Shown here in pieces: positions 1 through 64,000 of a stretch of 64,000 nucleotides of DNA. Below the pieces are notes generated by a model. That model was not told the DNA's origin. It did not search any database and saw only the letters and a list, made by a program, of their open reading frames with translations. This DNA comes from Astrocystis sublimbata (taxonomy: Eukaryota; Ascomycota; Sordariomycetes; Xylariales; Xylariaceae), in the NCBI GenBank assembly GCA_022453515.1, contig JAJNNY010000062.1, forward strand, positions 124,001-188,000. The letters are read 5' to 3'. A program made the position numbers and the translations under genes. Every line of letters starts with the position of its first letter. Position 1 is the first letter of the stretch.

Positions 1-542
1 GAAGTCATGCCCGGCCATTTCTCAAACATTATATTCATGTACTCTTCGATCTTGTTGTCGCGGCCCAGGTGGTCAGAGTGCATGTCTTGGGCGGCGTTTC
101 TAAGGATGGAGGGAATTGGCCAAAGAAAGCCTTTCGGCTCGAATCCAGAGATCGTCGCTCTGCCTAGATCGTGTTGAATGACGCCTGTATGTCCCCCTTC
201 AGGCATGCTGACAACCACATCGCCTAGGCGGATGTCGAATTTAGCACTGGGAACGCCGCCGCCTGTTCCCACGAACAGCCGCCACTTGACCGAAAGAAAC
301 GAACGCGACAAGTGTGCGGCAACAATGGCAGCAGCAGCTTTGCCCTGCTGACTTGGTAAGCAGGCCAGCACTACATTGTGACCGTGTAGCTCGCCGAGTA
401 TATAACTATTGGGGTCGCCTTTTCGAGACGGCAGGCGCTCATGCTCTTCGTCGAACATGTAGCGGACAGCGTCCCTATCTGACTCCAAAGCGCACAATAT
501 AGCGACGGTGTAGTCATCGTAAGTGTATTGGGTCAGAGCCAT
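1..542 (-). CDS. Nucleoside-phosphorylase-type (PNP_UDP) protein, N-terminal part, runs off the window
   Basis: From the ATG at 542 the minus strand is open without a stop to base 1 (180 codons), so the 3' end lies outside the window. It begins MALTQYTYDDYTVAILCALE and continues with a Gly-rich FVGTGGGVPS segment and IRLGDVVVS, then GVIQHDLGR. This order is the N-terminal half of the purine/uridine phosphorylase fold. In fungi this fold commonly forms the N-terminal effector domain of NACHT or ankyrin/TPR NLR-like proteins, though it also occurs alone. The sequence does not show which, because the nucleotide-binding part would lie beyond base 1. Seen: open frame and motifs. Known: family architecture. 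Inferred: possible NLR. No intron is visible in this part. Confidence 0.75.
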   Translation of the reverse strand, partial: MALTQYTYDDYTVAILCALESDRDAVRYMFDEEHERLPSRKGDPNSYILGELHGHNVVLACLPSQQGKAAAAIVAAHLSRSFLSVKWRLFVGTGGGVPSAKFDIRLGDVVVSMPEGGHTGVIQHDLGRATISGFEPKGFLWPIPSILRNAAQDMHSDHLGRDNKIEEYMNIMFEKWPGMT

Positions 543-2672
543 GGGGATGTTGCAATACAGCACGTTTCAATTGATGTTATTAGCGATCGATTGGCGCTTC
601 CACGCTGTTACGAATGATACCCAGCCCCTATAAGGTGAAATATAGTAACTTTTCAACCCAATGTGATTCTGGAGTGGCTGGCAGGCTGGCCACCCGCTTG
701 CTTGCTTGATCGAAGGGTCCCCGAATGCCGGTCGCAGGATCGCGAATGGGCAAGAGCTTACTAAACTATTCGTGGAAGCCATTGCAACCTCGCGAAGTGA
801 AGAGGGGCCAAATATAGCCAAGCCTCATTGCTACAACGCCAAATTGCAACGCTCTCCAGTGCTTAGGTGCCCTGAAGTCGGTCAGAAATTTTGCATAGCG
901 ATTATAATTGCTTAAGACGTGTGGTGGCTTTATCGTCTCTTGGGCCAAGCCGATTCGCACGCTTGACCTCATATGGAGATAGATCTCTTACTATGCCCTG
1001 CCGGCTTCAAACTAAGCGTGGGTGTTGAAGCTAATCGGCATACCATGCACTGCAGATGATGAGCAAAAATAAAGGTACCATTTGGAGCCATCTAATATGT
1101 CGCTCGGATACATACCTGATAGTACAGTGTACCCAGAGCCCAAGATACCAGCTTTAACTTTGAAGGGTTTCGAGTATTTGATACAGCTAGAGCCAGTTTC
1201 CTGACAACCCCGCAAACTGCCCCCCTGCTCCTCATACCAACTGGGGCCAAGCGTAATCTGTATGTAGATGATGAATTGCAGATCTGAGTTCCAGGCACCA
1301 AGGCGAGCCCAGGCGTGACAGGGGACAGGGTTGGCGAAGGAAATTCTCCTAATGCCATATAGTTCGCTCAAGAAGACAAAAGTGCGTATGCATTATCGGC
1401 TGACGACTCATATTCCTGGGGTCCGAGATAGCATTAACTTATTTTTTTGACCAGCAATTGATTCTGTAAATCAGGTCAAAGGAAGAGGAGAAGGCGCCGC
1501 CGGGTTTATGTCCGGACGCTTGCCAAGTTGCGTACAGGCTACCGATGGTTTGATTGAATTTCTGTCCCCTTACAAACTGCCGAATGACTAAGTTCAGAGG
1601 TCTGCTTCTTGAACGATCAACGTATTAGGTCGCGCGGCTCGCCCTGATGGTGAAAAACAGTAACATATATTTTGTGCTCATAGGAACATAGTACCGTATT
1701 CTTAGCTCATTTCTCGAGGCTCGCTATAATTGCACATGCTGGGCCAACCATCTTAACTTTGCAAACTAAATGAAGGACAGATTCTCATAAGTGAGTTCAA
1801 TGCGCGAGCGTAGACAAGGTACATAATCGAAGTGGTACTCTTGCCAAACTATAAGCTGCTTACATACAATCTGCAAGCTCAGAGCTACACCTTCTAGACG
1901 TGGGGTGCAATGAACAATGAAGCTTGAGCAGAAGAACACTGTATCTGATTCGCTCCACAGCTGTTGGGGCATACATAGGTACTTAATAGTCAACAGGAGC
2001 AGCCCATCTTTACATACTGTGTTCTCTCTGCAATCATGGTGGCCTTAAGGTCCTGTACCTAGCAATCGAAATTCGGCTTGGCACGTTTATTGGACCACGA
2101 AAAAGGCCTACCTTGTGGCGTTGCATGTCAGCATGCATAGAATGGCACAATCCCTAATTGCCCTTGATTGACGCACTTCTGTCAACAATCTAGAACTTCC
2201 GAGTAAGACTCAAACGTTACCAAGCAGGCAATCATAGCTGGACAACCTCGTCGGAACTGTGCTCGATCAGAGATTCAGAATTGAGAACTCAGAAACCTCT
2301 ATTTGAGGATTACTACTAGGACTATGTTCACGATGACTTGGAACTCATGCAAGTAAAAATTATTCTTACGCGGGGGCCGTTAGACGTTTAGTGTTGCAAT
2401 ACTGTTTTACCGACGTGAATCGGAATTCCAAAGCTTCGCTCTCGGTTACTTCTGGAGCTGATGTCTCTGGTCCCGTAAGTATGCCATAATCGTTTAATAC
2501 ATCCCCTGCGATAGCTAGTCATTTTCCCAGCATCAACAGCAACAACAATCTCCAGCCTAAGGTTTGAAACCACCAGGAATATTTCCCACGCTTTCCCCAA
2601 GAAATGACAGGCCGACATCTGTTTGATTGAATATCTGGCATATGTCTTCATACAAATTGTCGCTTCTTCTTC
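543..2672. other. Gene-poor spacer
   Basis: About 2.1 kb with only short frames under about 120 codons on either strand, none with a recognisable motif or plausible exon structure. It contains short T runs (near 1440) but no clear repeat, tRNA or transposon end. The first few hundred bases are presumably the promoter of the phosphorylase-type gene reading leftwards. Confidence 0.5.
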
Positions 2673-3495
2673 TTATCGTGTCGTTTTCCGGTCGCTGTCA
2701 CCACCAATGAGGTTTGAGTCGGCATTTTGAGACGCATCTGATGCAGTGGTTCCTCCATCACCCGTGCCTCTTTCACTTGTGGCGGTCTTATTGCTCCCAA
2801 GAGGGCTCCATGGGTCTTGTTTCTTGTTTTGGTCAAGCCAACGCGCTAGTTGTTCACTCGTGTACTTCTGAGAAGAAGCACTCTTGCCTTTAGCATATGT
2901 CAGCCTGTCTCATGAAGCACATGGAAGGTGGGGGTCCTACTTTTCGTGAAGTCTTCAGGCATCTTGTCACGAGAATCACACTTGGGTCTGAGTAGGTGTA
3001 ATTATCTGAGCTGTAAGCAGTGCATAGAATAACTCATTAATAGCGGGCTGATTCAAAGAGAGATAGTAATTAGAGCTCATGATGAGTGAGTCTTTCTATG
3101 CGATCAAGCAGCCTTTATATATATATCAACAAGAATTGAGCTCCCACTCGTGTCTCTGAAAATGATATTACCTGAAGTCTTGATACCAGCACTGACATGT
3201 TACTTGCCTTCTCATGTAGCATCGCGGTGACACTGTATAATGGACCATCCTCATCCTCATCTCGCAGCTCAATCTGTTGCCAATTAGAAAAAATGGCCTG
3301 GCAGATGGACGGGTTTGCAGAATACTTCGGTCAATCTTTGTTGTCCGATGGCCAATCAAGAAAAGGGCCTTGAGCCTCTCAAGCGCTATGACGTTTGGAT
3401 TCTGGTGTGCTCATTCTGGCTGCTTATCTCGGACACTGCCTCAATGTCTAGGTATTCATGCTCTGCCTTACGCGGCTTGAGGGGTAGCCAGTCAT
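2673..3495 (-). CDS. Doubtful small multi-exon gene or gene relic, unknown product
   Basis: I do not recognise a family. Several segments read like exons on the minus strand. 3495-3472 is an ATG exon ending at a GTAAGG donor. 3273-3172 gives 34 codons starting IELRDEDEDGPLYSV and ending at CAG|GTAATA. 3047-2982 follows a CAG acceptor and gives 22 codons ending at GTGTGA. These three are all in phase. A further segment from about 2892 to the stop at 2673 encodes KYTSEQLARWLDQNKKQ and a Ser/Gly-rich tail, preceded by a CTGAC branch site. Its phase does not match the upstream exon, so either a junction is misread or the gene is broken. It overlaps copies of the local 19-bp repeat, which fits decayed DNA. 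Confidence 0.3.
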
Positions 3496-3796
3496 GAAAA
3501 GGGCCTAGAAATGAACGGCAAGATAGTAAGTAACATGCATACAAGTACTAAAAAAGGCTCGGCCTGAAAATTCCATTGCACGGAGTGTGAGGACGCAGAC
3601 ATGGCAATACATGTTGCCTGGCCTGCCCATAATATGTACCTAGGTAGCTATACCCTTAGGCAGGGGTATGTGAGTAGGAAGGGGATAACATTCTGCATCC
3701 GCGACAAGCCTCCTTTACCTTAGCATGCCATGCTTAGTTGCCTGAACCGTTAGGTGGAAGGATGTAGGTAGTTCTAGCCAATCAGGAAAACGGCCT
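3352..3796 (+). repeat. Three dispersed copies of a 19-bp repeat
   Basis: Copies lie at 3352-3370, 3488-3506 and 3778-3796 and fit CCARTCADGAAAASGGCCT, with two or three mismatches between any pair. Copies 2 and 3 also share flanking TAG and A bases. Copies 1 and 3 are each followed within 30 bp by GCCTC and AAGCGCT. All are in direct orientation. This may be the remnant of a local duplication or of a small mobile element; no terminal inverted repeats were seen. Confidence 0.5.
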
Positions 3797-4157
3797 AACG
3801 CCTCGTCGATCGCAAGCGCTGTGTAGACAGAGGGGCTGAAAATGTGACCCTAGACACACCCTTGGCATCTATAGAAACCTACAGCTATTTAGGTCAGCTT
3901 TGCGCCCTCCAATTCTATTGATTTATTGTTCGCATCTCGTCCGCCCACATTCTGTTGGGCCGAGGGCCTCATCTCCAACTTTATTTTTCCACCGTGTATG
4001 TATGACCCTTTCCACATCAATTGTATTTCACTTGCCACGTAGCGCCATTACAGCACTGTGTCACTTGCTGCACTTATTCTTGTCTGAAGTGAATCTGACT
4101 CTGTCTAGGTGGAATATCTACGCTCCATTGATACTATCAAATACCTAGGAACGTTGA
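3497..4157. other. Spacer upstream of the C2H2 gene
   Basis: It holds the third copy of the 19-bp repeat and, probably, the unresolved first exon of the zinc-finger gene. Candidate ATGs with nearby GTATGT donors lie at 3998 and 4002, and possible acceptors (TCTAG, CCTAG) at 4105-4149, but no combination could be proven. Confidence 0.4.
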
Positions 4158-5079
4158 GGCGCCGGTCAACCCGGCGCCCGCAACATTCAAAGTCTCCCCA
4201 ATGATCACCATCTAGAACCAGATGAGTTCAACGCGGACTTTCCGGATTGGTTTGATTGGGATGGATATTATGCCACCGACCAAGACACAGTAAGCGCTTC
4301 TTTCCCGTGTGACGGCTTGAACAATACATCGTCAGCGGTTGCCATTGGGGAAGTGCGACACGAGTCTTTGGGCGGCTGTAGCCCATTTCATTTGTCTCCG
4401 GACCCTGCTTTTATACAATTCCAGTCTCTGTTTCAATCACATCTTTTCTCGAGAGAGGGGACGGCTGGTACCTCACAAACGACATCCTCATCTCTCTCAA
4501 GTCAAAGCTCTCGCCCTCAACCGCCGCGCAGCAGCGTATCCAGCTATGAGTCTTACTCGCCGGCATCGACTTCAATTACCTACCAAGCAACGTCAAGCTC
4601 GCCCCGCAGTGCTCACGCATGTTCAATATGCAATGAGCCTCAAATTGACGTTGACCAATTGATGTATGTTTCTACAAGACATACAACATGACTGCATCAT
4701 CATAGCTAACAGTTTGACCATTAGCGAGCATCTGACAATAATGCACCCCGAGCCAAGCTCCAACACAGCGAGGCGGTACTTCTGCGGTCGCCAAAGCTGT
4801 CCACGGTTCAAGTCGCGCAAGGACTTCAAGCGCCATCTGACAAACACAGCCAGCCACTCCCATGCAACATGGCGCTGCTGCTGCGGCTTCGAATGCACCA
4901 GAAAAGCCAACTTCCGCAAGCATTACCAAGAAATGGCTTGCATGCCCGAGACCCCGTTCGCATACGTGTGTTCGTGTGGATACTCCATCGACAGCCGTAC
5001 AGGCAACGCCCTCGCCGTCTTTGAAAGACACTTCAACCCTTGCGGTAGAGGGGCAAGGGGTCGACCGCGAAAACAGTGA
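4158..5079 (+). CDS. C2H2-type zinc-finger protein (5' end unresolved)
   Basis: A reading frame opens at 4158 and encodes an acidic, aromatic stretch (EFNADFPDWFDWDG) and a Ser/Thr/Pro-rich linker. It then reaches CSICNEPQIDVDQL, interrupted by a 61-nt intron at 4664-4724 with GTATGT donor, GCTAAC branch and TTAG acceptor. Exon 2 continues EHLTIMHPE, completing a C-x2-C...H-x4-H finger. It then has CGRQSCPRFKSRKDFKRH and two more Cys/His clusters, ending GARGRPRKQ, an AT-hook-like basic tail. Probably a nuclear DNA-binding regulator; the target is unknown. The start codon lies upstream of 4158 because no in-frame ATG precedes the finger, so at least one 5' exon is missing from this call. Confidence 0.6.
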
Positions 5080-6245
5080 GAGATGTCTTGTATAAAACAG
5101 GCAAAGAACAACGAATGAAAGCAACAAAAAATTGTCGTCTGCGATTAGGGTTCCCTAATGTGGACGACGGCTCGTATTATCGGAGCCGTAGCGCCGATTG
5201 CTGCGGGAGAGGGTCTTTTCCTAAAGCCAACTCTGCTTCAGCACATCAAACATGCCCCGACCCTTTGAATGCCATGGCAAAGAGAGTTGAAAGATATCGT
5301 TGGTACGCCGTCCATTTATCGTTTCGTTTATTGTTTCTATTGTTTTTATTGCGTTCGTCGACGGGACATAATTATTCTCCATGGCCAGGCCATGGCAGTC
5401 AAAGGGTTATGGGATGAGTGATGACACCTGGGACCGGGTGTGTGTCTTTGGCATATTCACAACCTGGAAGCGGGAACCAATACGAGCTGGGCCGGCATAA
5501 GAACATCGTCTTTTTGAAATCATGAAGGATGGGAAGCGTTGCAATTCAAGTCGAGTGACTATGTTGGATGATCCAATGTCTGGGCATGGTCTGGATATGA
5601 CTTTGCCTGTCCGACAATTTAAGCCTCCAATACAGACCCAAGCGTTGCGTTGCCGACCATCGACGTACGCTTCGGGTTGAGGAGGGGTGATGCGAAGCAT
5701 CACCCGGAACTGATTTATGACGGTACTTTGTAGCTCATAAGCTCAGGGAATGATTGTACGAAATTAATGACTGATGACTGAACAATAGTACCCTTTAGCA
5801 GGCAGTATACTCTGCCGTCCCTGACTAAATGTTCCGTGGCTAAATGTTGATTCCTATGTCAGTTGAAAAGTAATTGATTGTAATTCTCAAGAATGTAAGT
5901 ACTGGACAACCTCTTTAGGTCTCCAACAAAGGGACCTCGAGTGGCCATGTTGCACAATCTACCACCCTTTGAGCCTAACACCCAAGTTGGAAGGAAGATA
6001 AACCCATTGTCAGAGCTCTCCGCCATGTAAGTAGCTGGGATAGATACTCAAGTCTCGTGCATTTTGCGCAACTACGCTATTTACTTGCTTCAAGCGACCG
6101 CCTCTGTAAGTAATGCATATACACCCTTTGCTAACCCCTGCGGAGAGCACATATATCTCCGCATAGACTTTCTGACGCGAATAACACCCTCGACGACGAA
6201 CACAGTCAGCGTCGGGGGTTCTTCGATTCTTAATTGCCCTTCTAG
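5080..6245. other. Spacer between the C2H2 gene and the mpaB-like gene
   Basis: The 98-codon minus-strand frame at 5407-5703 has no motif or exon support. The 3' part (6010-6245) may hold the unresolved last exon of the mpaB-like gene: a CTGAC...TAG acceptor near 6242 is followed by an open frame to 6010, but its translation does not resemble the family's C-terminus. Confidence 0.4.
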
Positions 6246-7881
6246 TCAGTAAGCAAGCAAAGATGTCTGTTCGGGGTTTCGATCCCACGTAGGAAAAAAA
6301 GAAAGAATAGGATAAGAAAAAGAACGAAAGATGGAAGACGAGGGGAAACAAAACCCAGCATACCCCATAGCCCGCCTCTGCCGCGGCTCAACAAGCGCAG
6401 CAGCATAGAACCCGCGCGCAACGCGCCTCAAATCCAAAGGCTTCGTCGGAAACCTGTTCGTCCACGCATCCATCTGCCTCTCGCCAAGCAGTACGCTCTC
6501 AGCCGTCGGCGTGACAGGTCTCTTCTTCACCTCGTAGTCACGCGCCCACTTCTCCAGGGCCTCAAGCCAGAGGAGTGCATCCATCAAATCGGCCCCTTCA
6601 TCTCTTCCTTTATCGTTTCCCCCCTCTCCTTCCCCCTTTCTTCGTTGCTTCTCCTTCTCTGCTTGCTGAAGTTTCCCAATACCCCGTCCCCCTTCATTCC
6701 CTTCATTATCCAAGAAAGTCGAAGAAGAAAAAGAAGAAGACCCAACATACCCAACCCCCTTCAACACCTCATCTCTCACCCCCAACTCCCCCCCAACCCG
6801 CCTCCAAAGCACCGCCAGCGCGCCCACCTCCCACCTCTCCAGCGTCCTGCCCTCAAACCTTGCTATCCACCGTCGAGGCTCAAGCGCAAACAGCGCAAGG
6901 ACATACAGCAAATCATCATCATCCGGCCTGTAATGCGCATGGATCTTGTTCACTCTGTCGATCGCCGCGTTGTTTTCACGCGAGCCCGGCCGCGAGAGGA
7001 GGGCGAGGGGGTGGTTGCCGGGGCCGCGGACGCGGGGAGGGCGCGGCGTGGAGCGGCGCGTTGCGTGGGCGATGAGGGTTGCGATGGTGGGGATGGCTTC
7101 GGCCTGGGTAGATGCAGTCAGTTCGTATGTTTTAATTTCTTTTCCCGCTACCTTGCTGGCCCTCATCCCCTCTCCTCCTTCGTTGGATACGCATCATTCA
7201 TGTGTACTTATTTCACCTCACTCCACCTCATCCCATCCCATCACATCTCGTCTGGGTGAACCATTTGAGGGGAGGGGAGGAGTCGAGTGGAAGTCGCCGG
7301 GTGTAGCCACGTTGGCTCCTACCTACCTAGGTACTTACCCAACTCTTACTCGCACTCTCACTCTCACACATATCCCCCACCCTTACTCTTCTTCATTCCC
7401 ACTCCCACTCTCACCCCCACTCACATATCAACTCGCCTCATTTCTCATTCCGCCTGACTCTCATCCCACGTAACCCTTCCTCACTTGCAAACCTCTTTTT
7501 TGAAAAAGAAAAAAGACCAAGAAAAGAAACCTGACTCACCTTAAAAAACACACTCCCCACAGCCGCCCCAAAGACCCCCTCAAACTCCTCCGCGACTCGA
7601 CACTTGATCTCATACGCCTCATCCAGCGTCATCATCTTCACCCCCTTCACCTCCATCCCCTCTTTCCTCTCTGAAGAAGAAGAAGAAGCACGATCCGTAA
7701 AGCCATACCGCCTACCCAGCGCCTGTCTCCGCACATCTTGACCCCTGCGCACGAGAGTGCAGAGGAGGACGTATACGCTCAGGGAGAGGGTGAGGGCAGT
7801 GTACCAGGGACTGAGACTGAGAGTCCAGGGATCGGGATCGGGGTCGGTCTCGTTATTTGTGGTAGAGGGGTGTGCTGACAT
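6246..7881 (-). CDS. ER-bound oxygenase, mpaB / rubber-oxygenase (DUF2236) family
   Basis: Exon 1 (7881-7540, 114 codons) has a membrane segment (ALTLSLSVYVLLCTLV) followed by ALGRRYGF, a linker and a helix ending SVFFK. A GTGAGT donor and a CTGAC..CCCAG acceptor join it in phase to exon 2 at 7103; the 436-nt intron is unusually long here and low in complexity. Exon 2 begins AEAIPTIATLIAH and contains the family core NKIHAHYRP...LLYVLALFALEPRRWI and ALAVLWRRVGGELGV. A Lys/Glu/Gly-rich insertion interrupts the second half. The last clear family segment is AAALVEPRQRRAMG, then a GTATGC donor at 6363. Beyond it the exon structure is uncertain, so the end given is simply the stop of the open frame. 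MpaB-type proteins are haem-dependent oxygenases anchored in the ER; the substrate here is unknown. Confidence 0.65.
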
Positions 7882-8975
7882 TGTCGTTTCGGTTTCAACG
7901 AGTATGAGCGATGGATGAGACTGATGAGTGATAGGCAAGGCGAGGGAGGGGCGAGGGCGAGGGAGAGGTGATGTGATGTGCTAATTATTGCAGTAGCATC
8001 GCTGGAGATCAAAAGCTCAGGAATCATGAAAGGTTCACACACAGTTGCCGTCGGTTGGTTAGGTAGGTACTCAGTCAGTCGGCTCGCGTCGAATGGGGGG
8101 GAGGGGTTCTGTTGTGTCTTTGTACAGATAGACAGACACTCACTCAAATCGAGGTTAGTGAGTGTCATTGATCTGCAACGTACTTATCTAGTAAACGACC
8201 TCACCTTCCTGATACGTCCGACGTGGCTTAATTAGGTCGTCAGTCTACCTAATTACAGAATAGAACCAAATGCGCTTCATCTTGTATAATAAATGATTGC
8301 ACTCTAGGAATTACTTCAGTGGTTCGTGATCTAGCACACGCGTGGGCTAGGCGCAAGCAGTGAATTGATCTCAGATATCATGTCACGTCATGTCATGTCG
8401 TGTCCTATTCATGAGGCCGGGAAGATCTCCTTCTACCCTATCTCTGACACATATCTATGTACGCGGTCTCTTTGGTCTGAGACCTTTCGCTCCGATAGCT
8501 TTTTCCAACATCATGACCAAATACTGCTCATCTTCAACACCAAATCAGTAGTCGAAAGCTCGTAGCTCGACAATGAACAGTCGCGATCCCATCATTCAAA
8601 CCACATATACCCCAGCCCCTCGGATTCGTCGTTGATGTCGTGTATGTGTATGTGTATGAGACGCTGGAAATTGTTGAATGTTGGGATGTAGTTGCGCGAT
8701 TCCTCCGGCGCACGACGGTCAAACTTGGCTTCCAGTTGTATATACGCCCCCCCTAATGGCCAACGTTACCGTTGGCCTCTCTCCCTGCAAAACGCCGATA
8801 GATAATGGTCGAGCACGTATGCAATAACCGAATGTGAGTTTCTTCAATCCAGATATCGCGAAGGACGTTGCCTGCTCTCGTCGCAGGACGTATTAAGCCC
8901 GGGAGAAGAGTCAGGCACTCCGACTTATATTTTTCCAGACCTTTCCGTCTAAACCTCCATTTGGCAACTCGTTTC
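7882..8975. other. Spacer; promoter of the mpaB-like gene and 3' flank of the WD40 gene
   Basis: Short frames only. It contains a repeated TGTCACGTCATGTCATGTCG tract near 8380 and a TGTATGTGTATGTGTATG microsatellite near 8640. No further gene was recognised. Confidence 0.5.
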
Positions 8976-10478
8976 TTATTTCCCATGAACACCATAAACC
9001 ACCGGAATGGGCCTAAAGATACTAAACTCGTGCCCCGTGCCCACAATAGTGCCCGGGATCTGGGGATGCCAATGCACCTCCTTCGCATGTTCCGAGTAGT
9101 GTTCGAACAGCAACTGCGGCGGCATATCCTTGACGCCGGCCGTATCCTTGCTCTCCTCGTCGTCCAGCTCGACGGACAGATCCCACAGCGTGATCTTGTG
9201 ATCGCCAGCCGCAACAGCCACCATGCTGTCGTCCGTCGGATGCCACTCGACGCTCGTAATTTGGTCCTTGTGGTACGCGAAGCTCGCAATCGGGCTCGGT
9301 TTCTGCTCGCCGCCTTTCCACTGTCTCAAGTCCCAAACGCCCCAGACGCCGTCGTCGGCGCCGGTCGCGAGCAGATGGGTCGTTAGCCGCGACCAGGATA
9401 GCACGTTGACGTCGACGGCGCTGACTTGCACGGTGAGGGCGGGAGTCCTGCTCTTGCTGCGCACATCCCACACGCGCACGGTGCCGTCGCTAGATGCAGA
9501 GGCGAAGACGGAGGCTTCCTGCGGGCTCCATTGGATGTCCTCGACGCTACTCGTGTGTCCCTTGAAGGCGCGGGTGTCGGTCACCCAGCCGCCGCCGTCG
9601 GTGCGCGTGGTGGCGTATATCAGGCCGTCGTTGTCTCCGGTCAACAGCTTGCCGCCGGGCACGAGGGGCGACCAATCCAGAGCGTAACCCTCGGACTTGT
9701 GGGCGCGGATGGTGGAGATGGGCTTGTTCTGCTGGGGCGTTATGACGGTGCCGGGGTTGTCGAAGGAGGCGAGGTGCGGCGTGACGTCGTGGATGAAGAC
9801 CTGGGCGGACTCGGTCATGGTGGCGGTGATGGTGGTGGGCGGCTGGGAAGGGTCTGAGTTGGGGATCTGGTGGGCGCGGATGCGGTTTGTGGTGGAGGTC
9901 AGGGGGATGGCCTTGTGCTCGAGGATGGGGTCGGTATCCTCGTCATCGGCGTCGTCGTCGTCATCCGAGTCGGACTCGTCGGCCTTCTGCTGGCGACTGA
10001 GGCCGCTGAACTTCATGACCAGCAGGGCGTTGTCCTTCGCGTTCGCGCTGTCGGCCTGGGTTCCGGCGACGGTGTACATGGTGGCCGGGTAGGCGCGCTC
10101 GCGCTTGTCGCCGAGGCGGTCGCGCACGATGTCGAAGGACAGGCAGGGCCAGGGCGTGCTGAGGTTGTGCAGCATCTCGTAGGTGCTCAGGTCGGGGGCG
10201 AGGTGCTGGCCCTGCTCGAGCTTGTTGCGACCGACGATAAAGGTGCCGTTGCTGTCGACGTCCATGGCGCCGGCGGTCTTCTCTTCGGCCTCGCGCTCGG
10301 CATCGGGTCGGCCGTCGACGCCTGCCTCAAAGATCTCGTCTTCGCTCTCGAATTCGTCTTCGAACTCATCCTCGAAGTCGCCCATCTCCTTGTTGTCGTC
10401 GACGTCCATGGGCTCGGGGCGGTCGCCTCCCTTGAGAGGGGCACCGCCCTCGCTGCTTTCGGCTGTGCGTTTTGACAT
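8976..10478 (-). CDS. RRB1: Rrb1/GRWD1-like WD40 ribosome-biogenesis protein
   Basis: A single exon of 500 codons. The ATG at 10478 is preferred because the open frame upstream (to 10496) starts only with a TTG. The N-terminus carries a very acidic block (EDEFEDEFESEDEIFEAG), then the family segment DLSTYEMLHNLSTPWPCLSF. A second acidic stretch (ESDSDDDDDADDEDTD) follows, then WD40 blades with repeated GH/WD-type ends such as VWDVRSKS, VWDLRQWK and ITLWDLSVE. It ends EFSIFRPIPVV, matching the usual FRTISV-like terminus of the family, so it is full length. Rrb1 escorts ribosomal protein L3 to nascent 60S particles in the nucleus. Housekeeping gene, GC-rich coding sequence, no visible link to its neighbours. 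Confidence 0.9.
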   Translation of the reverse strand: MSKRTAESSEGGAPLKGGDRPEPMDVDDNKEMGDFEDEFEDEFESEDEIFEAGVDGRPDAEREAEEKTAGAMDVDSNGTFIVGRNKLEQGQHLAPDLSTYEMLHNLSTPWPCLSFDIVRDRLGDKRERAYPATMYTVAGTQADSANAKDNALLVMKFSGLSRQQKADESDSDDDDDADDEDTDPILEHKAIPLTSTTNRIRAHQIPNSDPSQPPTTITATMTESAQVFIHDVTPHLASFDNPGTVITPQQNKPISTIRAHKSEGYALDWSPLVPGGKLLTGDNDGLIYATTRTDGGGWVTDTRAFKGHTSSVEDIQWSPQEASVFASASSDGTVRVWDVRSKSRTPALTVQVSAVDVNVLSWSRLTTHLLATGADDGVWGVWDLRQWKGGEQKPSPIASFAYHKDQITSVEWHPTDDSMVAVAAGDHKITLWDLSVELDDEESKDTAGVKDMPPQLLFEHYSEHAKEVHWHPQIPGTIVGTGHEFSIFRPIPVVYGVHGK

Positions 10479-11072
10479 GGCGATTTGCGATGTCAAAGAA
10501 GGGACACAAAAAAATGAGTGCCGAATTGAAAGCGAGAGTTGGATAAGTATAGGCGGCGCAAGGATAAGCGACCCTAATACCTGATACCTAATGCGACCGA
10601 CTGACCAAAAAAAAGTTTGGCCTGCCCCGCGAAGACCAACCCCGCGATTTGTGGCTGTGCAACCTCTGTTCGTGGCGTGGCGGGCGTGGTTAGTCTCGGA
10701 ATGGCTTAGCGCCTCGAGGATCCTGAGCTCGACCCCTGTAGCAGATCATATCCGGGCATCTTTATCTTCGAATAGCTGCTTCAGTAGGTAGATTGAAGTT
10801 GAGCAACTTCTGCTAGAAGGCTTGAATTTCCACTTCACGGCAAAACATCAGCATTAGAGTTCCACACATAGCTTCTGTTTCGGGTTTACCTCCAAAGGAT
10901 GTAAAAAGAGTATAAACATATCCACGAACACAATAAGGCCTTACTTGTGTTTATAACCACAACTCAACCCTCATCATATTCAACAATATTTCCAATAATA
11001 TCCATCATACCAAGAACTTACTATCTACACCAATCTACACCAATTCGAACTCACAACCAACCTACTACCAAC
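10479..11072. other. Spacer: promoter of the WD40 gene and 3' flank of the DHAD gene
   Basis: AT-rich tracts near 10900-11060 (repeated ATATTC/CAAC words) resemble the 3' untranslated region of the DHAD gene. No coding frame of interest. Confidence 0.45.
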
Positions 11073-14013
11073 TCAAGCATCCCACAAATCCGTAACAGCC
11101 CCATGGCTCGCATCCCCCACGAGCCGCGCATACTTCGCCAGCGCGCCGCGTCTGACCTTCGGAACAGGCGGGGTCCAGGCCTTCCTGCGCTCGGCCAGCT
11201 CCGCATCGTCTACGTTCGTGATATCGATGCGGTTCTTCTCCGCGTCGATGACGATCGTGTCGCCGTCGCGCACGAGCGCGATCGGGCCGCCGACTGCCGC
11301 TTCCGGCGTTACGTGTCCGACCTGTATAGGCCGTGTTAGACAGGAGAAACGCACGCGTGTAGGTAGGGAGGTAAGTAGGTAGCAAATCAAAGCGAAGAGG
11401 GTAAGGCCTCAAGTCAACGAGGGGGGACGGCAAAAAAGGAAAAGAAAAAGAGAAAGAAGGAAAGGGGAAAGAGAAAAGGGAAGAGAGAAGCAACCTACAA
11501 TAAACCCATGACTAGCACCACTATACCGCCCATCCGTCACCAACGCAATATTCCTAAGTCCCGCCCCAATAATCGCCGCCGAAGCCCTCAACTGCTCCGG
11601 CATACCCGGACCTCCCTTCGGACCCTCATACCTAACAACCAGCACCAAATTCCCCTCTCTCGGAATCTCGCCCCTCGAAAGCGCGACATCCAACGCATGC
11701 TCTTTCTCAAAAACCCTCGCTTTACCTTCAAACCTAAGCCCTTCCTTCCCCGTAATCTTCGCCACGGCGCCCTCCGGCGCAAAATTCCCTCTCAGAACCC
11801 GGATATGCCCGCTCGCCTTAATCGGATCCGTCAGCGGGCGAATAATCCGCTGCTCAGCCGGCAGATCCGGCCAATCCGCCACATTCTCCCAAAGACTCTT
11901 CCCCGTAACAGTACGGATATCCCCATTGACCAAGCCCTCTCTAATCAACATCTTCAGCACCGCAGGTGTTCCCCCAATCTTATACAGATCCTCCATGAGA
12001 TACTTCCCGCTCGGCGCCAGGTCCGCCAGGAACGGCGTCTTGTCACTCACGCGCTGCACGTCGTCGAGGGTTAGTGGCGGCTGCAGCTCCGCCGTGTTGG
12101 CCATGGCGAGGAAGTGCAGCACGCCGTTCGTCGAGCCGCCGAGGATCATGGTGATGACGAGGGCGTTTTCGAAGGATGCGCGCGTGAGAAGGTCGCGCGG
12201 GCGGATGTCGAGGGCCATTGTGGTTTTGATTACTTGGGCGGCGCGCTCGCATTCGCGCGCTTTTTCGGGGGAGAGCGCCGGGTAGGAGGAGGAGCCGGGG
12301 AGGGTTAGGCCCATTGCTTCGATGGCTGTTGCCATGGTGTTGGCTGTGTACACTGTTGGTGGGGAGAGGCTTGGTAAGTACGGTTGTAGTCTATGATGTT
12401 CTGCACATGAAGCAGTTATTATCATTGGTATGGGGGGGAGTGTTGCGGGTGTGAGTATGTACTTACTGCCACCGCATGCGCCAGCCCCTGGACAAGCATG
12501 TTGCTCCAGATCAGACATCACGTCGCCCGCAGTCCGCCCAGCAGCGCCGGGGTTCGTCTTAGCCTCCAATCTCCCGTACGAGAAGGCGCCGGCTGCCTCG
12601 TAGCAGCTGCTGACATTGATGTCGCGTTCCAGCAGGTTCGAGTAGCCTTTGCGGATCGTGCCGCCGTACTAGAATTAATCGCCTTCATCAGCTCGTCACA
12701 TACGTATACTAAACCTCTCACAACCAAGACAGTTCATGATAATATCTTTTTGAATGAAGGACTAATGGGGTATGTATATCGGCCAGCATTGGGTACTTAC
12801 AATCATGATAAAAGGCCGATTATGCCTCGCCGCCGCCATGATGACGCCCGGCATGTTCTTGTCACACCCGGGGATCGAGATATTGGCGTCGTGGTGCTGT
12901 GCGCATGTGACGGTCTCGATGCTGTCGGCAATGAGATCGCGGGACTGGAGCGAGTAGCGCATTCCTTCATTTCATATTTTAGTTCACTTGTGAATAGTCA
13001 TTGACAATGCGAGAAAGCTTTCTCTCATTTCCTCACCTTCGCCGCCCATGGTGATGGCGTCCGAGACGCCCACGGCGTTGTACTGCCATGCCAGCATCTT
13101 CTGCTTCTCGACGCCCTTTTTGACGATCTTGCCGAACTCGAGTACTGTTTTGAGGTATTTGGTTAGCTACCTAGGCCGTGGTCATGATTGGGGATAGGTG
13201 ACATGAAGGAGTGGATGAGGGGTACGAGGGGGGGTAACATAGGAGAAAGAAGAAGAGTAAGAAGAAGGAAGGGACAGACTTACGATGTGTACTAGAGTCA
13301 AATTTGTGAATATATCGATCAACAGCATCTCCGCGTAGCGCAATGATAATATCTAAAACAAAAAAGAATATCAAACTTGGCGAAACTTACTTGCACTGAA
13401 AATATGAGAGGAGAGTTTGTTAGTCATATTCCTCTCTCAATCTTCATAATGGTCTGCGATTTTTGGATGTCAGTTACTCACAGGGTTGCCCTCCCACCAA
13501 ATCGTCGCGATGCCCACATGCGGCGCATTCTTCATCATGTCCTCGTTCGGCACGCCGGCTCCGTAGAGCATAGCCTGCCGTGACACAGCATGGTCAGTAC
13601 AGTACAGTCAGTAACACGACTTACATCCAATCTCATATCGCATGCGTAATAGTTGCATGCACAGAAACACAAACTCAAACCTTGCACTTATAGCCGACCC
13701 GAGGAGAATGCAAGAGTATATGTGTGTATATGCGATGGGATAATCTCCCTGAGGGAGATATAGGCGATCCTCCTCTCATTTCATCGGAATGAGAAAAAGG
13801 AGAGAAATAAAGGGAAGAGGCTCAGGCCTAGGCTTTGAACACGTCTGCAAGAGAAACACTCACCTGAGAAGCAGGAAAATCATGGCCCCTAGTAATGATA
13901 TGCGACCAGCGATTCAGCTGCTCGCCGCCGGGGGGCAGACATCGGAACTGGATGTACTGAGGGTCGGACTTGGGGTCGACGACGCCCGCGCCTTCGGTGG
14001 CATCGCTGCTCAT
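11073..14013 (-). CDS. Dihydroxy-acid dehydratase-like (IlvD/Edd family), nine exons including two micro-exons
   Basis: Exons: 14013-13864, 13574-13482, 13395-13391, 13291-13284, 13144-13037, 12964-12801, 12668-12467, 12352-11499 and 11321-11073. They sum to 1833 nt (610 residues) with every phase consistent. Fe-S ligand motifs are all present: GNPCNTHL (Cys82), PGCDKNMPG (Cys155) and [16 protein letters not shown] (Cys235). The C-terminal [17 protein letters not shown] is also present. The family dehydrates 2,3-dihydroxy acids in Val/Ile synthesis, and paralogues act on sugar acids. The N-terminus ([20 protein letters not shown]) is acidic and lacks a mitochondrial presequence, unlike the canonical Ilv3 enzyme, so this is probably a cytosolic paralogue of unknown substrate. 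The CNTH motif is spelled by exons of only 5 and 8 nt. Splice sites are mostly GTGAGT/GTAAGT. Confidence 0.85.
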
Positions 14014-15200
14014 TTTGCTTCTGGCAGTAGGTAAGTAAGTAAAGCTTGCTGTTGCTGTTGCTGCGGTGCTTCTGTGGTTTGGTGATATATGTTAACGCCG
14101 TGTCATGGGTTAAAACTAGAATGGATGAAGGCATGTATATGCCGGTAAGGTAAGGTAAGGTGAGGTGAAGAGAGGCTGATGATGAGAGTCGTGATAGTGA
14201 GGCCCGTGTTTGCGTGAGCTGGTGGGGTTGGGGATGGTGTGTTTGTTTCCTCACTTACACGTTAGGGAACGCCAATTGACACTGTCGAGTCTTATTGCTG
14301 GCAAATTAAGTTAATTCCCAGCTGACATACACTCTTCTTGCATACAAAACGCCTGCCTTGCTTTAAAAATTAGAGAAGAAAAGCAAGACGAATGTTTTCC
14401 TTCATCACGACGATAGACCAGTCAGTCAGTTAGTCAGTTAATTGCAGTGGGTGCCAAGAAAAGCCGAAGCGCGGGACCTCATCAGCAGTTGAACGCGGGG
14501 CATAGTGGGGGGAAAAGGGAAACTTGGAGCTTTCAGGCGCCGAGTGACGCAACGCAGTGGGCCTCGCTCAGTGCTTAACATCCGCTGTGTTCTGATTCGA
14601 CGCGGGCGAGAATCGCAGCTTTTTAACCCCTCCTCGCATTTTCATGAGGTATTTGGAGGCTTCCTGATGGGTGGGTTGGTTCAAATGGCATTACTGGATA
14701 CTGTGTTCTGGCCGTCGTATTTCTTTCCTTTCACGGTGGCACGTTATTCAAGGGTGTATCTTAAATTCATGTGAACACGATAACAGTCAGTCGGAGTGAG
14801 CTGGTTACGAAACAATCAAGTGTGAGAACGTAAATTCATTGTTATTTATTAAAAGAGTATTTGAGGAAACCCACTAAAACGCAGGACATGAAAGAAAAGG
14901 GATACGTGCAATTTGCTTTACAAGTAGGTAGACGACCGACCAAGGCGAGAGACGCAGCGCAGAGAAGTCGGACCAAATCATTCGATTGACTAGAAGCTAC
15001 AGCACAGCACAGCTAGCTAGGTAACTATCCGTCATCTCCTCAGATTCGCATTTGCCGTGCAGAAAGAAGCGGTCCGACCTCCCCAGCTTCTGCAGCGTAT
15101 TTGTTAACTCAACGCTCTTTCCTCCTTTCCTTCCTTCCTTTGTGCCCTGCTCTCAATACCACACCCAGGACTTGGAAGTACCCACTACATATTAATCAGA
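14014..15200. other. Spacer upstream of the DHAD-like gene
   Basis: A GGTAAGGTAAGGTGAGGTGA tract near 14145 and a GTCAGTCAGTTAGTCAGTTA tract near 14418 are simple repeats in the presumed promoter. The half nearer 15200 is the 3' flank of the lactonase gene. No gene recognised. Confidence 0.5.
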
Positions 15201-16373
15201 TCAACCGATGGGGAAGATGCCGACGTACGCCGGCCCACCAGCAGTCGCATCAGGCGTGACATCCTTATTCTCGATGCTCGTGAACGGCGAGCTTCCGAGC
15301 TTGCCCGAGGTTTTGCAGCGGCCGAATGCGGCGACGCCGAGCGTGCCGTTCTGGTTACCGACGAAGAGGACACCCTCGCCGCTGCTCAAGCTCATGCTGC
15401 GGGGACCGAGCCCGCCAGAGGAGACGCTCTCGGCGAAGGTGAGGGACGTGGTCGCGAGGTCAAACTTGAAGTGGGCGATGAAGTCGGAGTCCTGGCCCGA
15501 GAGGCGGTTCGAGATGTAAACGTCCCTGTTGTTGGATGCGACGACAACCTCACCGGCGGCGGCGCCGGCTGCGGGCTTGAAATCGGGGCTGGCGCCGTAG
15601 GTAGACTGCTCGTTGATGTAGTTGAATTCCATACCCGTGTCCGTGTACTTGACCTCGTACAGAACGACCTGGCTGCTCTTCTCGCAAGCCAGGACGAAGA
15701 AGGTGCGGGTGCCGTCGTCGCTCACGATGAAGCCGCCGTGGCGCGGTCCGTGGCCCGCCGCGAGCGAGACCGGTGGGCCGATGCCGAACTTGTCGTCCTT
15801 GGGATCCACGATGAGCAGCTGGTCGCCCTCTAGGTCGGGAACAACAAAGTACTCCTTCTTAGGGTCGAGAATGGCCTGGTGGGGTTTGCTCATATTCCCG
15901 GATTTGGGTGGGTAGGCAGCCGTTACGTTGATGGACTTGATGAGCTTCAGCGGGTCGTTCGGGTTCGAGGTGTCCCAGGCATCAATCATGCCGGAACCGT
16001 AACCGGCGCCGATCATGCGGGTCTCGTCCCCGTTCATGGCGAGATGGACAACACCTGCGGACCCCTCGACACTCTTGTGAGCGGGGTAGTTCAGGCCATT
16101 CAGTGGGAATGTGCTGATATTGCCGGACCATTCGTCGGTGGCGTAGACGGTGTCGGTCGACCTCTTGTAGTACATCCAGCTGTAGAGCTCACCAGGGGTG
16201 CCCGCGTTGTGCGTGATCTTAAGTTCATTGCCGTCAAGATCAGCGGTGTATAGCATGCCAGGCGAGCCGATGAGAAAGCTGGTCAGCACTCCATCAGCTG
16301 CGCGGCGCGTATGGGGTGCTGCGATGGCCATGGTGCCGAGGGCGATGAGTGTGGTGAGAGTTGGGAGAATCAT
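15201..16373 (-). CDS. Secreted lactonase-type seven-bladed beta-propeller protein
   Basis: A single exon of 390 codons. Residues 1-18 form a signal peptide (MILPTLTTLIALGTMAIA) followed by APHTRRA, a plausible cleavage/processing site. The mature part has the repeated blade pattern of the 6-phosphogluconolactonase / carboxymuconate-cyclase-like lactonase family: VVHLAMNGDETRMIGAGYG, KPHQAILDPKKEYFVVPDLE, GHGPRHGGFIVSDDG and LGPRSMSLSSGEGVLFVGNQ. Several N-x-S/T sites fit secretion. It probably hydrolyses or binds a lactone outside the cell, but many fungal members are uncharacterised. It stands alone, about 13 kb from the alkylcitrate-type cluster. Lactonases occur in some alkylcitrate pathways, but nothing here ties this gene to the cluster. 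Confidence 0.75.
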   Translation of the reverse strand: MILPTLTTLIALGTMAIAAPHTRRAADGVLTSFLIGSPGMLYTADLDGNELKITHNAGTPGELYSWMYYKRSTDTVYATDEWSGNISTFPLNGLNYPAHKSVEGSAGVVHLAMNGDETRMIGAGYGSGMIDAWDTSNPNDPLKLIKSINVTAAYPPKSGNMSKPHQAILDPKKEYFVVPDLEGDQLLIVDPKDDKFGIGPPVSLAAGHGPRHGGFIVSDDGTRTFFVLACEKSSQVVLYEVKYTDTGMEFNYINEQSTYGASPDFKPAAGAAAGEVVVASNNRDVYISNRLSGQDSDFIAHFKFDLATTSLTFAESVSSGGLGPRSMSLSSGEGVLFVGNQNGTLGVAAFGRCKTSGKLGSSPFTSIENKDVTPDATAGGPAYVGIFPIG

Positions 16374-18772
16374 GGTGGCTGTCCCGTGGGTGGCATGTCA
16401 GTAGGTCTATATTGGTGAGGGGCCGGGGTTATACGGGTCGCAGGTGCTTACCTTAGTTACAAGTAGGTACTACCTAAGGTATGCAAAGCAAACAACTGTG
16501 GAAGGAAAATCCAAATTAGGAGACAACCAAATCTCTCTTGGCTCTTCTCTAAACGCAGGATGCAAGTATCCGGTCAGTTGGCAAATGGGCGAGGTGCTCC
16601 AGGCACTTGCAGAAAACGAAATCGATAGAGACGGCTGTGTGGTTAGGTATGATTAGCATCCAACACCAGCCACGGAAAAGAAATCACTTCACAAAGATGG
16701 GGTCGTACCAGAAGGGCTATGCGCAGCAAACCCAAACAGAAGTGAATGGACACCGGAAAATCGTGGTGGTGGCAGAAAGGGAATAAAGATCGTAATAATC
16801 ACGCAAGAAAAATGATACGGCCAGGCCAAGAAAACGGTGAGAGTGGGAGTAGTCTACAACTTATATAGTCGAAAGACGCCCCATGCACATGGCCACCCGC
16901 CCTTTCACCGAGATACTTCGCGCCGTTTGGGCAAATAAAGCCCGTGTGTCAGGTCCTTTGCACGGCTTCCCTTGTTGACGGGGAAGGGCTGAAAGCCATT
17001 CATTCTCGCCTCCCTTCAGCCAGTTGACGTTGCTCATTTACCAAGTTGCATGTGTACGCCCTCGGTAGGGATGGGGCGGGAGATTGACAACCTGCAGCCT
17101 CCAAGTACCTATATCATTCGGGCCAGCCCTATGATCAGACTTTGCCGCCTCGACAAGCTCGACTAGCTAATCAGAGCATACTGTGTAGAGGGCGCAACGG
17201 ACCGGTCTGACTAGTACTAGTCGAAGTCGAACCTAAACTGGAGGGCCATGAATCGTCTTGACATCTATCTGATTGACGGATTAACAGATTGGTAGCTATA
17301 CTGAAGACTCACGCTGGTCGCTACTCTGCGAGACAACCTGGGGACTTGCAGATGAAGTTCACTACTAAATTTAGTTCAGTAAGCAAGTACCTCTGTATTC
17401 CGCTGTCAATCAAGTATTGTTTCCTTTGACCTCTGTGAGCCAGGTGGTTGGCTGGCCGGTTGACTGCAGGGTGTTCGAAACATCGCTCCTCTTTGCTGCG
17501 CAAGCGTCGCGGCAGAGGCTTACAGCTCGACATTGATAGGGTCGCAGCGAGGGCAATGCGTGCAGCCGAGCCATGCTGTGCGTGGTGTTCCCAACAGCCC
17601 GGTTCTCGCAATCAAGATGCGCCAATAGAATCGTATGAGGGACGCCGGTTTGCATCGCAGCCTCATGTCCAGGAACAGCACGTAAGCGCCGGCTGCGAGT
17701 AGCAGATCCAATGAGAAGAGTGTGTGCTTCTCGGTCCCGTTGGAAACATCAAAACAGATACACAACAGACGCACAACAGGTCAGCCGACCGCCTGCGATA
17801 CAGAAGCTAGGGACAGGAACCCATCAGCCAGGTTCTAAGGGACAGGGACAGCAAAGCCCGTTGCCACACCGTGGTCTGGTTGTTTGCTAGATGCGCGGAC
17901 AGCAACTGGCCTCACACATGATCAAGATATGACGATTGCTTCGGCGATAATACCCTTCGAGCGATCGGCTCCCAGCCATTGGTAGGCCGTTTCTGCTGAA
18001 TGCAGTGTTACCATTACACATGGATTTCATGGCAGGTAGCTAGGTACTCATAGGTAGCCACCCAATTATGCGCAGGATAATGTTGGATCAAGAGAGATGC
18101 TTCGACGACATCAGACACAATATGGACGGCCATGTCTGATAATGCTGATGCCTTACTACTACTTAGTCGGCGGCATCGCCATCTGTGCATAAAATGCCAG
18201 GTACGAGCTGAGACTTTCCCAGGGCGCAAAGAATAATAAGGCCGTGATTCGCCGGACTGTGATGAAGATGATAACCCCCATATGAAGTGCTTGAAGGTTG
18301 GACTACGAAATGACAGGTGGAACTGAAGCTTTACAAATTACAGTGAAATAGCTGCTGCCATCAGTGAGCTAGCTCACATGCGATGCGAAAAATAGGGCTG
18401 GGGTACGGGCTTGCGCTAGGCCTCAAGAGGAAGCATTGTGCGCCCTAGTGCCAATGGGAGATTCGTCGGGGCAGTTGATGCCTGCGAAATGCTTAAATCC
18501 GAACCGCACAATACAATTAGACGGCCTACTATACCACCCTACACCGTGGGCTTTTAGTGACATTTAATCTTCTCACCACGCGCCTGCGTCATCGTTCAAG
18601 ACTCAGGACCTCATCCACTGACTCGTTTCGCAGAGCATCCAAATATTTTTGAGTTTTATAGGTATTCAGATCTACCTATGCGCGGATTGATGCACGATGC
18701 GCTCCGAATGCATCGCTTACACGGTCGTGCTGGCCGGTCCAACTTTTGTCCATGGGCTTCTTATGACAGGGC
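16374..18772. other. Gene-poor spacer with divergent promoters
   Basis: About 2.4 kb between the divergently transcribed lactonase and SDR genes. A TATATAA box on the minus strand (16867-16861) lies about 490 bp before the lactonase ATG, perhaps upstream of a long leader. Remaining frames are short and motif-free. Confidence 0.45.
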
Positions 18773-18780
18773 TATATAAA
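18773..18780 (+). promoter_or_regulatory. TATA box of the SDR gene
   Basis: TATATAAA, about 150 bp upstream of the SDR start codon at 18930, a normal distance for a fungal promoter with a leader of about 100-120 nt. Confidence 0.5.
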
Positions 18781-18929
18781 CACAGGCGCATGTATCGTGA
18801 CATGAAACAGCAACTCCAGTGTTGAAACGTAAACTCGAAAACACACGTACCGTGAAGCTTGAACAACATCTACACCAAATATCGCACCCCACCGTTTGTC
18901 CCGAGTATAGAAAAGACGGCTCTTCAATC

Positions 18930-20005
18930 ATGGCTGATGAATCTGGTCCCAGTCTCTGGGATCAAGTCTCCCAAGTCTGGCCGCCCAAGCCCGGCTTCAC
19001 CGAGAAAGACTTGCCCTCATTGCGCGAGAAGGTATGCCATTCTCATCTTCGGACTGTATATACCATCTCCCATGCAGTGCACATAACTAACGAATCTACC
19101 AGGTGTACATCGTCACAGGTGCCAACACCGGAGTAGGAAAAGAGCTAGCGCGCATGCTCTATTCCAAAGATGCCACCGTCTACATCGCAGCGCGATCAGA
19201 AGCAAAAGCCGCCGCCGCCATAGAAGACATCAAAAAGATAGCCCCAGGCTCTCAAGGCGCATTAGTCTTCCTCCAACTTGACCTCGCAGACCTAACCATC
19301 ATCAAAGCCTCTGCGCAATCCTTCCTCTCCAAAGAATCCAAGCTGCACGTCCTCTTCAACAACGCAGGCATCATGAAGCCGGGCCCAGACGCCCTCAAGA
19401 CCCCCCAGGGCTACGAGACGCAGCTGGGCGTGAACAACATCGGCACCTTCATGTTCACCAAACTCCTCACCCCCACCCTCATCGCAACCGCAAAGACCGA
19501 AGCCCCCGGCGCCGTCCGCGTCGTGTGGGTGAGCTCGTCCGCCGCAGGCGCCCCCGCAGTGCCGAAAGGCGGCGTGCCGCTCGACAACCTCGACTACCAC
19601 AAGGAGATGGGGTATTTCGCAAAATACTGCATCAGCAAGGCAGGGAACTACCTGCACGGCAGCGAGTACGCCAAGCGCCACCAGGCCGACGGCGTCGTCA
19701 GCGTCTCGCTCAACCCCGGCAACCTCGGCACCGATCTCTGGCGGCAGCAGCCGGTGCTGATCAGGAAATTCATGGGGTGGTTTGTGCTGCACGCCCCTGC
19801 CAGCGGGGCGTATACGGAGCTCTTTGCGGGCCTGGCGCCGGAGGTTTCGATGGAGAGGACGGGCGCGTGGATTGTGCCGTTTGGCAGGTTTATGGGTATT
19901 AGGAAGGATCTGAAGGAGGCGACGAGGACACAGACGGAGGGGGGGACGGGGGTTGCTGAGAGGTTTTGGGAATGGACGGAGGCGCAGATTGAGCCTTTTC
20001 TTTGA
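18930..20005 (+). CDS. Short-chain dehydrogenase/reductase, retinol-dehydrogenase-like
   Basis: Exon 1 is 18930-19031, then a 71-nt intron (19032-19102: GTATGC donor, AACTAAC branch, CCAG acceptor), then exon 2 19103-20005; total 334 residues. The Rossmann signature TGANTGVGKE follows the exon junction. NNAG, VSSSAAG and the catalytic YCISK (Tyr209, Lys213) are in the usual order, and the P-G motif LNPGNLGTDL is intact. The N-terminal segment (LWDQVSQVWPPKPGFTEKDLP) is the usual extension of fungal RDH-like SDRs. Predicted NAD(P)-dependent oxidoreductase of unknown substrate, with no signal peptide or membrane anchor. The ATG is chosen because it opens the only exon that splices in phase. The nearest genes are a lactonase and an HD-domain protein; no cluster logic is evident. 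Confidence 0.85.
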
Positions 20006-22930
20006 ATGGGGAATTGGGGATGTTGTGTTTCTGTTGGTTTTGAATATATCTATACCCTAGTACGTAACTAATCACATTCAATCCGTGCAGTATGATGGAA
20101 GTATGTTCCTCTCGCGGCGCGATTTCAACATGATGTCACGGACTTTCTATATCGGGTTTTCAGATTGGGAGCATCGTGTCGGCTCTCATGCGCTTGTGGT
20201 AGATGGCAGCGTCTCGCAATCGGCGGCGCAACATCTTCCGAGCTAGGCAACTGAACAGATGGTATTATATGATGCTCGAACTGTGGATGGCTCGTTACTT
20301 AGGTCAGACTTGTCATTCCCGTTTTCTTGGTTCTTTCAACTTTTGTCATATTTACAGTCATAGGCTGCAATTTTTGAACTTGCGATTTCACTGTCAAGCA
20401 GCTAGACGCCATGGTGCTTGAGAGACATTGACCCCATTTGCGACTACTTCGATCGCTTGATGATAATTACCTTGAAGTGCTCGGTGACAAGTACCACACA
20501 TTGAATCATTATCTTTACTGCACACTCCAGTCCAGTGTGATGACCTTGGCTTTGACGGGCAGCTCAGGTGGCTGGGTGTCGTATTCATGAGGCCTATGTT
20601 TTTGCTCCGTCCGACGAGGTCAGCATGGCTTCATTTGAGCGTACCTCTCTATACTTGTCAGATACTCGGACTCTAAAAGTAGATGTAATTACTCTAATCG
20701 ATGAAAACGCGCATTCAAGTCTGTTTTGACACAATTAGAGCTGATGCGACGCTTTGTTAAGTTTTTTTTTGTTTCTTTTTGCACAGTTATATGTATCTAA
20801 ATAGGTTTTCCAGTACTCCTTATCAGGCAAGAGTGTAACAACATAACAACAGATATGTGTCCAGAACGATACCCAGTTAGTCTCTTAAGGGTTGAGGGAC
20901 TTGAAAATAATTAACTTCAATTGTTCTAGGCTCATTCACAGAAGATTTCGCAATCGATTCATTCCCCGTTTAATGTTGGGCCACTTTGACGTCGATATGG
21001 TAACTTTACTGTGGCTATGGACTTCGAATGAGCAGCTTATGGTGTGTTCGTATTAGGAGTCAACATACGTAAATTGACCCCAACCTCACCTTGACGAAAT
21101 GGGTAATGATGCAGCCATTGCGTATCGCCGACATGTTTCGCAAACCGAGATATATCCTGCCTCTATGTTCATCGATCAATTGTTATGATTGGCGAGTCCG
21201 CATCTGTCAGCTTAGATCGTCCTCTTTAGTGACACGTTCATAACTCATATCTACACATAGTATATGTGTTGCACCAATTATCTCGATGCTACACCTGTTG
21301 AATTTTTTTTTTTTTAAAATAGACTCGTGAAGTGGAATGACAGATGGCAGTTGACGCGACGTCGTCTCGCGCGCCGTTGTGACCAAACTATCTAGGTTTC
21401 AAAAGTTACATGAATCCCCTTTCCGTCTTACAGCAAGCCCATTCAATTGCAAACTTAACAACTACCTATCAGTGTTTGACTATCGCAATAATTTTGCAAG
21501 TATTTGACATACTGCTGACTCAGCCGAATTTCCTATTGGATAAGCTATTTGGTGTTGTGTTCATTACTACGTATAAATCATCACGGAATAGCTATGAGCC
21601 GAAGGGTTGTCAGTAGATGTCCAAGACCAAGTATTAACATATCTTTAAACCGTTCAACATTCTTACATGTCTGAATGAGTTCATGCTAAAGCCTCCGATA
21701 TTCGACATGAAGTCCATTCAAGGTTTCAAGGCACCAGCGGTCTATTGGTTGTGGTAGAGGTAGAGATCGATGCGACGTTGCGGAGTAGGGCTGACAAGGA
21801 GGGGAGCCCTATGGCGATGTCAGATGCGATGGAATATACGATCTAGGCAGCTGGGATTCGAGTGGCACAGCATAACCGATCATGATTCCACGTGGAATCC
21901 TGCCACGCCGGTTCCAATTCCTGCCACGCCGGTTTCCTGCCACGCCGGTTTCCTTAGTACCTAGTATCGCAGCGCCCATCCATCATGGTAGTCCTTATAT
22001 AATCAATTTAAGTACCGCACCTTAGCCTCTATGCAATCCTGCTGCGTTTCCTGCTGATCGCCTATGCACGATGCCATTCCTTCAGAACGGCGCCAATCAG
22101 GTCTGCTGTGCCAGTAATGGCAATGTTTGGTTCTTTGTTAGCCGGCCCTTGTTAATATGCATTATGGACGCTCATGCGATCCTAGAAGGACGATACGAAA
22201 GCCGCTGCTGGCCTCCGCTTCTGAGGTTATCATAGTACACCGTCAAACAGCAACCTTTTGTGACTCATCACTTATTTACATGAGGTGTATCATTCTACTC
22301 CATGCTACGATACTGAGAGTTTCCTAGATCATGTGTGGCTCGCAAGATACGATTGATCTTTAAATATGTGCCTGAAAGTGACGTTGCGAAGCCAGCGCAC
22401 TTATCACGACACCCTGGACATGGACAAGATTCGCGACGTAGCAGGGATTGGCAATCACAACGCTCCGACGTAGGTTCTTTTGATTGTAATCATAACTATC
22501 GGTGTGGTCATGCATTGATTGATAACACAAGTCAATCGCTTGTGCGAACGAGTCATTGGCCAACCTATCTTCATGAAGTGAATGACGGGTGGGCACGCAG
22601 TCTTCGAGATCACATCATCAACATAGTGCCCTACCATAAGAATCAATAGTCGCGATCGCATCAGACGAATTGCGAATGCTAATCCAACTGTCTGGATTTG
22701 CAAGATTTAAGTCACAAGAATAGTCAAGGTTGCAATTGCATATTTTATGTTCAGAAAGTAAATTGCTCATTCTCATTAGATATTATCAAGGCTAGCAAAA
22801 TATCATGAGCATCTTGCAAAGACTAAATTTATACAATAGAATCGTGGTATAAAGACCCTGGCTTTTGTCATTAACTTCTCAACGCCTCCCCAATGCTGTT
22901 TTGTCGACTAAATAGAGGTATTGACCCCGT
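20006..22930. other. Gene-poor spacer (about 2.9 kb)
   Basis: AT-rich in places (T runs near 20762 and 21303) with only short frames. It contains the palindrome and triplicated repeat listed at 21884-21953. No transposon ends or tRNA recognised. Confidence 0.5.
21884..21953. repeat. 16-bp palindrome followed by three direct repeats
   Basis: GATTCCACGTGGAATC (21884-21899) is a perfect palindrome centred on a CACGTG box. It is immediately followed by three copies of CCTGCCACGCCGGTT at 21899, 21920 and 21936. GC-rich repeats in an otherwise AT-leaning spacer. Function unknown; it could be a relic of a repeat unit or a protein-binding array. Confidence 0.5.
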
Positions 22931-23779
22931 TTACTCAGTGGCGTCAGGGTGCAGCTTGACCTCCATATCACGGCCCAGGTGGAGCTGGTCGAACAGGGTC
23001 TTGCCGGTGGAGTTGTAGCCCTTGACGTAGGTCTCGCCGAACTGCTGGACGAAGGTGTTGTAGGTGCCGTCGGGCTTGGTGGCGGCGATGTGGGTGAAGG
23101 TCTCGATGCTGCCTCGGAAGAGGTAGTCGTTGGGGTACTCCTCGAGGATGGAGTTGTACTCCTTTTCGGGGATGGCCGGGTTGCGAGGGCCGGGGAATTC
23201 GAAACCGACGGATTCGAAGATGAACTTGGCTAGGGGGTTCTTGTACTTGACAATGCTCTCCTCGGTCTGCAGGGCAATGCCGTCGAAGAGCTTCTCCAGA
23301 CGAGCGTCGCTCCACTTCTTCTCGGCGCAGCTGTCGCCCTTGATGAAGTCCTTGACGAACTTGACGGCGGCGTTACCGCTGTCAACCTCGAAGCGCTCCT
23401 CGGGTGTGACGAAAGGCGAGTTCTCGCGCACTGCGGCACACTTCGTTAGCAACAGTCATCGCTAAATTGTGGGGTTTCAAGTGGTTAACATACTGTCCCA
23501 GCCCAAGTCGTGGAGCAGAGTGCCAACAGCGTGGAACTCGAGGTCGATATCGGCCTTGAGGGTCTCGTTGGCGTCAAGGGCAGCGGCGCCAAAGAGCCAT
23601 GTGCGGTACAAGTGCTTGACGAGGTAGGGCTGCTTCTCTTGGAACACCTCGATGAGCTCACGGGCCTCACGAACGAGGGGGGTGTCGACGACGTTGGTAC
23701 CGGCGACGGTGGTCATGGGGTACTTGTTGGCGAATTTGGCGGCCGCGACACCGGCGAAAGCAAGAGCAGAGACCTTCAT
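22931..23779 (-). CDS. HD-domain protein, putative metal-dependent hydrolase/hydratase
   Basis: Exon 1 is 23779-23494 and exon 2 is 23430-22931, with a 63-nt intron (GTATGT donor, GCTAAC branch, CGCAG acceptor); 261 residues. The HD signature is seen as HLYRTWLFGAAALD...FHAVGTLLHDLGWD, followed later by a helix with ALQTEESI, the usual spacing for this fungal family related to cyanamide-hydratase-like HD proteins. The first 15 residues (MKVSALAFAGVAAAK) are hydrophobic and may be a weak signal peptide. The substrate cannot be told from the sequence. The coding part is GC-rich in contrast to its flanks. A TATA-like GATAAAAAG lies about 140 bp upstream. Confidence 0.7.
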
Positions 23780-25872
23780 CTTGACAGTTTGTTTCTGATC
23801 TTTTCCTGTTAAAGAATGACTAACAGATTATTGGATTTGTTGGATGAGGAAGTGATAGATAGAACAAGTGTGACTAGCAAAAAAAACACAGAATACAACA
23901 GGACGGATCCAGCCCTTTTTATCTACCGATTCCCTCGGTTCCTACTGTTGTACGCCGCACATGGGCATGATGTATGCCGCGCGGGGATGGAATCCTTCCC
24001 AACGCCACTGGAAGTAAGCGTGAGGTTGCGATTGCAAGGCTGCCCCCCCTGCACGTGGCAGCATTGACGCAAGGCTTAGTAGTCATCTCAGCTGACGCTG
24101 CATATCTTATTCGTTCAGCTGGGCCAATTTGTCAACTTGGCATTGTCGATGACTATCTTAGATTTGTGTTTTATTGTGGAGGAAGGGGTTTTGGCAAGGG
24201 ACTATTCTCTCGAGGCTCGGCATCCCCAGTTGAGCCCTGCAAAGTAACTCATCTTTCAGGCACCATACAGTACAAACGACTGTGTAAATGCCACTTTGAT
24301 TCTCCGTCCTGCGCACGTTCGGCATGCAGGATCACTATCCTGCCACACTTTCGGCACCTGGTTAATACACTGTGTGCGAATTTCGCTACCGTAGTTGATG
24401 ATTCTATGTACGAAGCAATGCCGGGCATTGGCATCTGCTCAAATGCTACACCAGCTACCTGGGTATGTGAGTAGTACTCGTACTCCGTAGACTCCGTCAC
24501 AATGCCGACTAATATGGCCAATTGCTGGTATTGGTCAATCAGCTCTTGGTATCGCACTCAGTGAAGTCCTTCGCTAACGGAACTGGGTTGCGTAGGATTT
24601 CAAGTCGCTGGAGGTGTTGCAGTGCATCACTCTTCCGTAAGTATGTTCGCTACGTCGCTGAACGCTTGCAACAGGTTTTGGGTAACATTTAGCGTCACAC
24701 TTATTGCTAGGGCTCCAAATAGGAGTCCTAGTGTATCCTTCATGCTAGCACTGATGCTGGCTCTTTGCAAAGCAACCAACCAAGTGCGAAATTCGCATAC
24801 CTTTTCACGCGTCGGATTATCTGGAACGGTCAAAACATACATGTCTACTGTATTATTGTAAGAGCATTGAGAAGAGTGTGTAACATGCTAATATATTGCT
24901 ACCGTCGAACACCTTCCTAAAAGGTGTGTTAACTGCTGGAAAGGAAATGAATTGCATGCAAGCAGGTAAGCCTACCTACTAAATTTAGACCCTCCAGCGC
25001 GATATCAGCTCTAAGTAACGAAGAATCACCAACTACGTAACTCGCACGGATAGTGGGTGAACATAATTGACTCATACCTCCAACTTGCGACGTGCGGTCT
25101 GCTTACGTTTGGTGGCTCAAGACCTAGGCAAACAGAATAATATCTCGCGATGAATACTGTCGGTTTGTAAGAACTGTAGATTATACCCATAGCTTGGTAC
25201 TGCACCCAAGCACTGCACGATCCTACACTAGCATATGTACGAACCGAGGAAAGGGCCAGTAAAGTCACTGCGCTCTCTGGTGCTAGGATGGCCTGGGGCA
25301 AGCTCGCCAAGTGCCTATGTTGGCCCTAAATTCGACGGGGCAGAATGGGGTATCACTAGATGGCGTGGATGGATCATCCCCTGAGTCTTCCATCCCCGGG
25401 ATAGGGGGTCTCGGGGGCTTGCATCAACAACCGTTATCTTGACCGAATTCGGTCGAATCCAGAACAGTTCCTTGACCGAGGTAGTTCTTAAGAGTCTCGC
25501 TTAAGTCTGCCACCCGTCCAAGCCTCTGTAACCCAGATGCTGACTAAACTATCAAAACTGTCAAGATCACATTATCCTTCGTTATTGACTGGGTATACTA
25601 TAAGCATGCCGAGGTGCTTGCAAGCTGTACACCGCCGACCGCTATGCTTAGTGTTCATGGCCACCACAATTTGAAGACTTTGTGGATTCCAGCTTACCAA
25701 CGGCTTTAACGGTTGGGGCCGTCACAGCCGTTGCCGTCCTACCTACCTACTCCGTATTGTTCTAGCGTGCGACAGGCGTGTTCGTATCCTCAGGCTTCAC
25801 ATACTCTGTACTAGTAGATTTATCATTGCCAGTTATAGCTGACACTATACTAGCTAGCGCCGGCGAAGTTAG
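23780..25872. other. Gene-poor spacer
   Basis: A 166-codon plus-strand frame (23974-24474) and a 71-codon minus-strand frame (24842-24627) with one hydrophobic stretch are present. Neither has a recognisable domain, codon bias or splice support, so they are not called as genes. Confidence 0.45.
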
Positions 25873-26101
25873 TACATTGCAGAGGACGCCAGCAAGCTGT
25901 CATGGCTGGGGCAGATGTTGGGGCCGGTTCAGCTGGCTCGCTATCTGCTCGCCAAGCACGAGCCAAACCCTTAGCATTTTGACACTACGTCGGTGGCGTA
26001 CTTCACGCTGCTTGGTACTCAGTAGTATGAGCGCATTACGTTATCTTTCATCAATGGCGAGATGAAAGGCTTGTGCCGCATCTTCCATAAGGCTTGTGCC
26101 G
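25873..26101 (+). pseudogene. Decayed coding fragment, unknown family
   Basis: One frame reads YIAEDASKLSWLGQMLGP, then VQLARYLLAKHEPNP, then an in-frame TAG at 25972, then FDTTSVAYFTLLGTQ, a second TAG at 26023, and YERITLSFINGEMKGLC. The residue usage looks protein-like and the frame is kept across two stops, which suggests a dead exon rather than chance. I cannot name the family; a transposon or multigene-family origin is possible. Confidence 0.3.
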
Positions 26102-26513
26102 CTTGTGCCTCAATTCTGCATTCTATGTAGTATTGACATGATTTACATGGTTTGGGTCAGATTCGAGCGAGATCTCTCAATTGCCAGCATGCCTCGGGTG
26201 TTCGGTCCTCAATAGGGCAGAACAGGGTTAAGCTTAAGCTTTGTGGTTCGATCACGCCCTTGGATATAATGGCATGGGCATAAGGCCATACTACTCAATC
26301 AGGCAGGTATATCAGCATGGGTATGAACTGTAATCAAATGACATTAATCATCCTATATCTACCGAATACATCAAATTCATTGGAGAATCTTGAGTCCAGC
26401 AGTGAATTGGGCGTGTTGCAGTGATCTACCCCCCTGTGTTCCCCGAGGTTACTCGGCACCGACCGGTGAGTCCGTCCCGGTGTAAAGCATCAACTGCCGG
26501 TGTCTATCGGCGT

Positions 26514-27290
26514 CTATGCATGTTCTGTCTTGATGGAGTAACTTAATCCAACGACATCCGTCTTGTTCACAGGATCCTCTATCAGCGTGTGGCCAAACCA
26601 TTTCTTGACGCGTTCCCTCAAAATCTCGTAGCCTGCACCGATGCGCAACACCTTCATGTCCACCACGTCCAGAATTGTTCCCGACCGTTGGTACCGGTGA
26701 TACCGCTGCAGTCCATAGTCGACGACTAGATCTGCAGCGTCGTATACCTTCGGCTCGATGTCTTCCACGCGTAGCTTCTGCCCTGTGCCGGTGATGTTGG
26801 CACTGCTGCCAATCATCAATTGGCCATCCTCGTCGTTCAAATGGCCCAATTCCCGCAGGAATGGACTCTCGCCTATGTTCATGCCTAGGGTTGTGGTGCC
26901 ATCCGCCGTTGTCTTGGTGATGCGGGCTATGTTTTCAGGGGAGAGGTGAGCAAGCCGCGGGTGGTCCAAAGGTACGGAGGGCGCGACTGTGTTCAGTGTC
27001 TGGTCCATGTCCTGTGTCAGGACGCGGATCATCTCAACTTTTTCGGGCGGAAGCACGTTGAGTTCCTTGAACGCCCTGAACGTGCCGATAACGCCGAGCG
27101 TGTGGCCCTTCTCCCGCTCTTTCGTTATGAATGTTCGCTCGATACCCTCGTTTGAGGCTGACATGAAGCCGTAGCCCAGATCTGTGGGGATAATAATGAC
27201 GCCACCAGCTTTCAGGCACTCGAAAGCCTCGCGCGCGTCGCGTTTGTAGTCGGGCAAGACCCCAGGGGCCGGGATAACGCGTGGTGCCAT
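26514..27290 (-). CDS. YrdC/Sua5-domain protein (threonylcarbamoyl-AMP synthase fold)
   Basis: A single exon of 258 codons from the ATG at 27290. The domain core is visible: AFECLKAGGVIIIPTDLGYG near residues 23-42, a KEREKGHTLGVIG basic motif corresponding to the K-x-R-x-K nucleotide/CO2-binding region, DHPRLAHLS, and the SSANITGTGQ motif. The C-terminal SIW-type Sua5 domain is absent, and the length fits a stand-alone YrdC protein. Family members make threonylcarbamoyl-AMP for tRNA t6A. The divergence from the housekeeping sequence (for example LGYGFMSASNEGIE) suggests a paralogue that may have another role. It lies just left of the alkylcitrate-type cluster and reads away from it; membership is unproven. 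Confidence 0.7.
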   Translation of the reverse strand: MAPRVIPAPGVLPDYKRDAREAFECLKAGGVIIIPTDLGYGFMSASNEGIERTFITKEREKGHTLGVIGTFRAFKELNVLPPEKVEMIRVLTQDMDQTLNTVAPSVPLDHPRLAHLSPENIARITKTTADGTTTLGMNIGESPFLRELGHLNDEDGQLMIGSSANITGTGQKLRVEDIEPKVYDAADLVVDYGLQRYHRYQRSGTILDVVDMKVLRIGAGYEILRERVKKWFGHTLIEDPVNKTDVVGLSYSIKTEHA

Positions 27291-28995
27291 GATGGTGATG
27301 TTTATTGATTATGCAGATGTAGAATGAGGTGCTTGTCTGACGAGCGCAATCTGTAAAAGGGAATGCACTCACCTTAAAAGCGCAATGCAAAAGTGCAGAC
27401 GAGCTTCATACTTACTTACTACCCGAGCCGGCTCCGATGGAGGAGTCGACCGGCTTACTTGGAGCCTAGTATGCGACGATACCTGCCGGCCGGAGAGCAC
27501 GAGGCAACATTCGGGCACGGGATTCCAAGCCCGAGACATCACGGTTTATGGATATGGCACAGCAGCGAATGACTAATATGCACTAGATCCTACATAGTGC
27601 ATTTGGATTTGCATTGTGCTTCCACGTTTATCGATAGCTTACTAGATGGCGAAAAACAACGTTAGGTTAACTTCCTTGCTCGTAGGAAGTTGCATACAGT
27701 TTTGAGGTTCGCAAAATTGCATCGACTTCCTCATAACTGTTCATTCCTGGCTTTCCAACATATGCGATGCTGATGCTACAAGTTGCTAACCCCTACAACC
27801 CTTGTCGTCGTGGACATTGTCGCGTACTCGTAATTCTTACCTTGCGCGAATTATCAATTGAAACCGATCTTACAACCTCGGCGTGAAACGTCATTCCCGC
27901 TGATTAGCTATGTGTTGTTCATACTTACTATGAGTGCTGCAATGTTTTGATGTCTAATATGTACACACTAAGCCGGTGACGAGGACAGAGTATCATCGCT
28001 GAGCTCATCACAAGAATATCTCGTAATACTGTAGCGATAACATCTGTTATGTGAGTGATTGGTTCGCGACCGTTACAATAGGAGTGGGCTGCCGTAATCT
28101 CAATCGCGACTTCGGCTCTATGCTCATATATGCAGGGGCCGGGCAGAAAGCTGGGCAAAAAAACGCCTCCCAAGCCTCCTTATCACGGGCCGAGGCGGAA
28201 TTCCGCCTATCACGGAACCTGGTTGTTTTGACGTTGATCATCACCAAATCCGGGCTCTACCAAGGCCCAGTCATGGAATTTGTCCCGAACCAAAACGGCA
28301 AAGCTGTGGCACCAACATGACAATTACACCCCCTGCACACTGCGCTTAGAGCATTGTTATACTTTGTTCTGCTGCATATACAAATATCTCTGTTACCCCT
28401 CGCTCCTCGCACGCCGACCACCGAGGAGCGATTCGCGTGCCGAGCGCCACATTCATCATTCTGCACAAGGCACTTTGCGACATTAGGCTTGAGATCAGGT
28501 CCCTACATGCAGGACGTGCGAGAAACGTGCCACATAAGTAGGTACCTAGGCTCGCCATTCCGATCAGATCATCAGCCACAGTCGCACTCCCATGGCACAG
28601 ATAGCAGGCACGGATTCTCACAAAGGCCATGAGTCCCCATGAGAGCCCGCTGTTTTCTGTAATTGGCTCTATCGACGAAGGCGGATCTACGCGCGCAATT
28701 CCAGATCTGCGCGGTGTCAGATCTCTGGGAGGATTGTCTGCAACCTCGCGACGGAGGGTCGGAGGGTCGCTGCTCACGAAACATAGTAATCTGCTGTAAT
28801 CACACAACATGAAAAGTGCCCTTGTCTCGAATTTGCTTCATCTGTCCATGTGTAGTTATTCCTACCCTTCATCGTTTCACCGCCTTCACGTATCACCGTC
28901 CGGCTTTGGCGCAACGAATCTAATCACATGCTTGTTGCTACTTACCCCAACCTCCATCGCATGGATTGAGTCGCATCGTGAAAATTAATTGGACA
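27291..28995. other. Spacer between the YrdC-domain gene and the MFS gene (left cluster border)
   Basis: About 1.7 kb with divergent promoters. Short frames only; the 154-codon minus-strand frame at 28346-28810 has no domain. A CGG/CCG palindrome at 28193-28208 is listed separately. Confidence 0.45.
28181..28215. promoter_or_regulatory. CGG-AATT-CCG palindrome flanked by TATCACGG direct repeats
   Basis: AGGCGGAATTCCGCCT (28193-28208) is a perfect 16-bp inverted repeat with the CGG-N4-CCG layout typical of Zn2Cys6 dimer sites. It is bracketed by identical TATCACGG words at 28181-28188 and 28208-28215. It lies about 790 bp upstream of the MFS start codon. Binding is inference only. Confidence 0.3.
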
Positions 28996-30613
28996 ATGTC
29001 AGACACACACGACACGCCATCCTCGGCGTCTGTCACGGACGTTGAGGCTGGAGGAGAGTCACCGAGAATTGGGCACAGACGAGACCCGGAGAAGCAGCAA
29101 GAAGAGGAGGACCCTAACCTGGTGACTTGGAACGGGCCTGACGACCCAGAGAATCCGCAAAATTACACTTTCCGCTATAAGTGCTTCATCACCGGTGTCT
29201 GGATCTACGGCAATCTGTGCTCCACGATTGCCAGCAGTATCTGGGGTAGTGGTTCACGCCAAGTCGCAGCCGAGTTCAACAAGAGCGCCATCGTTGTGAC
29301 TTTGGGTATCAGTCTTTTCCTATTGGTAAGTGTCTCTTCGCCTGGTCGCGTACTCGCCCTGCTGCGAACACACCTAGCTGTAGATCTACATTGTCAAATG
29401 ACTAACATGACTGCTGTAGGGTTTCTCGATTGCGCCACCGTTATGGGGTCCCATGTCAGAGCGTTTTGGTCGCAAGTGGCCCATGACCATTGGCATGCTT
29501 CTCTTCACAATCTTCACTATCCCAGTAGCTGTCGGTAAAAACATAGAGACGCTCCTGATATCCCGGTTCTTCCAAGGAGCCTTCGGCTCGGCCCCATTGT
29601 CTCTGGCCGCTGGTGGTATCGTCGACATTTGGAGCCCGACGGACAGAGGCATCGCCATCGCCGCCTGCATTGGTACCATCTTCGGATCGCCAGTCTTGGC
29701 TCCCATCATCGGTAACTTCGTCGCTGCCTCATATCTGAAGTGGAGGTGGCTGCACTGGATCAGCGCTATTCAAGGAGGTAGTGCTGTCTTGCTGGTGCTT
29801 GTCGCTCTCCCCGAAACGTTGGGCAGGAAGATCCTGCAGAAACGCGCTGCTAAGCTGCGCAAAAGCGGCGAGAAACCGGAAGCGAGGACCATCTTCGACA
29901 ACCAGAAGCATATGGGCTTGCTAGACGTGGCGCGTATCTACTTCCTACGCCCCTTCTCACTGTTGGCCACCGAGCCCATCCTCGTCTTCATCACCATCTA
30001 CCAGTCCTTCATCTACGGAATTCTGTACCTTGTCTTCGTATCGTATCCGATCGAATACATCGAGATCCGTCACTGGCAAGAAGGCATCGCTTCGTTGCCG
30101 TTCCTCGGCTTGTTGATAGGGGTCTTCATAGGAGCTGCCGGTGTCATCTGGCACACCAAAACCAAGTTCGCGGCGGCCGTTCGGGCAAATGGTGGCAAGG
30201 CGGTTCCCGAACAGAGGTTACCCACCATGATTGTCGGAGGTCTCATCGTTCCTATCGGTCTGTTCATCTTTGCTTGGACCGCGGCTCCTTCGATCCCGTG
30301 GCCTGGCCAAGTCATTGGTAGCATCCCCACAGGCGCTGGCATGTACATGATCTTCGTGCAGTGCTTCAACTACATTGTCGACGTCTATGCCCCCATAGCG
30401 AACAGCGCGCTCGGCGGCAACATGTTTATCCGAAGTTCTTTTGCTGCTGCCTTCCCGCTTTTTGGTCCCTACTTATACCACAACCTGGGAGTGTCTTGGG
30501 CAACAAGTACTCTTGCTTTTATAAGCATTGCGTTGATCCCCATTCCCATCATATTCTACATCTACGGCGCCCGTATTCGTTCTTGGTCCAAGAACAGCGT
30601 TTCCACCGATTAG
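28996..30613 (+). CDS. MFS transporter, DHA1 drug:H+ antiporter type, likely pathway exporter
   Basis: Exon 1 (28996-29325, 110 codons), a 94-nt intron (GTAAGT donor, CTAAC/ATGAC branch, GTAG acceptor at 29419), exon 2 29420-30613; 507 residues. The ATG at 28996 is chosen because the open frame upstream begins only with TTG. The acidic N-terminus ends in the fungal DHA1 hallmark LVTWNGPDDPENPQNY. The loop 2-3 motif GPMSERFGRK (motif A) follows the intron. About 12 hydrophobic segments are visible, including GGIVDIWSPTDRGIAIAAC and LPFLGLLIGVFIGAAGVIW. By position beside the FAS/citrate synthase genes it is the probable exporter of the alkyl-tricarboxylate or alkylitaconate product (inference). 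Confidence 0.85.
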
Positions 30614-31248
30614 ATCATAGATCAAGGATTTACACGGAGCGCGATTTGCTTTTGGGAAGACCGGAAGCCAGGTGCGCTAGCCCGCCTAACGTAGATCATT
30701 TTCGGCTCTAGCGCTAAGGGGCGGCTGGGAACGATATTAGGACAATTTTCATAGATTTAGCGTTCGTTATTTATAGTGTAGAATCAGCATTTGCATTCAC
30801 TGAGCAATAGAACTTACAGTTGAAGCTCCAGACAACCTTACCGTGTACTGACTTGTGCCGAGGAGATTCGTTATACCGAGATGAATCCGTATATCATGCA
30901 TGGCGCGGAGTGAATAGGTTTTGTAAATGAAATGCCATACTTTACTCTGTCTTTGACCTGACCGACCGTACTATATAAGTACAAATCCTATTGGAGAATG
31001 AGGTTGGAGACAGCTGTTGCCCGGGGATACTAGTCCTAGCGATGCTACTGTTAGCATACGCGTCGCAACCGTTCACATTGCATCCATGGTAAGATGTAAC
31101 AGTATCGGTTGGTAACGATCATAATGGATAATGACCCAATTTTGTCCAGACAATGGCATTATATGTATGTACCCCGTATTCCCAAAATGCTACGTCAAAT
31201 CGTGAGTGTCCATCAGTTCCTATTGCGGCCGTGCTGTCTGTCATGTGC
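30614..31248. other. Convergent spacer between the MFS and regulator genes
   Basis: 3' flanks of two converging genes. AT-rich, with no frame of interest. Confidence 0.5.
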
Positions 31249-33929
31249 TTATTCCCATCTGCTTCCCTGCGCGAAGGCTCCCTGCAGGAAATCTAAATTG
31301 AAATTCCAGTTACCATTACCATTACCCGCCAGCGGCCCCGAACCCAGCTCCAACTGAGGATGTGCGGCGGGGAATGCCGAGTTGGTGGTTTGGTACACCG
31401 GGGATAAGGGTGCAGACATCATTTCCACCCGCTCCGGGTCCGGTGTGAAGAAGCCAAAACTTGTCATCTCCGCGTGTCTCGGTCTGCTGGCATTCATCTG
31501 GCCTCCAAAGTCCTTCTCCTCTTGGCGCGACGGCCTCATTCGTGAGATGTCGACGCTCAGGCTCCCCCGGCTCGACGGGACACGGGAACTATCGAACATG
31601 TCCGGCGTCGGTGAACGAGTGGCGACGGCGCTCCTGTTGCGCGACGAACCTGGTCGCCGACTATCCTTCCCACTAAGCTGCTGTGGTGGCTGCTGCTGTT
31701 GCTGCGGTAGCATGAATCCCCCTTGGCCCCTTGCCGATGACGGACGAATAAGCATTTCCACTAACGTCTCTAGTGTCTCGATAGCCCAGACGAGGCCTTT
31801 GCCAAGGCGAGCGTAAAAGATGTGCGACTGCTGGTCATACTGTAGCATTTCGAGCAGCGCGCATACGTCGCGTAGCAATGAGACGTCGGTGAGCAAGGTT
31901 GTCGTCGCGTCGAACTCGTCGTAACTGCTAGCCAGGCGGAATGCAACAAGCTCCGCGAACGCTACCATTGGGTACCGCCTGAACAACCTTGCCAGCAGAG
32001 CAAAGCGCGCCGTGTTCAATGGCGCACTGCGCACCTCGAGGAGCAGCCGGAGACTGGAGCGCGCGAGATCGCGGATCTTGCTCTGGCTGTCCTCGTTGTC
32101 TTGGTCACGCCGAAGTGCGAGGATCTGCGAAACCTGGAAGCCATACTGCAGCTCGATGCGTGATAAGTGCGCGTCTTCTGCATCGTCTGCATGAGTTGCA
32201 CAAGATGGGGACAGCAACGTGGCATGGGCTTGTGCGAACTTGTCTAGCGAACCGTTCACGAACTGGACTTGGCGGAATCGGGCATCGGTGCTAGCATGGG
32301 TTGCACGACAGCTGTACAGGTTCAAGTAGATCTCCTCCCAGATCGTCATGAGGTGGTCGAATGCGTCGCTGATGGGAATCTCGTCGTTGCTCAGGTCCCG
32401 CCTGAGGCCTACGCGCTGATCGGAATCGAAGAGATGCAGGTCGCACGGCTGGCCAGTCATGAAGACCCGCTGCTTGTCCATGGCGTAGAGTATGCGAAAG
32501 AGTCGGCCATGTGTGCCTGCGACGTCATCTTCCTCGGTCTGGCGACGGTTTTTGGATCGGTGAATGCCCATCAAGCGACCGACTTGGCATGCGGCCTGAC
32601 ACACTCGCTCAGCTGTGGCGTCGCTATAGAACTCCTGTGCAGCCAGGTTCTATTTCCAGCGGTGTTAGTAATCTGCTCCGCGACCGGGGTGTCTGTCTCT
32701 GGTATTTCTAATACATACCAAAGTCATTAGCGCCTGGAGGCTGACGATGCTAGGGGCCATGAAAGCATCTAGATTGTTGATGGCGCGATCGCAATTCCTC
32801 AAGAACGAGGGCAGTATGTCATCGTTGGGCACGCGCGAGGCCGAAGAGGCACGACCGGTCTGGATCTCGAGACTCAGCTCTAAGAGAACGATGTTGTTTA
32901 GAATGAGGGCTCGGGCTTTGCTGTCCTGTAGCTGCTTATCGCTATAGTGTGCATCGATGGCATGGTGCAGCTTTGACTCATTGAAGATGGGTGTCCGTGT
33001 GTTCACGTTGCGAAGATAGCCGTCGACGAAGAGGTTCACCATCAACCGCGGAGGTGTGGTGATGGGACTCATGTCATTCGACGGGGTAAGGTCCTGGTAT
33101 GTCTGGAAGGGAAAGGTTTCCAGTTTCCGCTGCAGTGTGGCCCTCGCCACCGGATCCTGCAAGCCTCGACCAACCTTTGCTCTGCCGCTTTCTTGACCCT
33201 CGCCCCCCTGATCTGGGTTGGCAAGCAAGCCCTTCGCCTGATGCAACATTGACTTCATCAAGACGAGCGGTGCAGGATAGCTATACAGACGTTCACCACC
33301 CTTTTCCAGCTCGATAGTTTCGCTTGGGGGCATGTTTGCGGCCCGAGAGTCCGTTGAGCCATGACGATCATCTAGGCTATGTTGTTGAATCAAGTCGGGG
33401 AGGCCTGATGCCGCTGGGAGTGGTAAGGACTCAGGACTTGTGTGATTGGAACGAGGCGAAAGATAGGCGGTTTGTGTGGAATGTGCACAAGGTCGTGAGG
33501 TGATCTGGCGGGTAATCTCTGTGAGAACACCCAGAGTGTGGCCGACCTCATCGAGTTGCTTCCTCACATCAGAGAAGTCATCGCGACTATCCAGTCAGTA
33601 TAACGGAGGCGTCTCCAAGTGGAAGTGTAATCTTACAGTTGCTTCATGTGGTTGACACGTTTGAGTGTATTTGACGAGTTACACTCAAAGCCACCTTTCC
33701 GACAGTTAGAACATTCTGGTTGTTGGCGGTCGCAGCGGACTTTGCGCAGGCGACATTGGTCGCAGGCAGCGGGGAGAGGTTCATTCTGCTCTTCTCGATC
33801 GTTCTCGAGCCGGGGTCGTTTCCGGCTGTTATCTGTGCCTGTGCGTGTAGCGAAAACCGAATCATTCTCCGGTTCCAGTTGTGATACCTGAGCATCGCCC
33901 CTCGGCGAAACCGGTCTAGAGCTGAACAT
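31249..33929 (-). CDS. Zn2Cys6 fungal-specific transcription factor, likely cluster regulator
   Basis: Exons 33929-33637, 33586-32719 and 32649-31249 join in phase through introns of 50 and 69 nt (GTAAGA/GTATGT donors, ACTGAC and ACTAAC branches); 853 residues. The binuclear zinc cluster is perfect: Cys56, 59, 66, 73, 76 and 83 in CDQCRLRKVRCDRQQ followed by PECSNCRKGGFEC. A nuclear basic stretch (SRKRPRLEND) precedes it. The middle region (LMVNLFVDGYLRNVNTRTP, VSLQALMTL, QAACQVGRLMGIHR) is the fungal_trans regulatory domain. The C-terminus is Gln/Ser/Pro-rich (LPQQQQQPPQQLSG), typical of an activation region. It lies between the MFS and FAS alpha genes, so it is the natural candidate for the pathway-specific activator. 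Confidence 0.85.
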
Positions 33930-35855
33930 GAGGAGTGTCTTGATATTATTAAGTTGTATGAGGGGGACTATATGAGTAGAGAAACCCGCTTGGCGCCGAG
34001 GTTAGTTGATTAAAATTATAAGCCTCTTTGGAAGTGTCCAAGAGAAAGAAGATAGACTAAGGATACAGTACCGGCTGGGCAACTGCGGGATGATATCCAC
34101 GATGATCTGTTTATGTATACTGATAGTGCGGTAGACAAAAGCAATCGACTAGTCATGACCTTGCTCGGTGCATGGGAAGTACTCGTTCGAGAGCATAAGC
34201 GTCTATCTAAAGCTAGGTATCTGACTGCATTGGTCATCGTTCCTCACTTGAGTATAACTCCAGAGTCCTTGCTTAAGCCCCCCCTGCTGAATAGTCCATC
34301 TAGGAATTGCATGTCGGGAGTGAGCATGTATGCAGGGCATTATCATTTGTTTCAAATAGCCGAGATGCCTGGCACTGCTTGCCACTATTACGCGAAGAGC
34401 TGAAGCGTCACTCCATTTAGGTAGGTGTTTAAATCCTGCCGTCTTGGTACAGCCACAGTCTCGTCATTGTGCTGCACTCCCGTCACTTAGACTACGTATC
34501 ACATTCTGCAACTGCATACAATTCAGTAAGCAGACCTTAAATTCAGGAGAATCGTAGCTAGATCGATGGGTTCAACGGTTATTTCTGACAACCTTGAGGG
34601 AAATCGACGTTTGGGACCTATCTGAGCAGTGTTGTGGCAGCTCAGATCACGTTCTAGCGCCGTTTTGAAGTCCCATACAAACACCCAGAAAACCCATTTC
34701 TCATACCAGAACATCCCACAAACAACTTGTCTTTGCCCCGCGAGTCCCAAGTTTCTCCGTTAGATGGTAGTGCACTAGAGTGAGGGGAGGGGCAAGTTGT
34801 GACGATCTCCATGATTACTACCACTTCAAGGGTCGCTCTCACATCTAGTCGCCGCACCAACATGAAGTCTTGATCTTAGGTAATCGCAGAGCCAACAGTC
34901 TATATCAGCTTATATATCAGCTTATAACGCCGTATAGTGATTCAGAGCAATAGGCTATACGATAGACCGAATACGATAGTTCTTTGCCAAGTGACAACCC
35001 TAGGCTTATGCCACCAAGCAGGCACCAGGTGAGCAGGAGGATGACGCTGAAATAAAACAATACGGTCAAGCTTTTAGAGTTAATGATCTTCCGCAATGGA
35101 CTCCGGCATTCCACCCGTGCTAGCCAGGTGCGGATAGTGTATGTGCGCGCTGCCCAGCCTCTTTCTGCGATGGAGGCCGTAGTAGTGCGACGCCGTGCCC
35201 CATAGTAAGCGGACAGAGCTGCAGACCCCTGTCTGTCAGAGGCAATTAATTGTCAAGGAACTGCCGCGGGCGGCTTAGGTAACTTATTGATCAAATGTAT
35301 TGCAGTACCCTGACCCAGTGAAACCTTGCCAGACTAGGGTTCTTCCTCGGCTTCGAAGTCGACCTGCATATGCAGTGTCTCTAGGCGGCTTACTACCGGG
35401 CTTCGTGCGAAGGCAGCCAGCCAGGACCAGGATGTGGCGTAGGTGGAAGAATAATCTATACTTTACTAAATCTACGCCGGCATGCATTTAGGCCAGATCA
35501 CCATAGGATGCGTGGAGTATCGGGCCGTGGAGTACGTACGTAAACTGGCCGGCCGGCCAAGCCTTGCTAGATATTAGACCGCCTCGACGGCTTCTCCAGA
35601 TCGTGCAGGCTCGGCGGGCTGTCACCCAGGCTCACAGCCCACGCGAGCCCACGGACGGTACGGCATGTATTTCAGTTTCGATAAAAATCAGAAAGGTTGT
35701 GTGTCCCATTGCTTGCTATTCTATAAGTGGAGCTGACATAATCCCAGATAACTCCTGTGTCCACGATTGGGTTGGTCTGATGCGACACTCGTCTACGTTT
35801 GCCTCCGAAGAGTACTAGACCAGACGCTATGGCGTGATGTAACACATCATGAAAA
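33930..35855. other. Spacer inside the cluster (regulator promoter and FAS alpha 3' flank)
   Basis: About 1.9 kb. It holds a short tandem TATATCAGCTTA repeat at 34901-34925 and a GGCCGGCCGGCC palindrome near 35548. Frames are short and motif-free. Confidence 0.45.
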
Positions 35856-38800
35856 TCAAATTCTGCCCGAGGGGTCCAGGAAGAAGGACTCTCCCACTTT
35901 TCCGCTCTCCTTCCAGACTGATTGGTCCTTGGCCTTGAAGACAGAGTTGCTCATCATGGCCCGCTGGAAAGCCCTATCGGCTCGACGACCCCTCTCTTCC
36001 ACGCGTCTACGGTATGAATCGAACGTGGCGGCGGACCATGCAGCAAACAGAACGCGTGGGGCCACGCCGATAACGATGCCACCCTTCTGGCCGAATCCAA
36101 AGGACGTCAGCATGAAGGCCTTGATATCAGGGCACTCGATGGCCTCCGATGGATACAGCAGATGAGGGAAGGCTCGCAGTGCCTCATCGACGTCATCTGC
36201 GTTGCGGTTCCCAGGCACAAGTCCATGCTCGAGTATTTGCAGACAGCCGTTTAGCATCCAAGCGCCGGCGCCGCCCTTAGGGTGACCCGTCAAGTATTTT
36301 TGGCAAACCACTAGGAGGGGATTGCCCTCGGTTCGGCCGAGGTGGGCCATCTGTTGGTTGATGACAGAGCTCTCGTTTTTATCGTTGGCCTTGGTCGATG
36401 TTCCGTGGAAGGACGCTACGCCAATGTCGTCGATAGTGAGCCCCCACACCGCTAAGGCGGCTCGCATGGGGGAGATCGAAGGATTGAGTTGGCGTATGTC
36501 ACCGTTCCAAGTCCATTGTGCGGTTGATTTCCGGCAAGCCACTTCCGACTCGACCGCCTCATCATACGTAGCATCTTGAGCAGTGGCAGGTAATGTGGTG
36601 CCGGCGTATTGTGACCGCCGCCATTCCTCGATGGTACCCAACTCCTGTTCTAGTTTCGACCGGCGATAGTTGATGTCCAACAACGGCGACTGTGCAGCTG
36701 CATGCGTCTCTCGTGCCGCTGTCAGAACACCCTGACCTGGCGCAGGCACAGAGCGACCTACGCCATCGCCTGCTAGTTGCGTATGCGCTACAACTGCGTA
36801 GATGGGGAGACCCATCTGTAGGGCTAGCTCGGCGCTCATCACGATCTGAACGCCACAGCCTGCAGATTCGACGAAACCAGCACGCGAAGACGCTGTTGGC
36901 CGTGACATTTGAGATGGAAGGAAACCTTTGGCAAGCTCGTGCTGGGCCACCATGGTCGCCTTCATGTTGCTGAATTCGGTAGAGAGCTCTTCCTGTAGAT
37001 CGTCTGTGCCTCCCACCACTGCAATCTTGACACTCCGTGATTTGATACTGTCACACGCGATGTCTAGAGACTCTATGGCCGTTGCACATGTGCCTGTGGG
37101 TGTCTTCAAGGGCCCTGTAGCACCGAACAGTAACATGTTTGTCCAGGCAGCCATGGAGTTGAGGAACGTTTCCTGCAGGATGTCACCCTTAACCGGATTG
37201 TCGCGGTAACGGCGACGGTACACTAGAGAAAGAGTTAGCCAATACTGTTAAGAAAGATGGACACTTGTGGCGATTTGGAAAGGGATGGTTTTAGGGGCTA
37301 CTTACTATCGCGCGTAGACTTCAGACTACCAGCACCGGAGCCTACGTAGACACCCAGCTCGGATACGTGAACGTACTTGTAGAACTCGAAAGGATCTTCG
37401 ATGCCGGCACTGAACATGGCCTCGCAAACACAGCAAAGCACATATAAAGTGACAGGGTCTACTTGAGCAATGATGTCCTCGGGAATACCATAAGTAGCGG
37501 CATTCCAGCCCTTGGGAAGCTGTCCGGCCACGGATTGATGGCCGCTCGTCGACATGGGTACGAGGAAAGTAGCACCGCGCTTGACAATGACAGTCCAGTT
37601 GTCCGAGTCGGAGCCCTCGGGGTAGATGTTAACTTTGTCGCCATGGCGAAGCTCAAACGATTGAGCGAGGGACTCGGAAGTGCTGAACGCCGGAAGGTCT
37701 TCGTCCAACACGACTTCTTCGAGGAGCTCTTTCTTTGAGGGATCATATTCGTCGAAGCCTTCGGGTTCTACGAGTCGGATGCCGGAGTGGCTCAGAATCC
37801 ACTCTCCATAGCGTGCTTGAAACTCATGCTCCGCTACAGGCTTTCCGGACTCAACATCTACCCAGCCGACGTAGGGCTCACCGTTGACAGGCCCGTCCAG
37901 GTGCTTGACGAGGCCCATCATCCAAGCCATCTCCGTCAAGCCATCTTGGTTCAGCTTGCCACGGCTCTCTCTCTGCCACCTAGTACGCGAGGAGCCTAAT
38001 GGCCCAAGCTCGGAGAACCCAACAACGACTGGAGTCCGGCTCATGTCTATCATGCCGGCTAGACTTTGCAGGTCTTTGGTCATATCCTTATGCTCTGACA
38101 GCTTCGGGAAACCTTGGCGAATATTGGAGCGCTTCTGCTGTGAGCCTAGTTTCACCTTGTCTGTAGCCGCAGGTGTCTTGGATCCCTTGAGTACTTCGTC
38201 ATGTTGTTGTCTCTCAGCAACAATCGCTTGGCACTCTCGGCGCTTGTCTGTGATGCCCCCCCTTATGGCCATAACCTCTTCTTTGAGATTCTGGAAGCCC
38301 ATGAGACCACCACTTAGCTCGGCATAAACAGGGTCTACATCAGACTCCGCGATTATTGAGGGGCAGAGCAGGGCAAGAAGATTGAAGGCCATCTCCCCCG
38401 CTGCGAAGGTCATGACGCCGAGCTTCTCGATGCCTTCAGCAACAATGTTGTTCGCGTTCATTAAGCCGGTGCCTCGTGTCCAGCCAATGACAGCGCCGAT
38501 GACTGAAAGATAGCTCGACCAGCGCTCGGAGTAGTAACGATTAAATAAAGTCTCAAGACCAATCTTGGACTCTGAGTAAAGACCGTCACCGCCGAAGTCA
38601 CCGTGGTTAGGCGACAATGGCAAAACCACTGTGGTTGGTCGCCCGGTGAAGTTCCTCCTCTCCTTCTGCCGCTTGATGTATCCCATCATGCGTAGGACAT
38701 TGGTCAACATAGCCCGATGCGCCAGCTCGGACCGAGCATCGATCTCGTCGATCTCGCGCCCCGGCTCCGGGATAGCGGCAAAAGGGATGACGAAGTCGAG

Positions 38801-40994
38801 GTCCAACCCGAGGCCTTTGCTTTCATCATAGATGTGCGCGACAAGGTCCTCGACGTCCTTCTTACTTGCGGCGTTGAAAGGGAGGAGTATAAGCTCGGAG
38901 CCCCGCGCTCCCACTTCCTTATACGCCTGCGCCATGGCCGGGCCAGAAGAAGCGGGCGATCGACTTGTCGTGACTATCACTCTCGCGCCACCGGCCAACA
39001 AGCCACGGACCACCTCCATGCCGATGGAGCCGACACCAGCGCCCGTGACGAGAGCTGTCTTGCCTGCGTAGCTGACGCCTGACGTGTTTCCTGCGAAGAT
39101 GCCTTCAAGGTATGTGTTTGTGAGCTGGCGGTCATACTGCCATGATCCGCTGGTCTTCCGGAGGCAGTGGACGAAGCTGCTGCATGGGCCGTTGTGGCGT
39201 GTCGAACTCACAACGTCGTAGTACGATGGCGGTTCTGACGACAGCCCCGACTTCGTCACTCTAGGCGTTTCTGTATAATTGATTTTGCCATCCTCGTCGA
39301 CAGATGTTCGCGGGGCCATTGCTGGGTCGGAGAATCGGTAGACGGGTGATGCTGCCTGTTCCGTGTTTGGCTTTGACTTGAGGAGATCCTCGGCCAACCT
39401 CCTGGATGGTCCCGCCTTTGATGCGTGATGGCGCAGCATCGACTCCAACTCCGATGTCCAGCGATTGGTGATCGCCTGAAGTCGTTGCGGAGAAACCGAT
39501 GCAGCATTTTCTTGCAAGAGCCGCGCGACGTCCTCGCGCGCCCAGTTCCACCATGATGAGTAGCGTCGCTCTTTCAGGGGGTCAAATATCCCCCTCATTC
39601 CAGCGAAGAACTCTTCGCCGAGTTCAGCATTGAGAATGTCTAGCTGTTGTTGAAGCTCATCGCTGTTCTGGACATCAGCGGCCGTATTGGGTGTGATATC
39701 AACGCCGAGGTGTTGAGCGAGGACCTGCAATTGCTTTCGCAGCACAGATTCCTGCTCGTTCTTCAGCTCTTTGAGACTCGCATCGTCTACCATAACGGCA
39801 GAGCCCTGCGAGCCTTGGGACCCTTGCCCAGGGGTTGTGGTGGGCAATGAAACGCCAGCTTGTTTAGCGTAGCGAGCGACGGCTTTGTCGATAAAGTCGT
39901 GCACTTGAGCAACGTCCGATAACCGCGAAGGGGGCTCGATGGTGATGCAGAAACACTCGAGGGCCAATTGGCAGTCGGGTCCCAATCCCCAGCGGGTTTC
40001 CAGATAGGCCGACAATTCCTTCGGGCCGAAGCCACCAGGCATCTTGGCCGAGAGGAATCGTTCAACAAGCTTCTTCGATGACTTCCCAAGCTTTCCTGAG
40101 AAACCTGAGGCGAGCTTCTCGCTAAGGCTTTCCAGGGAAGCACTCTCGCTGCCATCGGGCATATCGCCGAACTCGGCACCCAGGTCGCCGATAAGCTCAT
40201 TTTGAAGGGTTGATTTGCCTAGGATGAATGGTAAGTCTACGATGCAAGAGGGTTATTGAAAGGATAGGTTGGTCTTACCACCTGACAAAGCTGAAATTGA
40301 TTCAGTTATAGGTACCTCGTCCAACGCCTTCCTCAACTTCTGTGCAACTAATGCAACGACTATATCAAGAGGAGTGAGCGGTTTGTCGACGGTGGACGCC
40401 GCTGTGGGTGGTGCAGCCGCCGCCGCAGCAGGTGGTGGTTGTGAAACTTGGACGGGGGCGGCGGCCGGCGTCGCGGGTGCAGGAGCAGGTGTTGATGATG
40501 CAACTTCTTCTGCAGGGGCAGACGAAGACTCTTCTTCATAATCGTAGTATATCTTTCGTGCATCATCGGCGTTGGTGATGCTGAGGAATTCGCGTTCGAT
40601 CGACTGGGCGACATCTTTGTCGCCAACTAGCCTCTTGGCAGACTTCTTAGCCATGGGTGCCAGAACACCAGCAGGGCCTATCTCGATGACACGTCGGACA
40701 TCCCGATTTGAGGCTAGTAGCTGCTCTTGTGTATTTATCCTGAGCATGTTAGTAAACAATTTAAAGGCGTTCCGATGTCTTGTTGTGACTCAGTAAAGGC
40801 TTACCATTGTACTGGGAAAGCGAATTGATATCTGTAAACAACGAGGTCAGCATGTTGGATTGGAGTATTAGTTGATGGTAGTTCAAGTAGTGAAAGACGA
40901 ACGTTAATAACTCTATCAACAGATTGTACGCTATCTGTTGCTTTGGGTCTCTCTTTTCTTCGGCGGCATGGCCGGACTTGGTAGTGGTCGTCAT
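35856..40994 (-). CDS. Fatty acid synthase alpha subunit, secondary-metabolism type without PPT domain
   Basis: Exons 40994-40903, 40831-40805 (27 nt), 40739-40279, 40218-37306 and 37222-35856; 4860 nt, 1619 residues, all phases consistent. Domain order: N-terminal MPT strand (IAYNLLIELLTYQFAFPVQW, IEIGPAGVLAPMAKK); Ala/Pro linker; ACP with phosphopantetheine Ser196 in GGKSTLQNE; ketoreductase (ALVTGAGVGSIGMEVVRG near 580, YSESKIG near 740); ketosynthase with Cys1210 in GTCATAIES and His motifs FHGTSTKAND and GHPKGGAGAWM. The chain stops at FFLDPSGRI, exactly where canonical Fas2 continues into its phosphopantetheinyl transferase domain. So the ACP must be activated by a separate Sfp-type enzyme. 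The dedicated hexanoate synthases of aflatoxin-type pathways are similarly short. The partner is FAS beta at 49992-56317. Confidence 0.92.
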
Positions 40995-41737
40995 GTTGAC
41001 AACTCAAGCGTGCACTAAACACAGATTTGACTGACAGGTAGAATGAAACTTGCGAGGTATAACAACGGAGGCAATGAGGTAATGCTTGCTAATTGAGGGT
41101 ATATGGAACGATTTCGTATTGATTGTAAGACGGATGTGTAAATTGTTTACTAAAATTTGGATAGTGCCTCGAGCTTCATAAAGGGTATCTAGTTGTCAGA
41201 AACTTGAAGAAGCTTCGGATCAAGAGATGTGCTATGCTATTGACTTAAAAGCTTCTCTGGCTTATACTGAAAGACTATGTGCCACTCGATACGTACATAA
41301 TCCGCCTGCAACTACGAAAGCCATACAACGTGGAAAGGGCAGTAATCAACAACATGGCTTGGCACACCTGCATTCCCGATAAGCATAGTAACTTGAATTG
41401 GATGGTGCATTCTTCCGCAAGGCTTAGTTGGGCCTCTGATGATTTGAGAAGGCGATTTGCTCAAGTTTCGGTGCAGTTCGGGCGGCGCGGTCTGTCGCTG
41501 CCGGTCGGATTTCGGATGCCGCCACCGAAGTCGGCTGCAGCACGACGGTCCGGCATCTCAGAACTCTAATAATTGTGGACTCAACGCGAAACATTTGTGA
41601 ATGTGGCAGAAAGTCATACGTTTGCGTAGTAACCCCATAGATATCAATTGAAGCTGCAAATTAATAAGAATGGCCGCGAAACATGAACAAAGGGCTAAAT
41701 TCCTCCTGTCATTGCAAACGAGAACATATCGTCAACT
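40995..41737. promoter_or_regulatory. Bidirectional promoter: FAS alpha (-) / citrate synthase homologue (+)
   Basis: 743 bp between two divergent start codons. It contains a CGG/CCG-rich block at 41478-41553 with ACCGAAGTCGG (41524-41534) and several TCGGAT-type words, the kind of half-sites used by Zn2Cys6 regulators. No coding frame supported. It probably co-regulates the first two pathway enzymes. Confidence 0.5.
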
Positions 41738-43362
41738 ATGGCTTCAGAAACAACTCCCAAAGTGAACGGCACGAACGGCACTCACGCCGCGAAAGCACCT
41801 CTCGGCGATGTCCTGCATGTCATTGACAGCCGGACAAGACAACATTACACTCTTGATATACAACAGAACTCCATCAACGCCAATGATCTCAAGGCGATAA
41901 AAACGTCGAAAGATGAGGAGCATCCGGAATACCAAAACGAGCAAGGACTGCGCGTCTACGACCCTGGTTATTCCAACACCCTAGTCAGCGAAAGCAAGAT
42001 CACCTACATGCAAGTCGTCACCTATTGCAACCCCCAAGGTCTGGGGCTGGAGAAGCAGTTGCTGACAATGTGAATAGTGATGGTCTCGAGGGTACCATTC
42101 AATACAGAGGGTATTCGATTCATGACATAATAGGTAAAAAGAGATTCGCGGATCTCTCTTACCTTCTCATCTGGGGTAGCTGGCCTACCGTGGACGAGAC
42201 GCAAAAGTACCAAGCGCGCCTGAATGAGGTTCCTCTCATTGATGATACCGTCTTGAACGTCATTCGAGCTTTCCCGTAAGTTCGACCACTGCATGGGCTT
42301 CGTGACTGTGAATTGGCATGACTGATGGACTTTCATCGTACAGCAAGCATGGATCTATCATCGGGATGATGTGTGCTGGGCTCAGCGCTCTCCAGTCGTC
42401 TGATATGGATGCCATCCCAGCTCACGCGGCCAAGAACCTCTACCTTGGCCAGCCCGAGAATGTAGATAACCAGATCATCCGAGTGCTTTCCAGTCTCTCG
42501 ATGATCACGGCAGCGGCATACTGCCACCACACAGGCAAGACCTTCACGCCTCCCCGGAAGGACTACTCCTATGTCCAGAACTTCATGCTCATGACGGGCC
42601 TCGTCGACGAGAGCACCGGAGAGCCGAACCCTCGTTACGTAGACGTCATTGAGCGTCTGTGGACTTGCGTTGCGGATCACGAAATGACGTGTTCCACTGC
42701 GGCTCTCCTCCAGACTGCCTCTGCGTTGCCTGACCTGATCTCATCCCTGATCTCAGCTATCTCAGCTACCTACGGCCCCCTGCACGGAGGAGCTATCGAG
42801 GTTGCATACAAGAGCATCGAAGAGATCGGCAGCGTCGAGAATGTCAAGGAAAAGATCGAGCGCGTCAAGGCTGGCAAGGAGCGTCTGTACGGCTACGGAC
42901 ACCGTGTCTACCGTGTCACGGATCCTCGCTTCACCTACATCAGCGGCATCCTGAACGAGTTGACCGAAGAGGCTAGCAAAGACCCCCTGTTGCAGATCGC
43001 CTTCGCGCTGGATAAGGCCGCCACCGAGGACGAGTACTTCATCTCGAGAAAACTGCGCCCCAACGCCGACTTGTTCGCCGCCTTTGCGTACAAGGCACTG
43101 TAAGTTTGACTCTGTACACTGATCTGAAAGTACGAGCGGGCGTGCTGACTAGTATATAGCGGATTCCCATCCGAATTCATCCTGCCTATCTCCATTCTGT
43201 CGAGAACACAGGGCTTCATGGCTCACTGGAAAGAGGCAATGGGTAAGTTGTCTACTTTTCCCACTTCACGATTAAATTGACTAATGCGACTTTACAGAGG
43301 GTAAACCACGCATTTGGCGCCCCGGCCAGAGGTACACTGGCGATCTGAACTTGAAGGAGTAA
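41738..43362 (+). CDS. Citrate synthase-like enzyme, predicted alkylcitrate synthase
   Basis: Exons 41738-42009, 42078-42275, 42344-43099, 43160-43242 and 43298-43362; 457 residues, all in phase. Intron 1 uses a GC donor (AT|GCAAGT), which alone gives the family sequence SKITYI-DGLEGTIQYRGYSI. Citrate synthase catalytic residues are in place: His304 in YGPLHGGAIE, His343 in YGYGHRVY and Asp399 in RPNADLFAAF; the C-terminus has SRTQGFMAHWKE. There is no mitochondrial targeting peptide; the N-terminus (MASETTPKVNGTNGTHAAKA) is Thr/Asn-rich, unlike the mitochondrial housekeeping enzyme. Citrate synthase homologues beside a FAS pair condense a medium-chain acyl-CoA with oxaloacetate to an alkylcitrate. 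The chain length here cannot be read from sequence. Confidence 0.9.
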
Positions 43363-45733
43363 AGGGACTGTAAAATTTGGAAGGTTGACGTTTGATGATA
43401 TATCTCCTACTCTGCATTTATAGACATTTGACGAATCATAGAAGTGTGCATATAGCCTGCAATTGACAAGATATGACTGAAACTTATAGCATGCTTTGAA
43501 ATAATCTTTGATGTTGAGCACGCCCTACTTCTTACGTTCACTTAGATGATGCTTTTGCAGTGCGAATGTTAGAGAAGTGCATTGCGAAAGCTATCAAGAT
43601 TTTGAATTCATGAACACACATTTGCACATGCGATATTAGCAATTCAACTAAACTTCAATAACATCAATCCAAGCATCACGCGTCAAGACTAAAACCACAT
43701 GTTAAAACTTGTCTCTTCTTCAGCAATCCGAATTTGACATCAAGACAATCTAGCAATTCAAACTTCAATAACCTACTGAACTTTGGCCGCGACACGCGAC
43801 AACACTGCAGCAAGAATGAGGCCATCACAATCGGTTAGTTCCCGTCAGTGGCTTGTTGAACCGTCACTAGTAGACACACACTGCTTCAGTTCCGATCCAT
43901 GCCCACGCTACTATCGCCTTAGTGACCATTTCACCTTCCCAACCTTAAATCCGCACGCTCAGCCAAATGCGAGCCGACCAGATCATGACGGATCGCCGGC
44001 CCCATGTAATGCCTGTAGCCTGTATGTAGGGATGAGGCCGGCAGGCAGACTAACTACCCTGCTGGCGTGAATTCCATATCTCAAATCTATGGCCCGTTAT
44101 CAACGACGTGTTCAGGCGTAAGCAACATTATCTCACCTCGTCTATCTTATCCAGACATGCATATACGCAGATGCACCTCAGGCTCACCTGCACTGCAACA
44201 AAAATGATAATTTGCCTCCATAACACTCGACCTAATTCCAGTTTAGCTGACATCGAGTAAGATGACGTGGAGGGCTTGCGTGTCTTGGCTCCCCAGAAGT
44301 CGGCATTTTGCTAACTAAACCATGCTGGCGCTACTGTACGAAATCACAGACGGAAAGGAGTATACGATACGAATATGCATGCTTTAGCGAGCAATGGCGA
44401 GCTTAAGCGAGTTAGGGTAAGGCGCGGTCGAGACTATTCTGCATCTTAGTCAGGCTAGTTGGGATTTGGATTAGAGCTTCGGCAGCAATTCCGCAGCAGT
44501 GACGCACATGGCTTGAGATTTCAACGCACGACAGATGTCGCAACAGTCTCTCATTCTTCGCCACAATGGATAGACTTTGTGACCTTCTGCGCCATCTCGC
44601 GATGACCCGTCAATGCTAGGGCTTAGTGTAGATGCTACGCTAGAAAAGTCCAAGCAGATCGGTGGAGAGCGGTTGTGTTGCGGCTGAGCTGAAATGCAAC
44701 ATGGCGGATTTCCTTTTCGACGAGAACAGACGAGACGTGATAGAATCCCCGTGCTTATCTCAAAGGGGACTGACAACAACCCTGCTGCTTGGGAGAACGG
44801 GATGGGGTGGGCGCCAAGTCGCAGTAGTAGGAGCGTTGATCAGCGGGAATTAACGGGAACTATTACTTACTATTCACCACAGCTTAGACACTATCGTGAG
44901 ACATTTGCTATCAAATCAGACCGGCGAAATGAGGCCATCATCGAGGCCAGCGCATATCAATCGATGATATAATATGTGGTGAGATGGGATGTGATGAGTG
45001 AGATAGACAGGGGTGGGCGGTATGGCGTTGTTGCACGACGGCGAACTGCCGTGATTGCCATGCAAGCCGTTCTCGCCGTTAAGGCCCGCTATCGACACTA
45101 ACCTCAGCATCTCAGGCATGCCCTAGCAAGGGCAATACGTCCCTCTGAAACTGGGCGGTGCAGGGGGTGGATATCTGTATGTGCATTTGCTATCTGACTC
45201 AGCACTATGATTTGTGTACACGATATTCACGGCGACGTTGCTGGGGACTTGTATGAATCGTGCGCTGTTACATTCGGAGCCGACGACCGAAACCTGACAG
45301 ACATGGCAAGAATGAAAGACCAGGCAATTCAAGGCAACCTACATAATTCAAATTTGCACCTCGATGAAAGAGGCCGAATATTACTCTGGCAAGACCCTGA
45401 CCGCCGGTGCCGAAGCGGCCGAGTATTTTTGGTGTATTGCGGAGCGCCACCGACTAGACTCGACATTCGGCTGTCTGGTAAGCGGCGTCGGTTGAGGATT
45501 TGGCAATATTATAGCATGCAAAATAGATGGCGAAGGAGCAGTTAGATGTTAGTTAGAATACTCTGAATAACTACACTTTCAACCAAACCCATCTCTTTAC
45601 GGACTACTGACTTGCGCAATCAATCAACCATATCCCCAAGCCAAGTGACATTCTTCTATTCTACCTACCTGGTCAAAATTATAATTCTACCCCACACCAC
45701 AGATCCGGAGCGCACTGACGCCCTAGTACCAAC
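43363..45733. other. Spacer inside the cluster (about 2.4 kb)
   Basis: Between two plus-strand pathway genes. No convincing gene: the 112-codon frame at 45207-45545 has no domain. The last 350 bp hold GCCGAAGCGGC (45409-45419) and ACCGACTAGACTCGACATTCGG-like CGG words, likely promoter elements of the decarboxylase homologue. Confidence 0.4.
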
Positions 45734-47314
45734 ATGGGAAAACACAGTGCCGAGGTGGTGTTCGACGAGACCAACGACGAGAACAGCGGTGTGACCGCGA
45801 CCCTCTGCAACTGGATCGTCGGGCTCGAGAAGAAAGACATCCCAGATGAAGTCCTAGAGCGGGGCAAGCACCTGATCCTGGATGGTATCGCGTGCGGCCT
45901 TGTTGGATCTCACGTCCCGTGGTCTGAGCAGGCCGTCGATGCCGTGCTGGCCTATGAGCCTGAGGGACAATGCAGCCTGATAGGATACGAAGAAGTGAGT
46001 TTTTTTTTTAAACGAAAGAGAATGATGCCTTGGATCAAGTACTAACGATGTGCCAATTAGAAACTGGGCCCTCTAGCCGCCGCTGTCTTGAATGGCGGCT
46101 TCATCCAAGCGACAGAGCTGGATGACTACCACAGTGTCGCGCCCCTGCACTCCGCCAGCGTTGTTCTTGGCTCTCTCTTCGCCGCGGCGCAGGTGAAGAA
46201 CGTCAAGGTGCGCGGGGGGAACCCGTCCAGCGGACAAGACCCCTCTCGCACCGTCTCCGGCATTGACTTCCTCACGGCCGCCATCGCCGGCTTCGAGACC
46301 GGTCCTCGCTCCGGCATGGCAATCCACGGGACCGACCTCCTAGTCAGGGGGTGGCACTCGGGCGTCGTCTTCGGCTGCCCTGCGGCGGCCGCAGCATCCT
46401 CCAAGCTCCTGGGCCTATCGGCCGTCGACACCGAGTCAGCCATCGGCATCGCCTGCACGCAGGCCTGCGGCCTCATGGCGGCGCAGTTCGAAGGCATGGT
46501 GAAGCGCATGCAGCACGGCATCGCGGCGCGCAACGGGCTGTTCGGCGCCCTCCTCGCCCGCAACGGCTACGTCGGCATCAAGAAAGTCTACGAGCGCCAG
46601 TACGGCGGCTTCCTCAACATGTTCAGCCAGGGCACCAAGAAGGAGCCGCGGTACGACGTGCGCGAGATCACAGCCGGGCTCGGCGACGTCTGGCACACCT
46701 CGCGCATCCGCTTCAAGCTGCACGCATGCGTCGGCGGCTGCCACGGGCTCGTCGAAGCCGTGGAAAGCCTGCAGAAAGCGCACCCGCAGCGCTTCACGGC
46801 CGAAGGCCTCAAGGGCCTCAAGAGCATCAAGGTCGGGCTCTCGGAAACTATCTTCCACCACGATGGCTGGGCGCCGCATGAGCGCCCGCTGTCCAACACG
46901 GGCTCGCAGATGTGCGCGGCCTACATCAGCGCCACGCAGCTGATCGACAACCAGGTCCTGATCGCGCAGTTCGCCGACAGCCAGCTCAACCGCGAGCAGG
47001 TGTGGGAGCTTGTGAATAAGACTACGTGTCACCATGATGCCCAGTTCGACAAGCCGAACCACCAGTGCGGCACTCACGTGTTGGCTGAGTTTGAAGATGG
47101 AACTACTGTTGAGGAGACTGTGCAGATGCCCAAGGGCTTCGACCCGCCGATTACGAACGAGGAGATTCGGGGCAAGTACAGGAAGTTGGCTGCTTCGGTC
47201 ATTGACCAGGAGCGCTTAGAGAGGATTGAGAAGTTGGTGCTGGAGATAGATCAGCTCGATGATGTGTCGGAGCTACTTCAGATATTAGCAAAGCCTGCCA
47301 GGAGTGCAGTATAG
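45734..47314 (+). CDS. MmgE/PrpD-family enzyme, cis-aconitate-decarboxylase (CadA/ACOD1) type
   Basis: Exon 1 is 45734-45994 and exon 2 is 46061-47314, with a 66-nt intron (GTGAGT donor, ACTAAC branch, TTAG acceptor); 504 residues. It follows the fungal itaconate-forming CadA layout closely. Features are VTATLCNWIVGL, ERGKHLILDGIACGLVG, ATELDDYHSVAPLHSAS (Asp109, His111, His117), GWHSGVVFGCPAA, ACTQACGLMAAQ and MVKRMQHGIAARNG (active-site Lys/His). It is clearly different from the second PrpD homologue 300 bp downstream, which has the 2-methylcitrate dehydratase pattern. Predicted role: decarboxylation of an alkyl-cis-aconitate to an alkylitaconate, in the cytosol (no targeting peptide). Alternative: another dehydratase. 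Confidence 0.87.
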
Positions 47315-47637
47315 ACATGATATAGAGAATTGAATACCTTTTTTCACTGTTATATGAGAAATTACCCTATTTATCATGAAGCGGCATTGAAAAGTGACAG
47401 CGAATTTGTACTACTATTGATATGCTATGCTAGCAGCCTTTTGATCTGAAGTGTTGACGTGACTAGAACTGGAACTCTAAGTCGCAACACCTCACATGCA
47501 TTGTTCCAGTTACTTTTCACACATGCAAGCACCTTAATTGATCTGATAAATGAAGCTTTATATAAGTTCATAATCATAACTAAAAACGATCTCATCTCTA
47601 TACCCTATTCTATATACGCCGTCCCAATGCTACCTAA
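47315..47637. other. Convergent spacer between the two PrpD-family genes
   Basis: 323 bp, AT-rich, with overlapping 3' untranslated regions likely. No frame of interest. Confidence 0.5.
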
Positions 47638-49184
47638 TCATGACTGATGGAAAAGATCGATAAAGTTGCTTGCCGGTAACGAATCAAAGTCCGACCTATC
47701 AAAAGTCTCAATGATCTGATCGACCTTGGTCTTGGGCATTCTGAGCCCGAGGTTGCGAATAGCCTTCTTCCGCACCATCGGGAAACTCTCCTCGTTGCGG
47801 GCCGGGTGACCCAGAGGGAAGTCGAGTTTCGTGTTGAATGTCGTTCCATCATTGAGGGTGAAGTCAAGAGAACATGCGACGCTGCGAATATCAGGATTAT
47901 GGTAGTCCTTTGTCATTTGCACGTCTTCCTCCATGGTGATGACCTTCCTCAGAGCCTCGACACGGGGATCCGTAGAGAAGGGGCTGTCGTTCTGGTAATC
48001 CTCCGTCTCGACCTCAGCCCCGTTCTTCAGCAACACCACCGCCATCATGTATCGCAAGCAGTGATCCCTGTCCGCCGCGTTATGCAACGGGCCATTCTTG
48101 TTGATGATGATCATGGCCGCCTCCTGGACGCGCACATGGATGCTCTTGATATCCTTGACGGGGTCGAGGCCGCGCTCCTGCAGCTTCTGGCTCGCGGCCA
48201 TGGTCGCTTCCACCGCAGTTAGACCGTGGCCTTCCGCCGTCAGGACTTTGAAGATGGCATTCTCAACCACCCAGGTGCCGAACGGCCGCGGGAGCTCGAA
48301 CGCGTTGCCCTTGTTCAGGACCTCGTAGAAACCCCATCGCGCGGCCGTCAAGGGCGTCTTGATGCCGGGCTGACCTGCTTTCGCGACCGTCGCGAGATGT
48401 ATGGCGCGCATGCAGGCATCGCCGGCCGACCAGCCCTTGCGCGGCCCCGTGTTAGGCGACTGCCGGAATGTGCGCAGCGGGTGGCCGTCGACCCAGGCGT
48501 GCGAGACCGCTGAGCGCGCCTCTTCTCGCGATAGCCCCATCAGCCAACAGACTACTGCTGTGGATCCGATCTTGACCAAGATGGTGTGGTCGAGGCCGAC
48601 GCGGTTGAATGCGTTCTTGACTTGGAAGCAGCCCTGGATCTCGTAGGCTTTTATTAAGCCGACCAGGACCTGCTTCATGGTGATCACCTCATCTTGTTTC
48701 CCCCTCGCCAGTGCATCTCTTGTGAGCACATCTGCAATAACGAGGATAGCGCCAAGGTTGTCTGTAAGCTTGATTAGCATATGTGCGTCTGTGAATGTGA
48801 TTGATATAAGTGTAATTTTGACTTACCAGAGGGGTGGCCCCATTCTGCACCAGCGAACGCATCATTGTGATCAAGGTAACGGATCATCGCACCCATGTTG
48901 AAGGCAGCCTGCAGGACATCCATCTGGTATGGCGTTCCCGGCAGTTTGAAACCGCCAGCGACGGAGCCTGCACCAGGCAATAACGGCTTAACTAGGGCTT
49001 CACATTCCTTGCTCAGAGCCAGACTCTCAATGGCGACTCCAAAGGAGTCAATGAGCGCCATCTTGGCGCGGGCCAGAGCTGGCTCGGCGGTAACCTCATA
49101 GTCGTAGGCATAGTCGACGACCTTGTCGATGACCTCATCATAGGGCCTGTCCGAGTTGTCGTCTGGCTTTGGTAGGGGTGCCAT
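47638..49184 (-). CDS. MmgE/PrpD-family enzyme, 2-methylcitrate-dehydratase type (predicted alkylcitrate dehydratase)
   Basis: Exon 1 is 49184-48827 and exon 2 is 48761-47638, with a 65-nt intron (GTAAGT donor, GCTAATC branch, ACAG acceptor); 493 residues. Diagnostic PrpD segments: IRYLDHNDAFAGAEWGHPSD across the intron, GLDHTILVKIGSTAVV, SHAWVDGHPLRTFRQSPNTG, RKGWSAGDACMRA and GPLHNAADRDHCLRYM. The N-terminus (MAPLPKPDDNSDRPYDEVID) lacks a mitochondrial presequence, unlike the housekeeping methylcitrate-cycle enzyme. Predicted reaction: dehydration of alkylcitrate to alkyl-cis-aconitate. It is transcribed towards the CAD-type gene and shares a divergent promoter with FAS beta. Confidence 0.88.
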
Positions 49185-49991
49185 ATTGTGCGTCTGTGCT
49201 TGATTGATTGATTAACTGATTGACTGATTGATTCCGTAATTCGTATAATTATGTCGCCTTCTTCTTTTGCTTAGCGGGGACCCGAGAAGCATGCGTGCGT
49301 GCGTGCACTCGCAGCAGCTTCCCGGCCACCATTATAATCTTCTCACGTTGCAAAAAAGAAACATTGCAAATTATCGAGGTTGGATTCTTGGCAGACGATT
49401 GCTTACCTGGTGGTGTGCGGTGCATGGCCCGCTTACTCAGTATTTGAGTGGCCGTCTGAGCTGGTCGGGGGCTCGGGGCCGCGCCCGAATCGTGCGCTCG
49501 GCCATGCTCGGCACCATACCGAAACCGTCCGGGTTGCTGTTCGGCCCAAGGGTGACCGATGATAACATGGACTGACTCTGCAGCAAACGGCCGATCAACT
49601 TCTGAAATCGCCTGCAGGCACAGATCCGTAAGAGCGCTGGGAAAGAAACTGTCAGCTTTTCTTATCGTAGCATGCGAACTTGCAGGAAACAATGGAGCTC
49701 CATCGCACGAATGAGACGGCACATTTCGTAACTGGCTTAGCATATGAATCGACGTTGCAACCTAGGGACTTACTACTATAGCCATAGCCAGTTCAACTCT
49801 TAGATATAATACTAGTGTCAACTGAATGCTTCCCACAAAGAGTTGCCTATTATCAGACAATTGTTGTTGACCAACTTCTCGCTTGACTCTCGTGCTTTGT
49901 TTTTGCTCGAAACCAATCTGTTCCACTGTCCCCCCCCATTATACCCCCTCAAGTACGAATAGTCATTTTTTCACGAAGAAAGAAACAACTC
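49185..49991. promoter_or_regulatory. Bidirectional promoter: alkylcitrate dehydratase (-) / FAS beta (+)
   Basis: About 800 bp. A GATT tetranucleotide repeat lies at 49201-49232. A CGG/CCG-rich block at 49440-49560 includes CTCGGGGCCGCGCCCGA and ACCGAAACCGTCCGG (49518-49532), comparable to blocks in the other cluster promoters. The 164-codon minus-strand frame (49743-49249) across it is not supported as a gene. Pyrimidine-rich C runs precede the FAS beta start. Confidence 0.5.
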
Positions 49992-52900
49992 ATGACATCT
50001 CTTCATTCACACACGTCTAGCATCTCGAGTTGGGCGACTTCAACGCCCTATACACACACAAGACACACAAGCAAGATGGATACAGAAACAAGTCCATCCT
50101 CGTACTACGAGATCAACCCCACCCCAGAGCTAACCGAAACCATCGGCAAGTTCATCATATCATATCAAGATGTCGAGCAAGAATTACCTCTGGGTTTATC
50201 AGACGCCTACCAACTCCTCGAACACCGGAAGGCGTTCATGATGTCGTTGGCGTCGCCAGAGAACGAAGGCACAAAATTCCTATCCGGTGCAGCTCTAGCC
50301 TTCAGATTTCTCGACTTCCTCCTAGGCCGCAAAGTGCCTCCGGGAGCACTTATACGCTTATTTTACGCCGTCCACTCCGAGATCATGGGAAGAAGGGACG
50401 TACACGATTTCATACGCGGACTGCCCGACGGATCGTCGACGCAGAAGTCGATATTGCGCACCTTCATGCTGCTGCAGGCGAAGCTACCCTTCCCGCTGCT
50501 GTCGAGTCCGAGCGCGCTGCCACGCTTAGCAACAGACCCGGATACCTCGATTCTGATGGCCTTTGGCGGCCAGGGCGCTGCGAACGGTGCTTGCGTCGAA
50601 GAACTAGCAGAGCTGTACTCGTTGTACCAGCCCCTTGTCGCGTCCTTGACGGTGTCGCTGGGTGCGGCTCTACACTCGCTCTCGCGACATCCCGACACAG
50701 ATTCCTTCTACCTCGGCCGCGAGATCGACGTGTTAGAGTGGCTTGCCGACCCATCGTCAATACCGGACAAGACCTTCATCGCGAGTGCTGCTGTGAGCTT
50801 CCCCATCATCGGACTTACGGGGCTGCTGCACTATTCCATCATCTGCAAGCTGCTGGGCAAGACGCCTGGCGAGATGGCGGATTCCCTGTCGGGCATCACC
50901 GGCCACTCTCAAGGCATCGTCATCGCCGCCGCAGTTGCAAAGTCACATTCGTGGGAGTCGTTCTTCGACGAGGCGAAATGGGCCGTCGAACTCCTGTTCT
51001 GGATGGGCTACGAAAGCCAGGTCGCCGCCCCTGGGTCTGCACTCACCCCGGCGATGGTCGACGACAGCATAACAAATGGATACGGATCCCCTTCATACAT
51101 GTTGTTAGTGCGCGGCATCACCCGCGACCACCTCGAACGATTCATGAATACCAACAACAAGCACCTGCGAAAGAACGAGCAGCTCCACCTATCTTTGATC
51201 AACGGCCCAAGAGACCACGTCGTCGCAGGTCCATCAAGGAGTCTCCAAGGCCTGATCACAAGTCTAAATCAGGTCCGCGCAGCCGACGGCGCCGACCAAA
51301 GCCGGATTCCCTACAGCAAGAGAAAGCCGGTGATCATGTTCCAATACCTGCCCATCAGCGCGCCCTTCCACTCGCCGTATCTGCAAGCAGCAGCAGAGGA
51401 AGTGAAGAGCCACATGGCCAAGTCGTCGGGGACCGCGACGGTGAGCAGTCTCCGCATCCCAGTCTTCCACACCAAGGACGGAGCCGACCTGAAGAAAACA
51501 TACGACCCCACGACGGATGTCACAGGCCTCCTCGTCGACGCCGTCACCACCAACGTCGTGGACTGGCCCCGGACGCTGCGCTCCGAAGGCAAGAAGAACG
51601 CCTCGCACATCATAACGCTGGGCTCGGCGCGTTTCAGCGACATGGTGCACAAGACCGTCGACGGCCACGGCGTGCGCGTCATCGACGGCGTGCGGATCGA
51701 CGCCGCAGACACCTCCATCATCGGCAGCAAGGCGGAGCTGTTCACCCCGAGCCTTTCCGACCTCGTCGTGTCCACATCGTCATGGAGCGAGAAGTTCAAG
51801 CCGCGAGTAGCGAAATACGCCGATGGCAGCTACCACGTCGAGACGCGCCTGAACAGCGTCCTGCGGGCCCCTCCCATCATCACAGCTGGCATGACGCCGA
51901 CGACGGTCCCGTGGGACTTCGTGGCCTCCGTCATCAATGCCGGCTACCACATCGAGCTCGCAGGCGGCGGCTACCACAACGCCGCCGCCTTCGAGGAGGC
52001 CATCGACAAAGTCGCCGGCAGCATCCCTATTGGGCGCAGCATTACCTGCAACCTGATCTACGTCGACCCCCGGGCCATCGGGTACCAGATCCCGCTGATC
52101 CGCCAGCTGACCCGCCGCGGGGTGCCCATCGAGGGTCTCACGATCGGCGCAGGCGTCCCGTCGCCTGAGATCGCGGCCGAGTACATCGAGACGCTCGGCA
52201 TCAAGCACATCTCCTTCAAGCCCGGCTCGCTGCGCGCCATCCGGGAAGTTATCGAGATTGCCAAGAAATTCCCGTCGTTCCCCATTATCCTGCAATGGAC
52301 GGGCGGCCGTGGCGGCGGGCATCACTCGTGCGAGGACTTCCACGAGCCCCTGCTGGAGATGTACAGCGAGATCCGGCGGCACGAGAACCTGTACCTCGTC
52401 GTCGGCAGCGGTTTCGGCAACGGCGCTGGCATCCTGCCCTACCTGACCGGAACCTGGTCTCTTGAGTTCGGCAGACCCGCCATGCCGTGCGATGGCGTCC
52501 TGCTCGGTAGTCGCATGATGGTCGCCACAGACGCGCACACCTCGGCGGCTGCGAAGAAGCTCATCTTGAAGGCCCCTGGCGTCGACAGTGCGCGGTGGGA
52601 AAACAGCTACCTCCAGCCCGACGTGGCCGGCGGTGTCCTCACCGTCACCTCGGAGATGGGCCAGCCTATCCACAAACTAGCTACGCGCGGCGTGCGCCTC
52701 TGGAAGGATCTGGACGATACTATCTTCAGCCTGCCCAAGGCGGAGCGCAAGCCCGCTCTGCTGAAGCGGAAAGATGAAATCATCCGCCGCCTAGACGCAG
52801 ACTATGCAAAGCCGTGGTTCGGACACAACGCCATCGGCGAGCCAGTCGAGGTCGAAGACATGTCGTACACGGAAATCATCTCGCGGCTGGTCGAGCTCAT

Positions 52901-55900
52901 GTACGTCAAGCACCAGCAGCGCTGGGTGAACCCGTCGTACCTCGAGCTCGTCGCCGACTTCACGACGCGGTCTTTCGAAAGAATGAGCTGCTGCACGCTG
53001 GAGGCGTCGTGGTTTGACGATCCGCAGACCCTGGCTGAGAAAATCACCAAAATCTGCCCGGACATGGCGCAGCAGATCGTGCACCCCGAGGACGTGCGCT
53101 ACTTCATCCAATCGTGCAAGAAGCGCGGGCGCAAGCCGGTGAACTTCGTCGTAGCCCTCGACGACGACTTCGAGCACTGGTTCAAGAAGGACTCGCTGTG
53201 GCAGTCGGAGGACATCGAGGCCGTCATCGGACAAGACCCAGAGCGCGTCTGCATCCTGCAGAGCCCCGTTGCTGTCCGCCACTCGACGCGAGACGACCAG
53301 TCCGCGAAAGACATTCTGAATGAAATTCACGGCGAGATTACAGCTCTGATGCGCGGCTCGCCAGACCTGATGGCGCAGCCCAAGGTACGCCGCGCATCGA
53401 CTCCTGCGGCAGATCCCGCTTCAGCAAACATCGTCGTAGACAAGACCCAAGGCCACATCATCTTCAAGGCTACGTCACCCAGCGATCTCCCTACTCAGGA
53501 AGCGTGGATCGCGCACCTGCAGCCTTATCTCAGCGCATCGACGCTAGCTCTCGTGCGCGAGGAAACAGTATTCGAATCATCCTCTAAGCGCAGCCGGCCA
53601 AACCCCTTTCACCGCCTCTTCGCGCCGCAGCAAGCGTACGCCCTCGTCCTCGACACGACCTCCAAAGAGCTGCGTCTCCGTGACGAAGCCACGGGACAAA
53701 CTCCCGTGGTGATCAGCACGAGCACGCAATCGCCCCAGCGCCTGCGCGTGCAAGTGACATACAAAGACGCCTCCGTCCCCACCGGGGGCAGCGCCTCCCT
53801 AGTCCTCGAATGGGAATACGACGAGCGCGCGCGCCAGCTCGTGGACGTGACGCCCGGCCGCGACGCACAGGTGCAGGAGTTCTACGCGCAGCTGTGGCTT
53901 TCGCCCGGCAGCGCCGGTCGCGAAGGAAAGCTGCGTGATGTATTCTCCGGCGGCGCGTTCGCGCTTACGCAGAAATTGCAGAGCCGCCTGCATGCCGTTG
54001 TTTCGCATGCTTTTGTCGGCGCGGCTGCCACTAGTCCGACGGATGTGCTCCCGCTCGAGGCGGCGGTGATTGCGGCGTGGGAGGCGGTCGTGCGCCCGAT
54101 TTTGATCGACGATGTGCAGGGCGATCTCATGCGCCTCGTGCATCAGTCTATTGGCATCGAGTACGTTGGCAACGCAGAGCCTTTGCGCGTCGGAGAGGCG
54201 GTGACGTCGGATTCTTCTATTCGGTCTATTACTGTTGAAGCTTCGGGTAAGTCCATCGCTGTGGATGCCAGGATCCTGCGCGAGGGCCAACACGTCGCTA
54301 CGGTGACTTCGAAGTTCTTCATCAGGGGCAAGTTCGCGCAGCATGAGACGACGTTCCAGGATAAGGAAGAGGCCGATGTCGAGCTGAAGGTCGCCACTAA
54401 TATCGACGAAGCCGTCCTCCGCGACCGCAGCTGGCTAAGCCTCGACAACCCCTCCGCGCCCCTGCTGGGCAAGACCCTCGTTTTCCAAGTGCGCACGAGC
54501 AGCCAATGGACGAACTCAAACTCCAGCTCCGCCGCAGACCTTGAAATCCGCGGTGTCGTGGAGGAGAAGTTGTGGAACGGATCGCGGAAGAAGATCGGCA
54601 CCGTCGCCTTTGCGGCCGCTGCCAGTCACGGAAACCCCGTCACCGAGTTCCTGCGGCGCAAGGGCGAGACGACGAGCAGCAGAGTCGATCTCAAAAATCC
54701 GGGCTGGAGCGGGAATGCCGAGGTCTCCGTCGTGGCGCCGTCGCATACCCATCTGTACTCCAAGGTGTCGCGCGACTGCAACCCCATCCACGGCTCGGCT
54801 GTCTTCGCCGAGGTCGCGGAGCTGCCGGGCCCCATTATGCACGGCATGTATAGCATGGCTGTGGCCCGCCGCGTCGTGGAGGACATGGTGGTGCCGGGCG
54901 AGCCGGAAAGGCTGCGGAGGTTCGATGCGGAGTTTTTGGATATGGTGAGGCCGGGGGATAGGCTCACGGTAAGGAACGCGCATGTCGCTATGAAGAATGG
55001 TAATATGATCTTTGAGGTTGTTGCCAGACTTGAGGAGTCCGATACTGAGGTCCTTCGCGCGGAAGCGGAGATCGCGCAGCCGTCCACGGCGTATATCTTT
55101 ACGGGCCAGGGGAGCCAGTCTGTGGGCATGGGGATGGCGCTTTATGATAGCTGCCCTGTTGCCAAGTCCGTCTATGATGAGATGGATGCTCACATTAGGG
55201 AGCTCTATGGTAAGCTGAACCTTTTCTTTCTTCTTCTATCCCCATTTAACCCATTTTGACTCGAGACTGACCGTTCCCAGGATTCTCCATCCTCAAGATC
55301 ATCCGCGAGAACCCGACCGAGATCACCCTGCACTTCCGCGGGCGCGAGGGACAGAAGATCCTCTCCAACTACCTAGACCTGAAGACAGAGCTCCCCACCG
55401 AAGACGGCGGGCGACGCGTGGCCCCCATCATCCCCGGGCTGAGCCGCGCCTCGACCTCCTACACCTTCTCCGAGGCGCGCGGGCTTCTGTACTCGACGCA
55501 CTTTGCGCAGCCGGCCATTATCCTGGTAGAAAAGGCGACTTTTGAACACATCCGCGCGCGCGGTCTCGTGCAGGAAGGCGCTATGTTCGCGGGCCACTCG
55601 CTCGGCGAGTACGGCGCGCTGTCGGCCATGGCGCCCTTTGTGGATTTCAGGGATATGCTCAGCACGGCGTTTTATCGCGGCTTGATGATGCAGTTTGCTA
55701 TTCCGCGGGATGAGAACGGGCAGACGGGGTTCAGCATGATGGCGACGAATCCGGGACGGGTTGGGAAGGAGTTCAATGATGATGCTTTGAAAGCGCTGGT
55801 CAAGCACATCTCGGCCGCAAGCGGCTCGCTCCTCGAAATCGTCAACCTCAACGTCGAAGGCGACCAGTACGTGTGCGCAGGCCACGTGCAGAACCTGAGC

Positions 55901-56317
55901 TGTCTGACCAACGTGCTGAATGCCGTTGCGACGCACAAGATCTCGCCGGCTGCTATTGAAGAATTCTTAGCCGCTCCATTCCCATCCTCTTCTGAGACCA
56001 CTTTCGGCACCTTCATCCAAGAAGAAATCTCACGCTCCAAGGCCCTGCCGCTCGACGTCGACATCCCGCGCGGCAAGGCGACCATCGTGCTCAAGGGCAT
56101 CGACGTGCCGTTCCACTCGGCGCGCATGCGCTTCTGGATCCCGACCTTCCGGAATTTCTTCCTCGCGCATGTCAAGCCAGAGGATATTCGGTTGGATCAG
56201 CTGGGTGGGAACTTTGTGCCGAATGTTGTTGGCAAGCCGTTCTCGTTGGATAGGGATTTCATAAGGGAGGCGGGGCAGATTACGCAGAGTGCGGTATTGG
56301 AGGGGCTTGCGTGTTGA
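49992..56317 (+). CDS. Fatty acid synthase beta subunit
   Basis: Exon 1 is 49992-55209 and exon 2 is 55281-56317, with a 71-nt intron (GTAAGC donor, ACTGAC branch, CCCAG acceptor). It has 2084 residues from the first ATG, or 2056 from the ATG at 50076 (MDTETSPSSYYEINPTPE); the start is undecided. Domain order (numbering from 50076): acetyltransferase with GITGHSQGIVI (Ser278); enoyl reductase with HIELAGGGYHNAAAFEEA, LQWTGGRGGGHHSCEDFH and VVGSGFGNG; dehydratase region; MaoC-like hot-dog with SRDCNPIHGSAVFAE; malonyl/palmitoyl transferase with FTGQGSQSVGMGMALY and AGHSLGEYGALSAM (Ser near 1818). All domains look intact and the length is normal. Partner of the FAS alpha at 35856-40994, together supplying the acyl-CoA for the citrate synthase homologue. 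Confidence 0.92.
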
Positions 56318-57812
56318 TTGTAGTAGGAAGTAGGTGGTAGGTGGTGGTGATGGTGTGCCTGAGAGTTTGTGGAGTTTAGCGTTGTTGTTAAGGCTGTTTT
56401 TACAGGCGTTGGGTGTTTGGTTGGCCCCTGGCTTGGGGGCATGTATTGGGGTCATGATTAATTCGCTGCCAACTCGGATGATGGGATGAGAACATGTGTC
56501 ATCGCATTTACTAGCTATTATAGAAATCAGCATCAGCATTCTTTTCAAGTTATACACCATTAGTTTCAAACAAATGCAAAACAAGAGTTTGTCTCTGTAT
56601 AGTGTTTTGATTTGATAAGAAACGTCTCGTTGCAACTGCGAAGCATGGATGTGGAATTTGTTGGGCAACCTAAATAGGCCAACAACTCCCACCACTAAAG
56701 TCAGTACAACACAATTCGCAGGATCAGCTCACAATCAAATCACTTGTGTATTTCTCTTTATACTTGAGATTCATTTTTAGGCTTAAGCAATTGCTACGTA
56801 TCTGGAGTTCGAAGATCTGTCAGGAAAGAAAGTACCCAGGGGATACACGTCGCTATATCATTAGCCCTTTGCCAGCATGCACTTTAAAGATTCGCTATTT
56901 AATACTCGAAATCATGAATTGGAGCAATTACAAATTGAAGAACATTCACTATGTACGGGTAGAAGAGGCGGCAGCAGTTTCACGCAGCTGCACATACTCA
57001 TGGCATCACATGTCCATGATGCTCCATTCCAGGACTCTGTGCTGAGCTGCAGGCGCCGTAGATCTTACCTAATATACCGCAGCCTGGGTCATAGCAGAAA
57101 TGGTGATGACATGGTTCGGTAACCTACTAAGTAATTATCTATATTTTCTTTACAGTTTATAATTCCCTTTTCTATAATATTGAATACCTAGTGGGTATAT
57201 GTCTCCCAAGTGACTTGATTTTTTTATAACAGAAGACAGTGGCTTATATGGCAGTAGAATAGGCAGCAATACTGAAGATAACCTTGAAGGACCCCAGGTA
57301 TTGATTGCATCATTCAGGTGCAAGCCAGGCGGGAATTGCGGGGCTCGGCAGTGGGAGGGCACGGGGGCATGGGGGGCCTGGAGGCGCCTGGCCGGGCCCG
57401 GCTGGGGTGCATCAGGCGCTAAACTGGCACGCGCAGTAGTCAGTCACATCACGCATTCTTTCCACCTTCATCTTTATCTTCCCTCTTGCATCTTGCAACT
57501 ACCATCTGCTTTTTCCATTTCTCCATTTTCCCTCATTCATCCAGGCGGTAAAGGAGCGATATCATTTAAAAGTCCATTCAACTACTCTCTGCCTTTGACC
57601 AGCTTCTAAAGAGCGAGCTCGATCAGACGCTGCCTATAAACATTGGGCACTGCTCTCCTGCGTCATCGCCTGTTGGAATACACGCGCCACGCTATACGGT
57701 CCAGATCCCATCAACTCGAGCCGAGCCGCCGCCTCACCATTCCCGTTCAACGCGAGATCAGGAACACATTTCGATCGGAGAGCGTGCCTGCTCGCATCCA
57801 CCAACCGCAGCC
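56318..57812. other. Spacer marking the right border of the cluster
   Basis: Contains AT-rich DNA to about 57300, then a GC-rich block and a pyrimidine-rich stretch (57450-57600) that is the probable promoter/leader of the Vam7-like gene. Frames here are antisense or motif-free. Confidence 0.45.
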
Positions 57813-58925
57813 ATGGCGCCACCCGCCGAGATCACCATCCCCTCGACGTCCCTGCACACACCCACCGATAACTCGAAGCCATACACCCAATACAACATCA
57901 CTTTACGGCTCCCCTTACGCACATATGTCGTGCAGAAGCGCTACTCTGAATTCTCTACTCTGCACGCCACCCTCTCTTCCACCATCGGCACCCCGCCGCC
58001 CGCGCCCTTACCCGCCAAAACATGGTTCAAATCGACCCTCAAATCCCCCGAGCTCACCGAAGACCGCCGGCGCGGCCTCGAAGCCTACATGCGCGCGATC
58101 GCCGAGTCGCCGGACCGAAGATGGCGCGACACCCCCGCCTGGCGCACTTTTTTAAACCTACCCGGTCTCAACAGCGCGTCTAACAGCGCCGCCAACGTTA
58201 GCGGCTACGGCATCCCGAACCGAGACGCCGCCAACACGGCAGCCGCCCAGGACCCCGGTACCTGGCTCGACCTCCACGGGGAGATGAAGCGCGACTTCCA
58301 GGAGGCCCGCCGCTGCTTGGCGCGCAGGGACGCCGCCACCGAGAACGCTGTCGCCATCGAGGCCGGGAGTAGCGCCAAGAAGGCCCTTGTCAAAGCGGGA
58401 GGCTTGCTGAGTTGTCTGCGGATCGGGCTTGAGGCGATGGAGAGCGCAAAGAGGCTGGGCCAGGGCGAGATAAGACGGAGGAAGGATCTGCTCGCTGCTG
58501 CGCGGGTCGATAGGGAGGATCTCGAGAAGCTGAGCTCGACCATCTCCGCCACGGCCAGGGTGCTGAACCAAAGCAACGGCGGTAGTAGCGGGGCGCCTTC
58601 GGCAGCCTCCAAAGCCGCGCTCGTCGGCTCCGCGGCCTCCAAAGCGCGCGGCAGAAGAGTCCTCGGCGCGCCCCTGCCCGAGACGGAGCAGACGCGCGAG
58701 CTCGACAACGAGGGCGTGGCCATGCTGCAGCGCCAGCTGATGGAGGACCAGGACCAGGACGTCGAGGCGCTGGCCAAGATCATCCGCCGCCAGCGCGAGA
58801 TGGCCGAGGCCATCAACCGCGAGGTCGAGGAGCAGACCGAGATGCTCGACCACGTCCACGCCCAGACCGATGTTGTTGCTGGCAAGGTCGGCGTCGCCAA
58901 GAAGCGCGTCAAGAAGATTTCGTGA
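57813..58925 (+). CDS. VAM7: Vam7-like PX-domain Qc-SNARE
   Basis: A single exon of 370 codons from the ATG at 57813. Residues about 5-115 form a PX domain (ITLRLPLRTYVVQKRYSEFS with the phosphoinositide-binding Arg-Tyr, a Pro-rich loop PPPAPLPAKTW, and EDRRRGLEAYMRAIAESP). The middle is helical, Ala-rich and variable. The last 70 residues make a SNARE coiled coil (RQLMEDQDQDVEALAKIIRR, then EEQTEMLDHVHAQTD with the central Gln). There is no C-terminal membrane anchor, as usual for Vam7, which is held on the vacuole by PI3P. It serves vacuolar fusion; housekeeping. Its intactness and position suggest the cluster ends before it. Confidence 0.87.
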   Translation: MAPPAEITIPSTSLHTPTDNSKPYTQYNITLRLPLRTYVVQKRYSEFSTLHATLSSTIGTPPPAPLPAKTWFKSTLKSPELTEDRRRGLEAYMRAIAESPDRRWRDTPAWRTFLNLPGLNSASNSAANVSGYGIPNRDAANTAAAQDPGTWLDLHGEMKRDFQEARRCLARRDAATENAVAIEAGSSAKKALVKAGGLLSCLRIGLEAMESAKRLGQGEIRRRKDLLAAARVDREDLEKLSSTISATARVLNQSNGGSSGAPSAASKAALVGSAASKARGRRVLGAPLPETEQTRELDNEGVAMLQRQLMEDQDQDVEALAKIIRRQREMAEAINREVEEQTEMLDHVHAQTDVVAGKVGVAKKRVKKIS

Positions 58926-59681
58926 CTTGAGTTTTATGTTGGTATTTTCGTCTGGTGGGTCGTGCTCGGCCTCGACCTCCTCGTTGCCTTGGTCGATATC
59001 GCGCGCGGAATCGTGGATTGGACCATTTGGTGCGTTGAGTATTTGTCTAGGTTGGAAGAGGAGCGCGCTTGATACGCACATACATGCATACATACATATC
59101 TAGCATTGACTGTCTCTACTTCTAGCGAGTGCTTTTTTGTGTGGATTTTGGCTTTTGCTGGCTGTCAGCTTGGTGCGGATGCGGGTCTTGTTCCTTTATA
59201 TATACCATTTCCTGTCCTTATCTGCATCGTTGAGAGCGTGGGCACGGTTCAGCATTGATACATTCCTCTTAAGTACATAATCAAATACAGTTTGGCGAAA
59301 GGCTGCTTGCCTCGTGGGATACTTGAGTTTAATTTAATCAACTTGCTATGAGTCGAGTGTTTTTTTTTACGAATGTGCACTCTACGGAGTATTATCGGTA
59401 TTCACCTGAGTACCTAGGTACGCCACCATTATTATCTTAAAGAATTATACTACTCCTCCCTTTGCTTTATCCCCCTTAACTGTTCCCCCCCTTTGTCCTT
59501 CTAGCATCTTAAGTTACCTACCTGGTATCTGGGTAGGTAGTTGCCGAGGACCGAGGCTACGTCTCATGACAAAGGGAGGGGTAGCTTCGTTTCTGATGAT
59601 ATTCCTGAGTTGCCCACCTCACAGAAACCTGTCCCTACACATCGTCGAAGCATAGCCAGGCGTGGCTCATATTACCATACG
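58926..59681. other. Spacer
   Basis: Includes a CATACATGCATACATACATA microsatellite near 59080, T runs near 59360, and TACCTAGGTAC / TACCTACCTGG words near 59415 and 59516. No gene recognised. Confidence 0.5.
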
Positions 59682-60569
59682 ATGGAATCGCTTGGTCTAT
59701 TGCCAACTTTGGCATTTTTCATTGTCAGGTACCTTCCCGTCATAACCGTAGTAAGTCGAGGTGTTAAACAAGAGCCCAGTCCCAGTCCAGCCAACTAATC
59801 TACGGTAGCTTCTCATCCCTGTGATCGTATACTATCAACGATTTGATCCTCTACGAACCTACCCAGGGCCTTTGGTTGCTCGATTTACAAATGCGTATGC
59901 CGGATACTATGCTATCAGGAAATGTCTTCATTTGACTACGTACCATAATTTCCAGAAATACGGTACTTACTGATAACGACGAATATTCCAAATTAAGGTA
60001 CTGTAGCTGATATGAATCTGGCGACGCCAGGACCTGTCATACGACAAGCGCCTAATCGCCTCGTCTTCAACACCGTCACAGCCCTGCATGGTGAGTGTCC
60101 GCAACAGATGACCGTTTGTCTCTTCAACTGTTTTCACCGCGGTCAATTTCCACTAACCCTCGCCCCTGGTTTCGCCATCGTAGACATCTACCCCAATCCA
60201 AATGTCACAAAGGGAGAAGCGTACCGCAACTCCCAGCTCCGCGCCAAATACCCAAGTCTCATCAACGTCATCGACAAGGACCAACACCGGCGGAAGCGCA
60301 AGTACATCGGACAGGCCCTCAGCGAGCGTTCGATGCGCAACTTCGAACCCGCCATGGAATCCCAGGTCACTATATTCCTGAAAGAGCTGCTAAAATCTGC
60401 CGAGGCGAAAGCCCCCGCCGACATGACGAAGCGGTGCCAGCGTCTCGGCCTCGACGTCATCGGGCTCCTATCGTTCGGATGGGGTCTCTTTCGAATGCGA
60501 TACCGCCGTGGTCATTACATCGCCTTCACAATTTTAGTTGCTGATACGACTGAGCGATGCACGAGGTAA
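59682..60569 (+). pseudogene. Cytochrome P450, 5' half only (truncated)
   Basis: Exons 59682-59750, 59809-59962, 60031-60090 and 60184 onward join in phase through normal GTAAGT/GTACTT/GTGAGT introns. They encode a membrane anchor (MESLGLLPTLAFFIVRYL), YQRFDPLRTYPGPLVARFTN, KYGPVIRQAPNRLVFNTVTA, HRRKRKYIGQALSERSMRNF and CQRLGLDVIGLLSFGW. This is the usual N-terminal third of a fungal P450 with the helix C W/HRRxRK region. After about 60480 the match stops and the frame ends at 60569. No I-helix, ExxR or haem-Cys motif follows, so it cannot be catalytic. Coding exons are undamaged, implying recent truncation by rearrangement. Confidence 0.7.
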
Positions 60570-60576
60570 GCCTACC

Positions 60577-60860
60577 GTATTTCTTATGACCACTCCGATG
60601 GCCGAAGGGTATCGTCGTCCTGAAAGCCTAGAAAAACATATAAGTCAATTGAAGGCAAGCATGACCGAATACGAAAAGTATCCTTACCAGTGACATGCGT
60701 ACCAAATATTTGAAACAGCTGCAATTTTGGGGCGGAGGTACCGGGAAAGTGGGTGAAAATACAGAAGACTAATACATCGGACTACTACGTACACAGACGT
60801 TGCCCCTAACAACGCGACAATTAAGTCGAAAGTCGATAGTGTGGCTTCGAAGTCGAACAT
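60577..60860 (-). pseudogene. Second cytochrome P450, N-terminal fragment
   Basis: From the ATG at 60860: MFDFEATLSTFDLIVALLGA, a membrane anchor, then YFHPLSRYLRPKIAAVSNIW. The usual FPGPK is altered to YLRPK. A GTAAGG donor at 60687 and TCTAG acceptor at 60628 lead to WLSGRRYPSAI. The expected HKKYG follows only in another frame, so a frameshift is likely. No further P450 exons follow leftwards; the sequence runs into the truncated plus-strand P450. The two relics face each other tail to tail. Confidence 0.6.
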
Positions 60861-61150
60861 TTTGGGGTTGTTGAGCACCAATCCAGGGTGTGTTCTTGAG
60901 AAGCTGTTCAGGTAATCGAGTAAAGAAGAATCCTCTACGCATTGTAGGCGTGAGGTCATCTCTCAACTGAAGTCGCACAGTGCTGTTGGTCTAACGAGGC
61001 AAACTCGCATTCCTCATTGTTATTTCCCTCAACCACTTTGGAAGTTGGAGATGCTCTAATTCATACAAGCTCCCTTGCCTGCTTCACGCCTATGGCTAAC
61101 GTCACCCCTATTCATCTCCGGAATGCTCCAATCCTGCATCCTTTATCAAG

Positions 61151-62139
61151 ATGGCTCGCTCCGCCGTAGAAACGCATGTTGGTGTCGTCCCAGTGCATGA
61201 TATGAGCCAAGACGTGTTCACAAACGAAAAGTATCTGACCTTCAATTGTGCCATTGACAAGCGCTTTTTAAGCTTGCGCATAGACCTCTCAAGTTTCAAC
61301 AAGCCGGCCGAACCGTCGTTGGTGGCTTGCTAATATCTCAAGCCGTATCTACGGCCAGCGCAACCGTTCCGGATAACTTTTATGTCAACTCCTCTCAATC
61401 TTCATGGCTGCGACCCGTAACCGAGAAGGCTAAGGGCAAAGTGACTTACCACGTGGAGCGCACCACAGCGGGTCGCTCTTACGCTATGCGTCTCGTGCGA
61501 GCCATGGCCGATGGCGCCTGTGTCTATATTGCCATGATCTGGTTCCAGCACAACAAACAACCCGTGGCCAACAGCCTCACCTACGACGAAGAAATGCCAA
61601 AGCTTATATCCAGCCCTGAGGATATTCCACAGGAACATAGTGTCCAGTTCACAGCGTCTCGTATCAATCAGTCGGGAGGGTTCATGCATCCATACCGTCT
61701 GGATGAAGCGCCTTTCAATTGGCGCCTGGGGGGGGGGGGGGGGGGTTGAGTTCGCTAACAAACAGACCGAGGTTTGTGTACGCGGTTACGTACGCACGCA
61801 ACTCAGTCTCTCTCTACTAACACACCCGCCATTAACTTGGCTGGACTCGCGTACGCGAGTGATCGCATGCTGGCCGGGATGGCGGCCGCTGCAAGTCCTA
61901 TGGCGGTGGGCAAAGGCGGTCGCAATATTGCTCTCATCACAAGTCTTACTCATAATGTTTTCTTTCTGAATCCAACGGTCCAGATCGGCCAGTGGATGGT
62001 TACGGAGCGCCGCACAACCTGGGGTGCAAACGAGAGAGTTCTTGTACATCAGCGGCTGTGGGATTGGAAGACTGGCCGACTTGTGATGAGTGTTGACCAA
62101 GAAGCTATGATCGGACTTGGGAGTTACACCAAGCTGTGA
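61151..62139 (+). pseudogene. Acyl-CoA thioesterase (TesB, double hot-dog), broken
   Basis: Exon 1 (61151-61230) ends SQDVFTNEK. A 53-nt intron (61231-61283) joins it in phase to exon 2: PLKFQQAGRTVVGGLLISQA, TVPDNFYVNSSQSSWLRP and YHVERTTAGRSYAMRLVRAM, the N-terminal hot-dog of TesB-type thioesterases. The frame reaches an 18-G run at 61728-61745 and then stops. The downstream half resumes in a shifted frame (GVEFANKQTEVCVRGYVRT). It shifts again at a CT repeat near 61803-61813 into STNTPAINLAGLAYASDRML and continues to a normal end at 62139, including FLNPTVQIGQWMVTERRTTW. Two shifts at simple repeats indicate a pseudogene or sequencing errors at homopolymers. Intact members hydrolyse acyl-CoA in peroxisomes or cytosol. 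Confidence 0.65.
61728..61745 (+). repeat. 18-base poly-G run
   Basis: Uninterrupted G18 inside the thioesterase-like coding region; the reading frame changes across it. Such runs are prone to replication slippage and to miscounting by sequencers. Confidence 0.9.
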
Positions 62140-63716
62140 CACCTCATAATCTGCACTGACCTCGTAATCGTGTAAATTTTATTATGTTCTAGTTTTCAAA
62201 CTAATAATAAGACACAACTCTATACAATTGAAAACCCTTGTCATCTGCTGCCTTTCATACATCGGATGATCGAACCGTTGTCGTAGCGTTAAATACTAAA
62301 TACTCCGAGCCAGGCCATAGCTGACCCCTAGCAAAGCCAAGCCACACCCAGTGCCATTCGATTTAGTGTCCCTGTTGCAGCGATTGACCCGCTACAATAT
62401 AGCAAGCAGATCCCTGAAGTACACAGCTATCAACATCCCCTCATTGGGATCGTCATCACCACTTAGGCATCGTCGCTAGCACCATCATGTCCAGAAATTC
62501 GCATTCCCAACCAACTTGCGCATGCCTGTTTTATGTGTCATTCTAACCCTCCGTAGCAAGAAATCATTTACGAAGCCCCTTTCTTAGAAACTACAATCTT
62601 CGATAAAGGAGAGGAGAACTGAACTCATGAGGGATGCGACGAAATGTGTTATCGCTATCATAATTACTTGCGATTGGAACTCAGCATTGATTATCTTCAA
62701 TACGGATGTTTTATAAAACAATGTATCAACGCGACCTCGTCATCACGACTATCAAGTAAGTTCCAGTCAAAGCAAGTGAGATCAACGACGCCTTGGCCGT
62801 CGGAAGCCATGTGTAGCCAGATCTCAGAGACAAGGACTGCATTAGTGAGGACGATTGTATAAAGTGTCAACTGCAGCGCATTAATAGCAGGTGCAATATA
62901 GCAGGTTTACCAAATTCTCTCAAGTCCCCAATATCAGCTTGCGGATAAGGCGAATTTATCACCTGCTATCCTATACGCGAGGGGCTGCTTTTTGATGCCT
63001 GTGTGAAACAGAATCTCCGAAAAGGTGATGAATGAAAGCTCATAATCAAATGAGGGGGAATTTAGCCTATCATACTTCTATCGCGACATGAGTCCTCTTA
63101 TAGAATTTACAGGGGCGAGCGGGTAGGGCTTGGTTGGCGCACATTGGGACACATGCGATCATGCAGCTTTGGCCTTTCATCGTTGCACCTTCGGAGCCGG
63201 TCAAGACTGTCAAATAGTTTCATTGGATCAAGCGCATCATTGAGCCGCATTGGACAGCACATGGTGCGAACTTCTCGAAGGCGTACGTTGGCTGGTCTGC
63301 AGGGTCGCTATGTAAGATTCCTCGGCCTTGGGGCCGGCGATCAGCTGACTGAGTGCCTCCATGGTCATCAGTAATTTAGTGCTCACCACTCGCCCGATAA
63401 TTAGATAGATTACCGCGCATCTTTATTATCTCAGTCTGCGGAATTTCCCGCGGCTTATGCCAAACATGTTCATGATACACGGGTTCATTCAATACGACGT
63501 ACTGTGGCTTATGTCGAGGGGGTGTTGTGCCAAGCTTAGGTGACTAGCACAATTTTTCGTCCACGAGGTTTTATCGGGGGAGCGTGGGTTTTGTCGGATC
63601 AAGACTGTAAGAATTATTCTTATGCGGAGTTGTTGCCGCGTTTTCTGCCCATCTGCCAACCAAAACAACTTCATCAACTTCTTCGCACTACTTATGTTTC
63701 GAGATTGTCCGCGCCC
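62140..63716. other. Gene-poor spacer
   Basis: Short frames only; nothing recognised beyond AT-rich DNA. The last part is presumably the promoter of the rhodopsin-domain gene. Confidence 0.45.
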
Positions 63717-64000
63717 ATGACGTTAGGGCTTCCACCAAGGCCCGATCCCTTCACCATACATATCATTAGTCCACAACCAAGGAGTGAACAGAACCTGGTC
63801 TATCCTCCCAGTCAAGCTAGCATCCCTAGGATCACAGTGTATACCACGCTACCGCCAGTGCTCGTTCTTGTAATCATTCGTTTGTGGTCTCGCTGGAGAA
63901 CCCGCCAATTGGGGGTTGATGACTGTAAGCAGTCATTCGCTTAACGGGAACCCGGTCAATGCACTAATAGCATTAAACGCAAAGATCTATGTCTCTTCGG
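63717..64000 (+). CDS. Fungal rhodopsin-domain integral membrane protein, first exon, runs off the window
   Basis: From the ATG at 63717 the frame reads MTLGLPPRPDPFTIHIIS, a short soluble region, then a first membrane helix (TTLPPVLVLVIIRLWSRW) and RTRQLGVDD. A GTAAGC donor at 63925 splits the next codon after its first T, which would allow the family hallmark LGxDDW. The typical N-terminal helix followed by R-x-W/Y-x-R and LG-x-DDW marks the fungal rhodopsin-like (DUF-type, seven-helix) family, whose members are often plasma-membrane proteins of unknown function or Pth11-like receptors. The rest lies beyond the window. The ATG is preferred over the GTG start of the longer frame. Confidence 0.5.

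What the first reader, a model, noticed from the sequence alone, without database searches (positions are those of the whole stretch)
28996..56317. Compact alkylcitrate/alkylitaconate-type gene cluster
Seven adjacent genes encode both FAS subunits, a citrate synthase homologue, a PrpD-type dehydratase, a CadA-type decarboxylase, an MFS exporter and a Zn2Cys6 regulator. This is the minimal set for acyl-CoA + oxaloacetate -> alkylcitrate -> alkyl-cis-aconitate -> alkylitaconate plus export. Related pathways are known (hexylitaconate/alkylcitrates in Aspergillus niger, sporothriolide, oryzines). Here no 2-oxoglutarate oxygenase, P450 or ligase sits among the genes, so the end product may be a simple alkylitaconate. 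Chain length is unknown.
Basis: partly seen in the sequence, partly recalled or inferred. Interest (0 to 1): 0.85.

Follow-up and report, generated by a model that had tools for sequence, protein, structure and literature searches.

The report
Fungal alkylitaconate (piliformic acid-type) gene cluster
This is a compact fungal gene cluster that most likely joins a medium-length fatty acid to a citric-acid-cycle building block to make a simple alkyl-itaconate such as hexylitaconic or piliformic acid; clusters of this type are already described in close relatives, so it is a new example of a known thing.

Summary
In detail: seven adjacent intact genes fill 28996-56317 (MFS transporter, Zn2Cys6 regulator, both FAS subunits, citrate synthase-like, CadA-like and PrpD-like proteins). 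The host is Astrocystis sublimbata (Xylariaceae): its CadA-like protein is 100% identical and its contig has the same length, 205,841 bp. Related citrate synthases often share a contig length with a CadA-like or FAS alpha relative (28 of the 46 closest hits, 7 of the next 39, 0 of the last 35). Best reading: octanoyl-CoA + oxaloacetate -> hexylcitrate -> hexylaconitate -> hexylitaconate/piliformic acid. All steps, chain length and final tautomer are inferred. New member of a known kind; low interest.

The parts
28996..30613 (+). MFS transporter, putative exporter; exons 28996-29325, 29420-30613; 507 aa
   Evidence: model; PF07690 E 2e-32
31249..33929 (-). Zn2Cys6 transcription factor, putative pathway regulator; exons 33637-33929, 32719-33586, 31249-32649; 853 aa
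   Evidence: (PF00172 E 2e-11, PF04082 E 4.9e-9)
35856..40994 (-). Fatty acid synthase alpha subunit (carrier, ketoreductase, ketosynthase domains); no C-terminal phosphopantetheinyl transferase domain; 5 exons, 1619 aa
   Evidence: (PF18325, PF18314, PF08659, PF00109, PF02801; no ACPS domain at its end; tree)
41738..43362 (+). Alkylcitrate synthase (citrate synthase-like); exons 41738-42009, 42078-42275, 42344-43099, 43160-43242, 43298-43362; 457 aa; motif PNADLFAA
   Evidence: (PF00285 E 1.1e-98)
45734..47314 (+). CadA/SpoK-like decarboxylase of the MmgE/PrpD family, putative alkylaconitate decarboxylase; exons 45734-45994, 46061-47314; 504 aa; only copy found in the genome
   Evidence: (PF03972, PF19305)
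47638..49184 (-). PrpD-like 2-methylcitrate dehydratase, putative alkylcitrate dehydratase; exons 48827-49184, 47638-48761; 493 aa
   Evidence: (2-methylcitrate dehydratase 1szq E 1.9e-136; TIGR02330 489.6 bits over a cut-off of 458)
50076..56317 (+). Fatty acid synthase beta subunit; exons 50076-55209, 55281-56317; 2056 aa
   Evidence: (PF16073, PF08354, PF17951, PF22235, PF01575, PF00698)

Best explanation
A piliformic acid-type (FAS-dependent alkylcitrate) biosynthetic gene cluster of Astrocystis sublimbata. The dedicated FAS pair makes a medium-chain acyl-CoA, most likely octanoyl-CoA. The alkylcitrate synthase condenses it with oxaloacetate to an alkylcitrate, the PrpD-like dehydratase removes water to give an alkylaconitate, and the CadA/SpoK-like enzyme decarboxylates this to an alkylitaconate (hexylitaconate), which may tautomerise to piliformic acid. 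The MFS protein probably exports the product and the Zn2Cys6 protein probably switches the genes on. Shown here: gene set, intactness, family membership, relationship of three of the enzymes to Xylaria/Hypomontagnella genes, and existence of separate primary-type copies. Inferred: every enzymatic step, chain length, final tautomer, export and regulation. The confidence given is for the cluster type; for a C8 chain I would say about 0.65.
For: Intact genes and domains. Citrate synthase 87-88% identical to the four best hits, from Xylaria and a Xylariales isolate, and 80% to that of Hypomontagnella monticulosa; the window protein and the H. monticulosa one fall in one 20-row clade (99*), apart from the own C107 enzyme. 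CadA-like protein in one 16-row clade (96*) with the H. monticulosa protein and a Seiridium protein named SpoK, apart from an A. niger protein (53%) and a protein named cis-aconitate decarboxylase (52%). FAS alpha in a 9-row clade (99*) with X. flabelliformis and X. hypoxylon. X. hypoxylon, X. flabelliformis and X. longipes are named in PMC8403587 as carriers of the piliformic acid-type cluster. Contig sharing: 23 citrate synthase hits share a contig length with a CadA-like hit, 26 with a FAS alpha hit, 14 with both. Published function of the same enzyme set: A. niger akc genes + hadA give hexylaconitic and hexylitaconic acids (PMC7338620).
Against: No expression or metabolite data. The link between the Xylaria cluster and piliformic acid is itself a proposal ('likely', 'in accordance'), and the paper behind it (Tian et al. 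2020) was not found under the DOI that I recalled. The nearest experimentally proven relative, spo, uses decanoyl-CoA, not octanoyl-CoA. No isomerase gene for the last shift to piliformic acid lies in the cluster. Membership of the MFS and Zn2Cys6 genes rests on position and domain type only. The PrpD-like protein scores as an ordinary 2-methylcitrate dehydratase.
Confidence: 0.9

Rival explanations
1. Same cluster type, but with a longer chain (decanoyl, C10), so that the product is octylitaconate, as in the sporothriolide pathway, with no later oxidation.
For: The proven close relative SpoE uses decanoyl-CoA (PMC8403587). Window FAS alpha is 74% identical to the H. monticulosa copy that I take for spo, and both have Ala and Phe at the ketosynthase positions of yeast M1251 and F1279.
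Against: The nearest relatives are Xylaria species, and piliformic acid is traced to octanoate in X. mali by feeding studies cited in PMC6162547. FAS alpha is closer to X. hypoxylon (81%) than to H. monticulosa (74%).
Confidence: 0.2
2. The cluster ends at the alkylaconitate stage or feeds oxidative tailoring encoded elsewhere in the genome, giving sporothriolide- or oryzine-like lactones.
For: Unlinked pathway genes are known: A. niger hadA lies on another chromosome (PMC7338620). A. niger also makes hydroxylated hexylitaconates, for which that paper proposes P450s.
Against: No dioxygenase, lactonase or intact P450 among the genes as far as tested; the only P450 seen nearby is a fragment. The decarboxylase, absent from the A. 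niger cluster, is inside this one. The rest of the genome was not searched for dioxygenases.
Confidence: 0.12
3. A primary-metabolism neighbourhood (methylcitrate cycle) that happens to lie beside a second FAS pair.
For: The PrpD-like protein passes the NCBIfam cut-off for 2-methylcitrate dehydratase.
Against: The citrate synthase is below the cut-off of all 21 NCBIfam families listed for it, and its motif PNADLFAA differs from the PNVDFYSG of the own C107 enzyme. A second PrpD gene exists on C88, a second FAS pair on C176, and further citrate synthases on C69/C87/C126. Trees place three cluster enzymes with cluster-borne relatives.
Confidence: 0.02

Closest known systems
Piliformic acid-type cluster of Xylaria hypoxylon, X. 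flabelliformis and X. longipes (PMC8403587; assigned there to Tian et al. 2020, not held)
   Same: Same family Xylariaceae; homologous to spo but without dioxygenase and lactonase genes (section text); FAS alpha 81% identical to the X. hypoxylon protein P0256.
   Different: Species; the gene order of the Xylaria clusters could not be compared. The product is proposed, not proven, in both. That P0256 is the FAS of that very cluster is inferred.
Sporothriolide cluster (spo) of Hypomontagnella monticulosa
   Same: Related core: citrate synthase 80%, CadA-like 74%, FAS alpha 74% identical, all listed with one contig length of 1,246,516; I take these for spo because they occur together with a decarboxylase.
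   Different: spo also has a dioxygenase and lactonases and uses decanoyl-CoA; such genes were not found here.
Alkylcitric acid cluster akc + hadA of Aspergillus niger (PMC7338620; citB cluster in PMC4965889)
   Same: Same enzyme types: FAS alpha/beta, citrate synthase, 2-methylcitrate dehydratase, Zn2Cys6 regulator; the aconitate decarboxylase HadA gives hexylitaconic acids.
   Different: hadA is unlinked in A. niger; a dienelactone hydrolase and an aldehyde dehydrogenase are counted in; FAS alpha proteins of A. awamori and A. tubingensis, which I take for this group, are 47-48% identical.
Oryzine cluster (ory) of Aspergillus oryzae (PMC6162547)
   Same: FAS pair, citrate synthase, 2-methylcitrate dehydratase, aconitate decarboxylase, transporters and regulator.
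   Different: 18 predicted genes, with dioxygenase, two lactonases and an acyl-CoA ligase; an A. oryzae FAS alpha (P0283) is 52% identical.
Cinatrin cluster (ctr) of Hypoxylaceae (PMC13178491)
   Same: FAS pair, alkylcitrate synthase, transporter and regulator (first of three parts read).
   Different: No dehydratase or decarboxylase in the gene list given; a non-heme iron dioxygenase and an FAD monooxygenase instead. Four Hypoxylaceae citrate synthases that I took for ctr-like are 38-39% identical and form another clade.

Membership tests
FAS-dependent alkylcitrate (piliformic acid-type) cluster | Dedicated FAS alpha and beta, separate from primary FAS | tested here: met
   Second FAS alpha on C176 (52%, with ACPS domain) and second FAS beta on C176 (40-60% over the part searched) in the same genome
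FAS-dependent alkylcitrate (piliformic acid-type) cluster | Alkylcitrate synthase related to SpoE/OryE/AkcB, not to primary citrate synthase | tested here: met
   Tree of 64 rows; motif PN-A-D-[LF]-[FY]-A in 46 of 46 closest hits. SpoE, OryE and AkcB themselves were represented by proteins of the same or related species, not by their accessions
FAS-dependent alkylcitrate (piliformic acid-type) cluster | 2-methylcitrate dehydratase-like enzyme in the cluster | tested here: met
   TIGR02330 above cut-off; 1szq. No tree was made, so the separate clade of FAS-linked dehydratases reported in PMC8851701 was not tested
FAS-dependent alkylcitrate (piliformic acid-type) cluster | Aconitate decarboxylase-like enzyme in the cluster | tested here: met
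   only copy found in the genome
FAS-dependent alkylcitrate (piliformic acid-type) cluster | No dioxygenase and no lactonases (difference from spo) | tested here: met
   for the seven genes and chosen gap ORFs; a PF10282 lactonase-fold protein lies 12.6 kb upstream of the MFS gene, behind other genes, and is not counted
FAS-dependent alkylcitrate (piliformic acid-type) cluster | Product piliformic acid or alkylitaconate | not testable with these tools
   No metabolite data held
FAS-dependent alkylcitrate (piliformic acid-type) cluster | Co-expression of the genes | not testable with these tools
   No expression data held
Sporothriolide cluster (spo) | Dioxygenase and lactonases in the cluster | tested here: not met
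Maleidride cluster | Highly reducing PKS, hydrolase, dimerising cyclase, PEBP-like protein (list from PMC8851701) | tested here: not met
   None among the seven genes
Cinatrin cluster (ctr) | Non-heme iron dioxygenase and FAD monooxygenase | tested here: not met
Itaconate cluster of A. terreus (cadA, mttA, mfsA) | Mitochondrial tricarboxylate carrier beside cadA | tested here: not met
   No carrier among the seven genes; CadA-like protein lies outside the branch of the protein named cis-aconitate decarboxylase, presumed A. terreus CadA

The most novel reading that the evidence does not exclude
The five enzymes are a complete natural minimum for a free alkylitaconate, and the CadA/SpoK-like enzyme itself decides the tautomer: it both decarboxylates the alkylaconitate and steers protonation so that piliformic acid forms without any isomerase. 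In addition, the ketosynthase residues at yeast M1251/F1279 (Ala/Phe here; Val/Tyr in a second cluster lineage of Nemania and Rosellinia) would help to set the chain length, C8-C10 here and shorter there.
Probability: 0.2. Interest if true: 0.4.

Novelty: new member of a known kind. Interest (0 to 1): 0.2.

Why it matters
It adds a compact, intact cluster from a genus outside Xylaria, with the decarboxylase inside the cluster and no tailoring gene seen. That makes it a clean set for proving which genes suffice for hexylitaconate or piliformic acid, a link so far only proposed in Xylaria, and for testing how a fungal FAS is tuned to a medium chain. The chemistry itself is known.

Tried and rejected
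Primary-metabolism origin of the enzymes: rejected by trees of three proteins and by the presence of separate copies.

A hidden tailoring gene or its remnant in the gene-free gaps: none found in the 9 gap and edge ORFs tested (chosen by eye from the ORF lists, not all ORFs). The region beyond the window to the contig end was listed as ORFs of 130 aa or more; by eye it shows no fatty-acid or alkylcitrate enzyme (no family search was run on it).

Chain length from ketosynthase residues: 119 of 120 closest FAS alpha hits lack Met at the yeast M1251 position (Ala 93, Val 20, Thr 2, Cys 2, Gly 1, Ser 1), while the own C176 FAS has Met. But a solved fungal FAS (4v58) has Val there, and copies that I take for C8 and C10 systems both show Ala/Phe, so the residues do not separate C8 from C10. 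F1279Y in yeast gave C8 in one combination, so Tyr does not simply mean C6. Not used as proof.

Tian et al. 2020 could not be opened under the DOI that I recalled. A search for the host name found two papers, seen as listings only.

A first script stopped on a mistyped splice string and a tree script stopped on a print line after the tree was built; both were repeated.

Not done: homology search and tree of the PrpD-like, MFS and regulator proteins (the three protein searches went to citrate synthase, CadA-like and FAS alpha); genome-wide search for dioxygenases; structure prediction.

Rows left out: trees used 61 of 120 citrate synthase hits plus window and two own paralogues, 53 of 120 CadA-like hits plus window, and 35 of 120 FAS alpha hits plus window, last 1300 residues or less, chosen for names and length. 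The own C69, C87 and C168 citrate synthases were not put in the tree. All three trees are quick ones with SH-aLRT support only, and the tool flagged long branches.
Full report
What is there. Seven genes fill 28996-56317, and no other gene was recognised between them. The gene models have GT-AG introns (one GC-AG in the citrate synthase) and no internal stops: MFS transporter 507 aa, Zn2Cys6 regulator 853 aa, FAS alpha 1619 aa, citrate synthase-like 457 aa, CadA-like 504 aa, PrpD-like 493 aa, FAS beta 2056 aa. Pfam confirms each. Gaps are 635, 1926, 743, 2371, 323 and 891 bp. Seven ORFs chosen from the 1926, 2371 and 891 bp gaps and two at the edges have no Pfam match at E <= 1; the other gaps were not searched. 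Neighbours outside are a Sua5/YrdC-type protein upstream and a PX-domain protein downstream, so the borders are plausible on both sides, though not proven.

Which organism. The window lies in a 42.6 Mb genome of 189 contigs. The CadA-like protein is 100% identical over its whole length to F4808DRAFT_440305 of Astrocystis sublimbata, listed with a contig of 205,841 bp; the window's contig is 205,841 bp. The host is therefore taken to be A. sublimbata (Xylariaceae).

Are the enzymes from primary metabolism? The evidence says no. In the same genome there are a citrate synthase on C107 at 35% identity, copies on C69, C87 and C126 that I take for the mitochondrial type (29-30%) and a related gene on C168 (27%); a second PrpD on C88 at 39-53%; a second FAS alpha (52%) and a second FAS beta (40-60% over the part searched), both on C176. 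For the CadA-like gene the search found no second copy. The C176 FAS alpha carries a C-terminal ACPS (phosphopantetheinyl transferase) domain; the cluster FAS alpha ends without it, and 39 of the 40 best FAS alpha hits list no PF01648 either (the exception is P0255 from Siphonaria). The cluster citrate synthase keeps the catalytic His, His and Asp motifs (assignment recalled), with PNADLFAA where the C107 enzyme has PNVDFYSG. The form PN-A-D-[LF]-[FY]-A occurs in 46 of 46 closest hits. Among the 35 most distant listed hits, 14 have a VD[FY][YW]SG form, 9 an ADLFA form, 1 another form and 11 no such motif. The cluster enzyme is below the cut-off of all 21 NCBIfam families listed for it, whereas the PrpD-like protein passes the one for 2-methylcitrate dehydratase (489.6 against 458).

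Whose relatives are they? Three trees agree (quick method, SH-aLRT support only, some long branches flagged). Citrate synthase: within seven rows (97*) of Xylaria and a Xylariales isolate, inside 20 rows (99*) that include H. monticulosa, the sporothriolide producer. CadA-like: with X. acuta in three rows (96*), inside 16 rows (96*) with the H. monticulosa protein and a Seiridium protein named SpoK; the A. niger protein and the protein named cis-aconitate decarboxylase lie outside. FAS alpha: with X. flabelliformis, X. cf. heliscus and X. polymorpha (99*), inside nine rows (99*) with X. hypoxylon. No tree was made for the PrpD-like protein.

Is the grouping of genes conserved? Among the 120 best hits for each of three proteins, 23 citrate synthases share a contig length with a CadA-like hit, 26 with a FAS alpha hit and 14 with both; in all 35 of 120 citrate synthases. 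By rank: 28 of the 46 closest, 7 of the next 39, 0 of the last 35. The last block contains some Hypoxylaceae enzymes that I take for ctr-like, so it is not a pure primary-metabolism control. Equal contig length is a proxy. Locus tags agree with it in Pestalotiopsis fici (09702, 09705, 09706), Apiospora kogelbergensis (009077, 009078, 009082), Parahypoxylon (009954, 009960, 009961), Chlorociboria (g543, g547), Lecanora (003854, 003865), X. arbuscula (g811, g812) and Monosporascus (006237, 006238). Citrate synthase and FAS alpha tags are consecutive in P. fici, A. kogelbergensis, Parahypoxylon, X. arbuscula, Monosporascus and A. lentulus, as the genes are here; in A. tanneri they are four apart (006620, 006616). 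Between citrate synthase and CadA-like tags lie two, three and five tags in the first three genomes; here no gene was seen between them.

What it most likely does. By analogy with the A. niger akc cluster plus hadA (PMC7338620: abstract and passages read), sporothriolide and piliformic acid (PMC8403587: one section and passages read) and oryzine (PMC6162547: passages and one section read): acyl-CoA from the dedicated FAS + oxaloacetate -> alkylcitrate -> alkylaconitate -> alkylitaconate, then export. Piliformic acid is, by recalled structure, an isomer of hexylitaconic acid, so the same five enzymes could account for it if the double bond shifts.

Chain length. C8 is favoured, because the nearest clusters are those of Xylaria, and piliformic acid is derived from octanoate in X. 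mali according to feeding work cited in PMC6162547. C10 remains possible, because the proven relative spo uses decanoyl-CoA. Ketosynthase residues studied for chain length in yeast FAS (PMC5353594, passages read) were compared. The window has Ala at M1251 and Phe at F1279 (mapping from the coordinates). Among 120 hits: Ala 93, Val 20, Met 1, others 6; Val always goes with Tyr at F1279 (20 of 20), and Ala goes with Tyr in 20 of 93. That paper took F1279Y from alignments with hexanoate-producing FASs, but also reports C8 from one combination with F1279Y. A solved fungal FAS (4v58) has Val at the first position, and copies that I take for C8 and C10 clusters both have Ala/Phe. So there may be two tunings in the family, but this does not decide between C8 and C10 here.

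Comparison with what is known. PMC8403587 states that X. hypoxylon has a cluster homologous to spo but without dioxygenase and lactonase genes, that this fits piliformic acid, and that such clusters occur in X. flabelliformis, X. longipes and Rosellinia necatrix. The window matches this description. One refinement: the R. necatrix copy in the hit lists belongs to a different sub-lineage (FAS alpha 58% identical; separate clade; Val/Tyr type), so 'piliformic acid-type' may cover two lineages. One Nemania isolate (FL0916) is listed with both (contig lengths 914,971 and 140,591). Other papers: PMC4965889 and PMC8851701, passages read; PMC13178491, first of three parts read; PMC12369201, two passages.

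Verdict. Observation confirmed, interpretation supported, novelty low: a new member of a known kind in a species for which none of the listings returned by my searches points to a report of this cluster (open-access library only; the two papers that name the species were not opened).

Noticed in passing
window 60012-60962: Cytochrome P450 pieces: a middle part on the + strand (PF00067 E 2e-4, just under Pfam's cut-off) and a P450-like N-terminal anchor on the opposite strand (by eye; no Pfam hit); looks like a rearranged remnant.
   Followed up: partly
window 61258-62139: TesB-type acyl-CoA thioesterase in two reading frames (PF13622, PF20789), about 5 kb behind FAS beta and beyond a PX-domain gene. 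Probably not part of the cluster, but it could act on acyl-CoA.
   Followed up: partly
L030, L031, L032 (own contigs C69, C126, C87): A citrate synthase, taken for the mitochondrial type, lies on three contigs that are 99.6-99.8% identical over 6.4-8.2 kb; two of them are under 20 kb. Redundant assembly or recent duplication.
   Followed up: partly
window 35856-40994 and FAS alpha hits P0241-P0360: At the yeast M1251 gate of the ketosynthase, 119 of 120 relatives lack Met; Val there always goes with Tyr at F1279 (20 of 20), which includes a second lineage in Nemania/Rosellinia.
   Followed up: partly
window 43363-45733: Gap of 2.4 kb without recognised gene between citrate synthase and CadA-like gene; three other genomes have two, three and five locus tags between these two genes.
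   Followed up: partly
window 15201-16397: Seven-bladed lactonase-fold protein, secreted by its look (PF10282 E 1.3e-43), upstream of the cluster; not counted as part of it.
   Followed up: no
window 42010-42077: Intron 1 of the citrate synthase gene is of the rare GC-AG type.
   Followed up: no
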